Part shown: positions 1 to 61,284 of the stretch, in pieces | Position numbering within the stretch: the first letter of the stretch is position 1 | Layout: each line of letters starts with the position of its first letter | Assembly (NCBI GenBank): GCA_934654605.1 | Contig: CAKUGH010000003.1 | Coordinates: forward strand, 1 to 61,284 | Length of the DNA stretch: 61,284 bases | Direction: 5' to 3' | Source of the DNA: an uncultured Collinsella sp. | GTDB lineage: Bacteria; Actinomycetota; Coriobacteriia; Coriobacteriales; Coriobacteriaceae | Program-made: the position numbers and the translations under genes | The notes under the pieces: generated by a model | What the model was told of the DNA's origin: nothing | What the model saw: the letters and a program-made list of their open reading frames with translations, nothing else | Database searches by the model: none

Positions 1-1302
1 GATATCTGGGAGCGCATCGCCGAGAACGGCACGATTTCTGCCGCCGTCATGGTCTTCGCCGCCATCGCCGCCGTCATTTGCGCCAATACCGATGCCTACG
101 AGGCCATCCATCACTTTTTGGAGACCCCGCTGTATGTGGGTCTGGGCAACCTTACGGCCGGTCTCACCGTTGAGCTTTTCGTCAACGACTTCCTCATGGC
201 GATTTTCTTTTTGTTGGTGGGCATCGAGCTTAAGTACGAGATGACGGTTGGCGAGCTCAAGAACCCGCGTCAGGCCATGCTCCCCATGCTGGCTGCCGTG
301 GGCGGCGTCGTCGTTCCCGCGTGCATCTACCTCATCTTTAACCATGCCGGCGCTCGCAACGGTTGGGCCATCCCCATGGCAACCGATATCGCCTTTGCAC
401 TGGGCGTGCTGTCGCTTTTGGGCAATCGCGTGCCCAACGGCGTGCGCGTGTTCTTCTCGACGCTCGCCATCGCCGACGACCTCATCTCCATCGCCGCTAT
501 CGCCATCTTCTACGGTCAGAGCCCCAATCCGTTTTGGTTGGGCGCCGCCGCGCTTGTGACCTGCGCACTCGTGTGGCTCAACAAGACGCAGCATTACCGC
601 CTTGCCCCGTATTCGGTACTGGGTCTGCTGTTGTGGTTCTGCATGTTCAAGAGCGGCGTACACGCTACGCTTGCTGGCGTCATCTTGGCCTTTACCATCC
701 CGGCCAAGTGCGGCGTCAAGCTCGATAGCCTCACCGATTGGCTGGGCGAGTGCCTGCCGCTGCTCGATGACCGCTACGACGACGAGGCACACATCCTGGG
801 CCAGCATGACTTTACCGTCTCGACCACCAAGGTCGAGCGCGTCATGCACCGCGTGACCCCGCCGCTCATCCGCATGGAGCGTCTGATCTCCACGCCGGTC
901 AACTTTGTGATCCTGCCGATCTTTGCGTTCGTGAACGCACAGGTTCGCCTAGTGGGCGTGGACATGAGCACGCTGCTCACCGACCCGGTGACGCTCGGCG
1001 TGTACTTTGGCATGCTGCTGGGCAAGCCGATCGGCATCTTTGGTATGACGTTTGCCCTGGTTAAGCTTAAGGCCTGCGAGCTGCCGCGCAATGTCAACTG
1101 GCACATGATTGCCGGCGTGGGCATTCTGGGCGGTATCGGCTTTACCATGTCAATCCTCATCAGCGGCCTTGCCTTCCCGACGGCCCAGTTTGAGGTTCTG
1201 GCTGCCAAGGCCGCCATCCTTGCCGGTTCGGTCACCGCTGCCGTAATCGGCATGATCTACATGAGCGTGGTCTGCAAGCATCCCTCGCCCAAGGACGAGT
1301 AA
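1..1302 (+). CDS. nhaA: Na+/H+ antiporter NhaA, 5' end outside window
   Basis: Inner-membrane antiporter that exchanges Na+ for H+ for pH and sodium homeostasis. The frame is open from base 1 (Asp-Ile-Trp-Glu-Arg), so the true start lies upstream; the first internal ATG at 49 sits inside the first membrane segment. Family signatures are the segment MATDIAFALGVL and the IADDL pair that supplies the two transport aspartates of NhaA. There are about ten further hydrophobic segments. A hydrophilic stretch of about 50 residues (near bases 720-870) follows the middle helices. The C-terminus GGIGFTMSILISGLAF is typical of the family. A strong hairpin follows at 1352-1387. Confidence 0.93.
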   Translation, partial: DIWERIAENGTISAAVMVFAAIAAVICANTDAYEAIHHFLETPLYVGLGNLTAGLTVELFVNDFLMAIFFLLVGIELKYEMTVGELKNPRQAMLPMLAAVGGVVVPACIYLIFNHAGARNGWAIPMATDIAFALGVLSLLGNRVPNGVRVFFSTLAIADDLISIAAIAIFYGQSPNPFWLGAAALVTCALVWLNKTQHYRLAPYSVLGLLLWFCMFKSGVHATLAGVILAFTIPAKCGVKLDSLTDWLGECLPLLDDRYDDEAHILGQHDFTVSTTKVERVMHRVTPPLIRMERLISTPVNFVILPIFAFVNAQVRLVGVDMSTLLTDPVTLGVYFGMLLGKPIGIFGMTFALVKLKACELPRNVNWHMIAGVGILGGIGFTMSILISGLAFPTAQFEVLAAKAAILAGSVTAAVIGMIYMSVVCKHPSPKDE

Positions 1303-1351
1303 GAGCGCAAAAACAGGGGCCGGACATGCCCCGGATGCCCTCGTGTGCAAA

Positions 1352-1387
1352 AAACGCCGTTTGTGAGTACTGTCACAAACGGCGTTT
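1352..1387 (+). terminator. Terminator after nhaA
   Basis: Perfect 14-bp stem (AAACGCCGTTTGTG with its complement) around the 8-nt loop AGTACTGT, followed by the short T-rich run TTTCATTTT. Confidence 0.75.
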
Positions 1388-1784
1388 CATTTTACGTGCG
1401 AAAAATAATGGACATAATCATGCAATCTGTACGTTAACGAGTGAACAGTGAATCAGAAACTGACGACGAGGTCCTCATAATGAGGGCGAACAAGGCCAAA
1501 GCGGGCTGTTTTTGCCTAAAATCGCTGCTACTAAAAAAGTAACAGTACTCATATTTGCCCTTTTTTGCACACTGGCCCTTTTGTTGCGCGGTTTTAACAA
1601 ACCGCGCAACTGCTCGACGCTGCAAACGACTCTAAGCGGCAATCTGACGTTCAATTTCAAGGGCGCGACCAGAAGGTCAGCGCCCTTTCATTTCACGTCA
1701 CCTTGCTCGCTTAGGGTCGTTTTCGCTGACGCTGCCAAAACATCGGCGTTAACCTAGTCGTTTAAGAACGTCCAATGACTGGTT
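1388..1784. other. Intergenic stretch with hairpins and a repeat relic
   Basis: No convincing gene. It holds a degenerate half-copy of the repeat seen complete at 16074-16288 (here about 1527-1570), a 12-bp stem with a 4-nt loop at 1582-1610, and a terminator-like hairpin at 1659-1688 (AAGGGCGC with GCGCCCTT plus an inner GACC/GGTC). The last hairpin has no gene upstream on its strand, so an unannotated short transcript is possible. A short element near 1755-1800 resembles intergenic pieces at 9250 and 10365. Confidence 0.5.
1659..1688 (+). terminator. Orphan terminator-like hairpin
   Basis: 8-bp GC-rich outer stem and a 4-bp inner stem with one bulged A, followed by TTTCATTT. No protein gene lies upstream on this strand after nhaA's own terminator. 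Confidence 0.45.
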
Positions 1785-2039
1785 CTATTCCACCGTTCCG
1801 TAGACGGCGCCCCAGCCGTGGGCGGCTAAGGCCGAGTTGAGCTGGTCGCAAAGTGACTGGCGGTCGTAATAGCCGGGCGGCAGCAGGTTGACGATTTCCA
1901 TGAGATCGGGCGCCAGGTCCAAGATTTCGGCCTGTACGATCAGATCCAGGCGGTCGATGGCGTGGCGGTCGTAAAACAGTCCGTCGACCAGGCGCTGCAG
2001 GTCGCCGAATTCCTCGGCCTGAAACGATCCGTACTCCAT
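1785..2039 (-). CDS. Small acidic protein of unknown function
   Basis: 84 residues, not recognised. The start is ATG at 2039 because AAGGAGG sits seven bases upstream; an upstream in-frame ATG at 2090 has no such site. The protein is soluble, acidic and helical (LVDGLFYDRHAIDRLDLIVQAEILDL), with an aromatic C-terminus near GWGAVYGTVE. It has no signal peptide or membrane segment. It is transcribed away from the aminotransferase gene, with which it shares the 2040-2188 promoter region. Confidence 0.7.
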   Translation of the reverse strand: MEYGSFQAEEFGDLQRLVDGLFYDRHAIDRLDLIVQAEILDLAPDLMEIVNLLPPGYYDRQSLCDQLNSALAAHGWGAVYGTVE

Positions 2040-2141
2040 AGTGCCTCCTTGGGCGCCCCACGCCGGCATGCGCGGCGATTCGTAATTCATTGCGATGAAC
2101 TTAATCTATCACGGCTTCATAACGTTGCGGCGGTGGCGGTC

Positions 2142-2147
2142 TATACT
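2142..2147 (+). promoter_or_regulatory. Probable -10 element for the aspT-type gene
   Basis: TATACT lies about 40 bases before the start codon. No good -35 is visible at standard spacing. Confidence 0.4.
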
Positions 2148-2188
2148 TAGACGAACTGCAACGTACCGCTTCGTGAAAGGTCGCACCC

Positions 2189-3493
2189 ATGCAGACGATC
2201 TACCAGAAGATGGAAACCACCGAACTCGATGCCGCCATCGAGGCGCTCAAAGCCGAGGTCGCCGAGGTCAAGGCCAAGGGCCTGGCGCTCGACATGGCCC
2301 GCGGCAAGCCGTCGCCCTCCCAGGTGGACATCTCGCGCCCCATGCTCGATATCCTTAACGCCGACGCCGATCTGCACGACGGCAACGTCGACTGCTCCAA
2401 CTACGGCTGCTTCGAGGGCATTCCCTCGGCACGCAAGTTGGCAGGGGAGTTCCTGGGCTGCCCCGCCGAGCAGACGCTCGTGCTGGGTTCGTCGAGCCTT
2501 TTGATCGAGCATGACATCGCCGGCATGTTCTGGCGCTGCGGTTCGTGCGGCAGCGAGCCCTGGGACGCCTACGAGGCCGCGCACGACGGCAAGAAGGTCA
2601 AGTTCCTGTGCCCCGTTCCCGGCTACGACCGCCACTTTGGCATCACCGCCGACCTGGGCATCGAGAATGTCCCCGTCGCGATGACCGACAACGGCCCCGA
2701 CATGGACGAGGTCGAGCGCCTCGTTGCCGCTGACGATTCCATCAAGGGCATCTGGTGCGTGCCCAAGTATTCCAACCCCACGGGCATTACCTTTAGCGAG
2801 GACACCGTGCGCCGCCTGGTTGAGATGCCCACGGCCGCGCCCGATTTCCGCATCTTCTGGGACAACGCCTACTGCGTGCACGACCTGTACGACGAGACCG
2901 ACGAGCTCGCCAACATCTTTGACCTCGCTCGCGCGGCGGGCACCGAGGATCGCGTGGTGGCCTTTGCCTCGACGTCCAAGATCACCTTCCCGGGCGCCGG
3001 CATCGGCTTTATCGGTGCGAGTCCCGCGGTCATCGCCGAGTTCTCCAAGTGCCTGAAGGCCGGCCTCATCAGCGCCGACAAGCTCAACCAGCTGCGTCAC
3101 GTGCGCTTCCTTCCCACCATCGAGGCGGTCAAGGAGCACATGAAAAAGCATGCCGAGTTCCTGCGCCCGCGCTTTGAGGCCGTCGAGCGCAAGCTCACCG
3201 AGGGCTTGGGCGACACGGGCTGTGCCACCTGGACGCACCCCCGCGGCGGCTACTTTGTGAGCTTCGATGGTCCCGAGGGCTCGGCCCAGAAGGTCGCCGC
3301 GCTTTGCGCCGACCTGGGCGTCAAGCTCACGCCGGCCGGTGCTACCTGGCCCTATGGCAAGGACCCGCGCGACACCAACATCCGCATCGCGCCGAGCTAT
3401 CCCACGGTCGAGGACCTGGAGGCCGCGCTCGATGTGCTGGTGCTGGCCGTTAAGCTTGTCGCTGCCGAGCTTGCGCGTGCCGAGCGCGCCTAA
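2189..3493 (+). CDS. Aspartate aminotransferase, AspT type
   Basis: PLP-dependent enzyme of 434 residues, probably moving the amino group between aspartate and 2-oxoglutarate in the cytosol. It resembles the AspT/subgroup Ig family rather than classical AspC. Visible marks are the start MARGKPSPSQVDISRPML, the SNPTG loop (KYSNPTGITF), the FWDNAYCVHDL segment that contacts the cofactor, and the Schiff-base lysine in STSKITFPGAGIGF. The C-terminus carries NIRIAPSYPT with the substrate-carboxylate arginine. The length fits the family. ATG at 2189 follows GAAAGG. The gene appears to be monocistronic. Confidence 0.85.
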   Translation: MQTIYQKMETTELDAAIEALKAEVAEVKAKGLALDMARGKPSPSQVDISRPMLDILNADADLHDGNVDCSNYGCFEGIPSARKLAGEFLGCPAEQTLVLGSSSLLIEHDIAGMFWRCGSCGSEPWDAYEAAHDGKKVKFLCPVPGYDRHFGITADLGIENVPVAMTDNGPDMDEVERLVAADDSIKGIWCVPKYSNPTGITFSEDTVRRLVEMPTAAPDFRIFWDNAYCVHDLYDETDELANIFDLARAAGTEDRVVAFASTSKITFPGAGIGFIGASPAVIAEFSKCLKAGLISADKLNQLRHVRFLPTIEAVKEHMKKHAEFLRPRFEAVERKLTEGLGDTGCATWTHPRGGYFVSFDGPEGSAQKVAALCADLGVKLTPAGATWPYGKDPRDTNIRIAPSYPTVEDLEAALDVLVLAVKLVAAELARAERA

Positions 3494-3544
3494 CGCGCGG
3501 CTTCCCGTACCATCCGCACTTTCGATACGTAAAGGAGCGTATAC

Positions 3545-3859
3545 ATGGATTTGGGTATTTCCACCAACCCCACGCCAGAGCTCTACACCATTAAGGTGAC
3601 CGGTGAGATCGATATCTCTAACGCCGATAGCCTGCGCAATGCCATCGACCTGGCGCTCGAGCAGCCCACTGAGGCCGTTGAGCTCGATTTTGCCCAGGTG
3701 AGCTACATCGATTCGACGGGCATTGGCGTGCTCGTGGGCGCTGCGCACCACGCGGTCGACCACGGTAAGCGCTTTAGCTGCACCAATGTGCAGCCTCCGG
3801 TGATGCGCGTGGTTCAGCTGTTGGGTGTCGACCAGGAGATTTCGATCACCGCTGCATAA
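3545..3859 (+). CDS. STAS-domain anti-sigma factor antagonist
   Basis: 104-residue single STAS domain of the SpoIIAA/RsbV type. The core YIDSTGIGVLVGAAHHA contains the serine that the partner kinase normally phosphorylates. Unphosphorylated protein would bind an anti-sigma kinase and free a sigma factor. No kinase or sigma gene lies beside it, so its partner is elsewhere. AAAGGAG precedes the ATG by about nine bases. Confidence 0.85.
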   Translation: MDLGISTNPTPELYTIKVTGEIDISNADSLRNAIDLALEQPTEAVELDFAQVSYIDSTGIGVLVGAAHHAVDHGKRFSCTNVQPPVMRVVQLLGVDQEISITAA

Positions 3860-3931
3860 TCTTTGTCCCCAAAAGGGCGTGCCGTTTGGCATATGTTTGT
3901 GATGCGCTCGGACGTTTTGGCGTCCGGGCGC

Positions 3932-3937
3932 TATACT
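3932..3937 (+). promoter_or_regulatory. Probable -10 element before the tat genes
   Basis: TATACT lies about 75 bases before the GTG start of the TatB/A gene. No clear -35. Confidence 0.35.
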
Positions 3938-4012
3938 TGACCGAATGAATAGACGAGTTCCGGCCGAATGGCGCGGTGCGGGCTCGACTCACATCGAGCC
4001 TTGGAGGTATGT

Positions 4013-4588
4013 GTGTTTGGTATTGGAGAGGGTGAGCTCGCGATCATCGTGGTCTTCGGCTTTTTGCTGTTTGGCCCGGATAAGCTCCCGCAGATGGGCC
4101 GCACGATCGGCCGTGCCATCCGTCAGTTCCGCGAGACGCAGGAAAAGATGACGGCCGTTGTTCAGTCCGAGATCATCGATCCGGTAAGCGAGGCTGCTTC
4201 GGCTCCGGTCAAGCCCAAGAAGGCTGCTGCGACCGACGACGATTCCGATGCGGACGAGGGCGCCGCTGAGCCGGCAGCGCCCGCCAAGAAGGAGACCTTT
4301 GCCGAGCGTCGCGCCCGTCTTGCTGCCGAGAAGGCCGCAAGCGAGGGTGCTGCTGAGGGCGAGGGCGCTGCCGAGGATCTTGCGACCGAGGGCACCGAGC
4401 CCGCTGCTGCTGCTGTCGAGCCCGAGCCTGCTGTAGAGCCCGAGCCCGAGCCGGCAGAGCCCACGACGGCTGACCTCTACGCCCGTCGTCCCCGCAAGCG
4501 CAAGGTCGTCGTCGACCAGCTCGCTCGCGAACTCGAGGCCGAGGACGACGCTGCTGCCGCCGACGCCCCGAAGGGAGGCGATGAGTAA
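4013..4588 (+). CDS. tatB: Twin-arginine translocase TatA/TatB-type subunit
   Basis: 191 residues. Part of the Tat machinery that exports folded proteins carrying a twin-arginine signal. The start is GTG at 4013, with TTGGAGGT five bases before it. This gives the canonical N-terminus MFGIGEGELAIIVVFGFLLFGPDKLP: one membrane helix, the FGP hinge and an amphipathic helix. The rest is a long Ala/Glu/Pro-rich cytoplasmic tail with a basic patch near the end (RRPRKRK). One longer tail rather than a short TatA favours a TatB role, but sequence alone does not separate TatA from TatB. Its stop overlaps the tatC start (TAATG). Confidence 0.88.
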   Translation: MFGIGEGELAIIVVFGFLLFGPDKLPQMGRTIGRAIRQFRETQEKMTAVVQSEIIDPVSEAASAPVKPKKAAATDDDSDADEGAAEPAAPAKKETFAERRARLAAEKAASEGAAEGEGAAEDLATEGTEPAAAAVEPEPAVEPEPEPAEPTTADLYARRPRKRKVVVDQLARELEAEDDAAAADAPKGGDE

Positions 4589-5379
4589 TGCCTATCGGAC
4601 CTGCGCGTATGCCGCTCTTCGATCACCTGGGAGAGCTTCGTCGCCGCCTGACCATCGTGGTCGTGTCGGTGTTTGCCGCCGCTATCGTGCTGTATTTCGC
4701 CACACCCGTGGTGCTCGACATCTTGGAAGACCCCATCCGCTCCTTTGTGCCGGACGGTAAGTTCTACATCACCACCACGCTCGGCGGCTTTGGCCTGCGC
4801 TTCTCGCTTGCCATCAAGATGGCCGTGGTCATGTGCACGCCCATGATCATCTGGCAGATTCTGGCATTTTTCCTGCCGGCATTGCGCCCCAACGAGCGCA
4901 AGTGGGTCGTGCCCACGGTGCTCGCCTCGACGCTGCTCTTCTTCCTGGGCGCCATCTTCTGCTACTTCATCATCATCCCGGCCGGCTTTGAGTGGCTCAT
5001 CGGCGAGACCTCGGCCGTCGCCACCGCGCTGCCCGACCTGGAGAACTACGTCAACATGGAGCTGCTCTTTATGATCGGCTTTGGCGTGGCGTTCGAGCTT
5101 CCGCTCATCATCTTCTACCTGTCCGTTTTCCACATCGTGTCCTACGCCGCCTTCCGCAGCGCTTGGCGCTATGTGTACGTGGGCCTGCTCGTGGCTTCGG
5201 CTGTGATCACGCCCGACGGCTCGCCCGTCACCCTGGGCCTTATGTACGGCGCCCTGCTCTCGCTCTACGAGATCTCGCTTGCCGTCGCCCGCGTGGTCAT
5301 CACTGCGCGCGAGGGCAAGGAGGGCCTGTTCGTGAGCCGTCTGGACCTGTTCTCGGACGACGAGGACGACGAGGAGTAA
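4588..5379 (+). CDS. tatC: Twin-arginine translocase subunit TatC
   Basis: 263 residues and six membrane segments, the receptor for twin-arginine signal peptides. The N-terminal LFDHLGELRRRL is the signature cytoplasmic segment, and FGLRFSLAIKMAVV and FGVAFELPLIIFYL are typical helices. The ATG overlaps the TatB/A stop and AGGGAGG lies inside the end of that gene, so translation is probably coupled. The C-terminus is acidic (DDEDDEE). hypA starts seven bases after the stop, so these genes may be one transcript; hydrogenases are common Tat substrates. Confidence 0.93.
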   Translation: MPIGPARMPLFDHLGELRRRLTIVVVSVFAAAIVLYFATPVVLDILEDPIRSFVPDGKFYITTTLGGFGLRFSLAIKMAVVMCTPMIIWQILAFFLPALRPNERKWVVPTVLASTLLFFLGAIFCYFIIIPAGFEWLIGETSAVATALPDLENYVNMELLFMIGFGVAFELPLIIFYLSVFHIVSYAAFRSAWRYVYVGLLVASAVITPDGSPVTLGLMYGALLSLYEISLAVARVVITAREGKEGLFVSRLDLFSDDEDDEE

Positions 5380-5385
5380 ATCGGT

Positions 5386-5742
5386 ATGCACGAGGTTGGC
5401 ATTGTCAACGGCATACTCGATACAGTGATTCGCGCGGCGCGTGGGGCGGGGGCCTCGCGCGCCGTTTTGGTAACGCTGCGTATCGGGGATATGACCGAGG
5501 TCGTGCGCGAGGCGCTCAACTTTGCCTGGGAGACGTTTCGCGATGAGGATCCGCTCACGAAGGGCTGCGAGCTCGCCGTGGAGGAGATTCATCCGCAAAG
5601 CGAGTGTCTGGACTGCGGCGAGGTCTTCGATCACGACCGCTTCCATTGTCGCTGCCCCCAGTGCGGAGGCGCCAACGTGCGCCTGCTGCACGGCCGCGAG
5701 CTCGATATTGCGAGCATCGAGATCGAAACCCCCGACGATTAG
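5386..5742 (+). CDS. hypA: Hydrogenase nickel incorporation protein HypA
   Basis: 118 residues. HypA binds nickel and delivers it, with HypB, to the large subunit of NiFe hydrogenases. The N-terminus MHE supplies the nickel-binding His2. The zinc domain has CLDC followed by CPQC. Length is normal. It follows tatC by a few bases and precedes hypB by 56, with a TATAAA box at 5768 that could give hypB its own promoter. hypC-F and the hydrogenase are not in the window. Confidence 0.92.
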   Translation: MHEVGIVNGILDTVIRAARGAGASRAVLVTLRIGDMTEVVREALNFAWETFRDEDPLTKGCELAVEEIHPQSECLDCGEVFDHDRFHCRCPQCGGANVRLLHGRELDIASIEIETPDD

Positions 5743-5798
5743 TCCGCCCAGCCATCTGATGATGGGGTATAAAGGGGCAAAAGTAAGGAGCGCCGAAT

Positions 5799-6482
5799 AT
5801 GGCCGAGAAAACGATTGATATCGCGTCGCCGATTCTGTCGCGCAATGAGCGCCTGGCAGATCAGCTGCGTCAGCGATTCACAGAGACAAACACCTACGTG
5901 ATCAACGTGCTATCGAGCCCCGGCTCGGGCAAGACCACCACGATCCTGGGTACCAACGAGCGCCTGCGCGACAAGGCGGGCCTTCGCTGTGCCGTCATCG
6001 AGGGCGATATCGCCTCGGACGTCGACGCCATCACCATGAAGGAAGCCGGCATGCCCGCTATCCAGATCAACACGGGCGGCCTGTGCCACCTCGAGGGCAA
6101 TATGATCATGGAGGCAGTCGACGCGTTCGACCAAGCTGTGGGTCTGGAAAACATCGACGTTATCTTTATCGAAAACGTGGGTAACCTGGTCTGCCCGGTC
6201 GACTTTGACCTGGGCGAGAACCTGTCCATCATGATCCTCTCGGTGCCCGAGGGCGACGACAAGCCCATCAAGTACCCGGGCATCTTCCAGCACGCCGGCG
6301 CACAGCTACTCAACAAGGTCGACGTGGCCCCGGCTTTCGATTTTGACATGGATAGGTATACTAAGACACTCGATGACCTCAATCCGCAAGCGCCGCGGTT
6401 TGCCGTGAGCGCGCGCAAGGGCGAGGGCATGGATGCCTGGTGCGATTGGCTCATCGGGCAGGTCGAGCAAGCAAGGGCGTAA
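5799..6482 (+). CDS. hypB: Hydrogenase nickel incorporation GTPase HypB
   Basis: 227-residue SIMIBI-class GTPase that drives nickel insertion into hydrogenase. The P-loop LSSPGSGKTT lies near residues 38-47. VIEGDIASDVDA, the metal-binding segment QINTGGLCHLE and FIENVGNLVCP (Walker B and G3 region) follow. There is no N-terminal His-rich nickel-storage stretch, as in short HypB forms. AAGGAG precedes the ATG. Confidence 0.93.
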   Translation: MAEKTIDIASPILSRNERLADQLRQRFTETNTYVINVLSSPGSGKTTTILGTNERLRDKAGLRCAVIEGDIASDVDAITMKEAGMPAIQINTGGLCHLEGNMIMEAVDAFDQAVGLENIDVIFIENVGNLVCPVDFDLGENLSIMILSVPEGDDKPIKYPGIFQHAGAQLLNKVDVAPAFDFDMDRYTKTLDDLNPQAPRFAVSARKGEGMDAWCDWLIGQVEQARA

Positions 6483-6536
6483 GTCGGCCGCCATACGGGC
6501 GGGCGTAGCCGCAGAGATACGAGATAGGAGCCTCTT

Positions 6537-9131
6537 TTGAAGCTCATCATCGCCGAGAAAAACGACGCCGCGCGTCAGATCGCCGAGCGTCTGTCCACGG
6601 GCAAGCCCAAAAAGGACAAGGTGTACAACACCGCCATCTACCGTTTTGAGTGGAAGGGCGAGGAGTGCGTGACCATCGGCCTTGCCGGTCACATCCTGGC
6701 GCCCGATTTTTGCGACAGCGTGCTGTTCGATAAAAAGCTGGGCTGGTATTCGGTCACCGAGGACGGCGAGATGCTGCCGGCCGACATGCCCGATGGCCTG
6801 GCCCGTCCGCCCTACGACACCAAGCGCAAGCCGTTTCTTGCCGACGGCATCTCCATCAAGGGCTGGAAGCTCGAGAGCCTGCCTTACCTTACCTGGGCGC
6901 CGGTCATCAAGCTGCCGGCCGAGAAGGAGCTCATTCGTTCGCTCAAGAACCTGGCCAAGAAGTCCGACAGCGTCATCATCGCCACGGACTTTGACCGCGA
7001 GGGCGAGCTGATCGGTTCGGACGCCCTCAACAAGGTGCGCGAGGTGGCGCCGGACTTGCCGGTTGCCCGCGCCCAGTATTCTTCGTTTACCAAGGCCGAG
7101 ATCACGCAGGCCTTCGATAACCTCGTCTCGCTCGACCAGAATCTGGCCGACGCCGGCGAGAGCCGCCAGCACATCGACCTCATTTGGGGCGCGGTGCTCA
7201 CGCGTTACCTGACGCTCGCCAAGTTTGGCGGCTTTGGCAACGTGCGCTCTGCCGGCCGCGTGCAGACACCGACGCTCGCCCTGGTGGTTGAGCGCGAGCG
7301 CGAACGCATGGCGTTTGTGCCCGAGGACTATTGGCAGATTCGCGGCATGGGTGCCGCGCAGGGTGCCGCCGAGGACGATCGCTTTAAGATTGCGCACAAG
7401 ACGGCGCGCTTTACCGACAAGGATGCCGCCGAGACAGCATACGGCCACGTTGACGGCGCCACGACGGCAACCGTCGCTGCGGTGACCAAGCGCTCGCGCA
7501 AGCAGCAGCCGCCCACCCCGTTTGCGACGACATCGCTGCAGGCTGCCGCCGCGGCCGAGGGCATCTCGCCTGCGCGTACGATGCGCATCGCCGAGTCCCT
7601 CTATATGGCCGGCCTCATCAGCTACCCGCGTGTCGACAATACCGTGTACCCCGCGACGCTCGACCTGGGCGCCGTGGTGAGCGACCTGGCAAAGATCAAC
7701 CCGGCGCTGGCGCCCGTGTGCAAAAAGGTGCTCGCCGGCCCCATGAAGCCCACGCGCGGCAAGGTCGAGACCACCGACCACCCGCCGATCTATCCCACGG
7801 GCGAGGGCGATCCGTCCACGCTCGACGGCGGCCAGCGCAAGCTCTACGACCTCATCGCCCGCCGCTTCCTGGCGACGCTCATGGGTCCCGCGACTATCGA
7901 GAACACCAAGCTCGAGCTTGACGTCAACGGAGAGCCGTTCGTGGCCTCGGGCGACGTGCTCGTGACTCCGGGCTTCCGCGAGGCCTACCCGTACGGCCTT
8001 AAGCGCGACGAGCAGATGCCGCCGCTGGAGCAGGGCGATACGGTCGATGTGTTCGACATTAAACTCGAGGCCAAGCAGACCGAGCCGCCCGCGCGTTACA
8101 GCCAGGGCAAGCTCGTGCAGGAGATGGAAAAGCGCGGCCTGGGCACCAAGTCCACGCGCGCGAGCATCATCGAGCGCCTGTATGCCGTGCGCTACCTCAA
8201 AAACGATCCCGTGGAGCCGAGCCAGCTGGGTATCGCCATCATCGACGCGCTGACGCAGTTTGCCCCGCGCATCACGAGCCCCGATATGACCAGCGAGCTC
8301 GACGGCGACATGACCCGTGTGGAGCGCGGCGAGGACACCGAAGAGCATGTCGTGACGCACTCGCGCGCGCTGCTGGCCGGCGTGCTCGACGAGCTGCTCA
8401 AGCATACGCAGGAGCTGGGCGACGCCATCAGCGACGCCGTCACGGCTGATGCGCGCGTGGGCGCCTGCCCCAAGTGCGGCAAGGACCTGGTTATGAAGAC
8501 GAGCGCCAAGACCCGTGGCAGCTTCATTGGCTGCATGGGCTGGCCCGACTGCGACGTGACCTATCCGGTGCCGAGCGGCGTCAAGGTGAGCCCGCTCGAG
8601 GGCGAGGCCGCCGTGTGCCCCGAATGCGGTGCGCCGCGCATCAAGTGTCAGCCGTTCCGCCAGAAGGCTTTCGAGATCTGCGTGAACCCGACGTGCCCCA
8701 CCAACTACGAGCCCGACCTTAAAGTGGGCGAGTGCAAGGTGTGTGCCGAGGCCGGACGCCATGGCGACCTGATCGCGCACAAGAGCGAGAAGAGCGGCAA
8801 GCGCTTTATCCGCTGCACCAACTACGATGACTGCGGCGTGAGCTATCCGCTGCCGGCGCGTGGCAAGCTCGAGGCGACGGGCGAGACCTGTCCCGAGTGC
8901 GGCGCCCCCATCGTGGTGGTCAACACGGCGCGCGGCCCGTGGCGTATCTGCGTCAACATGGACTGCCCGACCAAGGAGAAGAAGCCCGCCCGCGGCCGCA
9001 AGACTGCGACCAAGACGAGTGCGGTGAAGAAGACGACGGCTGCAAAGAAGACCACGGCTGCGAAGAAGACGACGGCCAAGAAGACGGCCGCGAAGAAGTC
9101 GACCGCCAAGAAGGCCGCCGCCGACAAATAG
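6537..9131 (+). CDS. topA: Type IA DNA topoisomerase with zinc ribbons and basic tail
   Basis: 864 residues; relaxes negative supercoils by a one-strand break. It starts at TTG 6537 with TAGGAG six bases before. The TOPRIM motif TDFDREGE places the metal acids near Asp151/153. The nucleophile is Tyr363 in GLISYPRVDN, a form closer to archaeal and TopB-like enzymes than to the TYMRTDS of classical bacterial TopA. About four Cys4 zinc ribbons follow (near 645, 695, 735 and 790). The final 40 residues are an Ala/Lys/Thr repeat resembling histone H1 tails. It may act beside a second topoisomerase elsewhere. Confidence 0.88.
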   Translation: MKLIIAEKNDAARQIAERLSTGKPKKDKVYNTAIYRFEWKGEECVTIGLAGHILAPDFCDSVLFDKKLGWYSVTEDGEMLPADMPDGLARPPYDTKRKPFLADGISIKGWKLESLPYLTWAPVIKLPAEKELIRSLKNLAKKSDSVIIATDFDREGELIGSDALNKVREVAPDLPVARAQYSSFTKAEITQAFDNLVSLDQNLADAGESRQHIDLIWGAVLTRYLTLAKFGGFGNVRSAGRVQTPTLALVVERERERMAFVPEDYWQIRGMGAAQGAAEDDRFKIAHKTARFTDKDAAETAYGHVDGATTATVAAVTKRSRKQQPPTPFATTSLQAAAAAEGISPARTMRIAESLYMAGLISYPRVDNTVYPATLDLGAVVSDLAKINPALAPVCKKVLAGPMKPTRGKVETTDHPPIYPTGEGDPSTLDGGQRKLYDLIARRFLATLMGPATIENTKLELDVNGEPFVASGDVLVTPGFREAYPYGLKRDEQMPPLEQGDTVDVFDIKLEAKQTEPPARYSQGKLVQEMEKRGLGTKSTRASIIERLYAVRYLKNDPVEPSQLGIAIIDALTQFAPRITSPDMTSELDGDMTRVERGEDTEEHVVTHSRALLAGVLDELLKHTQELGDAISDAVTADARVGACPKCGKDLVMKTSAKTRGSFIGCMGWPDCDVTYPVPSGVKVSPLEGEAAVCPECGAPRIKCQPFRQKAFEICVNPTCPTNYEPDLKVGECKVCAEAGRHGDLIAHKSEKSGKRFIRCTNYDDCGVSYPLPARGKLEATGETCPECGAPIVVVNTARGPWRICVNMDCPTKEKKPARGRKTATKTSAVKKTTAAKKTTAAKKTTAKKTAAKKSTAKKAAADK

Positions 9132-9157
9132 CCGAACAGCGACGCAACACAGCAACA

Positions 9158-9195
9158 GGGGCCGGGTGCGCGAATCTAAGCGCGCGCCCGGCCCC
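9158..9195 (+). terminator. Hairpin after the topoisomerase gene
   Basis: Stem GGGGCCGGG plus GCGCG paired with CGCGC plus CCCGGCCCC, with one mismatch. Very GC-rich but without a clear T-run. Confidence 0.6.
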
Positions 9196-9202
9196 GCTCA
9201 TG

Positions 9203-9269
9203 AGTTGCGGTGAAATAGTTCTTATTTGAGCTTGCAGGGCTCAAAAACTGGAACTATTCCACCGCAACT
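9203..9269. repeat. 67-bp imperfect palindrome
   Basis: Arms of 19 bp with one mismatch (9203-9221 against 9251-9269), plus an inner 7-bp stem TTTGAGC/GCTCAAA. It lies between the convergent topoisomerase and zinc-ribbon genes. A half-copy (GGTTCTATTCCACCG) sits at 1781-1796, so it may belong to a dispersed family. Confidence 0.6.
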
Positions 9270-9287
9270 TCTTGTTGGTTGGGGAGT

Positions 9288-10271
9288 TTAGTTCACCTCG
9301 ACGGGCTTGGCACCGGGGTAGCGGTTCTCAAAGTCCAGGCGGTACTTGTTGCTGCTGGTTCCCGGCTCGTTGTCGCGCGCCAACGGCGCCACGATCTCGT
9401 CCTTGTGGTCCTCGGGCTTGGAGTACTTCAGGCTGATCTCCCAAGCGTCGCAGATCGCGTCGATGCGGTGATCCAGGTCGTCGTACAGGGCGATGATGTC
9501 CTTCCAGGAGCTGTAGTTCTTGGAGCTCGTGGGGACGTCCAGGTCCTCGACGATATCGTAATACTGCTCGATGGTGTCCTCCGTGCGCTCGGCGACGTCG
9601 GCGAGATTTTGACGGGTGGTGCGATCTTCTTCCAGATAGCTGCCGTTAAAGGCCTGCGCGCAGGCGCGAACCTGGCTGTCGAGGTCTTCGAGCAGGTCGT
9701 AGTATTCGCTCAATCGACGGTAGAGGTTCTGCTCGGAAAGCGTTGTTTCGCCGCCATCCTCGTCGTCATCGTCATCATCGTCGTACAGGCTGTTGGGATC
9801 GCCGAAGGGCTTTAGGTCATCGGCATCGTCATCGTGGTGCAGCTTGGCTACCTCGGCAGTCGTCTGCGTGGCGGCGTTGTCGAACGGCTTGATCACAAAG
9901 AAGATGACCAGGGCGATGATGATCGCCACCAGCACAACGATAACGGCGATGAGCGGCCCGGTGCCGCTCTTTTTGGGAGCGGGGGCCTGTAGCGAGGCGG
10001 GCGTATACGCGGAAGCCGGCTGCTGCTGGGGCGAGCCGCCCGCGACAGGGATGCGCTGCGTCGTTTCGACCGCCGCGGGGCCGGCGGCGGGGTCGGGGCG
10101 ATAGGCGAGAGGATCGTTTGATTTGGTTTGCGACGTATCGAGGGCGCCGGTCTGCTCAAAAGCGGGCTGGCTATCGCTCGCGGCTGCTTGCTCAACGGGT
10201 GCACCGCACGAGGTGCAGAACTTGGCATCATCTGCAAGAAGCTTGCCGCACGAGGCGCAATACCGAGACAT
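9288..10271 (-). CDS. Zinc-ribbon membrane protein
   Basis: 327 residues, function unknown. The N-terminus carries a double CxxC zinc ribbon (CASCG...CTSCG). A low-complexity linker follows, then one membrane helix (PLIAVIVVLVAIIIALVIFFV). An external domain has a run of aspartates (DDDDDDDE) and helical segments rich in Asp and Tyr. The order is that of bacterial zinc-ribbon membrane proteins with a sensory or envelope role. ATG at 10271 is chosen over 10289 because AAAGGAG lies just before it. Confidence 0.8.
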   Translation of the reverse strand: MSRYCASCGKLLADDAKFCTSCGAPVEQAAASDSQPAFEQTGALDTSQTKSNDPLAYRPDPAAGPAAVETTQRIPVAGGSPQQQPASAYTPASLQAPAPKKSGTGPLIAVIVVLVAIIIALVIFFVIKPFDNAATQTTAEVAKLHHDDDADDLKPFGDPNSLYDDDDDDDEDGGETTLSEQNLYRRLSEYYDLLEDLDSQVRACAQAFNGSYLEEDRTTRQNLADVAERTEDTIEQYYDIVEDLDVPTSSKNYSSWKDIIALYDDLDHRIDAICDAWEISLKYSKPEDHKDEIVAPLARDNEPGTSSNKYRLDFENRYPGAKPVEVN

Positions 10272-10321
10272 TGCCACTCCTTTCGCCACATTTCAATGCA
10301 ATACGACGATTATACCCAGCG

Positions 10322-10420
10322 TCCCAAAAAGCCGGCAGTTAGGGACGTTCCTTTTCGGCCGGGTAGTCATTCTTAAACGACTAGTCACTCAAGAACGTCC
10401 CCAACGACTAGGTTGGGTTT
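10322..10420. repeat. Dispersed intergenic repeat, copy A
   Basis: Contains GGCAGTTAGGGACGTTCCTT, a GCCGG end, and segments around GACTAGTCA and GAACGTCCCC. The same blocks recur at 51884-51965, and fragments occur at 1755-1785. No open frame. Confidence 0.6.
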
Positions 10421-10500
10421 GGGGTGCGCCTGCCCCTGGGGTATCATGGCTTGGTTGCTATAACTCGCATTTTCGCGCCTTGTAGGAAGGGGCTGCGCCC

Positions 10501-11184
10501 ATGGCTTTTGAGCCCGCTCAACATAGCTTTATCACGCTCGAGGGCGTCGACGGCGCCGGCAAGTCCACACAGGCGCGCCTACTGGCCCGCGCGCTCGACC
10601 TTGCCGGCTACCAGGTTGTGAGCCTGCGCGAGCCGGGCGGCACCGCCATCAGCGAAAAGATCCGCGCCCTGCTGCTCGACCCTGCCAACACGGCGATGGG
10701 CGATACCTGCGAGCTACTGCTCTACGAGGCCGCGCGCGCCCAGCTGGTGCACGAGGTCATCGCACCCGCCCTCGCGGCCGGCAAGGTGGTCCTGTGCGAC
10801 CGCTTCTACGATTCCACGACGTGCTACCAGGCGTTTGCCGATGGCCTCGACCGTCAGATGGTACGCGACGCCAACAACCTGGCCGTCGCCGGCACGCACC
10901 CGGCGCTCACGCTCGTCTATCACATCACGCCCGAGCAGGCGGCGCTACGCATGGCCGCCCGTGGTGCTGCTGACCGCATGGAGGCCAAGGGCGTGGCATT
11001 CCAAGAGCGCGTTTACCAGGGCTTTTGCGCTATTGCTGCCGAGGAGCCGGACCGTGTGAAGCTCATCGACGCCACCGCGCCAATCGCAGATGTCTTCGCG
11101 CAGACGGTCGAGCAGGTTCGCGCGTACGGCCTCGACATTCCCCAAGATGCTGTCGCCGCCGCGCTCGCCCAGGAGGCTGAGTAA
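10501..11184 (+). CDS. tmk: Thymidylate kinase
   Basis: 227 residues; phosphorylates dTMP to dTDP for DNA synthesis. The P-loop LEGVDGAGKST is at residues 13-23. LREPGGTAISEKIR is the dTMP-binding segment and DRFYDSTTCYQ the DRY-type motif. The ATG follows GTAGGAAGGGG at slightly wide spacing. A TATCAT box at 10442 is the likely -10. holB begins two bases after the stop, the usual tmk-holB arrangement. Confidence 0.95.
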   Translation: MAFEPAQHSFITLEGVDGAGKSTQARLLARALDLAGYQVVSLREPGGTAISEKIRALLLDPANTAMGDTCELLLYEAARAQLVHEVIAPALAAGKVVLCDRFYDSTTCYQAFADGLDRQMVRDANNLAVAGTHPALTLVYHITPEQAALRMAARGAADRMEAKGVAFQERVYQGFCAIAAEEPDRVKLIDATAPIADVFAQTVEQVRAYGLDIPQDAVAAALAQEAE

Positions 11185-11185
11185 C

Positions 11186-12313
11186 ATGGCCCCCGCTCAG
11201 GCAAGCCTGCTCGCCAAGCTCGACACCCAAGAGCGCGTGCGCGACTTTTTGACCAACGCTATCGCCAGCGGCCGCGCATCGCACGCCTACCTGTTCTTGG
11301 GCGCTCCCGGTGCCGGCAAGCTCGACGCCGCATGGGCGCTTGCCCAGGCATTCCTGTGCGAGCAGGACGGCTGCGGATCGTGCGACAGCTGTGTGCGCGT
11401 CGCGCGCCATACGCACCCCGACGTGCACTATTACACGCCCGAGAGCGCCACAGGCTACCTCATCGCCCAGACCCGCGAGCTCCTCGACGACGTGCCCCTC
11501 GCACCCATCCGCGCCAAGGCAAAGGTCTACATCATCGATCGCGCCGAACAGTTGCGCGCCAACACTGCCAACGCGCTGCTCAAAACGCTCGAGGAGCCGC
11601 CCGAGGGCGTCATGTTCATCCTGCTGGGCACCTCGTCCGACGTAATGCTGCCCACCATCGTGAGCCGCTGCCAGTGCGTGCCGTTTAGGCTGGTGTCGCC
11701 CACTGTGGCCGCACAGGCCGTGAGCCGCGCCACCGGCCAGGACCCCGCGCGTTGCCGCATGGCCGTCGCCGTGGCGGGAAGCCCCACGCGTGGTATCGAG
11801 TTCCTCAAGAGTGCCGAGCGCCAGGACGCTCGCCGTCAGATGGTCCGCGCCATCGACTCGCTCATCGCCGCCGACGAGGCCGACGTGCTCAGCCGCGCCA
11901 AGTCGCTCATCGTTGCCGTCAAGGCGCCGCTCGCCGAGGTCAAGTCCACGCAGGAAAAGGTGCTCGAGCAAAACGCCGACTACCTGTCGCGTGGAGCATT
12001 GAAGCAGCTTGAGGACCGCAACAAGCGCGAACTCAACGCGCGCGAGCGTTCGGGTATCATGGAAGCGCTGGCGAGCGCGCGGACGCTCATGCGTGACGTG
12101 CTGCTGACGCTTCAGGACGAGGCGGCCGACGTGGTGAACGAGGACGTGCGTGACACAATCGGGCGGCTTGCCGCCGCGACGAATGTTGCGGGTGCCACCC
12201 AGGCGCTCGAGGCGGTCGCAGCCGCCGAGCGCAACATCGCCAGAAACGTTACTCCCCAGCTGGCCATCGAGGTCGTGCTGTTCGATATCAGGAAGGCACT
12301 GAAATGCCGTTAG
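11186..12313 (+). CDS. holB: DNA polymerase III delta' subunit
   Basis: 375 residues; clamp-loader subunit of the replicase. The N-terminal AAA+ domain has FLGAPGAGKLDAAWAL as P-loop and a zinc knuckle CGSCDSCVRVARHTHPDVH. The family signature ANALLKTLEEPPEGVMFILL follows, then the sensor segment LPTIVSRCQ. The true start is ATG 11186 after AGGAGG; the frame is open further upstream only as overlap with tmk. The 3' end overlaps ricT by ten bases. Confidence 0.92.
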   Translation: MAPAQASLLAKLDTQERVRDFLTNAIASGRASHAYLFLGAPGAGKLDAAWALAQAFLCEQDGCGSCDSCVRVARHTHPDVHYYTPESATGYLIAQTRELLDDVPLAPIRAKAKVYIIDRAEQLRANTANALLKTLEEPPEGVMFILLGTSSDVMLPTIVSRCQCVPFRLVSPTVAAQAVSRATGQDPARCRMAVAVAGSPTRGIEFLKSAERQDARRQMVRAIDSLIAADEADVLSRAKSLIVAVKAPLAEVKSTQEKVLEQNADYLSRGALKQLEDRNKRELNARERSGIMEALASARTLMRDVLLTLQDEAADVVNEDVRDTIGRLAAATNVAGATQALEAVAAAERNIARNVTPQLAIEVVLFDIRKALKCR

Positions 12314-14004
12314 TTGTACCCGTTAAGTTTACCTACGCCTCGCGCGACCTGTGGTTCGACCCGCAGGATCTGGATATCCTCGAGGCCGATTACGCTATTT
12401 GCTCCACCGAGCGTGGAACCGAGATCGGCCTGGTCACGGCCGATCCCTTCGAGGTGCCGCAGGACGAGATCGGCCAGCCGCTCAAGCCCGTGCTGCGTGT
12501 GGCGAGCGACATCGACCTGCAGCTTGCCGACGACCTGGCCATCCAGGGCGACGAGGCCATGGTCGATTTTCGCCGTCTGGTCAAGGAGCTCGACCTCGAG
12601 ATGAAGCCGGTCGGCGTCGAATATCTCTTTGGCGGCGAGAAGGCCGTGTTCTACTTTGCGGCCGAGGAGCGCGTCGATTTTCGCCAGCTCGTCAAGGATC
12701 TGTCTTCGACGCTGCACATTCGCGTCGACATGCGCCAGATCGGCGTGCGAGACGAGACCCGCCTGGTGGGCGGCTATGCCCAGTGCGGCCAGGAGCTCTG
12801 CTGCACGCGCTTTGGCGGACAGTTTGAGCCGGTTTCGATCCGCATGGCAAAAGAGCAGGACCTGCCGCTCAATTCGTCCAAGATCAGCGGCGTCTGCGGC
12901 CGCCTGATGTGCTGCCTGCGCTACGAGTTCGAGGCCTACAAGGACTTTAAGAGCCGCGCGCCCAAAAAGAAGACGCTTATCGATACGCCGCTTGGCAAGG
13001 CGCGCATCCAGGAATACGACACCCCGCGTGAGCAGCTGGTGTTGCGCCTGGAGAACGGCAAAGTCTTTAAGGTCAACCTGGCCGATATGACCTGCTCCGA
13101 GGGCTGCAAAAAGAAGGCCGCCGAGCAGGGTTGCAACTGCCGTCCCGACTGCGTGACGCGCGATGTGCTCGAGCGCATCGAGTCGCCCGAGATGCGCCTG
13201 GCGCTTATGGAGCTCGACCGCGAGAACGGCGTCGACGTGGGCGATGGCCTGTCGAGCGCCGATCGCTTGGCGGGCACGTCGATGCCCAAGCGCCGTCGTC
13301 GCGATGCAGATGCCGATGCTCGCGCTGCTCAGAGCCAGGGCGAGGGCCGTGGCCGCGGTAAGGGTCGCGGTAAGGCCGAAGCGCCCGAGGCCGAGGAAGC
13401 CGCCGGTGGCCGTCGCCGTCGCAAGCGTGCGGGCTCGGGCGATGCTGGCGAGGCCGCGGCTGCAGGTAAGAATACCTCCCGCGAGCGCGAGGCTCATCAG
13501 CCCCAGCAGCAGAATCGCGGCGGTGGCATGAACCCCACGCGCCGTCGTCGTCGTCATTTGTCGAGCGAGGAGCGCGAGGACGCCTTCCGCGCAGCAGCCG
13601 CTCGCGAGGCCGGTGCCGCTCCCAAGGGCGGCTCGGGTTCCGATGCTCCTGCCGACAAGGGTGGCAAGCAGTGCAACGATGACGAGCGCGCTCCGCGTCC
13701 GCGCCGTCGCCATTCCTCGGGCACGCAGCAAAAGCCCTCGGTGCCTTCTGTGGCCGATCAAGTCTCGGATGGCGAGGTCAAGGTCACGCGTCGTCGTCCT
13801 GGAGACGGCGGAGGGGCGGCTGCCAAGGCCACGCGCGGCGCCGCTCGCGACGAACGCGAGTCGCGCGAAGATCATGGTGGCGAGGATTCGGCCGACCAGG
13901 GCCAGAAGCGCCGCCGCCGTCGTCGTTCCCGCAAGCCGCGTCAAGATGGTGGCGAGGGCTCGACCCAAAACTCGTCCGCACCGCAACCGCCTGCCGGCGA
14001 ATAA
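12304..14004 (+). CDS. ricT: PSP1/RicT-type protein with long basic tail
   Basis: 566 residues. Residues 1-300 are a PSP1 domain like Bacillus YaaT/RicT, a subunit of the Ric complex that carries FeS clusters and assists RNase Y. The conserved Cys-rich signature GGYAQCGQELCCTRFGG...GVCGRLMCCLRYE is present. About 250 further residues are rich in Arg, Gly, Lys and Glu (GRGRGKGRGK, RRRRRH) and look disordered and RNA-binding. This tail is far longer than in the Bacillus protein. The gene overlaps holB, as in many tmk-holB-ricT operons. Confidence 0.88.
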   Translation: MPLVVPVKFTYASRDLWFDPQDLDILEADYAICSTERGTEIGLVTADPFEVPQDEIGQPLKPVLRVASDIDLQLADDLAIQGDEAMVDFRRLVKELDLEMKPVGVEYLFGGEKAVFYFAAEERVDFRQLVKDLSSTLHIRVDMRQIGVRDETRLVGGYAQCGQELCCTRFGGQFEPVSIRMAKEQDLPLNSSKISGVCGRLMCCLRYEFEAYKDFKSRAPKKKTLIDTPLGKARIQEYDTPREQLVLRLENGKVFKVNLADMTCSEGCKKKAAEQGCNCRPDCVTRDVLERIESPEMRLALMELDRENGVDVGDGLSSADRLAGTSMPKRRRRDADADARAAQSQGEGRGRGKGRGKAEAPEAEEAAGGRRRRKRAGSGDAGEAAAAGKNTSREREAHQPQQQNRGGGMNPTRRRRRHLSSEEREDAFRAAAAREAGAAPKGGSGSDAPADKGGKQCNDDERAPRPRRRHSSGTQQKPSVPSVADQVSDGEVKVTRRRPGDGGGAAAKATRGAARDERESREDHGGEDSADQGQKRRRRRRSRKPRQDGGEGSTQNSSAPQPPAGE

Positions 14005-14049
14005 CGCCCGCGAGCGGATTTAACTTGTCCTGCCCCGAGTGCATCGGGG

Positions 14050-14055
14050 TATCAT
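14050..14055 (+). promoter_or_regulatory. Probable -10 of the comF transcript
   Basis: TATCAT, with a weak -35 TTGTCC at 14025-14030 (19-bp spacer). It would start transcription only a few bases before the 14068-14103 hairpin. Confidence 0.4.
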
Positions 14056-14067
14056 AGCGCTGAATCA

Positions 14068-14103
14068 ACAACCCTCCCTGCGACCGAACGTAGGGAGGGT
14101 TGT
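14068..14103 (+). promoter_or_regulatory. Leader hairpin that covers the comF ribosome site
   Basis: 12-bp perfect stem (14068-14079 with 14092-14103) and a 12-nt loop. The 3' arm contains AGGGAGGG, the only strong ribosome-binding sequence before TTG 14107. It could hide the site and control translation, or act as a ricT terminator with a poor T-run. Confidence 0.55.
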
Positions 14104-14106
14104 GTC

Positions 14107-14913
14107 TTGAAGAGGCATTTGAATGTGTTGGGTCGCTTGCAAGGTGTTGGCGCCCTACCGTTTGCGGATGAATTACTACCGTTTGCCGAGCGCGCGGCAC
14201 ACGAAGCGCTTGAGGCGTTGTCGCCCACGCGATGCGCCGGTTGCGAGCGCGCCGGTGCGCTTATTTGCCAAGACTGTCTGTCGGCGTTTACGCTCATAGA
14301 CCCGCGCCATAGCTGCACCCGATGCGGCGCCCCGTTTGGAGACCTGCTGTGTACCGAGTGCTCGGTCGAGGGCGCGTCCTCGGCAATGGCCGAGGCGCTC
14401 GATCGCTGCTTGGCGTGCGCCGTCTATGTGCACCCGCTGCCGCGCATCATTAAAGCGTACAAAGACGCGGGCGAGCGACGCCTGGCGTCGTATCTAGCGG
14501 AGCTGCTATACGACACCGCCTTACATGCCCAGGTCGCGGCACCCGAACGCTACGGCGGTGTGTTGTCCGGCGCCGATGCGGTGGTGTTTGTGCCCGCGAC
14601 GGCGGCGGCGTTTCGGCGACGCGGCTTCGATCATATGGAAGCCATCGCGCGCCCATTTTGCGAGCTGTCGGGTGTTCCGTTGATCGACGCCCTCGTTAAA
14701 TACGGCCATGGCGACCAGCGCGAACTCGGTCGTGAAGAACGCCGTGAACGCGCCCGAGGTATGTACGAGACCGTTGAGGACGTGCGCGGCCTCCGCCTGC
14801 TGCTCATCGATGACGTCATTACCACGGGCGCGACCATGGCCGCTGCGTCGGCGGAACTCAGGCGTGCCGGCGCTGCGGCCGTCGATGGCCTTGCTATAGC
14901 GCGCGTTTGGTAG
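14107..14913 (+). CDS. comF: ComF-family phosphoribosyltransferase-like protein
   Basis: 268 residues. ComFC homologues take part in DNA uptake for natural transformation. The N-terminal zinc finger is CAGC...CQDC followed by CTRCG...CTEC. The C-terminal phosphoribosyltransferase domain has the PRPP motif LLLIDDVITTGATM near residue 236. The start is uncertain: TTG 14107 has AGGGAGGG seven bases upstream but inside a hairpin, and GTG 14125 has AGAGG. There is no comFA beside it. Confidence 0.87.
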   Translation: MKRHLNVLGRLQGVGALPFADELLPFAERAAHEALEALSPTRCAGCERAGALICQDCLSAFTLIDPRHSCTRCGAPFGDLLCTECSVEGASSAMAEALDRCLACAVYVHPLPRIIKAYKDAGERRLASYLAELLYDTALHAQVAAPERYGGVLSGADAVVFVPATAAAFRRRGFDHMEAIARPFCELSGVPLIDALVKYGHGDQRELGREERRERARGMYETVEDVRGLRLLLIDDVITTGATMAAASAELRRAGAAAVDGLAIARVW

Positions 14914-14924
14914 GGGTGGTTCAG

Positions 14925-16037
14925 ATGGCAATAAAGATCGGGCAGCGCAGCAAGCCGACAAGCGAGCAGTTAGCGGCATCCGTAATCCTGACGGGCGCCT
15001 CGGCGCTGCGCATGATTCGAGCCGAGCGCCGGCAGATGGGCTACATCGGCTGGAAGGACCTCGAACCCGAGGAGGAACGCCGCGTACTGAGCGCGTCATC
15101 GCCCTCGACCGAGGATATCTATCTTCCCGACCTGGTGCGGATCGGAGCTAAAAGCGGCGAGGTGCAAGAAGACCTGTGCCTGCTAGTGGGGTCTGCGGCA
15201 CAGCGCCGTCGCATGCCTGGCGTGAGTTGGTCTGTCTGCTCCGCGGGGTTGCCGGCCGGCTCGATTTTAGAGGTGGAACCGGGGGTGTACAGCCTATCTT
15301 CCGAGGCCCTTTGCGTTGCCGTTGCGCGCGAGGTTGGCTGCATTCAGGCATTTGCCCTGGCCCAGGAGCTGTGCTCCAAGATTTCACTGAGCGACCGAGG
15401 TGAGTATCTGCCTCCCTATACGTCGCCTGTCGTGAACAGATTGGCAAAGGACAAGGACCAGCCTGCGGATGTGGGCTACTTTGAGGTCGAACCGGTGCTG
15501 ACACCCGATCGCCTGGCAGAATACCTCGCAGCTTGCAAAGGGAGTGCAGCCAAACAGCTGCGGCGCCTGTGCCCCTATCTGTCGGAAAACCTGCGTTCAC
15601 CCATGGAATGCATCATGCTCGCCCTGTTTTCGTTTCCGTTTTCCTATGGGGGATTTGCCTGCGGTCCTTTTAAGACCGATTACAAGATTGAGTTCAACGA
15701 CCGTGCGCAGGCAATCTCGGGGATGCCGCATGCAGTTTGCGATGCGTATCAGGAAGCAGCCCGGTTTGACCTGGAATACAACGGTGAGTTGGGCCATTCC
15801 TCCCGGAGGGGACGTATCCATGATGAAAAACGCAACACGGGCTTGATTACTATGGGAATCGAGGTCGCGACGGTCAACAACGAGATGCTCTGCGACATGG
15901 AAGCAATGGAAGCACTCGCATGGCGTATCCATCAACGCATGGGCAAGCGGTATCGAAACCGTGTCGATGCTCGCAGGGGGAAACAAGAGGCATTGCTTAA
16001 CACGCTGCGGGCGTGTTTTGGGCTTAAGCCAGCCTGA
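14925..16037 (+). CDS. Protein with nuclease-like C-terminal domain
   Basis: 370 residues, unknown function. Near residues 278-310 it reads RFDLEYNGELGH..., then HDEKRNTGLITMGIEVATV. The D-x-E-Y-N-G, H-x-E-K-R and G-I-E-V spacing resembles the Vsr/DUF559 PD-(D/E)XK nuclease fold, with Asp and Glu/Lys as possible catalytic residues. The N-terminal half has no recognised domain. ATG 14925, with GGGGTGG upstream, is preferred to a TTG overlapping comF. It may be co-transcribed with comF. The nuclease assignment is inference from a short motif. Confidence 0.6.
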   Translation: MAIKIGQRSKPTSEQLAASVILTGASALRMIRAERRQMGYIGWKDLEPEEERRVLSASSPSTEDIYLPDLVRIGAKSGEVQEDLCLLVGSAAQRRRMPGVSWSVCSAGLPAGSILEVEPGVYSLSSEALCVAVAREVGCIQAFALAQELCSKISLSDRGEYLPPYTSPVVNRLAKDKDQPADVGYFEVEPVLTPDRLAEYLAACKGSAAKQLRRLCPYLSENLRSPMECIMLALFSFPFSYGGFACGPFKTDYKIEFNDRAQAISGMPHAVCDAYQEAARFDLEYNGELGHSSRRGRIHDEKRNTGLITMGIEVATVNNEMLCDMEAMEALAWRIHQRMGKRYRNRVDARRGKQEALLNTLRACFGLKPA

Positions 16038-16410
16038 TTTCACCTTGAATAGAGGGGGTTACTTATATGTGCTGGCCAAAAAATGGCAAATATGAGTACT
16101 GTCACTAAATCAGTAACAGCAAAATCAAGGAATTTTGGACTCGGAGTCGCCAAAAAGTAAGAAGATAATAAACAAATGTGGAATACCTAGACATCAAGTC
16201 GGCGGCAATGAGTGCAAAATCTGCCTGAGAGACCAAAATTGCCTGTCACTAAATTGGTAACAGTACTCATATTTGCCATTTTTTGGCCAAGGCATCCTAA
16301 AACAGGTGCTCCGGAGCTCCCCGCAGGGGAGCTCCGGGCTTCAAGGGGGCATGAATGGTTCGCTCCGACCTGCGAAATCTGTGCTCACGGTGCGAATGAC
16401 GCCCCTAACC
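16038..16410. other. Intergenic stretch with an inverted-repeat element
   Basis: No gene. It contains the 215-bp element at 16074-16288, then a short hairpin CCGGAGCTCC...GGAGCTCCGG around 16310-16338, then the promoter at 16411-16439. Confidence 0.6.
16074..16288. repeat. 215-bp element with 29-bp perfect inverted ends
   Basis: The ends 16074-16102 and 16260-16288 are exact reverse complements. The outer part reads GGCCAAAAAATGGCAAATAT. Inside each end lies a palindrome of the form CTGTCACTAAAT..GTAACAG. The AT-rich centre encodes nothing. A related half-copy occurs at about 1527-1570. No target duplication is visible. It could be a MITE-like remnant. Confidence 0.7.
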
Positions 16411-16439
16411 TTAAACTTTAGCTTGAACTTAGCTATAAT
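16411..16439 (+). promoter_or_regulatory. Promoter of the structured leader
   Basis: -35 TTAAAC, 17-bp spacer, consensus -10 TATAAT. Transcription should begin near 16446, about 325 bases before the lipoprotein start. Confidence 0.7.
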
Positions 16440-16442
16440 GCG

Positions 16443-16765
16443 CTACGTTCCTGCCAGGCTGTGGTTGCGGACGGACGAAATGTCCATCCTAGTCCAAGAC
16501 AGACGCGGTCAAAGGGATCCACGTAAGCGACCGCGTGCGCGCGGCGCGATCATGGCGCGTCCTAGATGTAAGCCGCACCGTCCGTTCTACTTTCTTTGGG
16601 GCAATACCGCCTCGCGGGCGAGCGGGCCAGTCGTGAAGGTGGCTGCGGCCTCCCGAGCAAACACCCCGGTGCGCAAGTGTGGGGTCAAATACCAGGTCAG
16701 CTGGTGGGAACAACCCGATATTCCGCGCAACGCACGGATTGTATACGACACAGAAGGCAGGGTAG
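16443..16765 (+). ncRNA. Candidate structured RNA or long leader, raiA-RNA-like position
   Basis: About 325 nt of GC-rich DNA between a consensus promoter and the lipoprotein gene. Its ends pair: CTAC and CCTGCC (16443-16446, 16450-16455) with GGCAGG and GTAG (16756-16765). Inner helices include 16467-16474 with 16578-16585, ACGCGGTC/GACCGCGT at 16503-16510/16529-16536, and ACCCC/GGGGT at 16663-16667/16681-16685. An open frame crosses it, but codon use (CGA, AGG, GGG) is unlike the neighbouring genes. It lies between comF and hpf, the neighbourhood I recall for raiA RNAs. The family assignment is inference. Confidence 0.5.
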
Positions 16766-16770
16766 TGGAC

Positions 16771-17781
16771 ATGGTGAGGGGCAGCTTGATGCACGCGGCT
16801 CGGTTAGGTGCTGGGACCGCGGCGGTCATTGCCGTATTGGGTCTGAGCGGATGCGCGTTCAATCCACTGTCCACGTTCACGACGCCCACGATTGAACAGA
16901 TCGAGCGCGAGACCGTCACCCCTACGGTGTCGGACGATGCCCTGGTCACCCCTGGTACCCTGACGGTCGCCCTCGATACTTCCGATGCCCCGCAGGCCAT
17001 GCAGGGCGCCGATGGCAACCTTACGGGCTACGCGGTCGACGCCGCCCGCGCCCTCGCAAACCGTATGGGCCTCAAGGTCGCCTTCGTCGATGCGTCTTCT
17101 GCCGATTCCGCGCTTGGCGACAAAAAGGCCGATATCTTCATTGGCGACATCAATTCCACGAACGGCGACATCAGCACGCTCGGTACCTGCCTGTATGACG
17201 CCGCCGCCGTGTTCGGAAAGACGAGCGACGGCGAGTCGCTGAGCGTCTCCACCGAAACGCTTAACACCGCTACCCTGGGCGTTCAGACTTCCTCGGCCTC
17301 GCAGGAGGCGCTTGCCAAGCAGAGTATCACGGCCAACCAAAAGACCTTCTCCAACATCAACGAGTGCTTTGAGGCGCTCGAGTCCGGCGAGGTCGACTAC
17401 GTGATTTGCGACTCCACGGCCGGCGGCTACCTCGCACGCTTGATAAGCCAGATCTCCTACGTCGGCACGCTCGAGACGCCCTCGACGCTCGGTGTCGCAG
17501 GCCTCGCGGCCAACGACGAGCTGTGCCGCGCCGTAAGCGATGCCCTCGACGGCATCACGGTTGATGGCACGCTCGAAGCGGTCCACTCCGTCTGGTACGG
17601 CACGATGCCCTACGATCTCACTACCAAGACGGTCTCGGGCGCCGACGTGCAGTCGACCGACACCGGATCCAGCGAGTCGGCGTCCTCCGACTCGAGCAGC
17701 GAGGGTGCGTCCTCCGAAGACAAGTCGTCCAGCCAGGAGGGCACCATCACCGACGATGACATTAACAAGCTCAACAGCTAG
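16771..17781 (+). CDS. Lipoprotein related to solute-binding proteins
   Basis: 336 residues. A signal peptide ends at the lipobox LSGC (Cys28 from ATG 16771), so the mature protein is anchored outside the membrane. The body resembles type 3 amino-acid/transporter binding proteins: GTLTVALDTSDAPQAM, GYAVDAARALANRMGLKVAFV and the later GEVDYVICDSTAGGYLA. The C-terminus is a Ser/Glu/Asp-rich tail. No permease or ATPase lies beside it. ATG 16789 with AGGGG upstream is an alternative start and keeps the signal peptide. A strong terminator follows. Confidence 0.78.
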   Translation: MVRGSLMHAARLGAGTAAVIAVLGLSGCAFNPLSTFTTPTIEQIERETVTPTVSDDALVTPGTLTVALDTSDAPQAMQGADGNLTGYAVDAARALANRMGLKVAFVDASSADSALGDKKADIFIGDINSTNGDISTLGTCLYDAAAVFGKTSDGESLSVSTETLNTATLGVQTSSASQEALAKQSITANQKTFSNINECFEALESGEVDYVICDSTAGGYLARLISQISYVGTLETPSTLGVAGLAANDELCRAVSDALDGITVDGTLEAVHSVWYGTMPYDLTTKTVSGADVQSTDTGSSESASSDSSSEGASSEDKSSSQEGTITDDDINKLNS

Positions 17782-18098
17782 TTATTGCTAGGGGTAGTGT
17801 CTCCTATACGCTAGGAAGGACACCTCTTCACGGTTTCAACACGCAAAGCTGGGCTTCCCCAATAGGGGAGCCCAGCTTTTTTGTTTCCATAAAACCAGCA
17901 GGTCAAAGCCAATTTCCAGAATCAAAAGCAAAGCCGCCGACGCCCTCCTATAGCGCACTTTGCCTCGGAAAAGTGCGAGACTTCGGTATGCGGTACAAAG
18001 CAATCGTTATTCGGGTCTTTGAGAATCCGCGTGATTAAATGCACGGCAATGGGTACATAGCCAGTACAGTAAGTCCCCGAGGCAGATTGGAGCCACGT
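17782..18098. other. Spacer between lipoprotein and hpf
   Basis: Contains a hairpin at 17797-17823 (GTGTC-TCCTA paired with TAGGA-GACAC), the terminator at 17845-17883, and a GCACTTT/AAAGTGC hairpin near 17957-17978. A TACAGT box near 18065 may be the hpf -10. No gene seen. Confidence 0.5.
17845..17883 (+). terminator. Terminator after the lipoprotein gene
   Basis: AAAGCTGGGCTTCCCC, loop AATA, then GGGGAGCCCAGCTTT with one bulge, followed by a run of T. Confidence 0.9.
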
Positions 18099-18683
18099 AT
18101 GGATATCAAGGTTTCTGGACGCAAGACGACGGTAACCGATGCTCTGCGTGCGCATGTGGATGAGAAGATCGGCGAGGCGCTCAAGGTTTTCGATATCGAG
18201 CCCATGACGGTCGACGTTGTACTTCGCTATGAGAAGAACCCCTCGAACCCCAACCCGGCAATCGTCGAGGTCACGGTTCGCGCTCGCGGTTCTGTGATTC
18301 GCGTTGCCGAGCACGGTGCCGATATGTACGCCGCCATCGACCTTTCCGCCGATAAGGTTACCCGTCAGCTGCGCAAGTTCAAGACTAAGGTCGTGGACAA
18401 CCGTCAGGGCGGTGCCAGCGCCGCGGACGTCGCGCCGGTTGAGCGCGTTGAGGATCTGGCCGACCTGCTGCTGCCCGAGGAGGAGGACGACCTGCTCGTC
18501 CGCGAGAAGGTCATCGACGTCACCCCGATGACTGAGGAGCAGGCGCTGGTGCAGACCGATCTGCTGGGCCACGACTTCTACGTGTTCGAGAACGCGACGA
18601 CTGGCCTCATCAATGTGGTGTATCACCGTAAGAATGGTGGATATGGCATCATCAAGCCCCGTATCGAAACACTTGACGAGTAA
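18099..18683 (+). CDS. hpf: Long-form ribosome hibernation promoting factor
   Basis: 194 residues. Binds the 30S subunit and, through its C-terminal domain, pairs ribosomes into inactive 100S dimers in starvation. The N-terminal RaiA-like domain runs from MDIKVSGRKTTVTDALRAHV to QLRKFKTKV. An acidic linker and the C-terminal dimer domain follow (MTEEQALVQTDLLGHDFYVFENATTGLINVVYHRKNGGYGII). The start is ATG 18099 with TTGGAG six bases before; the frame is open upstream but has no ribosome site there. Confidence 0.93.
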   Translation: MDIKVSGRKTTVTDALRAHVDEKIGEALKVFDIEPMTVDVVLRYEKNPSNPNPAIVEVTVRARGSVIRVAEHGADMYAAIDLSADKVTRQLRKFKTKVVDNRQGGASAADVAPVERVEDLADLLLPEEEDDLLVREKVIDVTPMTEEQALVQTDLLGHDFYVFENATTGLINVVYHRKNGGYGIIKPRIETLDE

Positions 18684-18712
18684 AATACGTTAACTTGCAT
18701 GAGTTAACGGCT

Positions 18713-18744
18713 GGCGGCCATCCCATGCGGGTGGCCGCCTTTTT
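18713..18744 (+). terminator. Terminator after hpf
   Basis: Stem GGCGGCCA / TGGCCGCC followed by TTTTTA. Confidence 0.85.
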
Positions 18745-18762
18745 ACGTAAGGAGTCGCTTTG

Positions 18763-19716
18763 ATGGACAAGGCTGCATCCGCCGGCCATTCAGACCGCTG
18801 CCGCATCGTCGTCGATACCTGCTGCGACTTTAGCCCCGAGGTCGCCGCGAACCTCGATGTCGATATCCTGGGCTTCCCCTTCATCATCGATGGCGAGGAG
18901 CGCACGGACGACATCTGGTCGAGCATCACACCCAAGGAGTTCTACGACCGCATGCGCGCCGGCGCCCGCGTGTCCACCTCGGCTGTGTCACTCGGTCGCT
19001 ATATCGAGTTCTTTACCGAGTGCGCCAAAGAGGGCACGCCTACGGTCTACCTGTGCTTTACCTCGGCGCTGTCGTCGAGCTACAACTCTGCGTGCCAGGC
19101 GGCGGACGCCGTGCGCGCCGAGTATCCCGATTTTGAGCTGTACGTGGTGGACAACGCCCTGCCCTGCGCGACCGGCGAGCTGCTGGCGCTCGAGGCCGTC
19201 CGTCAGCGCTCGGCGGGCCTGACCGCCAAGCAGCTGGTCGACTGGGCAAACGAGGCCAAGACCTACGTCCACGGCTACTTTACGCTCGAGAGCTTCGACG
19301 CGCTGGCGGCCGGCGGCCGCATTCCGCCCGCGGCGGCGCAGCTCACGGCAAAGCTCGACGTCAAGCCCGAGCTCTCCTACGACTTGGCTGGTTCCCTGTC
19401 ACTGATCGGCGTCAACCGCGGCCGCAAGAAGGCACTCAAGTCCATCCTCAAGTCGTTCCGCGAGAACTATGTGCCCGATCGCACCATGCCCATCGCCATC
19501 ATGACGGCCGACGCCGAGAAGGACGGCGATTGGCTCGAGGCCGCCATCCGCAAGGAGGAAGGTTGCGCCGACGTCACGATCATCCGCAGCTCCGTGGGTC
19601 CCACCATCGGCTCGCACGTGGGCCCCGGCATGGTGGCCTGCGCGTTTTGGGGCAAGAACCGCGCCGAGAAAGCCTCGCTTTCTGACCGCATCGCACGTCG
19701 CGTGCGCGGCGAGTAG
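18763..19716 (+). CDS. DegV-family fatty-acid-binding protein
   Basis: 317 residues. DegV/FakB proteins bind a fatty acid for phosphorylation by FakA; the exact lipid here is unknown. The N-terminus VVDTCCDFSPEVAANLDVDILGFPF is the family start. The Ser/Thr lipid-head pocket is RVSTSAVSLGRY, and FTSALSSSYNSA and HVGPGM are further family blocks. ATG 18763, with AAGGAG eight bases before, is chosen over the adjacent TTG. No fakA nearby. Confidence 0.88.
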   Translation: MDKAASAGHSDRCRIVVDTCCDFSPEVAANLDVDILGFPFIIDGEERTDDIWSSITPKEFYDRMRAGARVSTSAVSLGRYIEFFTECAKEGTPTVYLCFTSALSSSYNSACQAADAVRAEYPDFELYVVDNALPCATGELLALEAVRQRSAGLTAKQLVDWANEAKTYVHGYFTLESFDALAAGGRIPPAAAQLTAKLDVKPELSYDLAGSLSLIGVNRGRKKALKSILKSFRENYVPDRTMPIAIMTADAEKDGDWLEAAIRKEEGCADVTIIRSSVGPTIGSHVGPGMVACAFWGKNRAEKASLSDRIARRVRGE

Positions 19717-19807
19717 GCAGGCGCTACGTCCGTAAGTGCCCTCAGCCCAAACGCTGGCGCCGAGTATTCAACCTGGTAACAACACCCAACCCAAAAGGAA
19801 AGGTTTC

Positions 19808-20887
19808 ATGGCAAACAAGCTCTCCGTCGCATTCATCGGCACCGGAATCATGGGTGCCCCCATCGCCGGCCACATCCTGGATGCCGGCTATCCCGTCACG
19901 GTCAACAACCGCACCAAGTCCAAGGCCGCCGCGCTTATCGAGCGCGGTGCCGTTTGGGCCGATACGCCGGCCGACGCCGTGGCTAACGCCGATGTCGTCT
20001 TTACCATGGTGGGCTATCCCTCCGAGGTCGAGGAGCTCTACCTGGCGGGCGACGGCCTGCTGGCCTGCACCAAGCCGGGCGCGGTCCTGATCGACCTCAC
20101 CACGAGCTCGCCCGAGCTTGCGCGCGACATTGCCGAGGCCGCCCAGGTCTCCGGCCGCATGGCGTTTGACTGCCCCGTCACCGGCGGCGAGTCGGGCGCG
20201 ATCGCCGGCACGCTCACGGCTATCGTGGGTGCCACCGAGAACGACATCGCCCCGGTCCGCGACATCCTGGCTACCTTCGCGGCAAACATCTGCTGTTTCG
20301 ATGGCGCCGGCAAGGGCCAGGCGGCCAAGCTCGCCAACCAGGTGTCGCTGGGCGCCTGCATGGTCGGCATGGCCGATGCTATGGCATTTGCCGAGCTCAA
20401 CGGCCTGGATCTGGAGAAGACCCGTCAGATGATCCTGGGCGGCACCGGCAAGTCCGGCGCCATGGAGAGTCTGGCGCCCAAGGCGCTCGACGGCGACTAC
20501 AAGCCCGGCTTTATGGTCGAGCACTTCATTAAGGACCTGCGTCTGGCGCTCGCTTACGCCGACGACCGCGAGCTCGCGCTGCCCGGCGCCGACGTGGCCT
20601 TTACGCTCTACGACATGCTCGACGCCATCGGTGGTGCCAAGCTGGGCACCCAGGCCATCACGGTCCTCTATAAGGAGGAGGCCGATGCCATCGCCGCCGG
20701 TCTGGACTGGTCGCAGTATCGTCCCGAGGAGCATGGTGCTCACGAGGAAGGCTGCGGTTGTGGCGAGCACGGCGACGACCACGAGTGCGGTTGCGGCCAC
20801 CACCATGGCGAGGACCACGAGTGTTGTGGCGGCCACGGCCATGACGACGGCCACGAGTGCTGCTGCGGCCATCATCACGAGGAGTAG
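19808..20887 (+). CDS. 3-hydroxyisobutyrate dehydrogenase-type oxidoreductase with His/Cys tail
   Basis: 359 residues. Residues 1-305 are a beta-hydroxyacid dehydrogenase of the GarR/MmsB type: NAD(P) site FIGTGIMGAPIAGHIL, substrate loop DCPVTGGESGAIAGTL, and the catalytic lysine in GKGQAAKLANQ. The last 53 or so residues are unusual, with about 14 His and 9 Cys in repeats such as HECGCGHHHGEDHECC. Such a tail should bind Ni, Zn or Cu. The substrate is unknown. ATG 19808 follows AAAGGAAAGG. Confidence 0.88.
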   Translation: MANKLSVAFIGTGIMGAPIAGHILDAGYPVTVNNRTKSKAAALIERGAVWADTPADAVANADVVFTMVGYPSEVEELYLAGDGLLACTKPGAVLIDLTTSSPELARDIAEAAQVSGRMAFDCPVTGGESGAIAGTLTAIVGATENDIAPVRDILATFAANICCFDGAGKGQAAKLANQVSLGACMVGMADAMAFAELNGLDLEKTRQMILGGTGKSGAMESLAPKALDGDYKPGFMVEHFIKDLRLALAYADDRELALPGADVAFTLYDMLDAIGGAKLGTQAITVLYKEEADAIAAGLDWSQYRPEEHGAHEEGCGCGEHGDDHECGCGHHHGEDHECCGGHGHDDGHECCCGHHHEE

Positions 20888-20892
20888 CGCCC

Positions 20893-21321
20893 ATGAGCTG
20901 GACGTTCGTGGTGCTCGCGCTGGTGCTCTTTATCTTTGCGATCTACATTGGCTTTTTGTGCGGCCAGTGGGCCTGCGAAAAGTGCGTGATCACCAAGCGC
21001 GACTACTGGATCGCCAACTTTGCGGGTGCGGCGGCCGTCATCCTGCTGACCTGGGTGTTCTCGCTGTTCCCGCTGGTGCAGTTTGCGCCGATCGGCTGGC
21101 TCGGCGGTTTTATCGCCGGCCTTAAGATGAGCTTTGGCGAGTCCGTTGGCCCGTGGCGCAAGCATGACGAGGCCTTTAACGTCAACAAGGCCCATCGCGC
21201 CGCCGCCGATGCGGGCGACGCCGAGGAGCGCCGCCGCGCACGTCACAATGGCGCTGCCGACCGACAGCTCATCTCGGTCACCGATGACAGCAAGGGTGCT
21301 GGCAAACACACCAAGAAATAA
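20893..21321 (+). CDS. Small two-helix membrane protein
   Basis: 142 residues, unknown function. Two or three membrane segments (FVVLALVLFIFAIYIGFLCG, FAGAAAVILLTWVFSLFPLV) with CGQWACEKC between them. A basic, Ala-rich soluble tail follows. The start is ATG 20893, with AGGAG overlapping the end of the previous gene. It is tightly packed with its neighbours, suggesting one operon through icd. Confidence 0.75.
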   Translation: MSWTFVVLALVLFIFAIYIGFLCGQWACEKCVITKRDYWIANFAGAAAVILLTWVFSLFPLVQFAPIGWLGGFIAGLKMSFGESVGPWRKHDEAFNVNKAHRAAADAGDAEERRRARHNGAADRQLISVTDDSKGAGKHTKK

Positions 21322-21333
21322 GAAGAGGTAACT

Positions 21334-22032
21334 ATGGCAGAAAACAAAGACGAACAGCTTACCGACGAGGAGCTGGCACAGCTTCAGCTGGCAGAGGAGA
21401 ACGAGAACGCCGTCGACCGCCTGGTCCAGGAGCTCGGCTGCCCCACGCGCCGCATCCGCCAGTTTGCCGCCCGCGTGCTGCACCTGCTGGCCGAGCGCGA
21501 CCCGCAGCGCGTCGTGCCCTGCGTGCCCGCACTGATCGAGGCGCTCGACCGCCCCGAGGCCCAGACCCGCTGGGAAGCCCTCGATGCCCTGACGGCGCTC
21601 GCCACCACCTGCCCCGAGCAGATGGGCGACGCCTTTGAGGGTGCCGAGACCGCGCTGTTCGACGAGCTTTCCTCCACGCTGCGCTACGCCGCCTTCCGCC
21701 TGCTGTGCGTGTGGGGCGCCACGAGTGTCGAGCGTTCGCGCGAGGCTTGGCCGATCCTGGACGAGGCCATCCAGTGCTATCACGGCGACCTCGAGTACCG
21801 CGACATGCTCGGTTGCCTGTACGAGTTTGGCCAGGGCGAGATCGATGCCGAGGTTGCCGAGAAGCTCGCGCTGCGCCTGAAGTTCGACGCCGAGAACGGC
21901 AAGGGCAGCTATCTTAAGGCCCGCTCGAGCGAGATTTGCGAAATGCTTGTTAAACGTTTTGGCCTGGATCTCTCCAAAAAGAAGAAGCGTGCTAGCGTTA
22001 AAAAATCTGACGACGCCGAAGACGAGGAGTAA
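21334..22032 (+). CDS. HEAT-repeat protein
   Basis: 232 residues. Helical pairs such as VDRLVQELGCPTRRIRQFAARVLHLLAERDP and VPALIEALDRPEAQTRWEALDALTALA are HEAT-type repeats. The C-terminus is Lys/Asp-rich. Probably a scaffold for protein binding, partner unknown. It is twelve bases after the membrane protein and six before isocitrate dehydrogenase. Confidence 0.78.
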   Translation: MAENKDEQLTDEELAQLQLAEENENAVDRLVQELGCPTRRIRQFAARVLHLLAERDPQRVVPCVPALIEALDRPEAQTRWEALDALTALATTCPEQMGDAFEGAETALFDELSSTLRYAAFRLLCVWGATSVERSREAWPILDEAIQCYHGDLEYRDMLGCLYEFGQGEIDAEVAEKLALRLKFDAENGKGSYLKARSSEICEMLVKRFGLDLSKKKKRASVKKSDDAEDEE

Positions 22033-22038
22033 CAGATT

Positions 22039-23124
22039 ATGGCGCACGATGTAGTCCTGATTCCCGGTGACGGTATCGGTCCCGAGATTACGCAGGCCAT
22101 GCGCCGCGTGGTCGAGGCCACCGGTGTCCAGATCAACTGGAACGTCCAGGAGGCCGGTGCCGGCGTCATGGATGAGTTTGGTACGCCGCTGCCCCAGCAC
22201 GTGCTCGATGCGGTCGCCGAGACCAAGGTTGCCATCAAGGGCCCCATCACCACGCCGGTCGGCACGGGCTTCCGCAGCGTCAACGTCGCCCTGCGCAAGC
22301 ACTTTGACCTGTACGCCTGCGTGCGCCCCTGCCTGTCGCAGCCGGGTGACGGCTCGCGCTTCCGCGACGTCGACCTGGTCATCGTGCGCGAGAACACCGA
22401 GGATCTTTACGCCGGCATCGAGTTTGACGAGGGCGCTGCCGAGGTCGAGGAACTCTCGCAGCTCGTCGAGCGCTCGGGCCAAAAGACCTTCGCTGCCGAT
22501 TCCGCCATCTCGATCAAGCCGATCTCGATCGCCAAGAGCCGCCGCATTGTGGAGTACGCCTTTGAGTATGCCCGCCGCTGTGGCCGCAAAAAGGTGACGG
22601 CCGTGCACAAGGCCAACATCATGAAGGCGACCGACGGCCTGTTCCTGCGCGTTGCGCGCGAGGTGGCCGCGAACTATCCCGATATCGAGTTCAACGACAA
22701 GATCGTCGACGCCACCTGCATGGGCTTGGTCCAGAACCCCAACGACTTCGACGTCCTGGTGCTGCCCAACCTGTACGGTGACATCGTCAGCGACCTGTGC
22801 GCCGGTCTGGTGGGCGGCCTGGGTATGGCCCCCGGCTCCAACATCGGTGCCGACTGCGCCATCTTCGAGGCCACGCATGGCTCCGCGCCTGATATCGCCG
22901 GCCAGGATATCGCCAACCCCACGGCCGAGATCCTCTCCGCTGCGATGATGCTCGACCACCTGGGCGAGAACGACGCGGCCAACCGCATCCGCGTCGCCGT
23001 TTCTGCCACGCTCGACGAGGGCAAGCAGGTTACCGGTGACGTGCGCCGCGCCCAGACCGGCTCCGTTGAGGGCGCCGTGGGCACGCAGGCCTTCGCCGAT
23101 GCCGTTATCGCGCACCTGGCCTAA
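22039..23124 (+). CDS. Isocitrate dehydrogenase, NAD-type
   Basis: 361 residues; oxidatively decarboxylates isocitrate to 2-oxoglutarate. The start [14 protein letters not shown] and the motif [21 protein letters not shown] (isocitrate-binding serine and arginines) fit isocitrate rather than isopropylmalate dehydrogenases. [14 protein letters not shown] and the metal segment [14 protein letters not shown] agree. The size matches the short mitochondrial-like and archaeal-like class. The cofactor preference is inferred from class only. Confidence 0.87.
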
Positions 23125-23183
23125 GGTATGCACACTGCAAACGCCTAAATAGTACTTAAGTGTTTGCGTATAACCTAAGAATC

Positions 23184-23212
23184 AATACGCCCGGCGCCTC
23201 GTCGGGCGTATT
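23184..23212 (+). terminator. Hairpin after isocitrate dehydrogenase gene
   Basis: 10-bp stem AATACGCCCG / CGGGCGTATT, loop of 9, then a weak T-run. Confidence 0.7.
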
Positions 23213-23250
23213 CTATTGGGGATTGTGTTCCCAACAAGGAGTTACTGACT

Positions 23251-24336
23251 ATGGGTCTGATTCAAAAGAAGGACGAGAAGGACGAGATCGACGGCATCCA
23301 GATCATCGAGCGCGGCGAAGGCCCCGACGGTGATGAGGGCGAGAAGATCGACCTGGTCGCCGGCACGTCTGCCGAACATATCGCCGCTGGCACGACCGCC
23401 GAGGAGGAAGACGCTCGCCTGGAGGCAAAGATCGCCGCGGACGCCGCCGACGAGAACCTCATGCCCGAGGAGCAGGACGAGGACGACGACTCAGACGAAG
23501 ACGACCATGCATCCAAGCACAAGAAGACGATGATTGCCGCCTTTGTGGTCGCTATCGTGATTGCTGCGGTGGTCGGCTTCTTTATTGGCAATGGCGGCTT
23601 TGGCGGCAAGGGTGTCGGCTCGGCGACCCTCACCGAGGACCAGCTCGATTCGACCGTGGCGAGCTATAGCTACAACGGCAAGAAGAGCGACATCACCGCG
23701 CGCGAGGCCATCGAGAGCCAGTACAGCCTCGACACCGTCAAGGATAGCGATGGCAACTACACCGCTCCTTCCGCCGACGTCATCCTGTCCTACGTGCGCA
23801 ACAAGATTCTGCTCGACGCTGCCGAGGACGAGGGCATCACCGTCTCTTCCAAGGAAATGAAGAAGTACGCCGAGGATTCCATCGGCACCTCCGACTACAA
23901 GACCATGGCCACGCAGTACGGCGTGTCCAAGGACCAGGCCAAGCAGATCGTCCGCCAGTCTGCGACGCTGCAGAAGCTCTATAAGAAGAAGGTCGGCGAT
24001 AGCTCCGCAAGCATGCCGACCGCCCCGACCGAGCCTGCTGACGGCAACGAGGAGACCGCGAGCAAGGACTACGCCGATTACATCATCAACCTTGCCGGCG
24101 ACGAGTGGGATAGCGAGAAGGGCACTTGGAAGGACGCCGATGGCACCTACGCTAAGGCGTTCGCCGACGATGCCTTTACGGCCGATAGCGCGACCTATAA
24201 GCAGGCCATGACCGCCTACTACACTGCCTATCAGCAGTATTCCTCGCAGGCTTCGAGCGCCAGCTCCAAGTGGACCGAGTACGCTAACGGCCTCTATGCC
24301 AAGGCCAACATCAGCATCTACGGCCTGTTTGCGTAA
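23251..24336 (+). CDS. Membrane-anchored SurA N-domain-like protein
   Basis: 361 residues. An acidic cytoplasmic segment of about 90 residues leads to one membrane helix (MIAAFVVAIVIAAVVGFFIG). An external helical domain follows whose VILSYVRNKILLDAAEDEGITVSSKEMKKYAED block resembles the SurA/trigger-factor-like chaperone N-domain. No parvulin PPIase domain is present. It probably assists exported proteins. The C-terminal part is rich in Tyr, Ser and Ala. Function is inferred from domain similarity only. Confidence 0.7.
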   Translation: MGLIQKKDEKDEIDGIQIIERGEGPDGDEGEKIDLVAGTSAEHIAAGTTAEEEDARLEAKIAADAADENLMPEEQDEDDDSDEDDHASKHKKTMIAAFVVAIVIAAVVGFFIGNGGFGGKGVGSATLTEDQLDSTVASYSYNGKKSDITAREAIESQYSLDTVKDSDGNYTAPSADVILSYVRNKILLDAAEDEGITVSSKEMKKYAEDSIGTSDYKTMATQYGVSKDQAKQIVRQSATLQKLYKKKVGDSSASMPTAPTEPADGNEETASKDYADYIINLAGDEWDSEKGTWKDADGTYAKAFADDAFTADSATYKQAMTAYYTAYQQYSSQASSASSKWTEYANGLYAKANISIYGLFA

Positions 24337-24379
24337 GGGTTGCCCGAGCCGCCGAGCGCGTAGCCGAAATATCTGAATA

Positions 24380-24412
24380 AGCCCGCTAGAACGGATGTTG
24401 TTCTAGCGGGCT
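24380..24412 (+). terminator. Terminator after the SurA-like gene
   Basis: 13-bp perfect stem AGCCCGCTAGAAC / GTTCTAGCGGGCT, loop of 7, then ATTTG. Confidence 0.8.
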
Positions 24413-24445
24413 ATTTGCGTTTAGGCGCTGGCGGCTTAATTATGG

Positions 24446-24685
24446 CTATTCATCCTTAAGCCCAAAGAGGCTATCGGCTTCATCGTCAGGTATATATTCC
24501 AGTACATCGCCCGGCTGGCAGTCGAGTGCTCGGCATATCGCGTCTAGAGTTGAAAAACGCACGGCAGATACCTTGCCCGTCTTGATGCGCGACATATTGA
24601 CCTGAGAGATACCCACGCGTTCTGCAAGTTCTTTGGATGAGATCTTGCGTTCGGCCAGCATGCGGTCGAGCCGCAGAATAATCAT
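24446..24685 (-). CDS. YozG-like Xre-family regulator
   Basis: 79 residues; a lone helix-turn-helix (SSKELAERVGISQVNMSRIKTGK) followed by the family tail DAICRALDCQPGDVLEYIPD. It belongs with the DUF2975 gene just upstream, a pair known from Bacillus yoaS-yozG. The target is unknown. Less GC-rich than the genes before it. Confidence 0.85.
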   Translation of the reverse strand: MIILRLDRMLAERKISSKELAERVGISQVNMSRIKTGKVSAVRFSTLDAICRALDCQPGDVLEYIPDDEADSLFGLKDE

Positions 24686-24694
24686 GGATTCCCC

Positions 24695-25333
24695 CTAGAG
24701 CAACTCGTCATCTTGTTTTTGCAGGATGCACCCGTACTGGAAAACGGTGGCAAGCAGGCTAAAAATCAGGCCCGCAAAGAGCATAGAGAGGTCGAGCAGC
24801 TGGTCGTCAAGCGCATCTGTAAAGTTACCGCCAAATCCTGAGAGTATCAGCCCTGTGACTATGGCACCAAAAGGTTTCACGGCGGCGCCGCCGATAAAGA
24901 ACAAATGTCCTACTTGACGTAGTATGCGGATGCATTCGAGGTCAAAGGGCCTGCCTGTCTTTTCGATACTGGAGAAAAGACTACAAACGCTTAGTGCGAT
25001 AGCAAACGCGAGGCAAGCCATCAAGAGACTGCCTATGGCCGTGTGGCCATCGCCTGCAACGAGCATAAGCGGGGACTGCGCATCGGAGCCGACGAGAGCG
25101 AGGCACGGCCCTTCGCCGCTCTTGAGATCTATGGATTGAAGGCGCATTCCCTGGAAAAAACTAGGCCTTATAACTAGAAGAGAGATTGCCGCGACCGCAA
25201 AGACCCCCAGAGCAATCAGCGCGGCAATACCGGCTGAGGCCCATTTGCACATACGTGCGAGTTTCTTCAACTCGGTTATCGTCTGTTCACGGTCTGTAGC
25301 TTCATTCGATTCAATTTCATTGCGGCGAATCAT
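24695..25333 (-). CDS. DUF2975-type membrane protein
   Basis: 212 residues with four membrane segments (near 27-50, 100-120, 140-160 and 175-200), the layout of DUF2975/YoaS. These proteins usually accompany a small Xre regulator, as here, and may sense something at the membrane. ATG 25333 with GGAGGAG is preferred; ATG 25348 is possible. The stop is ten bases before the regulator gene start. Confidence 0.75.
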   Translation of the reverse strand: MIRRNEIESNEATDREQTITELKKLARMCKWASAGIAALIALGVFAVAAISLLVIRPSFFQGMRLQSIDLKSGEGPCLALVGSDAQSPLMLVAGDGHTAIGSLLMACLAFAIALSVCSLFSSIEKTGRPFDLECIRILRQVGHLFFIGGAAVKPFGAIVTGLILSGFGGNFTDALDDQLLDLSMLFAGLIFSLLATVFQYGCILQKQDDELL

Positions 25334-25549
25334 GGCTCCTCCAATCATTACTTCAGTTGATACCTGTATCTTACTATATAATTAACGATAAACGATAAAT
25401 AGTTGCAGAAATTAAGATGGTAACGTCTGGTCTAACAGAGCCAAAAGAAATATAACCTGCTTCAGCAATTGACTTGCTAGTGGCGCGAGTTGTTTATATA
25501 GATCTAAAATAGTCACAATATACAAATACTGAGAGATGTTGGAATATAG

Positions 25550-25807
25550 ATGAAAGGATCTAAGGGTTTTCTTTTGTTAGTAATGATGCTGCTCGGACTG
25601 TTCTGTCTGAGCAGCCCTTCTTGGGCCGAGGCTGCCTGTCCTGAAGGTGAGCCTCAGCAGTCTTATACGGGCAGCCTACTGATAACCGCTAAGGATGGTG
25701 ACGCTGACTCTCAGTCTGGGGTAAATCCCCTTGCCACTTTTAAGGGAGATGGAGGAACAGTCAAGCTTGACCATATTGGTAGCGGGATTTTGAGATGGCA
25801 AGTTTAG
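25550..25807 (+). CDS. Small secreted protein, unknown
   Basis: 85 residues. A clear signal peptide (MKGSKGFLLLVMMLLGLFCLSSPSWAEA) leaves a mature peptide of about 57 residues with Gly, Asp and Ser and no recognised domain. A -35-like TTGACT at 25469 precedes it, but -10 spacing is poor. Its TAG lies within the reading frame of the next gene. It may be a truncated form of a larger exported protein. Confidence 0.6.
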   Translation: MKGSKGFLLLVMMLLGLFCLSSPSWAEAACPEGEPQQSYTGSLLITAKDGDADSQSGVNPLATFKGDGGTVKLDHIGSGILRWQV

Positions 25808-25821
25808 TCGGGAGGTCGCTC

Positions 25822-26187
25822 GTGGACACCATATATGACGGGGATGATTGGGTCGAACATTATACTTGGCGCTTGGTCGGCTCGAATGACAATGGGGATG
25901 TGGTGTTTGATGGGCTATGCCCAAAGCATCTCCATCCTTTTGTCTCATCGTTAATTGAGAGTTCCGCTCGTGTTGCCCCTTACAGCTCGGCATCGCTTAA
26001 CGATGCGGACGTTCTTAAAATCATAAATGACTCTATTGACGAGGGCATGATGAGCAGCTTGCTGTTTTCTCGGCTTGTGGGGCTAGATGAGGCTAGCTCA
26101 AAACGACTGCTTGCGGGTGAAAAGGTGGAGCTCGCCTATCATTCGATGGTTTCAATCCTGCGGCTGGCCGATGCTCTTCGAAAATAA
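25822..26187 (+). CDS. Protein of unknown function in the inverted-repeat islet
   Basis: 121 residues, not recognised. GTG 25822 with GGGAGG six bases upstream is the best start. An in-frame ATG 25795 overlaps the previous gene but lacks a ribosome site, and the frame is closed by a stop at 25780. The first half is Asp/Trp-rich (VDTIYDGDDWVEHYTWRLVG); the second half is helical. No membrane segment. Followed by a very strong terminator. Confidence 0.55.
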   Translation: MDTIYDGDDWVEHYTWRLVGSNDNGDVVFDGLCPKHLHPFVSSLIESSARVAPYSSASLNDADVLKIINDSIDEGMMSSLLFSRLVGLDEASSKRLLAGEKVELAYHSMVSILRLADALRK

Positions 26188-26189
26188 AT

Positions 26190-26229
26190 AAAAACGGGAC
26201 ATGTGAGCTATATCACTTGTCCCGTTTTT
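26190..26229 (+). terminator. Terminator of the islet genes
   Basis: AAAAACGGGACA paired with TGTCCCGTTTTT, with an inner GTGA/TCAC stem. Symmetrical, so it could work on both strands. Confidence 0.9.
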
Positions 26230-26250
26230 ATTTGGCTCTGTTAGACCAGA

Positions 26251-26839
26251 ATTGGCATACGTGTGGCCCCACGGTGCCATATCGTTAGCCCAGTAGACCG
26301 CGACGGACGGGGCAGCACGAACGCTGAGGACCTGGTAACTTTCCTCAATTCATATGGGAAAACGGTTGAAAACGATTGCAAATGACCGGTGAACGGTCGA
26401 AAACTACCGTTCACCGATAATCTCAAAACTGGTTCTAACTGGTATTAAGTCAAAAAGACCAATTCATAAATCTTCACAATGACCTGCATTTTTTCCACAC
26501 GCTATTTTTAGCCGCCCTGCGTTGTTTAGACGCAAAGAAAGTTCTGATCTCTCGCCCAATCATTTCGAAACGGTTTCAAAACCGCAGGTAGAAGTGTTAA
26601 CGAGCGGTAAACGGTCGATTTTTTGCCGTGAGCGGTGCAAAAACGTTTTACTGTATGAATCAACGAAAGCGACCTCTTCTGTGGTGATATAGTGACAACA
26701 ACACGTCACGTGGTTACTACCAGTTGAGAGACCACTGGTCTTCAAAGAACGCTTTCAAAGAAGCTTTAAGGGCACCCGCCCGCTGGCTTCCGAAAACCAT
26801 CGAACTCAGATCGTACACACCTTCGGAAGGGAAATTTGA
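26251..26839. promoter_or_regulatory. Long control region of the amino-sugar PTS operon
   Basis: No gene. It holds a GTGAACGGT inverted pair at 26387-26397 and 26406-26416, and a cre-like TGAAAACGATTGCA at about 26367. A related GCGGTAAACGGTCGA lies at 26604-26618. GntR-type sites are TGGTTACTACCAG at 26711-26723 and GACCACTGGTC at 26730-26740. A second cre-like GAACGCTTTCA is near 26748. The density of sites suggests several inputs. Confidence 0.6.
26711..26740. promoter_or_regulatory. GntR-type operators before the PTS operon
   Basis: TGGTTACTACCAG and the palindrome GACCACTGGTC lie seven bases apart. The first 13-mer is repeated exactly at 31003-31015 before agaS. They resemble the dre sites of NagR-type GntR regulators. 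Confidence 0.6.
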
Positions 26840-27283
26840 ATGGTTGGCTTTATTCTTACCGGTCATGGACAGTTCGCACCCGGCCTTGCAAGCGCTATCG
26901 CTATGGTCGCTGGCGACCAGCCCGCTTTTACCGTCGTTCCTTTCGAGGGCGACCAGGCTGCCTCCTACGGTGAGGATCTCCGCGCCGCCATCACCGCCAT
27001 GCGCAAGGAGTGCGATGGCGTGCTCGTCTTTACCGACCTGCTTGGCGGTACCCCCTTCAATCAGTCGATGATGATCGCCCAGGATGTCGACAACGTCGAG
27101 ATCCTGACCGGCACCAACCTTCCCATGGTTATTGAGCTTCTGTTCCTCCGCGGCAATGCTACGCTCGCCGAGCTTGGCGAGCAGGCCGTGACCGTTGGCC
27201 AGACGGGCATCACCGCCCAGACGGTCGCCTCCGTCGCTGGTGCCGAGGAAGAGGATATCTTCGGCGACGAGGACGGCATCTAA
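26840..27283 (+). CDS. agaF: PTS system EIIA component, mannose/GalNAc family
   Basis: 147 residues. Accepts phosphate from HPr on His9 (FILTGHGQFA) and passes it to EIIB. DGVLVFTDLLGGTPFNQS is the second family block. The C-terminus ends in an acidic tail. First gene of a five-gene operon with EIIB, EIIC, EIID and a YajC homologue. The substrate is probably N-acetylgalactosamine or galactosamine, from AgaS and NagA downstream. The stop overlaps the next start (TAATG). Confidence 0.87.
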   Translation: MVGFILTGHGQFAPGLASAIAMVAGDQPAFTVVPFEGDQAASYGEDLRAAITAMRKECDGVLVFTDLLGGTPFNQSMMIAQDVDNVEILTGTNLPMVIELLFLRGNATLAELGEQAVTVGQTGITAQTVASVAGAEEEDIFGDEDGI

Positions 27284-27564
27284 TGGCCGATTTCGGAGCC
27301 AGCGTCCTGAGCTCCTCGGTCGCTCTTTTGGGTCTGCTCGTCATCATGGGTGTGATTTACACCATCTGGTCTCAGATCAACATGAAGAAGAAGCAGAAGT
27401 ACTTCAAAGAGCTGCACACCGAGCTCAAGCCGGGGCAGGAGGTCCTTTTCGCCGGCGGTATCTACGGAACCGTCAAAGGCATCGAAGGCGAGAAGGTCCA
27501 GATCAAAGTCCGATCCGGTGCCGTCGTAGATGTTTCGCGTTACGCGATTCAGGAGATCAAGTAA
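27283..27564 (+). CDS. yajC: YajC-family protein inside a PTS operon
   Basis: 93 residues. One membrane helix near residues 10-30 (LLGLLVIMGVIYTIW), then a basic turn (MKKKQKYF) and the YajC fold ELKPGQEVLFAGGIYGTVKGIEGEKVQIKV. YajC normally accompanies SecDF in protein export. A YajC homologue within a Man-family PTS operon is also known from the pneumococcal hyaluronate locus, so a role in assembly of EIIC/EIID is possible. It overlaps the EIIA gene. Confidence 0.88.
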   Translation: MADFGASVLSSSVALLGLLVIMGVIYTIWSQINMKKKQKYFKELHTELKPGQEVLFAGGIYGTVKGIEGEKVQIKVRSGAVVDVSRYAIQEIK

Positions 27565-27600
27565 CTGTCGTCAGCAATCAACGAAAGGAAGCTGATCAAC

Positions 27601-28083
27601 ATGGCAGAACCCAACATTCTTCTTACCCGCATCGATAACCGACTGGTTCATGGTCAGGTTGCCACCCAGTGGAACTCCACCCTGGGCTCCAACCTCATCC
27701 TCGTCGCCAACGACGACGTGTCGACCAACACCATGCGCCAGAACCTCATGAAGATGGCCGCTCCCACCGGCGTCGCTACGCGTTTCTTCTCGCTGCAGAA
27801 GACCATCGACGTCATTGGCAAGGCGAGCCCGCGCCAGAAGATCTTCATCGTGGCCGAAACACCGGAAGACGTGCTTACGCTCGTCAAGGGCGGTGTGCCT
27901 ATAAAGAAGGTAAACATCGGCAACATGCACATGTCGGAAGGAAAGCGCCAAGTCGCCACCTCCGTCGCAGTTAACGACGAGGATGTCGCTGCGTTTAAAG
28001 AGCTGCAGGAATTGGGGGTGGAGTTGGAGATCAGGCGCGTTCCGAGCACGCCTGTTGAGGACACGAGCAAGCTCTTCTCGTAA
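27601..28083 (+). CDS. agaV: PTS system EIIB component, mannose/GalNAc family
   Basis: 160 residues. Carries phosphate on His17 in RIDNRLVHGQVATQW and hands it to the sugar during transport. The later blocks KIFIVAETPEDVLTLVKGGVPIKKVNIGNMHMSEGK are family-typical. AAAGGAAG precedes the ATG. A second, altered homologue lies at 37341-37823. Confidence 0.9.
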   Translation: MAEPNILLTRIDNRLVHGQVATQWNSTLGSNLILVANDDVSTNTMRQNLMKMAAPTGVATRFFSLQKTIDVIGKASPRQKIFIVAETPEDVLTLVKGGVPIKKVNIGNMHMSEGKRQVATSVAVNDEDVAAFKELQELGVELEIRRVPSTPVEDTSKLFS

Positions 28084-28173
28084 TCCTCATGATCCACGTT
28101 GTCAGGAGTGAAACCCTGACATTCTGTACGTGAAATCCAAAGTGCGTACATACATTTTGAAAGGAGGAGCAAG

Positions 28174-28974
28174 ATGGAATACTCGATCATCCAGGTCGCT
28201 CTGGTCTTCGTCGTCACGTTCATCGCGGCAATCGACCAGTTCAACTTCCTCGAGTCTCTCTATCAGCCCATCGTCACCGGCGCCGTCATCGGTCTTATCC
28301 TTGGCGACCTCAACACCGGTCTTCTCGTGGGTGGTACTTATCAGCTCATGACGATCGGCAACATGCCGATCGGAGGCGCTCAGCCGCCTAACGCCGTTAT
28401 CGGCGGCATCATGGCAGCCATTCTCGCAATCGCTACGGGCCTCGAGCCCAACGCGGCTGTCGGCCTTGCCATCCCGTTCGCTCTGCTTGGTCAGCTCGGC
28501 GTCACCCTCGTCTTCACCCTTATGTCGCCGCTCATGTCCTCCGCGGACAGCATGGCTCACAACGCTGACACCAAGGGTATCGAGCGTCTGAACTACTTCG
28601 CCATGGCTCTGCTCGGCCTGATCTTCGCTGTCGTCGTCACCCTGTTCTTCATCGCTGGTGCCACCATCGGTCAGACCATCGCTTCCGCCATCCCGACCTG
28701 GCTGCAGACCGGTCTCTCCGCTGCAGGCGGCATGATGCGCTTCGTCGGCTTCGCCGTCCTGCTCAAGGTTATGATGAACCGCGATATGTGGGGCTTCTTC
28801 CTCATGGGCTTTGGCCTCGCGCTCATCACCGTTGCCAACGATTCTCTGGCAACCCCTGCTCTGCTCATCCTCGCTCTCATCGGCTTCGGCATCGCTTTCT
28901 GGGACTTCCAGCAGCAGACCGAGCTGAAGGGTGCAGCTGTTTCTGACGGAGGTGACTTCGAAGATGGCATCTAA
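28174..28974 (+). CDS. agaW: PTS system EIIC component, mannose/GalNAc family
   Basis: 266 residues; membrane permease subunit. The start IIQVALVFVVTFIAAIDQFNFLESLYQPIVTG and the GGTYQLMTIGNMPIGGAQPPNAV signature are those of Man-family EIIC. About seven to eight membrane helices. AAAGGAGGA lies before the ATG. The 3' end overlaps the EIID gene. Confidence 0.9.
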   Translation: MEYSIIQVALVFVVTFIAAIDQFNFLESLYQPIVTGAVIGLILGDLNTGLLVGGTYQLMTIGNMPIGGAQPPNAVIGGIMAAILAIATGLEPNAAVGLAIPFALLGQLGVTLVFTLMSPLMSSADSMAHNADTKGIERLNYFAMALLGLIFAVVVTLFFIAGATIGQTIASAIPTWLQTGLSAAGGMMRFVGFAVLLKVMMNRDMWGFFLMGFGLALITVANDSLATPALLILALIGFGIAFWDFQQQTELKGAAVSDGGDFEDGI

Positions 28975-30046
28975 TGAGTATGTGATCCCGGAGCACTACG
29001 AGGATCTCACTCCTGCTCCGCAGCTCGACCAGAAGACCCTCAACAAGATGGCTTGGCGCTCCTGCTTCCTGCAGGCATCGTTCAACTACGAGCGTATGCA
29101 GGCCGCTGGCTGGCTCTACTCCATCATCCCCGGTCTGGAGAAGATCCACACCAACAAGAACGACCTCGCGGCTTCCATGAGCCACAACCTGGAGTTCTTC
29201 AACACCCACCCGTTCCTCGTCACCTTCGTTATGGGCATCGTGCTTTCGCTCGAGCAGAACAAGGTTGACATCCCCACGATCCGCGCCGTCCGCGTCGCCG
29301 CAATGGGCCCGCTCGGTGGTATCGGTGACGCCCTGTTCTGGCTGACGCTCGTGCCTATCACGGCCGGCATCACCTCCAACATGGCCATCAACGGCAACGC
29401 CGCTGCGCCGATCATCTTCCTGGTGATCTTCAACGCCGTCCAGTTCGCCCTGCGTTTCTGGCTCATGAACTGGTCCTACAAGCTTGGCACCAGCGCTATT
29501 GACGCTCTGACCGCCAACATGCAGGCCTTCACCCGCGCCGCTTCCATCATGGGCGTCTTCGTCGTCGGTTGCCTGGTCGTCACCATGGGTGGCACCCAGA
29601 TCAACCTCCAGATCCCCAACGGCACCACCCGTGGCCTGTCCGCCACTACCGTGATCGTCTCCGAGAAGGAGGCCGAGAACTTCACCGGTATGGAGGGCAT
29701 CGATACCGAGACCGCTGAGGCCGGTACCATCGCCATGACCGATGAGGACGGCAACGCCCTCACCGCTTCCGATGCTGACGGCAACGCTGTCGAGTGCGGC
29801 GTCACCGATCTGGGCAACGGCATGGAGTCCGTCACCTACGGCACCGTTACCGAGGATCCGGTCAACTTCTCTGTTGCCGACACCCTCAACACCATCGTCC
29901 CGAAGCTCGTCCCGCTTATGCTTACGCTGCTGCTTTACTACATGTTCGCTAAGCACAGCTGGACCCCGACCAAGGGCATTCTCCTGCTCTTCGTCCTGGG
30001 CATCCTGGGCGCTGGCCCGCTTGGTCTCTGGCCGAGCATCTGGTAA
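28964..30046 (+). CDS. agaD: PTS system EIID component with long external insert
   Basis: 360 residues; second membrane subunit of Man-family permeases. ATG 28964 is chosen because GGAGGTG lies nine bases upstream. The block MAWRSCFLQASFNYERMQAAGWLYSIIPGLEKI is the family start, and RVAAMGPLGGIGDALFW follows. Residues about 225-300 form an acidic, Gly/Thr-rich segment between membrane helices. It makes the protein some 70 residues longer than usual EIID. A terminator follows. Confidence 0.88.
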   Translation: MASNEYVIPEHYEDLTPAPQLDQKTLNKMAWRSCFLQASFNYERMQAAGWLYSIIPGLEKIHTNKNDLAASMSHNLEFFNTHPFLVTFVMGIVLSLEQNKVDIPTIRAVRVAAMGPLGGIGDALFWLTLVPITAGITSNMAINGNAAAPIIFLVIFNAVQFALRFWLMNWSYKLGTSAIDALTANMQAFTRAASIMGVFVVGCLVVTMGGTQINLQIPNGTTRGLSATTVIVSEKEAENFTGMEGIDTETAEAGTIAMTDEDGNALTASDADGNAVECGVTDLGNGMESVTYGTVTEDPVNFSVADTLNTIVPKLVPLMLTLLLYYMFAKHSWTPTKGILLLFVLGILGAGPLGLWPSIW

Positions 30047-30059
30047 GGCTCTAGCTTGA

Positions 30060-30088
30060 GGGGTGTGTCCCTACGCGGCTCACACCCC
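30060..30088 (+). terminator. First hairpin after the PTS operon
   Basis: GGGGTGTG paired with CACACCCC, loop of 13; no T-run. A stronger hairpin follows. Confidence 0.45.
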
Positions 30089-30112
30089 GACCCCTTAAGC
30101 CATGTGTATGTT

Positions 30113-30150
30113 AAAAGCCGCGTGCTCGAAAGAGCGCGCGGCTTTTGTTT
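30113..30150 (+). terminator. Main terminator of the PTS operon
   Basis: AAAAGCCGCG stem with CGCGGCTTTT, inner CTC-GAAA-GAG, followed by GTTTTC. Confidence 0.85.
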
Positions 30151-30230
30151 TCTTGATGATTCGGGTGTGGCAGACAGATAATGCTAAACACCCAAGGTAG
30201 TAGCCGAGTTTGAGAAAATGGGAGGATAGG

Positions 30231-30962
30231 ATGGCGATCGGAGCGCGTAAGCAACCGCTGTACGATCAGCTGGTCGATATTCTGACCGAAAAGATTGACC
30301 ATGAATATCGCGCTGGTGACATGATTCCTTCCGAGCGTGAACTTTCGGAGCGCTATGGTCTCTCGCGCACTACGGTACGCCTGGCTCTGCAGGAACTGGA
30401 GCGTTTAGGACTGGTGGTTCGGCAGCACGGTCGCGGTACCTTTGTGACCGACCGTTCGGCAAAGGCAACCAATCTTATGCAGTCCTACAGCTTTACCGAG
30501 CAGATGCGCGCGATGGGGCGCGACCCCGAGACCACGATTCTCGAGTTTTGCGAGATGGAGGCCGATAAGAATCTGGCCGAGCATATGGGATTGCGTATCG
30601 GTGATCGCATTTTTAAGCTCAAGCGCCTTCGTTCTGCCGACAACATGCCCATGATGGTCGAACGCAGCTATCTACCGGTTCGTCAATTTATGTCCCTAAA
30701 GCGACCGCTGCTGGAGCGTAAGCCGCTTTACGATGTGATTGAGCAAGACTTTCAGCAAAAGATACGCGTGGCCGAAGAGGAGTTCTATGCGAGCATAGCC
30801 CGTCCCACCGATGCCCATCTTTTGGGAATTGTCGAGGGCTCGCCCGTGCTCGATTTGGTCAGGACTACGTATAACGAGTCAAACGAGGTTGTGGAGTATA
30901 CGCTCTCGGTTGCTCGTGCCGATCAGTTTAAATACAAGGTTTACCACCAGCGTAGCGACTAA
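30231..30962 (+). CDS. GntR/UTRA-family regulator
   Basis: 243 residues. An N-terminal winged helix (IPSERELSERYGLSRTTVRLALQELERLGLVVRQHGRGTFV) and a C-terminal UTRA ligand domain, the HutC/NagR/AgaR2 type. It probably represses the PTS operon and agaS-nagA and is released by an amino-sugar phosphate, because TGGTTACTACCAG stands before both. ATG 30231 with GGGAGG is chosen over TTG 30210. Confidence 0.88.
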   Translation: MAIGARKQPLYDQLVDILTEKIDHEYRAGDMIPSERELSERYGLSRTTVRLALQELERLGLVVRQHGRGTFVTDRSAKATNLMQSYSFTEQMRAMGRDPETTILEFCEMEADKNLAEHMGLRIGDRIFKLKRLRSADNMPMMVERSYLPVRQFMSLKRPLLERKPLYDVIEQDFQQKIRVAEEEFYASIARPTDAHLLGIVEGSPVLDLVRTTYNESNEVVEYTLSVARADQFKYKVYHQRSD

Positions 30963-31002
30963 TGTTCGCATTGTTTCCATATGATGATTCTTTGCATTTA
31001 AC

Positions 31003-31020
31003 TGGTTACTACCAGATAAC
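31003..31020. promoter_or_regulatory. GntR-type operator before agaS
   Basis: TGGTTACTACCAG followed by ATAACC, lying just upstream of a consensus -10 TATAAT at 31032-31037. A bound repressor would cover the -35 position. Confidence 0.6.
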
Positions 31021-31031
31021 CAACCGAAGTG

Positions 31032-31037
31032 TATAAT
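31032..31037 (+). promoter_or_regulatory. -10 element of agaS
   Basis: TATAAT, 40 bases before the start codon. The -35 region is occupied by the operator and has poor consensus. Confidence 0.6.
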
Positions 31038-31076
31038 TGCACGTCAGAGGATTACTTCTAGAGAGAGGTATTAGAA

Positions 31077-32243
31077 ATGTTCGAGAAGAGTGTCGAGGAG
31101 CTCACCGAGCTCGGCGCCCAGATCACCACGGCCGAGATTGCTCAGCAGCCCGAGCTTTGGCGTGATACGCTCAACATCTATCGCGAGAACAAGGAGGCCA
31201 TCGAGGCCTTTCTGACCGAGGCTCGCGCTATGGGCGAGGGCCGTCTGTCCGTTGTCTTCACCGGTGCCGGTACGTCCGACTATGTTGGCGATACCTGCGC
31301 CCCGTACCTGCGTCACGCTGGCAACACTGATCTCTACGACTTTAAGCCCATCGCCACGACTGATATCGTGAGCGCCCCGCGCGACTTCCTGCGCGCCGAG
31401 GATCCCACGCTCGTGGTTTCCTTTGCCCGCTCTGGCAACAGCCCCGAGAGCCTTGCTGCTGTCGCCGTTGCCAAGGAGCTCGTCCACAACGTCAAGTTCC
31501 TCAACATCACCTGCGCTCCCGAGGGCAAGCTCGCTGTCGAGTCCGCCGATGATCCCAATGCGCTGACGCTGCTCATCCCGCGCGCCAACGACAAGGGCTT
31601 TGCCATGACCGGCTCCTACACCTGCATGACCCTGCTCTCTACCCTCATCTTTGACGAGGCTTCCGACGAGCAGAAGGCCGAGTGGGTCGAGACCATCGCC
31701 AAGATGGGCGAGGAGGTCATCGCTCGCGAGTCCGAGGTTGCCGACTACCTCGCTGGCGACTTCAACCGCGTGACCTACCTGGGCTCCGGCTCCTTTGGCG
31801 GCCTTGCCCAGGAGAGCCAGCTCAAGATCCTCGAGCTCGCTCACGGTCTGGTTGCCACTTCCTACGACACCTCCATGGGCTATCGTCACGGACCTAAGTC
31901 CTTCGTCGACGATAAGACGCTCGTCTTCGTGTTCGTCAACAACGACGCCTACACCCGTCAGTACGATATCGACATCCTCAACGAGATCGGTGGCGACAAG
32001 ATCGCTCAGCACACCGTTGCCGTTCAGCAGGATGGCGCTACCGTCTACGAGGGCGAGTCTTTCACCTTTAAGGGCTATGAGGCACTTCCCGAGGGCTACC
32101 TCGCCCTGCCGTTCGTGATGTTTGCCCAGGCCATCAGCCTGCTCAACTCCGTGCGCGTGGGCAACACGCCCGATACGCCGAGCCCCACCGGCACGGTCAA
32201 CCGCGTGGTTAAGGGCGTGACGATTCACCCCTTCACCGCTTAA
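31077..32243 (+). CDS. agaS: SIS-domain deaminase/isomerase AgaS
   Basis: 388 residues. AgaS turns galactosamine-6-phosphate into tagatose-6-phosphate with loss of ammonia. Two sugar-isomerase domains are visible: VVFTGAGTSDYVGDTCAPYL and VVSFARSGNSPESLAAV in the first, LGSGSFGGLAQESQLKILELAHGLV and MGYRHGPKSFVDD in the second. Length fits AgaS rather than GlmS. AGAGAGGT precedes the ATG. Followed by nagA. Confidence 0.9.
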   Translation: MFEKSVEELTELGAQITTAEIAQQPELWRDTLNIYRENKEAIEAFLTEARAMGEGRLSVVFTGAGTSDYVGDTCAPYLRHAGNTDLYDFKPIATTDIVSAPRDFLRAEDPTLVVSFARSGNSPESLAAVAVAKELVHNVKFLNITCAPEGKLAVESADDPNALTLLIPRANDKGFAMTGSYTCMTLLSTLIFDEASDEQKAEWVETIAKMGEEVIARESEVADYLAGDFNRVTYLGSGSFGGLAQESQLKILELAHGLVATSYDTSMGYRHGPKSFVDDKTLVFVFVNNDAYTRQYDIDILNEIGGDKIAQHTVAVQQDGATVYEGESFTFKGYEALPEGYLALPFVMFAQAISLLNSVRVGNTPDTPSPTGTVNRVVKGVTIHPFTA

Positions 32244-32261
32244 TCGCGTCCCCCTGTAAGG

Positions 32262-32299
32262 GCGCCCGTCCGCTCATAACGGCGGGCGGGCGCTTTTTG
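32262..32299 (+). terminator. Terminator after agaS
   Basis: GCGCCCG..CCGC paired with GCGG..CGGGCGC, then TTTTTG. Confidence 0.85.
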
Positions 32300-32360
32300 T
32301 TTTACGTGAGCTGGGTATAAGCATCACCACAGTTAACTGCTTTAGAAGCAAGGAGTGCAT

Positions 32361-33530
32361 ATGAGCACGTACGCAATTAAGGCTGACAAGTTCTTCTTGC
32401 CGGCAGGCCCGCAGCTGGGCGGCTATCTCATGGTCGAGGACGGCGTCTTTGGCGCCTGGCAGGCCGATGAGCCCTCTTGCGAGATCAAGGACTACACGGG
32501 ATCGTGGATCGCGCCGGGCATGGTCGACACCCACATCCATGGCTTCTATAACCACTCGACTACCGATAACGACCCCGAGGGCATCGATATCAGCTCGACC
32601 GAGCTCGCCCGTCGCGGCACCACCAGCTGGCTGCCCACGACGTTTACCGACGGCGTTGAACAGATCAAGGATGCCTGCGCCGCCATCGCCCAGGCCGACG
32701 AGGGCCGTGGCCCCGACTTCTGCGGCGCCCGTATCCAGGGCATCTACTTGGAGGGTCCCTTCTTTACCATGAAGCACGTGGGTGCGCAGAACCCCGCCTA
32801 TCTGATCGATCCCTCCGAGGAGGTCTTCGACCAGTGGCAGGAGGCTGCCGGTGGGCGCATCGTCAAGAGCGCTATGGCCGCCGAGCGTGACGGTGCCGCC
32901 GCCTACGCTGCTGCCCTGAACGCCAAGGGCGTGGTGACTAGCATCGGTCACTCCGACGCCACCTACGATGAGTGCATCGCCGCCATCAACGCCGGTGCCA
33001 GCTGCTTTACGCACACCTACAACGGCCAGCGCGGCCTGCATCATCGCGAGCCCGGTGTTGTGGGTGCCGCTATGACCACCCCCGAGACCTACGCCGAGAT
33101 CATCTGCGACGGCAAGCATGTGAACCCTGCCGCCATCAAGGCACTGCTGCAGGCCAAGGGGTGGCAGCACACGGTGCTTATCACCGATTGCCTGGGCTGC
33201 GGTGGTATGCCCGAGGGCAGCTACACCAGCGGCGGCATGGATGTCATCATGAAGGACAACCTGTGCTGGCTCGCCGACGGCAAGAGCATCGCCGGCTCGG
33301 TGCTCACGCTTGCCCAGGGCGTCAAGAACATCGTTGATTGGGGCATCGCCAGCGCCGATATCGCCATCCGCATGGCGACCGAGGTGCCGGCTCGTTCCGC
33401 GCACATCGAGGATAAGTGCGGCAGCATCATGCCGGGTCGTGACGCCGACTTTGTTGTGTTCGACCACGAGCTCACCCTCGTTGAGACCTACGTTGGCGGC
33501 CAGAGCGTCGGCAACGCATTTACCGAGTAA
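32361..33530 (+). CDS. nagA: N-acetylglucosamine/galactosamine-6-phosphate deacetylase
   Basis: 389 residues; removes acetate from the amino-sugar phosphate, feeding AgaS. Metal-dependent amidohydrolase: VDTHIHGF (first metal histidines), LEGPFF, SIGHSDATYDECIAAINAGASCFTHTYNGQ and the catalytic aspartate in LITDCLGCGG. The C-terminus PGRDADFVVFD is typical. Its position suggests the GalNAc version (AgaA). ATG 32361 with AAGGAG. The same C-terminus recurs as a fragment near 36270-36393. Confidence 0.9.
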   Translation: MSTYAIKADKFFLPAGPQLGGYLMVEDGVFGAWQADEPSCEIKDYTGSWIAPGMVDTHIHGFYNHSTTDNDPEGIDISSTELARRGTTSWLPTTFTDGVEQIKDACAAIAQADEGRGPDFCGARIQGIYLEGPFFTMKHVGAQNPAYLIDPSEEVFDQWQEAAGGRIVKSAMAAERDGAAAYAAALNAKGVVTSIGHSDATYDECIAAINAGASCFTHTYNGQRGLHHREPGVVGAAMTTPETYAEIICDGKHVNPAAIKALLQAKGWQHTVLITDCLGCGGMPEGSYTSGGMDVIMKDNLCWLADGKSIAGSVLTLAQGVKNIVDWGIASADIAIRMATEVPARSAHIEDKCGSIMPGRDADFVVFDHELTLVETYVGGQSVGNAFTE

Positions 33531-33542
33531 CGACAGAAAAAG

Positions 33543-33574
33543 ACGGCGGGCCCGAATTTGCTCGGACCCGCCGT
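33543..33574. terminator. Terminator shared by nagA and the flavodoxin gene
   Basis: ACGGCGGG / CCCGCCGT with an inner CCGA/TCGG. The T-run is on the minus strand, so it serves the flavodoxin gene best. Confidence 0.75.
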
Positions 33575-33604
33575 ATGGGTTAACGCTCAAAAGCACCTTA
33601 ACAG

Positions 33605-34189
33605 TTACAGCTTGTTAGCGATCTTCTTTGCCGTGCGCTTGACGCCGGCCACCAGGCCTCCCGCAGGATGCTCCTTTTCATAGGCAAGACGCTTCTCGCG
33701 TTTGGCGTACTCTTCGACGATGATGTCGCCGTACTCATCTTCGATCTTATCGAAGAAATCGACAGCGCCCTTAATTTCCTCGGCGGTCGGGTGTCCCTTT
33801 TGGACACCGCCGGCGAGCTTGAACGGCCCCCACGTATCAAAGCCGGGGCAGCCGTAGACACCCATAAAGATGGCCTGCCTCATGCGGCAGATACCATCGA
33901 TATCCTTGCCGTACCACTTGTTTTTGCCACCGTAGGTCATAAGGCCAAACACCTTGTCCTGCGGCTGCAGCACATTGGTGAGCACGCGTGCCATGTCCTT
34001 GTCGATCTCGGAGTAATAAATGCCCGTGGCGACACCAATCAAATGGTACTCGTGCAGGTCGGGGTACTCGTTTTTACCGAGTGCCTTTACATCGAGGGTA
34101 TCGATTTCGGGATGCGCCTCGACAATCGCGTCCACGAGCTTTTTCGTGTTGCCGTGGTGGCGCGAGGCGTAGAGGATGATGGTTCGCAT
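33605..34189 (-). CDS. Flavodoxin-like protein
   Basis: 194 residues. The N-terminus TIILYASRHHGNTKKLVDAI is the FMN phosphate loop of flavodoxins, and LMTYGGKNKWYG and FGPFKLAGG-like segments complete the site. The C-terminal 40 residues are basic and extend the usual fold. It may carry electrons for a redox partner not in view. ATG 34189 with GAAAGG; the frame is open upstream without a ribosome site. Its gene opposes the sugar genes on both sides. Confidence 0.82.
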   Translation of the reverse strand: MRTIILYASRHHGNTKKLVDAIVEAHPEIDTLDVKALGKNEYPDLHEYHLIGVATGIYYSEIDKDMARVLTNVLQPQDKVFGLMTYGGKNKWYGKDIDGICRMRQAIFMGVYGCPGFDTWGPFKLAGGVQKGHPTAEEIKGAVDFFDKIEDEYGDIIVEEYAKREKRLAYEKEHPAGGLVAGVKRTAKKIANKL

Positions 34190-34345
34190 AAGAAGGCCTT
34201 TCAGCTGTAATGAAGTCATTGTCAATATGGTACCCCGTTGGATAGCTGGGATACCGGACACATCGATGAACGTGCAGGTTTGTCTTTTGGCTTGGACTGA
34301 GATGGGTGCTTGCGAGTAAAGGGCAGTTGTTCGAAAGGATGGGCA

Positions 34346-35227
34346 ATGGAATACGCTCTCTCCAACGATTCGATTTCTATTAAGGTTTCCACGGCTGGCG
34401 GCTCGTTCACCTCAATCGAGGCTGGAGGTCGCGAGTATCTGTGGCAGGGCGATCCCGCCGTGTGGTCCGGCCAGGCACCGGTCTGCTTTCCGATTTGCGG
34501 AGGCCTGCGCGATGGTAGCGCCATGACGTTTGCCGGGCATCATGTAAAGCTCGCTCGCCACGGGTTTGCGCGCAAGCAGGAGTGGAAGCTGCTGAGCCAA
34601 GGCGAGAACGAGCTGGCGATGTGCCTGGCTTCGGAGGATAACGCCGCGCTGCTGAGCGATTATCCGTATCCGTTTAAGCTCGTCGCCCGTTATACGCTCG
34701 AGGACAGTGCCGTGCGCGTCTCCTATGAGGTTACCAACGAGGGTACCGAGGACATGCCGTTCTTTATCGGTGGGCATCCCGGCTTTAGGTGTCCGCTCGA
34801 TGAGGGCGAGGCCTATACGGACTACGAGTTGCGCTTCGAGAAAGACGAGGCTGCGGAGCTTTGCACCGCTGTCCCTTCGACTGGCTTGATTGACGTTGCC
34901 AACCGCTCCAAGAACCCCATGGTGGGAAAGACGCTGCCTCTGTCGCATGAGCTCTTCGATTTTGCGGAGACCATCTTTGACGTGCTCGAGAGCCGTCAGG
35001 TCACGCTTTCCAAGAAGGGCGAGGACAAGGGCGTTCGCCTGAGCTTCGAGGGCTTCCCGTATCTCATCGTGTGGAGCAAGCCCGAGGGCGATTTTGTGGC
35101 CGTTGAGCCTTGGGGCGGTCTTTCGACCTGCTCTGATGAGGACGATGTGCTTGAGCATAAGCGCGGCTGTCTTGTCGCCAAGCCCAAGGAGACCGTCGTT
35201 CGCTCGTTCACGATTGAGATTCTGTAA
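34346..35227 (+). CDS. lacX: LacX-type aldose epimerase-like protein, copy 1
   Basis: 293 residues. The fold of galactose mutarotase/YeaD/LacX: WSGQAPVCFPICGGLRDG, KLARHGFARKQEW, PFFIGGHPGFRCPLD (catalytic His) and VAVEPWGGLSTCSDE. LacX genes sit in lactose and tagatose-6-phosphate operons, with function not fully settled. AAGGATGGG precedes the ATG. A close paralogue is at 54495-55376, and both are followed by a lacC copy. Confidence 0.85.
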   Translation: MEYALSNDSISIKVSTAGGSFTSIEAGGREYLWQGDPAVWSGQAPVCFPICGGLRDGSAMTFAGHHVKLARHGFARKQEWKLLSQGENELAMCLASEDNAALLSDYPYPFKLVARYTLEDSAVRVSYEVTNEGTEDMPFFIGGHPGFRCPLDEGEAYTDYELRFEKDEAAELCTAVPSTGLIDVANRSKNPMVGKTLPLSHELFDFAETIFDVLESRQVTLSKKGEDKGVRLSFEGFPYLIVWSKPEGDFVAVEPWGGLSTCSDEDDVLEHKRGCLVAKPKETVVRSFTIEIL

Positions 35228-35286
35228 TTCCGTTTTGTCGACTCGTATCGCGAGGCACAAGGAGCCTGCGAGATAAGGAGCTAGAA

Positions 35287-36222
35287 ATGATCCTCACCGT
35301 TACGATGAACCCGTCCGTCGATACGCGCTATCAGCTCGATGAGCTCGTCATCGACGACGTCAACCGCGTAACGCCCGAAAAGACCGCCGGCGGCAAGGGC
35401 CTCAACGTGGCTCGTGTCCTGGGCCAGCTGGGCGACGATGTTGTTGCTACCGGTCTGCTCGGCGGTCACATGGGCGCCTACATGGCGGAGCTCATGGATG
35501 CCAACGGCATCAAGAACGATTTTGTGCCTATCAAGGGCGAGACTCGCATTTGCCTCAATATTCTCCACGCCGGCAACCAGACCGAGCTGCTCGAGAGCGG
35601 CCCGACGATTGCCCCCGAAGAGCTCGATGCCTTCACCGCCAAGTTTACTGAGCTTGCGGGCAAGGCCGACGTCGTCACTATCTCGGGCTCGCTGCCCCGC
35701 GGCGTCGAGGTCGACTACTATGCCAAGATTACGGGCATTGCCGAGAACGCCGGCGCCAAAGTGCTGCTCGATACCTCGGGTGCCTCGCTCGAGGCCGCCC
35801 TTAAGTCCGAGGTCAAGCCCGAGCTGGTCAAGCCTAACCTGACCGAGATCAACGGCCTTCTGGGCACGAGCTTTACTACCGACGATGTGGACGAGCTTCG
35901 CGCAGCGCTTGCCTCTGACGCCCGCTTCTCCGATATTCCCTGGGTCGTCGTGTCCATGGGCGCCGCCGGCTCTGTGGGCTTCCACAACGGTCGTGCGTTC
36001 CGCGCCAAGACGCCCGATATCCCGGCTGTTAACGCCACTGGCTCCGGCGACTCCACCATCGCCGGCTTTGCGCATGCCATCGCTGCTGGCGCGGACGACG
36101 AGACGGTGCTGCGTACCGCCAACACCTGCGGCAAGCTCAATGCCATGGATCCGATGACCGGCCATCTGGTCATGGACCGTTGGGACGAGGTCTACAACGG
36201 TGTTGTCGTAACCGAGCTGTAA
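35287..36222 (+). CDS. lacC: Tagatose-6-phosphate kinase-type PfkB, copy 1
   Basis: 311 residues; phosphorylates tagatose-6-phosphate to the 1,6-bisphosphate (a 1-phosphofructokinase role is possible). PfkB marks are KTAGGKGLNVARVLGQLG, SGSLPRGV, KPNLTEINGLLG and the catalytic NATGSGDSTIAGFAHA. ATG 35287 with AAGGAG. It serves the amino-sugar branch, whose AgaS product is its substrate. Very similar to the copy at 55433-56368. Confidence 0.88.
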   Translation: MILTVTMNPSVDTRYQLDELVIDDVNRVTPEKTAGGKGLNVARVLGQLGDDVVATGLLGGHMGAYMAELMDANGIKNDFVPIKGETRICLNILHAGNQTELLESGPTIAPEELDAFTAKFTELAGKADVVTISGSLPRGVEVDYYAKITGIAENAGAKVLLDTSGASLEAALKSEVKPELVKPNLTEINGLLGTSFTTDDVDELRAALASDARFSDIPWVVVSMGAAGSVGFHNGRAFRAKTPDIPAVNATGSGDSTIAGFAHAIAAGADDETVLRTANTCGKLNAMDPMTGHLVMDRWDEVYNGVVVTEL

Positions 36223-36225
36223 GAG

Positions 36226-36393
36226 TTTGGGTTGCGCCTCGGTATTGCTCGCTCCTTGTTTGTCCGTGTGGACGACAAGTGCGGTAGCATTATGCTGGGG
36301 CGCGACGCCGACTTTGTCGTGTTCAATCCCGACCTTACCCTGGTCGAGACGTATGTGGGCGGCAACAGCGTCGGTAACGCATTTACCGAGTAG
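36226..36393 (+). pseudogene. 3' remnant of a second nagA gene
   Basis: Reading forward to the TAG at 36391 gives VDDKCGSIMLGRDADFVVFN, then PDLTLVETYVGG and SVGNAFTE. This is nearly the same as the last 40 residues of the nagA product at 32361-33530. Bases before 36262 align only loosely (LGIA), and no start codon or ribosome site is present. It is the tail of a deleted deacetylase gene, directly after lacC copy 1. Confidence 0.85.
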
Positions 36394-36425
36394 CTGCCAA
36401 AGTGACGATCCGAGAGGGGATTTAG

Positions 36426-36899
36426 ATGATTTACGGTGCACTGGGCGATATCGAGGAATACCGCGGAATGCTCAAGGGTCTCGACGTGCTGATCGATTGG
36501 CTCGAGGAGAACGATCCGGCGGAGCTCGAGGTCGGCAGCCATCCGATTCTGGGCGACAAGGTCTTTGCGAACGTCATGGCCCCCACGACGCGTCCCGAGG
36601 CCGACGCTCACTATGAGACGCATCAGCGCTATCACGACCTTCAGATCGACGTTGAGGGTCGCGAGGCCTTTAAGGTCGCCACGGGCAGCCTGACGCTGGT
36701 TCAGGAGTTTGACGAGAAGGATGACTACGATCTGGTCGATTCCGACGCCTCGATCGCCGGTGATCTGGCCGACGACAAGTTTGCCCTGTTCGTTGCCGGT
36801 GAGCCTCACATGCCCACGCTCGAGTTCCCGGGCGATGGCGCGCAACCGGTCAAGAAGATCTGCTTTAAACTGCTTGCCGACGCTTACTGGGAGGAGTAA
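36426..36899 (+). CDS. YhcH/YjgK/YiaL-family protein
   Basis: 157 residues of the cupin-like DUF386 family, which includes EbgC and the sialic-acid anomerase NanQ. Signatures are the early ILGDKVFANVMAP, the metal-site block YETHQRYHDLQIDVEGRE, and FALFVAGEPHMPTLE with a further metal-binding histidine. The probable role is sugar anomer or isomer handling in amino-sugar catabolism. GAGGGG precedes the ATG. Confidence 0.85.
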   Translation: MIYGALGDIEEYRGMLKGLDVLIDWLEENDPAELEVGSHPILGDKVFANVMAPTTRPEADAHYETHQRYHDLQIDVEGREAFKVATGSLTLVQEFDEKDDYDLVDSDASIAGDLADDKFALFVAGEPHMPTLEFPGDGAQPVKKICFKLLADAYWEE

Positions 36900-36955
36900 C
36901 GCGCTGCTCGATTGAGCCGTGTGTTGGCGCGATTCCCTTGAGGCGGTCGCGCATG

Positions 36956-37015
36956 AGCCCCGTTGATCGTGGTTTCCCGTTTGGGAGACCGCGGTCGGCG
37001 GGGCTATTTTGTTTG
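36956..37015 (+). terminator. Terminator after the YhcH-type gene
   Basis: AGCCCCG / CGGGGCT outer stem with an inner imperfect GGTTTCCC..GGGAGACC stem, then TATTTTGTTT. Confidence 0.8.
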
Positions 37016-37073
37016 AGTAGGGAGTTGCCGGCGACGTTGCGCTTGGATTGACGGGCGCGCGAGAAATCGGCAA

Positions 37074-37098
37074 CAAAAAAGCCGCCGAAGGCGGCTAT
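37074..37098 (-). terminator. Terminator of the tRNA gene
   Basis: On the minus strand AGCCGCC, TTCG, GGCGGCT followed by six T. Confidence 0.9.
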
Positions 37099-37107
37099 CT
37101 TGTGCAA

Positions 37108-37183
37108 TGGAGCCAGCGACCGGGCTCGAACCGGTGACCCCCGCTTTACGAGAGCGGTGCTCTACCAACTGAGCTACGCTGGC
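37108..37183 (-). tRNA. tRNA-Thr (anticodon CGT)
   Basis: 76 nt including encoded CCA. Acceptor stem GCCAGCG/CGCTGGC, D-arm GCTCAGTTGGTAGAGC, anticodon stem CCGCT/AGCGG with loop CTCGTAA, and T-arm ACCGGTTCGAGCCCGGT. Anticodon CGT reads ACG codons. Its own promoter and terminator make it a single-gene unit. Confidence 0.97.
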
Positions 37184-37222
37184 GGCCATGTGGTGACGCA
37201 ACTGAGGCGTCAACGGCTGTCT

Positions 37223-37251
37223 ATGATACGGGACATCGCAAATCCGCGCAA
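37223..37251 (-). promoter_or_regulatory. Promoter of tRNA-Thr
   Basis: On the minus strand -35 TTGCGC, 17-bp spacer, -10 TATCAT, about 40 bases before the mature 5' end. Confidence 0.65.
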
Positions 37252-37340
37252 GTGTTCTGACGGCTTTTCTCACTTTAAATGCACTAATATTGGAGACGTG
37301 ATGTCTTGCTCTTACGGGCCTCGAACAGAATGGGGCGGCG

Positions 37341-37823
37341 ATGGCTCAACCCAAGATTCTTCTTACACGCATTGACGACCGCTTTATCTATGCACAAGAC
37401 ATTGAGCAGTGGAATGAGGCCGTGGGCTCCAACCTTGTCCTGATCGTCAACGACGGGATTGCGGCGGATTCGCGCAAGTGGGCACCCATGAGGGTCGCGG
37501 CGCCCGAGGGCGTGTGGACACGGTTCTTCTCAGTCCAAAGGACGATTGACGTCATACATACTGCAACGCCGCGCCAATGGATCCTGATCATGGTAGCGTC
37601 GCCTGCGGACGCACTGGCGCTGGTTAAGGGTGGCGTGCCCATCACCAGGATCAGCATCGGTCACATGCAGGCAGGGGAGGGCAAGCGTCCCGTAACGCCC
37701 GCAGTCGTCGTAGACGACGAGGACGTCGCTGCCCTCAAAGAGCTGCAAGAACTCGGCATAGAGCTAGAAATCCGCTATCTCCCCGAGTCCGACCCCGATC
37801 CCATCGACAATCTGCTCAACTGA
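37341..37823 (+). CDS. Orphan PTS EIIB-like protein lacking the active histidine
   Basis: 160 residues and clearly homologous throughout to the EIIB at 27601-28083: start ILLTRIDDRF, middle WTRFFSVQRTIDVI, later ALVKGGVPITRISIGHMQAGEGK. The phosphorylation motif VHGQ is replaced by IYAQ, so Tyr17 stands where His17 should be. It cannot carry phosphate in the normal way. No EIIA, EIIC or EIID is beside it. The frame is intact and codon use ordinary, which argues for a maintained non-enzymatic, perhaps regulatory, role. Confidence 0.88.
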   Translation: MAQPKILLTRIDDRFIYAQDIEQWNEAVGSNLVLIVNDGIAADSRKWAPMRVAAPEGVWTRFFSVQRTIDVIHTATPRQWILIMVASPADALALVKGGVPITRISIGHMQAGEGKRPVTPAVVVDDEDVAALKELQELGIELEIRYLPESDPDPIDNLLN

Positions 37824-37862
37824 TCCCTCATACAGTGACAGCGAAATTGAGCTCTAGGCACG

Positions 37863-37898
37863 AAAAAGCGCCCGTCGGCGGTGGTGCCGGCGGGCGCT
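37863..37898 (-). terminator. Terminator of galM
   Basis: AGCGCCCG / CGGGCGCT with an inner CGGC/GCCG, followed on the minus strand by TTTTT. Confidence 0.8.
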
Positions 37899-37924
37899 GC
37901 TATGCGATATGTTGCGTTGTGGGC

Positions 37925-38977
37925 TTAGTGCCTCATAAAGTGGTACTCGATCACATTGCTGTAGGGGTGACCCGGACCCACGATGCCCTGCGGGAACAGC
38001 GTGTGATGCGGGGTGTCGGGGTACATCTCGGCCTCGAGGGCAAAGCCGGCGCCCCAGCCATAGTTGGCGTCGTCTTTGGCATGCTCGTCGCCCAGCCAGT
38101 TGCCGGTGTAGAGCTGCACGCCCGGGGCGGTGGTGTAGTAATCCATCTCGCGACCGGTCCACATCTCCTCGACGTGCAGGGCGCGGCGCAGATTGCGGCC
38201 GTACTGATAGCCGCCGATGCACAGGCAGTGGTCGTAGCCGCGGGCCTGCTTAATCTGCGGATCGTCGGCTTCCATACCGGGCGCGACGGGGCGCAGCTCA
38301 CGGAAGTCAAACGGCGTGCCCCCGACTGAAGCAATCTCGCCGGTGGGGATGTTCTGCTCGTCGATGGGCAGGTAGTGAGCAGCGTTGGCAACAAAGAAGT
38401 GCTCGCAGTCCATGCCGGCATTGTGGCCGGCAAGGTTAAAGTACGTGTGGTTGGTCATGGACACGTAGGTGGCGCGGTCGCTCTCGCAGCCGTACTCGAT
38501 ACGGAAGCGGCCCGTCGGCGTTACGGTAAACACGGCCGTAAACGTGCGGTTGCCGGGAAGTCCCAGCTCGCCGTCCTCGAGCGAAGTGGTCATGCGCACG
38601 GCATTGTGGGCCTCATCGAGCTCAACGTCCCACACGCGCTTGTGCAGGCCATGCTCAAGGTCGCTGTGTAGGTTGTTGGCGCCCTCGTTGGCGGGCATAT
38701 GCCAGTCCGTGCCATCCATGGTGATCGTTGCGTCCGCGGTGCGGTTGGCCACGGGGCCGATGGTTGCGCCAAAGCAGGCGGGGTTGTCAAAGTAATCCTC
38801 GAGCTTATCGAAGCCCAGCACCACATCGCGTACGTTGCCGGGGATGTCGGGCACGTCAATGCCCAGAACGGTGGCACCGTAGTCCATAATGCGAACGCAG
38901 ATCTCGGGCCCGTTGAGGGTGTAGCGATGAACGGGGGTACCGCACGGCGCGGTGCCGAAAAGCTCGGAATTGATCAT
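37925..38977 (-). CDS. galM: Aldose 1-epimerase (galactose mutarotase)
   Basis: 350 residues; interconverts alpha and beta galactose so that GalK receives the alpha form. MDYGATVLGIDVPD, VLGFDKLEDYFDNPACFGATIGPVANR, NHTYFNLAGH (catalytic His) and PFDFRELRPV with the C-terminal FALEAEMYPDTPHHTLFPQG (catalytic Glu) match GalM. ATG 38977 with TTAGGAA. Divergent from lacR, whose control region it shares. Confidence 0.92.
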   Translation of the reverse strand: MINSELFGTAPCGTPVHRYTLNGPEICVRIMDYGATVLGIDVPDIPGNVRDVVLGFDKLEDYFDNPACFGATIGPVANRTADATITMDGTDWHMPANEGANNLHSDLEHGLHKRVWDVELDEAHNAVRMTTSLEDGELGLPGNRTFTAVFTVTPTGRFRIEYGCESDRATYVSMTNHTYFNLAGHNAGMDCEHFFVANAAHYLPIDEQNIPTGEIASVGGTPFDFRELRPVAPGMEADDPQIKQARGYDHCLCIGGYQYGRNLRRALHVEEMWTGREMDYYTTAPGVQLYTGNWLGDEHAKDDANYGWGAGFALEAEMYPDTPHHTLFPQGIVGPGHPYSNVIEYHFMRH

Positions 38978-39131
38978 TTGGTTCCTAACATCGAGGTATT
39001 TCGGACAAACTGTAGCGCGAACAGGCGAGATTATCACTACACCTCACTAAAGCAGGGGGTATTTTTCTTAAAAAAAGTAATGAAGGCGCAGTTGAAGCGC
39101 TCATTTTTAGTCCGCGCGAGTCTGATACAAT

Positions 39132-39151
39132 TTGTTCGTTACTGTTTGAAT
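39132..39151. promoter_or_regulatory. Candidate LacR (DeoR-type) operator before lacR
   Basis: Fits TTGTTCGNNNNTGTTYRAAT exactly, just downstream of a TACAAT -10 at 39126. Matching sites stand before lacF and lacA. Confidence 0.55.
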
Positions 39152-39182
39152 TGATGCACGCGTGGAACAGCGAGGACTCATC

Positions 39183-39947
39183 GTGATTAAGGCGGAGCGA
39201 CAGGATAAGGTTCGGCAGCTGCTCGAGGAGCAGGGGACGGTCTCGGTTAAAGAGATTTCTGATGCATTAGGTGTCTCGGACATGACGATCCGCCGCGACC
39301 TTGAGGAACTCGCGAGCCTGGGCGAGATCGAGCGCGTGCACGGCGGTGCCCGCAGCGCGCAGGGTCGCCCCCATGCGATGCTTCGCCATGAGTACTCGCA
39401 CAGCGAAAAGCGCACCAAGCATGCTGAGGAAAAGCTGCAGATTGCGCGCCGTGCCGTGGAACTCATCGAGGAAGGCTCGACCATCTTTTTGGGTACGGGC
39501 ACCACGGTGGAGCAGATGGCCTCGATGCTGCCGGCGTTTCGCCTGCGCATCGTGACCAACTCGCTTTCGGTGTTCAACCTGCTCGAGGAGCGCGAGGACT
39601 GCGACCTGTGCCTGGTGGGCGGCATGTATCGTCGTCGCACTGCCGCCTTTGTGGGGCCCACGGCCGAGGACACCCTGCGCGCGCTGGGGATTGACGCGGC
39701 CTTTATCGGCGCGAACGGCATTTTGGATGGCGACGTATCCACATCCAACATGGACGAGGGCCGCATTCAGCAGCTCGCCTTTAGCAAGGCCGATTCGCGC
39801 TATCTCATCGCCGACTCCAGCAAGATCGGCAAGCGCGACTTCTACACCTTCTGCCGCCTGGACAGCCTGGACGCCGTAGTATGCGAGCCGAGCATCTCCG
39901 CCGAAGACCGCGCCGCCATCGAGGAACACACGCAGGTCATTTGCTAA
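39183..39947 (+). CDS. lacR: DeoR-family regulator, LacR type
   Basis: 254 residues. The N-terminal DeoR helix-turn-helix is KAERQDKVRQLLEEQGTVSVKEISDALGVSDMTIRRDLEEL. The C-terminal sugar-phosphate domain has FLGTGTTVEQMA and FIGANGILDGDVSTSN with GRIQQLAF and LIADSSKIGKRDF. LacR of lactic acid bacteria responds to tagatose-6-phosphate; that ligand fits here. GTG 39183 with GAGG seven bases before is preferred to GTG 39162, which lacks a site. Confidence 0.87.
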   Translation: MIKAERQDKVRQLLEEQGTVSVKEISDALGVSDMTIRRDLEELASLGEIERVHGGARSAQGRPHAMLRHEYSHSEKRTKHAEEKLQIARRAVELIEEGSTIFLGTGTTVEQMASMLPAFRLRIVTNSLSVFNLLEEREDCDLCLVGGMYRRRTAAFVGPTAEDTLRALGIDAAFIGANGILDGDVSTSNMDEGRIQQLAFSKADSRYLIADSSKIGKRDFYTFCRLDSLDAVVCEPSISAEDRAAIEEHTQVIC

Positions 39948-41204
39948 CTAGCGAAGCAGGCGATACTTCTGCCCCCTGCCGGTGCCTTCAACTGTCGCCA
40001 GGCCTGTCTCAACGAGTTTTTTGAGGATGCGAAGCAGCTTCGAGCGGCTAAAGGTAACTTTGGCCGCAAGCTCGCTTGTCGATTGAGGGTGTACTCCACT
40101 CAGCAGTCCGAATACGGTAAGTTCGTCGCCTTCGAGCCCGGGGTTATCCATGAGTAGGGGAAGCGTGACCACAATGGCGTTATCCGATACTTGAAAACGA
40201 GGCTTTTTGATGCTGTCTTTATAGGTGTCTCGAATTCGCATAATGCCCGTTCCGAATGCCTCGATAAGGCCTAGGCGCAAAAAGACTTCGGCAAGAATAT
40301 GATTGCGTCTAACGAACAGCATGTCGGACAGGTATTCATCGACAGTCATGCTTGCTGGCAAGCCGCCGGGCGAGGCAACTTCCACGCGGTCGTCGAACAT
40401 CGAGATGCGAATGTGCGCGGGTACATCCCAAGTCCTGTGAACGATTGCATTGGTAATGGCCTCGCGGAATGCTTCGAGCGGAATGAGCTCCTTGCGGATG
40501 CGTTCCATGCCCTTGATTTCTTCGTAGCAGTACTGAGCTTCAAATAGCTCAAGAGCGCCGTCAATCTCCGTTAAAACCGATGCATGTTCGAGAGTTTTGC
40601 GCTGCTTAATGAGGTTGATGGTGTTGCCAAACACCGCCATGTCGATACCTGGGAAATCGTTCTCGTTCGCGAGCAGTTCTGCCGCGTTGTTGTAGGTTCC
40701 GGTCTTATCGAGCAGGCCGAGGGTTTTGAGAGTATCGGTTGTGAATGACTGAAGTGAGAGCTTTGCTGTTAGGCGATTCTCTAAAACGGTGAAAGATAGA
40801 TCTTGCTTGCTTGCCGGGAGCTGTTCAAAGGAGAGGTTTTGACCCTCGAGTACAAGACGCGAAAGGCCTAGGGTATCAACTGGCATGGTCGCGGTGTCAT
40901 TGCGCTTGTATGCCTTCGAGCGGTATAGGTAAGGCTTCGACCTGCCGGGAAAGACCGTAAGCTCTACCGTTGCATCGGGCTCGTTGATTTTTAAGGAGTA
41001 ATCAGGCTGGGGGATGATCGAATCGTTAATCTTGTTTTCGATATCCAGGCAGGTCTGCTTGGGGTCATCGAGGCCAACGGTTTCTCCGTTGTCGTTAATT
41101 CCAAATAGAACGCGTCCTCCCGTGCTGTTCGCATAAGCGGAGACGGTTTTAAGGAACGAATTGGTGACGCATTCCTTGAATTCAAGATCTTTGGATTCTT
41201 GCAT
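39948..41204 (-). CDS. AlbA_2/Schlafen-like ATP-binding protein with C-terminal HTH
   Basis: 418 residues of the COG2865 type, often labelled RecG-like helicase although no helicase motifs are present. The N-terminal AlbA_2 domain is ESKDLEFKECVTNSFLKTVSAYANSTGGRVLFGINDNGE. A GHKL-like ATPase region follows (EAITNAIVHRTWD, DRVEVASPGGLP, GTGIMRI). A winged helix closes the protein (STSELAAKVTFSRSKLLRILKKLVE). Probably a DNA-binding regulator. Eight 12-bp repeats stand just upstream. It converges with lacR, with no gap. Confidence 0.85.
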   Translation of the reverse strand: MQESKDLEFKECVTNSFLKTVSAYANSTGGRVLFGINDNGETVGLDDPKQTCLDIENKINDSIIPQPDYSLKINEPDATVELTVFPGRSKPYLYRSKAYKRNDTATMPVDTLGLSRLVLEGQNLSFEQLPASKQDLSFTVLENRLTAKLSLQSFTTDTLKTLGLLDKTGTYNNAAELLANENDFPGIDMAVFGNTINLIKQRKTLEHASVLTEIDGALELFEAQYCYEEIKGMERIRKELIPLEAFREAITNAIVHRTWDVPAHIRISMFDDRVEVASPGGLPASMTVDEYLSDMLFVRRNHILAEVFLRLGLIEAFGTGIMRIRDTYKDSIKKPRFQVSDNAIVVTLPLLMDNPGLEGDELTVFGLLSGVHPQSTSELAAKVTFSRSKLLRILKKLVETGLATVEGTGRGQKYRLLR

Positions 41205-41229
41205 CGTGTTGCTCCGTTTCGCCTCAATT

Positions 41230-41344
41230 TGACGTGAGAAATGACACGTAAAATTTTACACGTCATTTTGCACGTCAAAAATATGACAGAAAAAAATTTG
41301 CGCGTCATTTTACGTGTCAACGTGACACGAAATGACGCGCAAAT
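41230..41344. promoter_or_regulatory. Two four-unit blocks of 12-bp operator repeats
   Basis: Consensus TGACRYGYAAAA. Block 1 (41230-41277) has four contiguous units, two forward then two reversed. Block 2 (41296-41319 and 41323-41344) has two reversed then two forward. They lie directly before the AlbA_2/HTH gene, which could bind them to control itself. Confidence 0.7.
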
Positions 41345-41427
41345 AGGGATTCAGGCGCGCTCGGAAGATTGACGGAGTTTGTAGGCCCGTGGATTGGTTG
41401 AGTCAACGCACGGGGTTTTCGCATGCT

Positions 41428-41480
41428 CGAACATACTTTCGGTATCATACCAACATAAAATGATACCGAAAGTATGTTCG
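41428..41480. repeat. Perfect 21-bp inverted repeat
   Basis: 41428-41448 and 41460-41480 are exact complements around an 11-bp centre (ACCAACATAAA). Arm begins CGAACATACTTTCGG. No adjacent gene start explains it. Confidence 0.75.
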
Positions 41481-41546
41481 TGACACCGAAAACTCGAGCC
41501 TGCGTTCCATAACTGCTTGGAAAGAGTGGATTCCGCCATCTAACTG

Positions 41547-41682
41547 TCTCAATCTGTAACAACTGGACGGCAAAAACCGGTCTAGATGTTATGGATTGAG
41601 ATGTTCCGGCTCGGGCTGTGACCTTTGTCTTGATCTGTAACATGTAGGACCGAAAAACTCGGCTAGATGTTACAGATCGAGA
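41547..41682. repeat. Pair of 55-bp palindromic repeats, left copy
   Basis: Two 55-bp units (41547-41601, 41628-41682) separated by 26 bp. Each has outer arms of the type TCTCGATCTGTAACA / TGTTACAGATCGAGA and an inner GGACCGAAA..CTAGA segment. The same arrangement, including the 26-bp gap, occurs at 46359-46494. Confidence 0.85.
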
Positions 41683-41712
41683 TAAACATGCGGATCCCGG
41701 CTGAACCAATAC

Positions 41713-41755
41713 AAAAAAGGCCGCATGCGATCCCATGGGGGATTCACATGCGGCC
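41713..41755 (-). terminator. Terminator of the first lacE-lacG unit
   Basis: GGCCGCATG / CATGCGGCC, followed on the minus strand by six T. Confidence 0.8.
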
Positions 41756-41777
41756 GACAGGGGGTATGCAAGCGGGA

Positions 41778-43199
41778 CTAGGCCATGAGCAGGCCGGTCT
41801 CCGCGACGTTCTTGTACCAGTACGCGCTCGCCTTGGGATAGCGCTTCTGGGTCTCGAAGTCGATGTAGAACAGGCCATAGCGCTTGTTGTAGCCGTTGGT
41901 CCAGGAGAACTGGTCCTGCAGCGACCACACAAAGTAGCCGTCGACGTTCACGCCGCCGTCGATCGCCTTGAGGATCCACGCGAGATGCTGGCGCATGTAA
42001 TCGATGCGAGGGGCGTCGTCGATAAAGCCGTCCTCGAAGTCGTCCTTATAGCCCATGCCGTTCTCGGTGATGTAGATCTTTTTGTAGTTGGGGTAATCGT
42101 TCTTAATGCGGAGCAGCAGGTCGTAGAGGCCCTCGGGATAGATAATCCAGTCCCAATCGGTGGTGGGTACGCCTTCGCGCACGCATGACTCGCCCACGCC
42201 CTTGAGGAACCAGCGCGAGGAGCCCTTGTCGCCGGTGCCATTGTGGTTGATGTCGTTTTCGCCCTCGGCGGCACGCAGGAACTGGCACTTGTAGGTGTTG
42301 ACGCCCAGGCAATCGTTGTAGGGGAGCGCGGCGGTCAGCGCGGCGATGTCCTCGTCGCGGACGTCGAGCTCGCCGCCGGCGATATGGGCCAGCTTGGTCG
42401 CAGCCTCCATGGTGTCGGCTGCATAGTGGCCGCGGAAAGTGGCGTCGAGCACCCAGCGGTTATTGATGACGTCGGCCATGCGGGCTGCCTCGCAGTCGGC
42501 AGCGCTGTTGGGGTCGAGGGGATACTTGGGCTCCAGGTTCTGGACAATGCCGATCTCGCCCTCAAAGCCGCCTTCATGGAAGGCGACGACAGCCTTGGCG
42601 TGGGCCACCATCATGTTGTGCATAAGCTGGAAGGCCTTGTCCAGGCGATACTTCTCACCGTGCGGCCAGTTGCCGACGATAAAGCTGCCCTCGGCGGTCG
42701 CGGGAATCTCGTTAAAGGTAAACCAGTGCTTGACCTCGGTGAACTCGGCAAAGCAGAACTTGGCGTACTCGACAAAGGCGTCGATCGTCGTGCGCGTCAG
42801 GAAGCCCTCGCCGCCGTCCTGGTAGAAGGCCTCGGGCGTATCGAAGTGATCGAGCGTGACATAGGGGATAACGCCGGCATCGTTGCAGGTGGCAAAGAGC
42901 TCATGATAGTAGGCAACACCTTCGGGGTTAACCTCGCCGGTGCCGTCGGGGAAGATACGGCTCCAAGCGATGGAGACACGGATACCGTTGATGCCGAAGC
43001 GCTGGCACAGGTCGATATCGACCGGATATTTGTTGTAGAAGTCGCTTGCAGGATCGGGGGAGAAGCGACCCTGAGCAGCCAGGAAATCGTCCCAGGGCAC
43101 TTTGCCCTTGCCGTGCGTGCGGGTCTCGCCCTCAACCTGGTAAGCGGCGGTGGCGCCGCCAAACACAAAGCCGTCGGGGAACTGCATGGGATTGGTCAT
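41778..43199 (-). CDS. lacG: 6-phospho-beta-galactosidase, copy 1
   Basis: 473 residues, glycoside hydrolase family 1. Splits lactose-6-phosphate into glucose and galactose-6-phosphate. The acid/base Glu is in WFTFNEIPAT and the nucleophile in IYITENGMGYKD. The C-terminal WSLQDQFSWTNGYNKRYGLFYIDFETQKRYPKASAYWYK is the LacG form that holds the 6-phosphate. Follows lacE copy 1 in one unit. About two-thirds identical by eye to copy 2. Other 6-phospho-beta-glycosides are possible substrates. Confidence 0.9.
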   Translation of the reverse strand: MTNPMQFPDGFVFGGATAAYQVEGETRTHGKGKVPWDDFLAAQGRFSPDPASDFYNKYPVDIDLCQRFGINGIRVSIAWSRIFPDGTGEVNPEGVAYYHELFATCNDAGVIPYVTLDHFDTPEAFYQDGGEGFLTRTTIDAFVEYAKFCFAEFTEVKHWFTFNEIPATAEGSFIVGNWPHGEKYRLDKAFQLMHNMMVAHAKAVVAFHEGGFEGEIGIVQNLEPKYPLDPNSAADCEAARMADVINNRWVLDATFRGHYAADTMEAATKLAHIAGGELDVRDEDIAALTAALPYNDCLGVNTYKCQFLRAAEGENDINHNGTGDKGSSRWFLKGVGESCVREGVPTTDWDWIIYPEGLYDLLLRIKNDYPNYKKIYITENGMGYKDDFEDGFIDDAPRIDYMRQHLAWILKAIDGGVNVDGYFVWSLQDQFSWTNGYNKRYGLFYIDFETQKRYPKASAYWYKNVAETGLLMA

Positions 43200-43233
43200 G
43201 AGTCATCCTTTCTGTGGGATACGAATAGGGAGA

Positions 43234-43260
43234 GGTGCCCGAACGGGGATTCGGGCACCA
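43234..43260 (-). other. Intercistronic hairpin between lacE and lacG, unit 1
   Basis: GGTGCCCGAA and TTCGGGCACC complementary arms with a short loop and no T-run. It may protect RNA ends or tune expression between the two genes. Confidence 0.5.
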
Positions 43261-43274
43261 ACAGAGGGAGGAAA

Positions 43275-45053
43275 CTAGTCGAGGTTCTCGCGGAGCCACT
43301 TAATGGCACCGGCGGGGTCGCGGGTAAGGTCGATGTATTCCTTGCCGCGCGGGGCGAGCAGCTTAATGCCCAGGCGATCGGTGTCGGCCTTCATGTCGTT
43401 GTAGTAGCTGCGTACCTGCGGGGCAAGCACGATGACGTCGTACTGATCCATGATGGCGGTGTGCTGGCCATAGGCACCAGCGGAGGAGGCGATGTTCTCG
43501 CCGGTCTGTGCGGCGCCTTCCTTAATGGCATTGGCAAGCATGGCGGAGGTGCCGGCACCGGCGCACAGGACGAGGACTTTCAGGCCATCGACGTCCTTCT
43601 TAGCGGATGCGTCGGCGGCGGGCTCGGACTGGTCGGCAACAGGCTTGCTGTCGGCGGCGGCAACAGTCGTCTCTGCGGCAGCGGTAGCCTGCTCGACAGC
43701 GGGCGCAGGGGCGTTGGCGGCGATGGAAGCGACACCATCGGACTCGAGACCCAGCTCGGCGGCGCGCTCGGCCTCCTGGTCGCAGAGCAGCTTATCGTAT
43801 GCCTTCAAGAACGGCAGGTAGATGATGGCGTCCAACAAGATGATGATCGCGACAAATAGCAGGGCGATAAGCTGGAAGTTCGTGGTGATAAAGATACCGA
43901 TGGGAGCGGGGGTGGCCCAAGGCACCACGAAGGAGAAGCCGTTCATGCCCACGTTATCGATAAAGAACTTGGCAACACTCACGTTGACGCAACCGGCGGC
44001 AACAAAGGGGATGAGCATGTAGGGGTTAAGGATCATCGGCGCGCCAAAGAGCAGCGGTTCGTTGACGGCGAAGGCAACAGGAACAATCGAGGCCTTACCG
44101 ACGGCTTTGAGCTGCTTGGACTTCATAAAGAGAATCAGCAGAAGCGGCACGATGAACGTGGCGCCGGTGCCGCCGAACTCACCCACGAGCGACATGTTAA
44201 AGGTGAGGGAGTGGGCGGGGTGGCCGCCTGCCAGCAGAACCTGCAGGTTCTCGGCCTGGTTGGCAAGGCGGATGGGGTCGATGCCCGGCTGGACGATCGA
44301 GGGGCCGTGGACGCCGATGAACCAGAAGAACGCGGTGGCTGCCTGGATAAGGATAAGGCCAGGATAGGTTTCTGCAGCGGTAAAGAGCGGGGAGAGCAGT
44401 TTGATAAGCAGCTCGGAGAACGGAACGCCCATGAGGTTGCGCACGACGACATCGATGATGCCGCAGATGATGACGGCGCCGCCAAAGGGAATGATGTCGC
44501 GGAAGTTCTGAGCGATGGCGCCCGGGACCTCCCTGGGCAGCTTAATGGTCAGATCGCGCGAGACGCAGAATTTATAGACCCACACAGTAATGAACGCGGC
44601 GATATAGGCCGAGAACAGACCGCGCGTGCCCATGCTGGTGCAGTCGAAGACCGAAAGCTCGGAGCCGTTGAACTTGGTGGTGAACTGCGTGACTGCGAGT
44701 AGCAGCATGCTGCACTGGGCGGCCACCATGGTGGAGCCGTCGTTGAGCACTTTGCCGGCGGGCATGCGACGGTTCATGGATGCCGTGAAGTTCTTGGCAG
44801 TGGTGCCGGCAACCATGATGCCCATGACGCCCATGGTGAAGTTGTACAGCTTGTTGCACCAGTCGAGGAGCGGCTGGGGCAGCGTGATGCCGACCACGCC
44901 GGGAAGCGTGGCGATCAGCAGAAAGATCGAAGAGGTGAGGACGATGGGCATGCACCCAAGGAATCCGTCCTTGATGGCCTGGAGGTAGATGTTCCTCGAG
45001 ATCTTCTCAAAGAACGGTTGATGCTTTTCGAGCATCTTTACGATGGCGTCCAT
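43275..45053 (-). CDS. lacE: PTS lactose-family EIICB, copy 1
   Basis: 592 residues. Takes up lactose or a related beta-galactoside and phosphorylates it. The EIIC part (about 1-420) begins LEKHQPFFEKISRNIYLQAIKDGFLGCMPIVL and holds HGPSIVQPG and FAVNEPLLFGAP, the substrate-site blocks. An Ala/Pro/Thr linker leads to EIIB with the phospho-cysteine near 497 in VLVLCAGAGTSAMLA. Phosphate would come from LacF at 51477. Followed by lacG. LacI-type operators precede it. Confidence 0.9.
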   Translation of the reverse strand: MDAIVKMLEKHQPFFEKISRNIYLQAIKDGFLGCMPIVLTSSIFLLIATLPGVVGITLPQPLLDWCNKLYNFTMGVMGIMVAGTTAKNFTASMNRRMPAGKVLNDGSTMVAAQCSMLLLAVTQFTTKFNGSELSVFDCTSMGTRGLFSAYIAAFITVWVYKFCVSRDLTIKLPREVPGAIAQNFRDIIPFGGAVIICGIIDVVVRNLMGVPFSELLIKLLSPLFTAAETYPGLILIQAATAFFWFIGVHGPSIVQPGIDPIRLANQAENLQVLLAGGHPAHSLTFNMSLVGEFGGTGATFIVPLLLILFMKSKQLKAVGKASIVPVAFAVNEPLLFGAPMILNPYMLIPFVAAGCVNVSVAKFFIDNVGMNGFSFVVPWATPAPIGIFITTNFQLIALLFVAIIILLDAIIYLPFLKAYDKLLCDQEAERAAELGLESDGVASIAANAPAPAVEQATAAAETTVAAADSKPVADQSEPAADASAKKDVDGLKVLVLCAGAGTSAMLANAIKEGAAQTGENIASSAGAYGQHTAIMDQYDVIVLAPQVRSYYNDMKADTDRLGIKLLAPRGKEYIDLTRDPAGAIKWLRENLD

Positions 45054-45329
45054 AGAGCTCCTTTGCTACTTGATGCGCGATGCATGTGGATGGAACTGGT
45101 CGTCGATGGATGGTCAGGACTGCCCGGAAACCTTCCTGCTTAAGGAAGGCATTGCGAAATGACAACGTAGGACATTTCGTTAATGACAACGTAAGACATT
45201 TTTGGAAGAGCAACAAGGATTTACGGGTGAACGGTCGATATTGTCCGATAAACGGCTGATTTGTCAGTCGGGCAGGTAGTGTATGCTAGAACACAAAAAA
45301 CAAGCGATGCAAAACCGACTGGAGAAGTA
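45054..45329. promoter_or_regulatory. Divergent control region lacE1/lacI1
   Basis: Holds two palindromic operators (CGAAATG..CATTTCG at 45155-45179 and AATGACAACGTAAGACATT at 45182-45200) and one GTGAACGGT box at 45227-45235. Confidence 0.6.
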
Positions 45330-46340
45330 GTGGCAACGATGGACAAGAAAAATGTCTCAATGAATGATGTGGCAGTTGCCGCGGGTGTTTCTCTCAAGAC
45401 GGTGTCGCGCGTGATCAACGAGCCCGATAGCGTACGAGAGTCGACGCGCGATAGGGTCCATGCGGCCATGGAGGAGCTTGGGTTCCGGGCGAACTTTGCC
45501 GCGCGTTCACTTAAGTTGGGCCGTTACGGGTGCATCGGCGTGGTGATGTTCCACTTGTCGGGCGGCGCCGTGGACATGATCGACGGTATCGCCGATGCCG
45601 CCGAAGAACGCGGCTTTGCGCTCACGATGATCAAAAAGCGGGCTGGGGAGAAGATGACCCTTGCCGAAGCGGCGCGTAGGATGTCACGGCTTCCCGTCGA
45701 CGGCATGATCTTCAACCTGCGTCAGATGGTCGATGACTTTGATACCTTTGAGGCACCGAAAGACCTCAAGACGGTGATTATCACACCGATGGAACATCCT
45801 ACCTGCTCCACCGTCAGTGACGACCAAGAGGGCGGCGCGCGTATGGCGTGTGAGTACTTTTTGGACCACGGTCACAAGAACGTGTACTTCGTTTCTGGTA
45901 AAAAAGAGTCGCTGTCGAGCCAGTGTCGTATGAAAGGTTGGCGTGCGGCACTCGAGGCGCGTGGCATTGAGCCGCCCGAGCCTCTGCAAGGCGATTGGAA
46001 TGCGGATAGTGGCTATGCCGCGGGCCTTGTGCTTGCCGATAAGCCCGATTGCACGGCGGTCCTCGCTGCTAACGACTGCATGGCAAATGGCGTGATGATG
46101 GCTCTACGTGACAAAGGGCTCAGTGTGCCGGACGACGTGTCCGTGATCGGCTTCGACGATGAGCTCTACAAGACGATTCCCAACTCGATTCTGACGTCGG
46201 TGAAGTTTCGCCACCGCGAGCTGGGCGTCCGTGCGCTTAACGAGGTCGTTGCAGGCCTGGAGGCTCCAAGCTCCAGAAGCCGGACGCTCGTCTCCGGCGT
46301 GCTGGTCGAGCGCGCGAGCGTAAGGGACCTGCGGGTGTAG
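45330..46340 (+). CDS. LacI-family regulator, lac unit 1
   Basis: 336 residues. The N-terminal helix-turn-helix MNDVAVAAGVSLKTVSRVINEPDSVRESTRDRV, the hinge GFRANFAARSLKLG, and a periplasmic-binding-like effector domain (IGVVMFHLSGGAVDMIDGIADAAEERGFALT) are typical. Divergent from lacE-lacG copy 1, which it probably represses. GTG 45330 with GGAG five bases before is chosen over ATG 45339 and the longer frame. Confidence 0.85.
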   Translation: MATMDKKNVSMNDVAVAAGVSLKTVSRVINEPDSVRESTRDRVHAAMEELGFRANFAARSLKLGRYGCIGVVMFHLSGGAVDMIDGIADAAEERGFALTMIKKRAGEKMTLAEAARRMSRLPVDGMIFNLRQMVDDFDTFEAPKDLKTVIITPMEHPTCSTVSDDQEGGARMACEYFLDHGHKNVYFVSGKKESLSSQCRMKGWRAALEARGIEPPEPLQGDWNADSGYAAGLVLADKPDCTAVLAANDCMANGVMMALRDKGLSVPDDVSVIGFDDELYKTIPNSILTSVKFRHRELGVRALNEVVAGLEAPSSRSRTLVSGVLVERASVRDLRV

Positions 46341-46358
46341 ACGTGCTCGGCTCGTTCA

Positions 46359-46494
46359 TCTTAATCTGTAACAGTTGGGACCGAAAATTCCTGCTAGATG
46401 TTACAGATTGAGATTTTTTGGCTCGGCCCACCCTGTTTATCTCGATCTGTAACAGTTAGGACCCAAAGACTCGGCTAGATGTTACAGATCGAGA
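46359..46494. repeat. Pair of 55-bp palindromic repeats, right copy
   Basis: Units 46359-46413 and 46440-46494 with the same 55-26-55 layout and orientation as 41547-41682. The two pairs bracket the lacG1-lacE1-lacI1 block. Confidence 0.85.
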
Positions 46495-46521
46495 CAAACG
46501 GTCAGCCTCCGACCCGTTCAA

Positions 46522-46570
46522 ACAAAAAAACCCGGGGGCGGCACGTCACGCAACGTGCCGCCCCCGGGTT
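46522..46570 (-). terminator. Terminator of the second lacE-lacG unit
   Basis: 18-bp perfect stem (46529-46546 with 46553-46570) with a 6-nt loop, followed on the minus strand by seven T. Confidence 0.92.
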
Positions 46571-46623
46571 GAGAAATGGGGAGCAGGTTATGTGAGCGGG
46601 TCAAGCCCCGCCGACGGCCGTCG

Positions 46624-48063
46624 CTAGTCCAAACGACGGGTCTCGGCCACGTGCTTGTACCAGTAGGCGCTTGCCTTGGGCGTGCGCTTCTGGGTCTCAA
46701 AGTCTACGTAGAAGAAGCCGTAGCGCTTGTTGTAGCCGTTGGTCCAGGAGAACTGGTCCTGCAGGCTCCACAGGAAGTAGCCGCCCACGTTGACGCCGAC
46801 CTCCATGGCCTTGAGCAGCCAGCGCAGGTGCTGCTCGATGTAGTCGATGCGCGGCTGGTCGTCCACAAAGCCGTCCTTGTAGGGATCCTTGTAGCCCATG
46901 CCGTTTTCGGTGATGAAGATCTGCTTGTAGTTGGGGTAGCGCTGCTTAATGTAGACGAGCAGATCGAACAGGCCCTCGGGGTAGATGATCCAGTCCCAGT
47001 CGGTGGTGGGGATGCCGGGCTTGTTCACGTGCTCGCCAATGCCCTTGACGCGCCAGCGGCCGGTGCCCTTCTCGCCCGTACCGTTGTGGTGCAGGTCGTT
47101 CTCGCCATCGTAGGCCTTGAGGAAACGGCACTGGTAGTTGTTAACGCCCAGGTAGTCGTTGTAGAGCGCAGCCTCGCGCATAATCTCGAGGTCCTCGTCC
47201 AGGATCTCGATGGTGCCGCCCGAGACGGCAGCCAGGCGGTTGGCGCACTCGAGCGTATCGGGCGCGTAGTCGCCGCGGAAGGTGGCGTCGAGCAGAAACT
47301 GGTTCTGCAGTACGTGCTCGTTGTTGGCTGCCTTGATGTCGGCGGGGTCGTTCTCGTTGAGCGGGTACTTAAACTCCAGCGACTGGATGACGCCGATCTT
47401 GCCCTTAAAGCCACCGTTGTGGAAGGCGAGCACTGCCTTGGCGTGAGCGAGCATCATGTTGTGCTCGCACTGGAAGGCCTCAGCCAGATGCGCCTTAACA
47501 CCGCCGGGGAAGGTGCCCTCGATGTAGGTGTTGGACGCGTCGGCCCAGATCTCGTTAAAGGTGAACCAGTAGGTCACCTGGTCGGCGTACTCCTTAAAGC
47601 AGAAAGTGGCAAAGTCCACAAAGGCGTCGATGGTTTCGCGGTTGAGGAAGTCGCCCTTCTCAAAGAGGGGGAGCGGCGTATCGAAGTGGTGCAGCGTGAC
47701 GAACGGCTCGACGTGATGCTTGTGGCACTCGGCGAAGAGATCGTGGTAGAACTGCACGCCTTGCGCGTTGATCTCGCCGGTGCCGTTGGGGAAGATACGG
47801 CTCCAGGCGATGGAGAGGCGGATGCCGTTGATGCCGAACTCCTCGCACAGCTCCAGATCGACGGGATACTGGTTGTAGAAGTCGGAAGCGGGATCGGGGG
47901 AGAAGCGGCCCTGGGCCTCCAGGAAGTCGTCCCAGGCAACCTTGCCCTTACCGTGGGTGCGGGTCTCGCCTTCTACCTGGTAGGCAGCGGTGGCGCCGCC
48001 AAAGACAAAGTCCTCGGGAAACTGCGCAGGCGGGTTGGTGACGCTGGCGGGGTTAACGGACAT
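46624..48063 (-). CDS. lacG: 6-phospho-beta-galactosidase, copy 2
   Basis: 479 residues, family 1. Acid/base WFTFNEIWAD, nucleophile IFITENGMGYKD and the LacG C-terminus WSLQDQFSWTNGYNKRYGFFYVDFETQKRTPK are present. VEPFVTLHHFDTPLPLFEKGDFLNRE is closer to classical LacG than copy 1 is. ATG 48063 has only a weak GGA upstream. A terminator-like hairpin separates it from lacE2, so it may be made at a lower level. Confidence 0.9.
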   Translation of the reverse strand: MSVNPASVTNPPAQFPEDFVFGGATAAYQVEGETRTHGKGKVAWDDFLEAQGRFSPDPASDFYNQYPVDLELCEEFGINGIRLSIAWSRIFPNGTGEINAQGVQFYHDLFAECHKHHVEPFVTLHHFDTPLPLFEKGDFLNRETIDAFVDFATFCFKEYADQVTYWFTFNEIWADASNTYIEGTFPGGVKAHLAEAFQCEHNMMLAHAKAVLAFHNGGFKGKIGVIQSLEFKYPLNENDPADIKAANNEHVLQNQFLLDATFRGDYAPDTLECANRLAAVSGGTIEILDEDLEIMREAALYNDYLGVNNYQCRFLKAYDGENDLHHNGTGEKGTGRWRVKGIGEHVNKPGIPTTDWDWIIYPEGLFDLLVYIKQRYPNYKQIFITENGMGYKDPYKDGFVDDQPRIDYIEQHLRWLLKAMEVGVNVGGYFLWSLQDQFSWTNGYNKRYGFFYVDFETQKRTPKASAYWYKHVAETRRLD

Positions 48064-48084
48064 GATGATCCAATCGTCTAGTAA

Positions 48085-48120
48085 AAAGGCCAGCCGTCTC
48101 ATATGGTCGGCTGGCCTTTA
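48085..48120 (-). terminator. Terminator-like hairpin between lacE2 and lacG2
   Basis: AAAGGCCAGCCG / CGGCTGGCCTTT, followed on the minus strand by TTTTTAC. It lies inside an operon and would reduce read-through into lacG2. Confidence 0.75.
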
Positions 48121-48128
48121 CGCGTTAC

Positions 48129-49901
48129 TTACTTCGAGAGCTGCTCGGAGACGAAGGCGAGAGACTTGTCGCCGTTCTGGGAGAGCTCGATGTACTGCTT
48201 GCCGCGGCAGGCGACGCACTTGTTGCCCACGCGCTCGCAGTCCTTCTGCAGGTCGGCCAGGTAGCTCGCGGCCTGCGGGGCCAGGACGACCAGGTCAAAG
48301 TCGGGGAGCATATCCACGTGGTTGCCATAGGCGTCGGCAGCGGTCTCCAGGTCGATACCGCGCTCCTTGGCGGCCTTGGCCAGTGCGTTGGCGAGCAGGC
48401 CCGAGGTGCCGCCGCCCTGGCAGAGCACGAGCACGCGCTTGCCGTTGAGGTCGCTGGCGGCCGTGGCCTCGGCAGTGGGGGCTGCAGCGGCGGGAGTGTC
48501 AGCCTTCACGGCCTCGGCAGCGGCGCCGTCGGCAACGCTCTTGGCATCGGCCTTGCCCTGGAAGGCGTCGTTGAGCTTGGCAGCCTTCTCGGCGTTCTTG
48601 GCGGCGAGCTCCTCCTGGGAGATCTCGGCCTCCTCGGCGCACTTCTGGGCGTCATAGGCACGGAAGAACGGGTAGTACAGAAGGAAGTCGACGACCAGGA
48701 TGATGGCGAGCATCACAAAGGCGAGCGGCTGGAAGCCCAGGCCCATGATGGTGCCGATGGGGCCGGGGACGGTCCAAGGCAGGGTGTACATAAAGCCGTT
48801 CATGCCCAGGAAGTCGATAAAGACCTTGAGGATCCAGACGTTGGCGATCGGGGCAAAGACAAACGGGACAAAGAAGACGGGGTTGAGCACGATGGGCGCG
48901 GCGAACAGCAGCGGCTCGTTGACGGCGAAGCAGACCGGGACGATGGAGGCCTTACCGACCGCACGCATCTCCTGGGACTTAGCCAGGAAGCAGAACATGA
49001 AGACGAGGACGAGTGTGGCGCCGGTGCCGCCCATGCAGACGACGAAGTACTGGGCGCCCTGCGTCAGGACAGCGGAGGCGTGCTGACCGGCCTGGTAAGC
49101 AGCCAGGTTGTCGGTCATGTTGGCAACGAGGGCGGCGGCGATGGCAGGCTCGACGATCGAGGGGCCGTGGACACCGACGAACCAGAAGAGGCTCATGGCG
49201 CCGTAGATCACAGCGAGGCCGATGTAGCCGTCGGCGGCGGTGAACAGGGGCTGGAACACCTGGATGACGCCCTGGGCAAAGCAGAAGCCAAAGGCAGCGC
49301 GGAAGACGATGTCAAAGACCCAAAAGACGGTGATGCAGACGGAGAAGGGGATGATGTCCTTAAAGGTCTGCGAGATGTTAGGCGGAACCTGCTCGGGCAT
49401 CTTGACGGTGATGTTGCGCTTAATGAAGAACTTGTAGATGATGCCAGTCACAAACGCAGCGATGAAGGCGGTCAGCAGGCCCTTGGAGCCAAGGTAGGTG
49501 GTGTTGAAGCCGCTGGCGGCGTCCGTGGAAATGGTGTCGCTCGAGAGCAGCAGGAAGCCGATGATGGCCGCGCACATGCAGGAGATGAAGTTGATCTGGT
49601 TATTCTTGGGCAGATCGCGGTTCTGAGCGTCGGCGAAGTGCTTGGCCGTGGTGGCGGCGCAGGCGATGGCCAGGATGCCCATGGAGTAGTTGTAGCACTT
49701 CCACAGGGCGTTGTTGATGTCATCGGGCCAGTAGAAACCCCAGATGTTGGGGACCGAGGCCACCAGGCAGAAGATGGACGAGAAGATGATGATGGGGATG
49801 ACGGAGATAAAGCCGTCGCGGATCGCCTTGAGGTACTTGTTGCGGGCGATCGCGTTGAAAAGGGGCTGGCCCTTTTCGATGGTGGCGATGAGTTGCTCCA
49901 T
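48129..49901 (-). CDS. lacE: PTS lactose-family EIICB, copy 2
   Basis: 590 residues. Same order as copy 1: EIIC with IEKGQPLFNAIARNKYLKAIRDGF, HGPSIVEPAIAAAL and FAVNEPLLFAAP, then an Ala/Glu-rich linker, then EIIB with Cys near 494 in VLVLCQGGGTSGLLA. Moderately diverged from copy 1, so it may favour another galactoside. CTTAGGAGC precedes the ATG. Three palindromes around AACGTT lie upstream. Confidence 0.9.
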   Translation of the reverse strand: MEQLIATIEKGQPLFNAIARNKYLKAIRDGFISVIPIIIFSSIFCLVASVPNIWGFYWPDDINNALWKCYNYSMGILAIACAATTAKHFADAQNRDLPKNNQINFISCMCAAIIGFLLLSSDTISTDAASGFNTTYLGSKGLLTAFIAAFVTGIIYKFFIKRNITVKMPEQVPPNISQTFKDIIPFSVCITVFWVFDIVFRAAFGFCFAQGVIQVFQPLFTAADGYIGLAVIYGAMSLFWFVGVHGPSIVEPAIAAALVANMTDNLAAYQAGQHASAVLTQGAQYFVVCMGGTGATLVLVFMFCFLAKSQEMRAVGKASIVPVCFAVNEPLLFAAPIVLNPVFFVPFVFAPIANVWILKVFIDFLGMNGFMYTLPWTVPGPIGTIMGLGFQPLAFVMLAIILVVDFLLYYPFFRAYDAQKCAEEAEISQEELAAKNAEKAAKLNDAFQGKADAKSVADGAAAEAVKADTPAAAAPTAEATAASDLNGKRVLVLCQGGGTSGLLANALAKAAKERGIDLETAADAYGNHVDMLPDFDLVVLAPQAASYLADLQKDCERVGNKCVACRGKQYIELSQNGDKSLAFVSEQLSK

Positions 49902-50257
49902 GCAAAGCTCCTAAGAGTCGGTGGGTTAGCAACGATGGTAACGTTTGGACCTTGTTTGCCAAAATGTTGACGTTGCCATTTTGTGACACAAAAAAAGACG
50001 CGAACCGGTGGCCCCTGTGCCTGTGGACCGTCGATTCCTTGCGCGTAAACGTTTGAGCCGCCCGGTGGCTCTGTGTTTGCACAATGGCAACGTTAACATT
50101 TGGGCGACAAAAGCCGTTCGGGGACGCAGGATTGTCGGTGAACGGTAGGTTTTGGGTGGTGAGCGTATGGCGGGGGAGGCGTTGGATATACTTGGAGGCG
50201 TTCATTTTGTCTGTTGGGATGCCCGCGATGGCATCGTTGACATAGAAAGATCGACCT
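49902..50257. promoter_or_regulatory. Divergent control region lacE2/lacI2
   Basis: No gene in 356 bases. Three related operators: GATGGTAACGTTTGGACC (49934-49951), AATGTTGACGTTGCCATT (49963-49980) and AATGGCAACGTTAACATT (50083-50100). One GTGAACGGT box at 50138-50146. Confidence 0.65.
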
Positions 50258-51262
50258 ATGGCCGCTGTTAAAAAATCGGTATCCGTTAAGGACGTGGCGC
50301 GTCTTGCGGGCGTCTCGGAGCAGACGGTCTCGCGCACCGTGCACGATTCACCCAGCGTGCGCCCCGAGACCAAGGAGCGCGTGCGTGCCGCCATGCGCGA
50401 GCTCGGGTATCGACCCAATTTTGCCGGCCGGTCGCTGCGCCGCGGCAAGTTCAAGACCGTCGGCGTCGCCATGTTCAACATCACCGGTACCGGAAACCTC
50501 GACCGCATGGAGGGTTTTGCTGCCGCGGCCGACAAACACGGCTATGCCATCACTCTTACTAAAGTAGATGGACATCCCTATACCCTCGAGAGCGCGTCGT
50601 CGCGCATGAGCGCGCTTCCGGTGGACGGTATGGTTGTGATCATGAACCGTATGCCGGCAGACTTTGGCACCTTCGAGCCGCTGCCCGGTATGCAGACGGT
50701 GCTCGTTACCATGCTGGAGCATCCGCTGTGCTCGACGGTCGACAACGACCAGTTCGATTGCTCGCGCCAAGTGGTCGAGTATCTGCTGGGGCAGGGGCAC
50801 AAGAACGTGCACTTTATCTCGTGCCCCGAGCGCTCGCTTTCGGGTATGCAGCGCGAGGAGGGCTGGCGCGAGACCCTGCGTGTGCATGGCATCGAGCCGC
50901 CGCGGCTTATCCGCGGTGACTGGACGGCGCAGAGCGGATATGCCGCCGGGCAGGCGTTGGCGGACGATTCGAGCTGCACGGCTATCTATGCCTCGAACGA
51001 CGCTATGGCCTATGGCTGCATTCGCGGGCTCGAGTCGCGCGGAAAGCGCGTGCCCGAGGACGTGAGCGTGGTGGGCGTTGACGATAGCCTGGGCGATATC
51101 GTGCCCGATCGTCGCCTAACTACGGTGCGCTTTGATAACAAGCGCGTTGGCATGTGGGCGGTCGACAAGATTGCCGGCGCCGAGGACGTCGCACTGGGCG
51201 TGGAGCACATGCTGATCCCCGGTGTGCTCGTCGAGGGCGATACGGTACGCGATTTGCGCTAG
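50258..51262 (+). CDS. LacI-family regulator, lac unit 2
   Basis: 334 residues. Helix-turn-helix VKDVARLAGVSEQTVSRTVHDSPSVRPETKERV, hinge GYRPNFAGRSLRRG, and effector domain beginning TVGVAMFNITGTGNLDRMEGF. Divergent from lacE2-lacG2, probably its repressor through the AACGTT palindromes. About half identical by eye to the regulators at 45330 and 59720. Confidence 0.87.
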   Translation: MAAVKKSVSVKDVARLAGVSEQTVSRTVHDSPSVRPETKERVRAAMRELGYRPNFAGRSLRRGKFKTVGVAMFNITGTGNLDRMEGFAAAADKHGYAITLTKVDGHPYTLESASSRMSALPVDGMVVIMNRMPADFGTFEPLPGMQTVLVTMLEHPLCSTVDNDQFDCSRQVVEYLLGQGHKNVHFISCPERSLSGMQREEGWRETLRVHGIEPPRLIRGDWTAQSGYAAGQALADDSSCTAIYASNDAMAYGCIRGLESRGKRVPEDVSVVGVDDSLGDIVPDRRLTTVRFDNKRVGMWAVDKIAGAEDVALGVEHMLIPGVLVEGDTVRDLR

Positions 51263-51476
51263 GGTGCGGACCTGTTTGGGTCGCCATTAATTGTGTTTGA
51301 TATTGTTCGAAATGGTTTAAAAACCGTTCACGGGTGAAAATCGACCGTTCATAGCTTGAAATTGCGTTTTGGATTGTTCTTTTTTGTTTGAATGTTAATG
51401 TTTCTGGCATACACAACGCAGCGCGTATGCCCGGACGCGATGCTCTCCATTGGTTCATATGTGAAAGGAACGCAAT
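51263..51476. promoter_or_regulatory. Control region of lacF
   Basis: Two DeoR-type motifs (51303-51322 and 51374-51393, the second an almost perfect match to TTGTTCGNNNNTGTTYRAAT). An ACCGTTCAC box at 51323-51331 and a partial one (TCGACCGTTCA) at 51341-51351 are also present. Confidence 0.6.
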
Positions 51477-51815
51477 ATGGCAACCAAAGAAGAAATCTCG
51501 ATGGTTGGATTCGAGATCGTCGCATACGCGGGTGACGCCCAGACCGACCTGCTTGCTGCACTCGATGCTGCCCGTGAGGGTGACTTTGAGAAGGCCGAGC
51601 AGCTGCACAAGGATGCCAGCGACGCGCTCATCGGTGCTCACGACACGCAGACCAAGCTGCTTTCGCAGGAGGCCGGCGGCGGCGAGATGGAGATGACCTT
51701 CATCATGGCTCACGCTCAGGACACCCTTATGACCACCATGATCCTGGAGAAGCAGACCCGCTTTACCATCGATGCCTACAAGCGCATCGCCGATCTCGAG
51801 GCCAAGCTCGCCTAA
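51477..51815 (+). CDS. lacF: PTS lactose-family EIIA
   Basis: 112 residues; soluble trimeric carrier that passes phosphate from HPr to LacE. The active His79 is in MAHAQDTLMT; the early block GFEIVAYAGDAQTDLLAAL matches LacF. AAAGGAA precedes the ATG. It is the only Lac-type EIIA here, although two lacE genes are present, so it may serve both. Confidence 0.92.
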   Translation: MATKEEISMVGFEIVAYAGDAQTDLLAALDAAREGDFEKAEQLHKDASDALIGAHDTQTKLLSQEAGGGEMEMTFIMAHAQDTLMTTMILEKQTRFTIDAYKRIADLEAKLA

Positions 51816-51842
51816 CGAGCCCCCACAACCAAGTCCCCTTCC

Positions 51843-51876
51843 AAAAGCCCTGCCGCAAACCCGCGGCAGGGTTTTT
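51843..51876 (+). terminator. Terminator of lacF
   Basis: CCCTGCCGC / GCGGCAGGG with flanking AAAA and TTTTT. Confidence 0.88.
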
Positions 51877-51883
51877 CTGCATA

Positions 51884-51965
51884 CCCGGCACTTAGGGACG
51901 TTCCTTATCTGCCGGCAGTTAGGGACAGTCCTTAGTCATCAACTAGTCATTGGGGACACTCTTGG
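51884..51965. repeat. Dispersed intergenic repeat, copy B
   Basis: Shares TTAGGGACGTTCCTT, GCCGG and AGTCATTGGGGAC blocks with 10322-10420. A second, altered unit (TTAGGGACAGTCCTT) lies within it. Confidence 0.6.
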
Positions 51966-52050
51966 GTCAAACGCCCACCCTGCCGTTCGGTTCTTCGCTC
52001 GCTGGGTATACTTCCATCCGCATTACAGGCCGGAATGAGGAGGTATCCAA

Positions 52051-53052
52051 ATGCCGGACAACGGATCGATTCAAAAGAGAGATGCGGGCGAGATGGCTCA
52101 TGGGCGCCCTGTCCAAATAACCGAGCATACGACGGTGACGGAGCTGCAGCCCAGTCTGTCCGATGTCGTGTGTGCAAACAAAAAGTTGCAGATCGGGTTC
52201 ATCGTTGCGCTCGTGGTACTGGCGCTTCTGTCGGGTTTTGTCGCGCGCCCGCATTTTGCCGACACCAAGACCTGGGACTCCACCATCGAGGTCATCGATC
52301 AAAAGAAGGGCAACGTTTTGGCGCTCACGACGTCGTGCGTGGCGCTGTCTGCGGGCATCACCGCGCTGCCGGGCGACACGGGAACACCGGTGGCCGAGCA
52401 ACTCGCACAGCTTTCGGGCAACTTAGGCATTGTGCTTGCCGTGCTGTACCTCGAGAAATACCTGCTTACTATATTATGGTCGGTCGGGCTGGGCATCCTG
52501 ATCCCATTCTCGCTCATACTCTTCGCGGTGTCGCTTGGCATTCACGGGCGCTGGAGCACCAGCGCCGTCCTGCGCCGCGTGGCAACGCGCGTACTGGTGG
52601 TTGCCATGATCGGCATGGCGTTGGTGCCTGCGAGCGTGTGGGTGTCGCAAAAGGTCGACGAGACATATCGCGTGAGCATCGAACAGGCCGAGCAAAAGGC
52701 GACAAGCGCGGCTGAGGCGAGCTCGTCAAAGAGCGAAAAGAAATCTGAAGCCAAAACAGACAAGAACGTGCTCGAGCAGCTGACCGAAGGCGCCTCGAGT
52801 CTGCTGACTTCGGTGACCGATAGCGCCAAGCAGATGACCGACGAGATCGTGCAGCAGGTGACCGACCTGATCGAAGGTGTCATCGTGATGATTGTGACTT
52901 CGTGCGTGATCCCGCTGCTGGTGCTCGTGGCGTTCCTGTGGCTTGGGCACGTACTGCTGGGGATCGATATCTCCGGTCCCACGAACTATCTGACGGGTCG
53001 TTTTCTGAGTGCTCCGTCCAAGCATGCCAAGAAGAGTGGACAGACTGAGTAA
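52051..53052 (+). CDS. Multi-helix membrane protein, unknown
   Basis: 333 residues, not recognised. A soluble start of about 45 residues precedes about five membrane segments (near 47-65, 125-145, 148-170, 185-205 and 275-300). A Ser/Lys/Glu-rich, coiled-coil-like stretch (about 210-270) lies before the last helix. GAGGAGG precedes the ATG. It sits between lacF and lacA, with its own promoter region and terminator, so a link to lactose use is not shown. Confidence 0.7.
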   Translation: MPDNGSIQKRDAGEMAHGRPVQITEHTTVTELQPSLSDVVCANKKLQIGFIVALVVLALLSGFVARPHFADTKTWDSTIEVIDQKKGNVLALTTSCVALSAGITALPGDTGTPVAEQLAQLSGNLGIVLAVLYLEKYLLTILWSVGLGILIPFSLILFAVSLGIHGRWSTSAVLRRVATRVLVVAMIGMALVPASVWVSQKVDETYRVSIEQAEQKATSAAEASSSKSEKKSEAKTDKNVLEQLTEGASSLLTSVTDSAKQMTDEIVQQVTDLIEGVIVMIVTSCVIPLLVLVAFLWLGHVLLGIDISGPTNYLTGRFLSAPSKHAKKSGQTE

Positions 53053-53086
53053 ACGGCAAAGCGAGCTTGGAAGATCGAACCGTAAG

Positions 53087-53119
53087 AAGGGCGGCCGAGA
53101 TGCGTTCTCGGCCGCCCTT
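53087..53119 (+). terminator. Terminator of the membrane protein gene
   Basis: 14-bp perfect stem AAGGGCGGCCGAGA with its complement, loop of 5, then ATTTG. Confidence 0.85.
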
Positions 53120-53358
53120 ATTTGTTGAGCACGTGAACGCTCACGCCTCTGCCAGGCCCAAGCGGTCAACAAACACCCGTGAACGGTATTTGTTCAAAAA
53201 AGAACAAAGATAAACAAATAGTTGTTGCAGTCGTTGTTCGAATGTGTTCAAATAAACATGAACAGTGAAGAACCGCACATTCAGATGCCCGGACCTGAAC
53301 GCGATTCAACACTTCCAAACAGAAACTACGCACCTGCGTATCTCTCAAGGAGGATGTC
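53120..53358. promoter_or_regulatory. Control region of lacAB
   Basis: GTGAACGGT box at 53179-53187, an inverted TTTGTTC/GAACAAA pair at 53189-53208, and a DeoR-type motif at 53234-53253. No gene. Confidence 0.6.
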
Positions 53359-53787
53359 ATGAGGGTTGTAATCGCTTCCGATGCCGACGGTATGTCGATG
53401 AAGGAGTCCATCAAGGAAATGCTCATCGCCGACGGTCACGAGGTCGTCGACTATTCCGAGACCCCTGCCGCGGACTTTGTCGACTCTGCGACCGCCGTTG
53501 CCAAGGACCTGCTGGAGCACAAGGATTCCCAGGGCTTCGCATTCGATAAGTACGGCGTCGGTTCCTATATGGCCGCCGTCAAGATGAAGGGCATGGTTGT
53601 CGCCAACATTTCCGACGAGCGCTCCGCCTACATGACCCGCGAGCACAATGGCTCGCGCATGGTCACCATGGGCCCGGGCGTCGTTGGCACCGAGGTCGCC
53701 AAGAAGATCGCCCGCGAGTTCTTGCGCGCCCAGTACGCCGGCGGTCGTCACCAGATTCGTGTCGACATGCTCAACAAGATGGCCTAA
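53359..53787 (+). CDS. lacA: Galactose-6-phosphate isomerase subunit LacA
   Basis: 142 residues, RpiB-like fold. With LacB converts galactose-6-phosphate to tagatose-6-phosphate. The block GMVVANISDERSAYMTREHNGSRMVTMGPGVVG and the end GGRHQIRVDMLNKM match LacA closely. AAGGAGG precedes the ATG. First gene of lacA-lacB-lacX-lacC. Confidence 0.94.
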   Translation: MRVVIASDADGMSMKESIKEMLIADGHEVVDYSETPAADFVDSATAVAKDLLEHKDSQGFAFDKYGVGSYMAAVKMKGMVVANISDERSAYMTREHNGSRMVTMGPGVVGTEVAKKIAREFLRAQYAGGRHQIRVDMLNKMA

Positions 53788-53850
53788 CGAGAGCCACCGA
53801 GAACTCGAACTTCTACCTCAACTTGTGAATTCAGACGAAAGGACGTTCTG

Positions 53851-54375
53851 ATGAAGAAGACCATCGCAATCGGTTGCGACCATATCGTTACGGACGAGAA
53901 GATCTATCTGGCCGACCGTCTTGAGCAGGCCGGCTACCAGGTGCTCGACTGCGGCACCTACAGCCACAGCCGCACGCACTATCCCATCTACGGCAAGGCC
54001 GTGGGCGAGGCCGTTGCCAGCGGCAAGGCCGACTTTGGCGTGGCCCTGTGCGGCACCGGCATCGGCATCACCAACGCCGTCAACAAGGTTCCCGGCGCCC
54101 GTTGCGCCCTGGTCCGCGACATGACCTCTGCCCTGTATGCCCGCCGCGAGCTCAACGCCAACATCGTGGGCTTTGGCGGCAAGATCACCGGTGAGTTCCT
54201 GATGGCCGACATTATGCTCGCTTTCCTGGAGGAGCCCTACGAGCAGACTCCCGAGCACGACGCCCTGATCGCCAAGATCGACGCCTGCAACAAGGCCGAC
54301 GCCGAGGCCCAGGCCGACCCGCACTTCTTTGACGAGTTCTTGGAGAAGTGGGACCGTGGCGAATACCACGATTAG
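53851..54375 (+). CDS. lacB: Galactose-6-phosphate isomerase subunit LacB
   Basis: 174 residues, RpiB-like. [46 protein letters not shown], and the active-site Cys in [17 protein letters not shown] are LacB signatures. The tail [17 protein letters not shown] is also typical. Works as a heteromer with LacA just upstream. Confidence 0.94.
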
Positions 54376-54494
54376 CGGGTATCCGGCGTAATTAACTAGT
54401 CCGTTGACGGCTCGCGTTTCTGTGAGGGGGCGCGGGCCGGTTTTCTATCAGCCCAATTGACTCGACGGGCTGGCGTAAGAAAGGGAAGGCTCCT

Positions 54495-55376
54495 ATGGAG
54501 TTTGTTCTTGATAACGGTTCTGTTCGCGTGGCACTGAGCACGGCTGGCGGATCGTTCACTTCGATTAAAGCCAACGGTCGTGAGTACCTGTGGCAGGGCG
54601 ATCCTTCGGTCTGGTCGGGTCAGGCGCCCATTTGCTTCCCCATCTGCGGCGGCCTTCGTGACGGCCGCGCGATGACCATGGGCGGCCGCGAGGTCAAGCT
54701 TGCCCGTCACGGTTTTGCCCGCAAACAGGAGTGGAAGCTCGAGGAGCAGGGCGACAACATCGTTGCGCTGAGCCTGGATTCTGCTGATCACGCCGAGCTG
54801 CTCGAACAGTATCCATACCCGTTTAAGATCGCCGCGCGCTATGCGATCGATGGCAAAAAGATCAGCATTTCGTATGAGGTGACCAACGAGGGAACCGAGG
54901 ACATGCCGTTCTTTGTGGGCGGCCATCCCGGCTTTAAGTGCCCGCTCGACGAGGGTGAGTCCTACGACGATTACGAGCTTCGATTTGAGCAGCGTGAGGC
55001 GGCAGAGCTCTGCACCGCCGTTCCCTCGACGGGCCTGATCGATGTCGAGCATCGCAGTAAGAACCCGATGGTTGGCCACGACCTGCCGCTTACCCACGAG
55101 CTCTTCGACTTTGCCGAGACCATCTTTGATGTGCTCGAGAGTCGTGTGGTCACGCTGACCAAGAAGACCGAGGACAAGGGCGTGCGCCTGACATTCCCCG
55201 GTATGCCGTACCTGATTGTGTGGAGCAAGCCCGAGGGTGATTTTGTCGCGGTTGAGCCGTGGGGCGGCCTGTCCACCTGCTCCGACGAGGACAATATCCT
55301 GGAGCACAAGCGTGGCTGCCTGGTGGCCAAGCCGGGGGAGACCGTCACCCGTGGCTTTGAGATCGAGATTCTTTAA
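54495..55376 (+). CDS. lacX: LacX-type aldose epimerase-like protein, copy 2
   Basis: 293 residues, the same length as copy 1 at 34346-35227 and mostly identical: WSGQAPICFPICGGLRDGRAM, KLARHGFARKQEWKL, PFFVGGHPGFKCPLDEGE and VAVEPWGGLSTCSDED. Part of the lacA-B-X-C run. AAGGGAAGG precedes the ATG. A module duplication explains the two copies. Confidence 0.86.
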   Translation: MEFVLDNGSVRVALSTAGGSFTSIKANGREYLWQGDPSVWSGQAPICFPICGGLRDGRAMTMGGREVKLARHGFARKQEWKLEEQGDNIVALSLDSADHAELLEQYPYPFKIAARYAIDGKKISISYEVTNEGTEDMPFFVGGHPGFKCPLDEGESYDDYELRFEQREAAELCTAVPSTGLIDVEHRSKNPMVGHDLPLTHELFDFAETIFDVLESRVVTLTKKTEDKGVRLTFPGMPYLIVWSKPEGDFVAVEPWGGLSTCSDEDNILEHKRGCLVAKPGETVTRGFEIEIL

Positions 55377-55432
55377 CGAGCTATCGTATGTTTGGGGACG
55401 CACACGTCGTGCCCCGGAAACAGGAGATCAAC

Positions 55433-56368
55433 ATGATTCTGACCGTTACCATGAACCCGTCGATTGATACGCGCTATCAGCTCGACAAGCTGATCATCGA
55501 CGATGTGAACCGTGTGACGCCCGAAAAGACCGCTGGCGGCAAGGGCCTCAACGTGAGCCGTGTGCTGCTGCAGCTGGGTGACGACGTGCTCGCGACCGGT
55601 CTGCTCGGCGGCCACATGGGCGCCTATATGGCCGAGCTTATGGATGCCGACGGCGTCAAGAACGACTTTGTGCCCATCGCCGGTGAGACGCGCATTTGCC
55701 TGAATATCCTGCACGAGGGTAATCAGACCGAGCTGCTGGAGAGCGGCCCGCAGATCGCCCCGTCCGAGCTCGAGGCCTTTACGGCTAAGTTCGCCGAGCT
55801 TGCAGCGAAGGCGGACGTTGTGACGCTTTCGGGCTCGCTGCCGCGTGGCGTCGATGCCGGCTACTATGCCGAGCTCGTCAAGATTGTCGAGGAGGCGGGC
55901 GCCAAGGTGCTGCTCGACACCTCGGGTGCATCGCTGGAGGCCGCGCTGGCATCCGACGCCAAGCCCGAGCTCGTGAAGCCCAACCTGACCGAGATTAACG
56001 GCCTACTGGGTACGTCCTTTACGACTGACGACGTCGACGCGCTGCGCGAGGCACTTGCCGCCGACGGCCGCTTTGCCGGTATCCCCTGGGTTGTCGTCTC
56101 GATGGGCGCTGCCGGCTCGGTGGGCTTCCATGAGGGCCGTGCGTTCCGCGCCAAGACGCCCGCGATTGCCGCTGTCAACGCGACGGGTTCCGGCGACTCG
56201 ACGATCGCCGGCTTTGCGCATGCTATTGCTGCCGGCGCCGACGATGTCACCGTGCTTAAGACCGCCAACACCTGTGGCAAGCTCAATGCCATGGATCCCA
56301 AGACCGGCCACCTGGTAATGGACCGCTGGGACGAGGTCTACAACAGCGTCGAGGTTACAGAGTTGTAG
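55433..56368 (+). CDS. lacC: Tagatose-6-phosphate kinase, copy 2
   Basis: 311 residues, PfkB family, the lac-branch kinase making tagatose-1,6-bisphosphate. KTAGGKGLNVSRVLLQLG, SGSLPRGVD, KPNLTEINGLLGTSF and NATGSGDSTIAGFAHA are shared with copy 1. ATG 55433 with CAGGAG; the frame is open upstream without a site. The aldolase LacD that should follow is absent. Confidence 0.9.
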   Translation: MILTVTMNPSIDTRYQLDKLIIDDVNRVTPEKTAGGKGLNVSRVLLQLGDDVLATGLLGGHMGAYMAELMDADGVKNDFVPIAGETRICLNILHEGNQTELLESGPQIAPSELEAFTAKFAELAAKADVVTLSGSLPRGVDAGYYAELVKIVEEAGAKVLLDTSGASLEAALASDAKPELVKPNLTEINGLLGTSFTTDDVDALREALAADGRFAGIPWVVVSMGAAGSVGFHEGRAFRAKTPAIAAVNATGSGDSTIAGFAHAIAAGADDVTVLKTANTCGKLNAMDPKTGHLVMDRWDEVYNSVEVTEL

Positions 56369-56386
56369 CGGTTGCGGCTCCTAATA

Positions 56387-56458
56387 GAATGAGCGTGGAT
56401 AATCTCCCACTTTTGGTGCCCATACGAGCCCAAAGTGGGAGATTTTCCACGCTCATTC
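56387..56458. repeat. Long imperfect palindrome between lacC2 and galT
   Basis: Arms GAATGAGCGTGGA and TCTCCCACTTT pair with AAAGTGGGAGA and TCCACGCTCATTC, with a 3-base inner mismatch. Total span 72 bp; no T-run. Confidence 0.75.
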
Positions 56459-56470
56459 GGGGTAGTAAAA

Positions 56471-56508
56471 AACGGCGCCCGCCGGCGATGTTGCTGGCGG
56501 GCGCCGTT
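56471..56508 (-). terminator. Terminator of galK-galT
   Basis: 13-bp stem AACGGCGCCCGCC with its complement, followed on the minus strand by TTTTTTAC. Confidence 0.85.
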
Positions 56509-56556
56509 GTCGTGTGGGGCGGAAATGATCCGTTTTCCTTCGTCCCCAAGGAATCA

Positions 56557-58185
56557 TTACAGCGAGTCGATGAAGCGCTGCTGGGCGGCGCGGCCGGTTT
56601 CGTCCCACTTAAAGACGCCGGCGTTGTCGAGCACATGACCAAACACCACACCGACCTCCTCGTGCAGGATATCGATGGCATCATCGGCCGTAAGTTCATC
56701 GGCGCGGCGGGCATAGACGTCCAGGGCCCATGCGGCGTGGCTACGGCAAAGGTCGTCGCCCTCGAGCGCGGCGGCAAGGTCGTAGCTCGCGTCGACCTTG
56801 GCTGCCAGCAGGTGCTCGCGAACGGCACCGAGCTCGGGAACCAGGCGCGGCGGAAGAATGGCCAGGCCCATGACCTCAATCAGGCCGATGTTCTCCTTTT
56901 TGATGTGGTGATACTCCGCATGCGGATGGAACACGCCCAGCGGATGCTCGTCGGTCGTAATGTTGCAGCGAAGTGCCAGGTAGGCCTCGTAGATCTCGCC
57001 ACCGGCATTACCTCGGGAGTCGACGCGGCGGATGACGGGCGTCACGGTGTTGTGAGCCACGCCGTCGGCCGTGTGCGCGATGACGCCCACGGACTCGTCG
57101 GTCCACTCGCGCCAGGCGAGGATGATCTTCTCGGCGGCGTCGAGCAGCTGAGCACGGTCGTGCGAGCGCAGGCGCAGCACCGAGAGCGGCCACTGCAGCA
57201 CGGTGCCGGTGACCTGGTCAAAGCCGGGCACGCTAAACTGCGAGACCTCGGCCGCGTGCATCATCGGGAACTCATGCGCGCCACCCTGGAAGTGGTCGTG
57301 CGACAGGATCGAGCCGCCCACGATGGGCAGGTCGGCGTTGGAGCCGATAAAGTAGTGCGGGAACAGGTCCACAAAGTCGAGCAGGCAGGAGAGACCCTTG
57401 CGATCGACGTGCATCGGACGATGCTCGGAGCTCATGGCAATGCAATGCTCGTTAAAGTACGCGTACGGGCTGTACTGGAAGCCCCAGCGCTCGCCGTCGA
57501 GCTGAATGGGGATAACGCGCAGGTTCTGGCGAGCGGGGTGAGCGCCACCGTCGGCTGCGGCGGAGCGTCCGGGATAGCCCTCGTTTTCGATGCAGAGCTG
57601 GCAGGCGGGATACTTCTCGCCCGTGTTCTTGGCAGCACCGGCCGCGGCAATGTCGCGTGGGTCCTTCTCTGGCTTGGACAGGTTGATGGTGATCTCGAGA
57701 TCGCCCCAGTTGGTGGGGGTGCTCCATTTGATATTGCGCGCGATGGCGGCGCGGCGCACATAGCCGGCGTCGCAGCACAGGCCGTAGAACCAGTCGGTCG
57801 CGGCGCGGGGCTCGTTGACGCCCATGCGCCCATTGAACTCCTCGTTTACAACCGAAGGCCTCGGCATAAGCACACCCATGATGCGCATGGCGATACGGTC
57901 GCGGCCCGACGCCGTGTCCTCGGCGGCACCGTTGGCGACGGCGGCTTCGGAAAGCGCGGCGAGCGTGCCCTCCAGATCAAAGTCGGGGAGGGTATCGGGG
58001 TGCAAAAGCGAGAGCTTCTCGGTCTGCAGCGCCCAGGTCATGTCGAGCGCGGGACCCGTGGCGCCAATGCACTCCAGAATGGTGTTGTAGGCCCAGATGC
58101 GGTCGTCCTGTCCGATCATGGATCGGTGGATGGCGTACTCGATCAGGTTCTGCGCGGCCTCGCGCACGTCGGTCATTACAGCCAT
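56557..58185 (-). CDS. galT: UDP-glucose-hexose-1-phosphate uridylyltransferase, class II
   Basis: 542 residues. Moves UMP between UDP-glucose and galactose-1-phosphate in the Leloir pathway. The class II (GalT2) form: start LIEYAIHRSMIGQDDRIWAYNTIL, middle NWGDLEITINLSKPEKDPRDIAAA, and GGSILSHDHFQGG (catalytic His region). Overlaps the end of galK by ten bases, so translation is probably coupled. An alternative ATG lies at 58176. Confidence 0.92.
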   Translation of the reverse strand: MAVMTDVREAAQNLIEYAIHRSMIGQDDRIWAYNTILECIGATGPALDMTWALQTEKLSLLHPDTLPDFDLEGTLAALSEAAVANGAAEDTASGRDRIAMRIMGVLMPRPSVVNEEFNGRMGVNEPRAATDWFYGLCCDAGYVRRAAIARNIKWSTPTNWGDLEITINLSKPEKDPRDIAAAGAAKNTGEKYPACQLCIENEGYPGRSAAADGGAHPARQNLRVIPIQLDGERWGFQYSPYAYFNEHCIAMSSEHRPMHVDRKGLSCLLDFVDLFPHYFIGSNADLPIVGGSILSHDHFQGGAHEFPMMHAAEVSQFSVPGFDQVTGTVLQWPLSVLRLRSHDRAQLLDAAEKIILAWREWTDESVGVIAHTADGVAHNTVTPVIRRVDSRGNAGGEIYEAYLALRCNITTDEHPLGVFHPHAEYHHIKKENIGLIEVMGLAILPPRLVPELGAVREHLLAAKVDASYDLAAALEGDDLCRSHAAWALDVYARRADELTADDAIDILHEEVGVVFGHVLDNAGVFKWDETGRAAQQRFIDSL

Positions 58186-59381
58186 GCCGCGTAAGCCCCC
58201 TTGTCAGAGATAGCGTAGTGACGGGCAGAGCCCTCGCCCAGCCAGCCATTCATCTTGGCGATGAAAGTATCGACCAGGTCGAGCGGCACGAAGGCCTGGA
58301 TGGTGCCGCCAAAGCCGCCGCCATGGATGCGGACGGCGCCGCGGCCGTCGAGCACGTGCTCGGCCAGCGCCAGGGCATACATGGAGGGCTGCTCGGAGCC
58401 CAGCTTGGCAACGACATTCTGCAGGTACATGGCGGAGCTGGCGCCGGACTCGCGCGTCAGGACCAGGAACTGGTCGATGTCGCCGGCGTTAAGAGCTGCC
58501 CAGCGCTTGTCGACCAGGCCGTTCTCGTACCAGTAGTGAACGGCGCGCAGGCAGGCGCGGTCGCCCAGCTTGGCGCGCAGCTCGGGGAGCTTGGCGTCAA
58601 AGTCGGCAACGTCGACCTCACACAGGCGTGCTTTGCCAAACTCGGCGGCGACGTCCTGCATCTCGCGCGGAACGGCGGCGTAGTCGTCGGTGGCTGCCAC
58701 ATGGTCGGCGCCAACCTTAACGAGTACGAGTGCATAGCCGTGATCCTCAAAGTTGAGCTCGAGCTTCTGAGTTTTAGGCTGAGCCTGGTCCTCAAAATCC
58801 ATGTAGGCAAGGCCGCCCAGGCACACGGCAGCCTGGTCCATCAGGCCGCAGGGCTTGCCGTAGTAGTTGTTCTCGGTGCGCTGACTCATCTGGGCGAGCG
58901 CGACGGGCTCGATGGCAGGCGCGCCCCAAAGCGTCTCCATGGCGCGGCCGTATGCTGCCTCGACGGCAGCGGAGCTGGAAAGGCCGCCGCCCGAGGGGAC
59001 GGAGCAGGTGAAGGCGAAGTCGAAGCCGTGGGGCTCAACGCCCAGGGCTGCAACTTCATGGGCCATGCCGCGGACGAGACTCGCGGACGTGCCCTTCTCG
59101 GACTCCTGAACATCCAGCGTGTCGAGCGTGATCTCAAAGGTGGGGTAGCCCTCGTCGGCAACGTGGACCTTGTTGGTGTCGGTTGCCACGGCAATGCCGT
59201 CGACGGCGACATCGAGCGAGCCGGCGATGACGTGGCCGCCCTCGTGGTCGGTGTGGTTGCCGCTGATCTCGGAGCGGCCGGGCGCGTGCACGTAGAGCAC
59301 CTGGCGGTCGCCGATGGGGCCAAACTCCTCCTCAAACAGCTTGGTGAGCGTGGCGAGCGTCTTTTCGTCGGGGGCGGTCAT
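58176..59381 (-). CDS. galK: Galactokinase
   Basis: 401 residues; phosphorylates alpha-galactose at C1. GHMP kinase motifs are APGRSEISGNHTDHEGG, the ATP loop CSVPSGGGLSSSAAVE, and GGGFGGTIQAFVP. The variant ISGNHTDHE instead of IGEHTDY is seen in other galactokinases of gut bacteria. ATG 59381 with AAAGGA is chosen over the longer frame. First gene of galK-galT; galE is not in the window. Confidence 0.93.
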   Translation of the reverse strand: MTAPDEKTLATLTKLFEEEFGPIGDRQVLYVHAPGRSEISGNHTDHEGGHVIAGSLDVAVDGIAVATDTNKVHVADEGYPTFEITLDTLDVQESEKGTSASLVRGMAHEVAALGVEPHGFDFAFTCSVPSGGGLSSSAAVEAAYGRAMETLWGAPAIEPVALAQMSQRTENNYYGKPCGLMDQAAVCLGGLAYMDFEDQAQPKTQKLELNFEDHGYALVLVKVGADHVAATDDYAAVPREMQDVAAEFGKARLCEVDVADFDAKLPELRAKLGDRACLRAVHYWYENGLVDKRWAALNAGDIDQFLVLTRESGASSAMYLQNVVAKLGSEQPSMYALALAEHVLDGRGAVRIHGGGFGGTIQAFVPLDLVDTFIAKMNGWLGEGSARHYAISDKGAYAAWL

Positions 59382-59719
59382 GAGGGTCCTTTCTTTGGCG
59401 CGAACAGGTGAGTTTTGCGTCGTTATGAGTACGTTAACAATTTGAAGCGGCGTGAACTCAGCATCCACGATGCCGCACGTTAAGGGCTATGTTAACGTAC
59501 TCATAACACAACGCTTATTACTTTTTGAGAATCTGGTAATCGGTCGAAATTCGACCGTGAACGGTAGTGCCGTATGGACTTATAGAGCAGAAAAGCTGCA
59601 GCTAAAAAAAGTAGAGTACGTTAACATGCGTCCGACGATAGCGGTCCTCCGCGCGGGCTCTATTCCTGCACGGGCCGGTATGTACGCTCTTTTGATCTCG
59701 CAAGGGTGAAGGTGATCTT
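59382..59719. promoter_or_regulatory. Divergent control region galK/galR
   Basis: No gene in 338 bases. GTTATGAGTACGTTAACA at 59422-59439 and its exact complement at 59490-59507, plus GAGTACGTTAACA at 59614-59626. A GTGAACGGT box lies at 59557-59565 beside GGTCGAAATTCGACC. Confidence 0.7.
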
Positions 59720-60751
59720 GTGGCAAGGCGCCCCTCCAACGATACAGGCTCGCGTCCGGTTTCCATGGCCGACGTCGCCCGCGCTGCTGGCGTTTCGCAG
59801 CAGACGGTCTCGCGCGTCGCCAACGGCCTGCCCAATGTGAACGAGCAGACGCGCCAGCGCGTGCAGGCCGCCATGCAGGAGCTCGGCTTTCGCCCGAGCT
59901 ATGCCGGTCGTTCGCTGCGCGACGGTCGCTACCATTCGGTCGGTCTATGCGTCAACGATGTCACCAAGTTTGGGAACCTGACGATGATCGATGGTATCGC
60001 CAGTGCCGCTCGCGAGCATGGCTGCGCCATCACGCTGGTCGAGATGTCCAAGACCGAGGAGTTCTCGCTTGCCGAGGCCACCCGTCGCATGGCGGCCCTG
60101 CCGGTCGATGGCATCATCATCGGCATGAGCCGTATGGCGCCCGACTTTGAGACGTTTGATCCACTGCCGGGGATCGGCACGGTTATCGTTACCATGTATG
60201 CGCATCCGCGCGTGACCACGGTCGATTCCGACCATTACGGCTGCTCGCTGCTGCTTATGGACCATCTGTTTGAGCTTGGCCACGAGCAGATTCGATATAT
60301 CGGTGGCCCGTCCTTCTCGGTGGACGAGCAGTTCCGCCGCGCCGGTTGGCAAGACGCGCTCGAGCGCAGGCATATCGAGCCGGCAGAACCGCTCGAGGGC
60401 GACTGGTCTGCCAACAGCGGCTACGAGGCCGGCAGGTATCTGGCCGAGCACGACCGAACCATGACGGCGATCTATGCGGCAAACGACCAGATGGCAAATG
60501 GTGCCATCGCCGCGCTGCGCGATAGCGGTCTGCGCGTGCCCGAGGACGTGAGCGTGGTGGGTGTCGACGATTCGCTCGATGATTTTGTCGCGCACAACGA
60601 GCTCACGACCGTGCGGTTCGATCTGCATCAGCGCGGACGCGAGGTGTTTGAACATGCGGTTCCCAAGGAGGGGACGTCGGGCAAAACCGTTGCGATCCGT
60701 ATCCCCGGCCAGCTTATCGTTCGACATACCACAGCGGCGCCGCGCGCGTAG
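59720..60751 (+). CDS. LacI-family regulator of the gal genes
   Basis: 343 residues. Helix-turn-helix MADVARAAGVSQQTVSRVANGLPNVNEQTRQRV, hinge GFRPSYAGRSLRDG and a sugar-binding effector domain. Divergent from galK-galT, and the three GAGTACGTTAACA sites between them are its likely operators. GTG 59720 with AAGGTG five bases before is the start. Confidence 0.86.
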   Translation: MARRPSNDTGSRPVSMADVARAAGVSQQTVSRVANGLPNVNEQTRQRVQAAMQELGFRPSYAGRSLRDGRYHSVGLCVNDVTKFGNLTMIDGIASAAREHGCAITLVEMSKTEEFSLAEATRRMAALPVDGIIIGMSRMAPDFETFDPLPGIGTVIVTMYAHPRVTTVDSDHYGCSLLLMDHLFELGHEQIRYIGGPSFSVDEQFRRAGWQDALERRHIEPAEPLEGDWSANSGYEAGRYLAEHDRTMTAIYAANDQMANGAIAALRDSGLRVPEDVSVVGVDDSLDDFVAHNELTTVRFDLHQRGREVFEHAVPKEGTSGKTVAIRIPGQLIVRHTTAAPRA

Positions 60752-60880
60752 TTTGCGCAGGTCAACGGCGTGTTGCCGCGCTTCAATAACAAATGGTAAG
60801 GATGCCGGCAGATAGCTGTTGAGATACGGCCGAGTGCTATGATAGACGGGTTCTTTTGTCTATCTAGGAGGCTTTGCCTG

Positions 60881-61284
60881 ATGGAGATCACCAAGGATAT
60901 CCGCTACGTTGGCGTCGACGATCACGACATTGACCTGTTCGAGGGCCAGTACGACGTGTCCGAGAACGGTATGGCATACAACAGCTACGTTATCTTGGGC
61001 GAGAAGATCGCTGTCGCCGATTCGGTCGACGGCGGTTTTGTTGACGAGTGGCTCGGCAACATCGAGGCCGTGCTCGATGGTCGTACGCCCGATTATCTGG
61101 TCGTTCACCACATGGAGCCCGATCACTCCGCTGGCATCGCCGCCTTTATGGGGCGCTATCCCCAGGCCCAGATCGTGGCCAGCATGGGCGCCTTCCGCAT
61201 GATGGTTAACTACTTTGGCACCGATTACCCCGAGCGCAAGATGGTCGTCAAAGAGGGCGACGTGCTCGACCTGGGCGGCCACAG
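60881..61284 (+). CDS. Flavodiiron protein (A-type flavoprotein), 3' end outside window
   Basis: First 134 residues only. These proteins reduce O2 or NO at a di-iron centre and protect anaerobes. The metallo-lactamase-like domain shows YNSYVILGEKIAVADSVDG and the iron-ligand motif HHMEPDHSAG. TAGGAGG precedes the ATG by nine bases; TATGAT at 60838 is the likely -10. The C-terminal flavodoxin domain would lie beyond the end. Confidence 0.9.
   Translation, partial: MEITKDIRYVGVDDHDIDLFEGQYDVSENGMAYNSYVILGEKIAVADSVDGGFVDEWLGNIEAVLDGRTPDYLVVHHMEPDHSAGIAAFMGRYPQAQIVASMGAFRMMVNYFGTDYPERKMVVKEGDVLDLGGH

What the first reader, a model, noticed from the sequence alone, without database searches (positions are those of the whole stretch)
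26387..59565. A shared GTGAACGGT box marks the sugar-uptake and galactose promoters
The exact 9-mer GTGAACGGT or its complement occurs at 26389-26397 and 26406-26414 (amino-sugar PTS), 45227-45235 (lacE1/lacI1), 50138-50146 (lacE2/lacI2), 51323-51331 (lacF), 53179-53187 (lacA) and 59557-59565 (galK/galR). Near-copies flank several of them, often continuing as GGTCGA. About 0.5 copies would be expected by chance in 61 kb counting both strands. All seven lie in the intergenic control regions of transport and galactose genes that have different local regulators. That pattern points to a global carbon regulator in Coriobacteriia distinct from classical cre sites. I did not search all coding DNA exhaustively.
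Basis: partly seen in the sequence, partly recalled or inferred. Interest (0 to 1): 0.8.

Follow-up and report, generated by a model that had tools for sequence, protein, structure and literature searches.

The report
LytTR-type carbon-regulon operators in Collinsella
The repeated GTGAACGGT word is half of a two-part DNA control site, found before sugar-uptake and energy genes in Collinsella and its relatives, and is most likely read by a conserved LytTR-type two-component regulator, which would make it a new kind of global carbon switch for these gut bacteria.

Summary
In detail: seven exact GTGAACGGT copies, all intergenic, 0.46 expected by chance. The 9-mer is half of a larger operator, two direct repeats with a 21-bp period. 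On the complementary strand this reads ACCGTTCAC-12 bp-ACCGTTCAC, the anatomy published for LytTR regulator sites, with a core like AlgR's CCGTTCGTC. Of 66 dereplicated placements, 64 are intergenic. An exact tandem gives 295 hits against 14 reversed controls in 52 Coriobacteriaceae, 81 against 40 in 79 Atopobiaceae, and background elsewhere. Tandem-bearing targets include PTS, galactose, uronate, arginine deiminase, phosphoketolase and transporter genes; pyruvate formate-lyase and lactate dehydrogenase have single boxes only. A response regulator, RR-B, has relatives in 289 of 296 class genomes. In nine genomes where it is the only LytTR gene found, tandems total 26 against 3 reversed. No binding was tested. 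Eggerthellaceae keep an RR-B homologue without the tandem, and one assembly has tandems but no RR-B. Best reading: a LytTR-controlled carbon and energy regulon, probably activated; six paper searches found no account.

The parts
14151..14188 (+).
   Evidence: tandem PWM score 32.2, intergenic; PF00156, the name ComF-like is mine
26366..26424 (.). Compound operator before the mannose-family PTS operon: inverted exact pair 26389-26397(+)/26406-26414(-) with an 8-bp gap, and weaker overlapping 21-bp partners
26605..26642 (-). Second tandem operator in the same PTS control region (GTAAACGGT and GTGAGCGGT, 21 bp apart); ACC strand reads away from the PTS gene
   Evidence: PWM score 34.1
45225..45262 (-). 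Tandem operator between lacE1 and a LacI gene; ACC strand reads toward lacE1
   Evidence: PWM score 37.0
50136..50173 (-). Tandem operator (second half weaker) between lacE2 and a LacI gene; ACC strand reads toward lacE2
   Evidence: PWM score 18.5
51317..51354 (+). Best tandem operator of the window, 122 bp before lacF; ACC strand reads toward lacF
   Evidence: PWM score 45.4
53156..53193 (-). Tandem operator before lacA; ACC strand reads away from lacA, an exception to the orientation rule
   Evidence: PWM score 29.8
59534..59571 (-). Tandem operator between galK and a LacI gene; ACC strand reads toward galK
   Evidence: PWM score 32.4
26840..27283 (+). PTS EIIA-man gene, probable target
   Evidence: PF03610
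   Evidence: PF02378, PF02302
   Evidence: PF02378, PF02302
51477..51815 (+). lacF, PTS EIIA of lactose/cellobiose type, probable target
   Evidence: PF02255
53359..53787 (+). lacA-type isomerase subunit, probable target
   Evidence: PF02502
58176..59381 (-). galK, probable target (galT 56557-58185 follows)
   Evidence: PF00288, PF10509, PF01087

Best explanation
GTGAACGGT is one half-site of a LytTR operator: two direct repeats ACCGTTCAC separated by 12 bp, with an A/T-rich stretch in the spacer, mostly 100-200 bp before the start codon. A response regulator with a LytTR DNA-binding domain (RR-B) probably binds as two subunits on one face of the DNA. In Coriobacteriaceae and Atopobiaceae it is paired with a LytS-type, GAF-containing histidine kinase (HK-B) in a conserved cluster. 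Bound this way it would mostly activate sugar PTS, galactose and uronate catabolism, phosphoketolase, arginine deiminase and other uptake genes, laid over the local LacI, GntR and DeoR regulators. Single boxes before pflB, ldh and arcC may be weaker members. Shown: the boxes, their spacing, intergenic position, neighbouring genes, phyletic spread and the presence of RR-B. Inferred: that RR-B binds, that it activates, and that HK-B senses a metabolic signal.
For: Period: in 42 dereplicated intergenic sites the strong direct-repeat offsets are +21 and -21 (z 5.0 and 4.2; next 2.6). Of 150 listed AACGGT...AACGGT pairs with gaps of 8-22 bases, 77 have period 21. Published LytTR sites are 9-bp repeats spaced 10-13, often 12, bp (passages), and AlgR reads CCGTTCGTC. 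Position: 64 of 66 dereplicated placements are intergenic (62 non-overlapping places); among 22 between codirectional genes, 18 have the ACC strand reading toward the gene start, p=0.004. Most LytTR regulators bind upstream of -35 and activate (passage). Spread: 295 vs 14 reversed in 52 Coriobacteriaceae, 81 vs 40 in 79 Atopobiaceae, background elsewhere. Regulator: PF04397 genes in 43 of 43 genus genomes and 35 of 35 further genomes chosen for family or tandems. An HK-B homologue lies in the RR-B locus in 56 of 56 Coriobacteriaceae, 28 of 30 distinct Atopobiaceae and 1 of 10 Eggerthellaceae loci. In nine genomes whose only LytTR gene found is RR-B (G004, G014, G030, G041, G103, G121, G157, G189, G286) tandems total 26 against 3 reversed; without G121 and G157, which were chosen for having tandems, 22 against 3. 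In 5 related Atopobiaceae loci a tandem-like site (scores 24-30) lies about 60 bp before RR-B.
Against: No binding or expression data. LytTR sites are said to share no common consensus (PMC4847170), so the core match is weak evidence, and AlgR's own sites are often not 12-bp repeats. Eggerthellaceae carry an RR-B homologue (58-60% identity in listed rows) with the same central LytTR motif, yet the tandem is at background there. G230, a 96%-complete assembly, has 4 tandems but no RR-B match at E<=1e-20, only another LytTR gene; it may be an assembly gap. Only 1 of 71 Coriobacteriaceae RR-B loci has a tandem in the stretch held (L259), so autoregulation is not general. The gapped pattern over all spacings is hardly above its reversed control (152 vs 118 in 21 genomes), and the control's spacings are not shown; the fixed-spacing control is. 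Boxes at pflB, ldh, arcC, an amino-acid permease and an oligopeptide-type binding protein have no good tandem partner. The exact inverted pair at 26389/26406 has an 8-bp gap. No fixed distance to a -35 or -10 sequence was found. Enrichment in Atopobiaceae is only twofold.
Confidence: 0.74

Rival explanations
1. A LytTR protein other than RR-B reads the box, either RR-A (the paralogue with its own LytS-type kinase, near arcC) or one of the further LytTR genes, or several share it.
For: G001 has RR-A and RR-B about 5.9 kb apart, downstream of box-bearing arcC. The two regulators are similar, with the same RVHR motif. The 12-mer GGTGAACGGTMG is commonest in the C. aerofaciens-like genomes, most of which have two neighbouring LytTR genes.
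Against: Genomes with RR-B as the only LytTR gene found still have tandems, 26 vs 3 reversed in nine genomes. G004, among those with the most 12-mers, has only RR-B.
Confidence: 0.12
2. The reader is not a LytTR protein but another regulator that tolerates 21-bp direct repeats, for example an AraC/XylS-type protein.
For: AraC-family sites can also repeat every 21 bp (recalled, no call). The LytTR assignment rests on anatomy, core and co-distribution only. G230 has tandems without RR-B.
Against: The ACCGTT core and 12-bp spacer match published LytTR sites. The conserved half-site is about 12 contiguous bases, short for an AraC monomer (recalled).
Confidence: 0.1
3. Classical carbon catabolite repression: a degenerate cre (CcpA-like LacI protein) or CRP site.
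For: Several targets (PTS, pfl, arc) belong to CcpA/CRP-type regulons in other bacteria (recalled). LacI-type palindromes lie near several boxes (seen by eye).
Against: No inverted partner at a fixed short distance; the best inverted offset has z 2.8 against 5.0 for the direct repeat.
Confidence: 0.02
4. Chance or compositional artefact.
For: The bare 9-mer also occurs in coding DNA: 13 of 33 copies in G001.
Confidence: 0.01

Closest known systems
LytTR response-regulator operators (AgrA, VirR, HdrR/BrsR; AlgR core CCGTTCGTC)
   Same: 9-bp direct repeats about 12 bp apart upstream of promoters; ACC-type core; candidate regulator of REC-LytTR type with a LytS-type kinase
   Different: PTS, galactose, uronate and arginine-deiminase targets instead of virulence, bacteriocin or competence genes; seen in Coriobacteriaceae and weakly in Atopobiaceae
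E. coli YpdAB (and BtsSR) pyruvate-responsive LytS/LytTR systems
   Same: LytS-type kinase plus LytTR regulator, direct-repeat site, nutrient-related output (YpdB passages; BtsSR recalled)
   Different: YpdB is reported to have one direct target gene; here exact tandems average 5.7 per Coriobacteriaceae genome (295 in 52) and the core differs
CcpA/cre and CRP regulons
   Same: Overlapping target classes (recalled): PTS, arc, sugar catabolism
   Different: Different site geometry (direct repeat, not palindrome) and probably a two-component regulator instead of a LacI or cAMP protein

Membership tests
LytTR operator | Two direct repeats of about 9 bp with a 10-13 bp spacer | tested here: met
   Period 21 = 9 + 12 (literature passages)
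LytTR operator | Half-site like known LytTR cores (ACC..., AlgR CCGTTCGTC) | tested here: met
   Consensus TACCGTTCACcGnnnaAaanCnACCGTTCACc from 64 intergenic placements compared; but PMC4847170 says LytTR sites share no common consensus
LytTR operator | A LytTR protein encoded in genomes that carry the site | tested here: met
   43 of 43 and 35 of 35 chosen genomes; G230 has a LytTR gene but no RR-B
LytTR operator | Direct binding by a LytTR protein | not testable with these tools
   needs EMSA or DAP-seq
LytS/LytTR two-component system | REC-LytTR regulator next to a PF06580/HATPase kinase | tested here: met
   RR-B with HK-B, RR-A with HK-A in L148; synteny
LytTR Regulatory System (LRS, HdrRM type) | LytTR regulator paired with an inhibitory membrane protein instead of a histidine kinase | tested here: not met
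   RR-A and RR-B have receiver domains and adjacent histidine kinases
CcpA/cre | Palindromic cre operator | tested here: not met
   Direct repeat, no fixed inverted partner; cre consensus recalled
CRP/FNR | TGTGA-N6-TCACA or TTGAT-N4-ATCAA palindrome | tested here: not met
   Half-site and spacing differ; consensus recalled
AraC/XylS operator | 21-bp direct repeat of a longer, two-box half-site | tested here: inconclusive
   Period fits; the conserved half-site is one block of about 12 bases; AraC features recalled, and no AraC candidate was sought

The most novel reading that the evidence does not exclude
In Coriobacteriaceae, and partly in Atopobiaceae, a single LytS/LytTR two-component system (HK-B/RR-B) does the job that CcpA or CRP does elsewhere: it takes in a metabolic signal through a GAF-containing kinase and sets the whole programme of sugar PTS uptake, fermentation and arginine-deiminase energy generation over local repressors.
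Probability: 0.45. Interest if true: 0.85.

Novelty: new variant of a known kind. Interest (0 to 1): 0.74.

Why it matters
How Collinsella and its relatives decide which carbon and energy source to use appears not to be described; searches of an open-access library listed no such account. This gives an exact operator, a target list, a candidate regulator and kinase, and testable predictions. It would also show a LytTR protein as a broad carbon regulator, where the systems I read about act on few or specialised targets.

Tried and rejected
cre/CcpA and CRP palindromes: disfavoured by the direct-repeat geometry. A PhoB-type 11-bp repeat: offset 11 is not among the eight best offsets. Fixed distance to -35/-10 hexamers: none clear, best z 2.6 and 2.7. 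Autoregulation: a scan without dereplication found a tandem in 1 of 71 Coriobacteriaceae RR-B loci and in 5 of 34 Atopobiaceae loci, there about 60 bp before RR-B and in one clade. One search had missed those five because it scanned only placements with CG in the first half-site. Link of 12-mer count with RR-A: suggestive in C. aerofaciens-like genomes, but RR-B-only genomes keep tandems. Full-length RR-B against the PDB: the rows shown match its receiver domain; the LytTR part alone gave weak AgrA matches (best E 0.0017 to another LytTR protein). Paper searches listed no prior account. For papers I saw listings, and passages only of PMC4064291, PMC6193735, PMC4227749, PMC11347149, PMC4847170 and PMC10269533. 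Target functions were not compared with a genome background. Rows dropped: near-identical sites were dereplicated (60 to 42; 25 to 21; over 85% identity). The tally used 104 rows (G014-G037, 59 at period 21); the remaining 46 listed rows were added (18 at period 21), giving 77 of 150 listed of 152 matches. Four of the 34 Atopobiaceae loci are the same contigs fetched twice; one search recounts 30. Loci were fetched because they hold a box or RR-B, not at random.
Full report
The observation. Shuffles predict 0.46 and none of 100 reached seven. All seven are intergenic by my own codon-usage gene finder, although intergenic DNA is 15.1% of the window. The window's assembly is not held; the nearest genome is G001. 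There the bare 9-mer occurs 33 times against 18 for the reversed word. I placed 20 copies in intergenic and 13 in coding DNA. One intergenic copy is in RNase P RNA, and several have no repeat partner, so the 9-mer alone overcalls.

The real unit. Aligning 42 dereplicated intergenic sites shows a conserved cGGTGAACGGTMG core. The strong direct-repeat offsets are +21 and -21 bp (z 5.0 and 4.2; the next best is 2.6); the best inverted offset has z 2.8. In 21 genus genomes with at most five exact 12-mers, AACGGT-N{8,22}-AACGGT was searched. Of 150 listed rows 77 have period 21 (59 of 104, 18 of 46). Over all spacings that pattern is little above its reversed control (152 vs 118), whose spacings are not shown, so the fixed-spacing search below is the proper control. 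The consensus of 64 intergenic placements, read on the other strand, is TACCGTTCACcGnnnaAaanCnACCGTTCACc.

The window read with that model. A tandem model built from 21 sequences outside the window, some of them from orthologous promoters, gives ten placements of 18.5 or more. The best coding placement scores 17.4, and the best of six shuffles 10.5. It adds 26605-26642 in the mannose-PTS region and a new operator at 14151-14188, before a ComF-like gene. The region 26366-26424 is compound: an exact inverted pair with an 8-bp gap plus weaker 21-bp partners.

Targets. Genes with a tandem in front, in the window or in Collinsella loci, include lactose-type PTS genes and galK, glucuronate isomerase, sucrose-like, beta-glucoside-like and sorbose-type PTS genes, a YfcC-like antiporter, arginine deiminase, a sugar-binding protein, GntP, a PRD antiterminator and a PTS EIIA (annotations; tandems). 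Several NCBIfam names are below the family cut-off, hence 'like'. Boxes without a good tandem partner (best score 17 or less) lie before pyruvate formate-lyase, lactate dehydrogenase, carbamate kinase, an alpha-fucosidase, an amino-acid permease and oligopeptide/nickel-type binding proteins. Some neighbours are unrelated or uncertain, for example polyphosphate kinase, homoserine dehydrogenase and thiamine diphosphokinase. From the listed Atopobiaceae tandems I chose 20, before knowing their genes. The gene in the ACC direction is a PTS gene in 7, arcA in 2, and phosphoketolase, beta-galactosidase, FGGY kinase and an MFS sugar transporter in one each: 13 of 20. The other 7 point to something else, to a protein without a Pfam match, or to no gene. 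I did not compute enrichment against a gene background.

Position and direction. Of 66 dereplicated placements in the window and the fetched loci, 64 are intergenic (62 non-overlapping places). Sixty have a called gene on both sides: 35 lie between divergent genes, 22 between codirectional genes and 3 between convergent genes. In the codirectional set 18 of 22 have the ACC strand reading toward the gene start (p=0.004). The median distance to the start codon is 168 bp for the 53 sites with a gene in that direction. Most LytTR regulators bind upstream of -35 and activate (passage of PMC11347149), so this favours activation, but no fixed spacing to -35 or -10 was seen. The lacA site at 53156 runs the other way.

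Spread. GGTGAACGGTMG gives 242 hits against 20 reversed in 43 genus genomes. RAACGGT-N14-RAACGGT over 296 class genomes gives 295 vs 14 in 52 Coriobacteriaceae (51 of 52 with a hit), 81 vs 40 in 79 Atopobiaceae, 20 vs 17 in 76 Eggerthellaceae, 4 vs 2 in 27 of family f4, and 16 vs 10 in 62 others. The family names are mine: f1 and f3 are judged from contigs of equal length in the named collection (Collinsella, Enorma; Olsenella, Atopobiaceae), and f5 as Eggerthellaceae is inferred.

What reads it. LytTR sites are described as pairs of 9-bp repeats spaced 10-13 bp (PMC11347149), mostly 12 bp in LRS operons (PMC6193735), or direct or inverse repeats with 11-13 bp and no common consensus (PMC4847170). 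AlgR's consensus is CCGTTCGTC, though its sites are often not 12-bp repeats (PMC4064291). ACCGTTCAC-N12-ACCGTTCAC fits the anatomy. LytTR genes (PF04397) are in 43 of 43 genus genomes. G001 has two, RR-A and RR-B, each REC-LytTR and each beside a PF06580 kinase, on the contig that begins with box-bearing arcC. RR-B has a match in 289 of 296 class genomes at E<=1e-20 (not all are orthologues): 80-100% identity in listed Coriobacteriaceae, 63-71% in listed Atopobiaceae and 58-60% in listed Eggerthellaceae. An HK-B homologue lies in the RR-B locus in 56 of 56 Coriobacteriaceae, 28 of 30 distinct Atopobiaceae and 1 of 10 Eggerthellaceae loci, which parallels the spread of the tandem. The gene finder was trained on Collinsella and may miss genes in the other families.

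The sharpest link. In nine genomes (G004, G014, G030, G041, G103, G121, G157, G189, G286) the only LytTR gene found is RR-B, by coordinates. They hold 26 tandems against 3 reversed. Without G121 and G157, which I had picked for having tandems, it is 22 against 3. If a LytTR protein reads the box, there it is RR-B. This does not exclude a non-LytTR reader. In five related Atopobiaceae loci a tandem-like site with one weak half lies about 60 bp before RR-B, in the gap after the kinase gene: possible autoregulation in one clade.

Against. Nothing was bound or expressed. Eggerthellaceae keep the homologue, with the same GFFRVHRGY motif, without the tandem. G230 has 4 tandems but no RR-B match, perhaps an assembly gap. 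In Coriobacteriaceae the RR-B locus shows a tandem in only 1 of 71 loci.

Novelty. LytTR regulators and their sites are known. A LytTR-type operator regulon over sugar PTS, galactose and uronate catabolism and arginine deiminase in Coriobacteria was not found in print by searches of an open-access library. I call it a new variant of a known kind.

Noticed in passing
window 16449-16709 (+): A raiA RNA (RF03072, 144.6 bits), a structured RNA, lies after the ComF-like gene that has the newly found operator at 14151; the ORF called at 16438-17781 overlaps it and is probably mis-started.
   Followed up: partly
L031 around 3190: A perfect palindrome AGGTGAACGTTCACCT beside the box upstream of glucuronate isomerase, with a LacI gene next to it: probably the local repressor's operator, sharing the GTGAAC letters by coincidence or overlap.
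   Followed up: no
L148 6142-8300: RR-A/HK-A, a paralogous LytS/LytTR pair next to an amino-acid permease and an amidohydrolase, present in only some Collinsella loci; its targets are unknown.
   Followed up: partly
L279, L281, L283, L287 about 6902-6940; L299 4322-4359: A tandem-like box (one strong, one weak half) about 60 bp before RR-B in five related Atopobiaceae loci, possible autoregulation.
   Followed up: partly
window 37111-37183 (-): A tRNA gene among the PTS genes.
   Followed up: no
window 39948-41204 (-): A Schlafen/AlbA_2 plus HATPase_c_4 protein among the sugar genes.
   Followed up: no
G284 (Atopobiaceae): Sixteen LytTR domains in one 2.7-Mb genome, compared with 1-8 in the other 34 genomes of the same search.
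   Followed up: no
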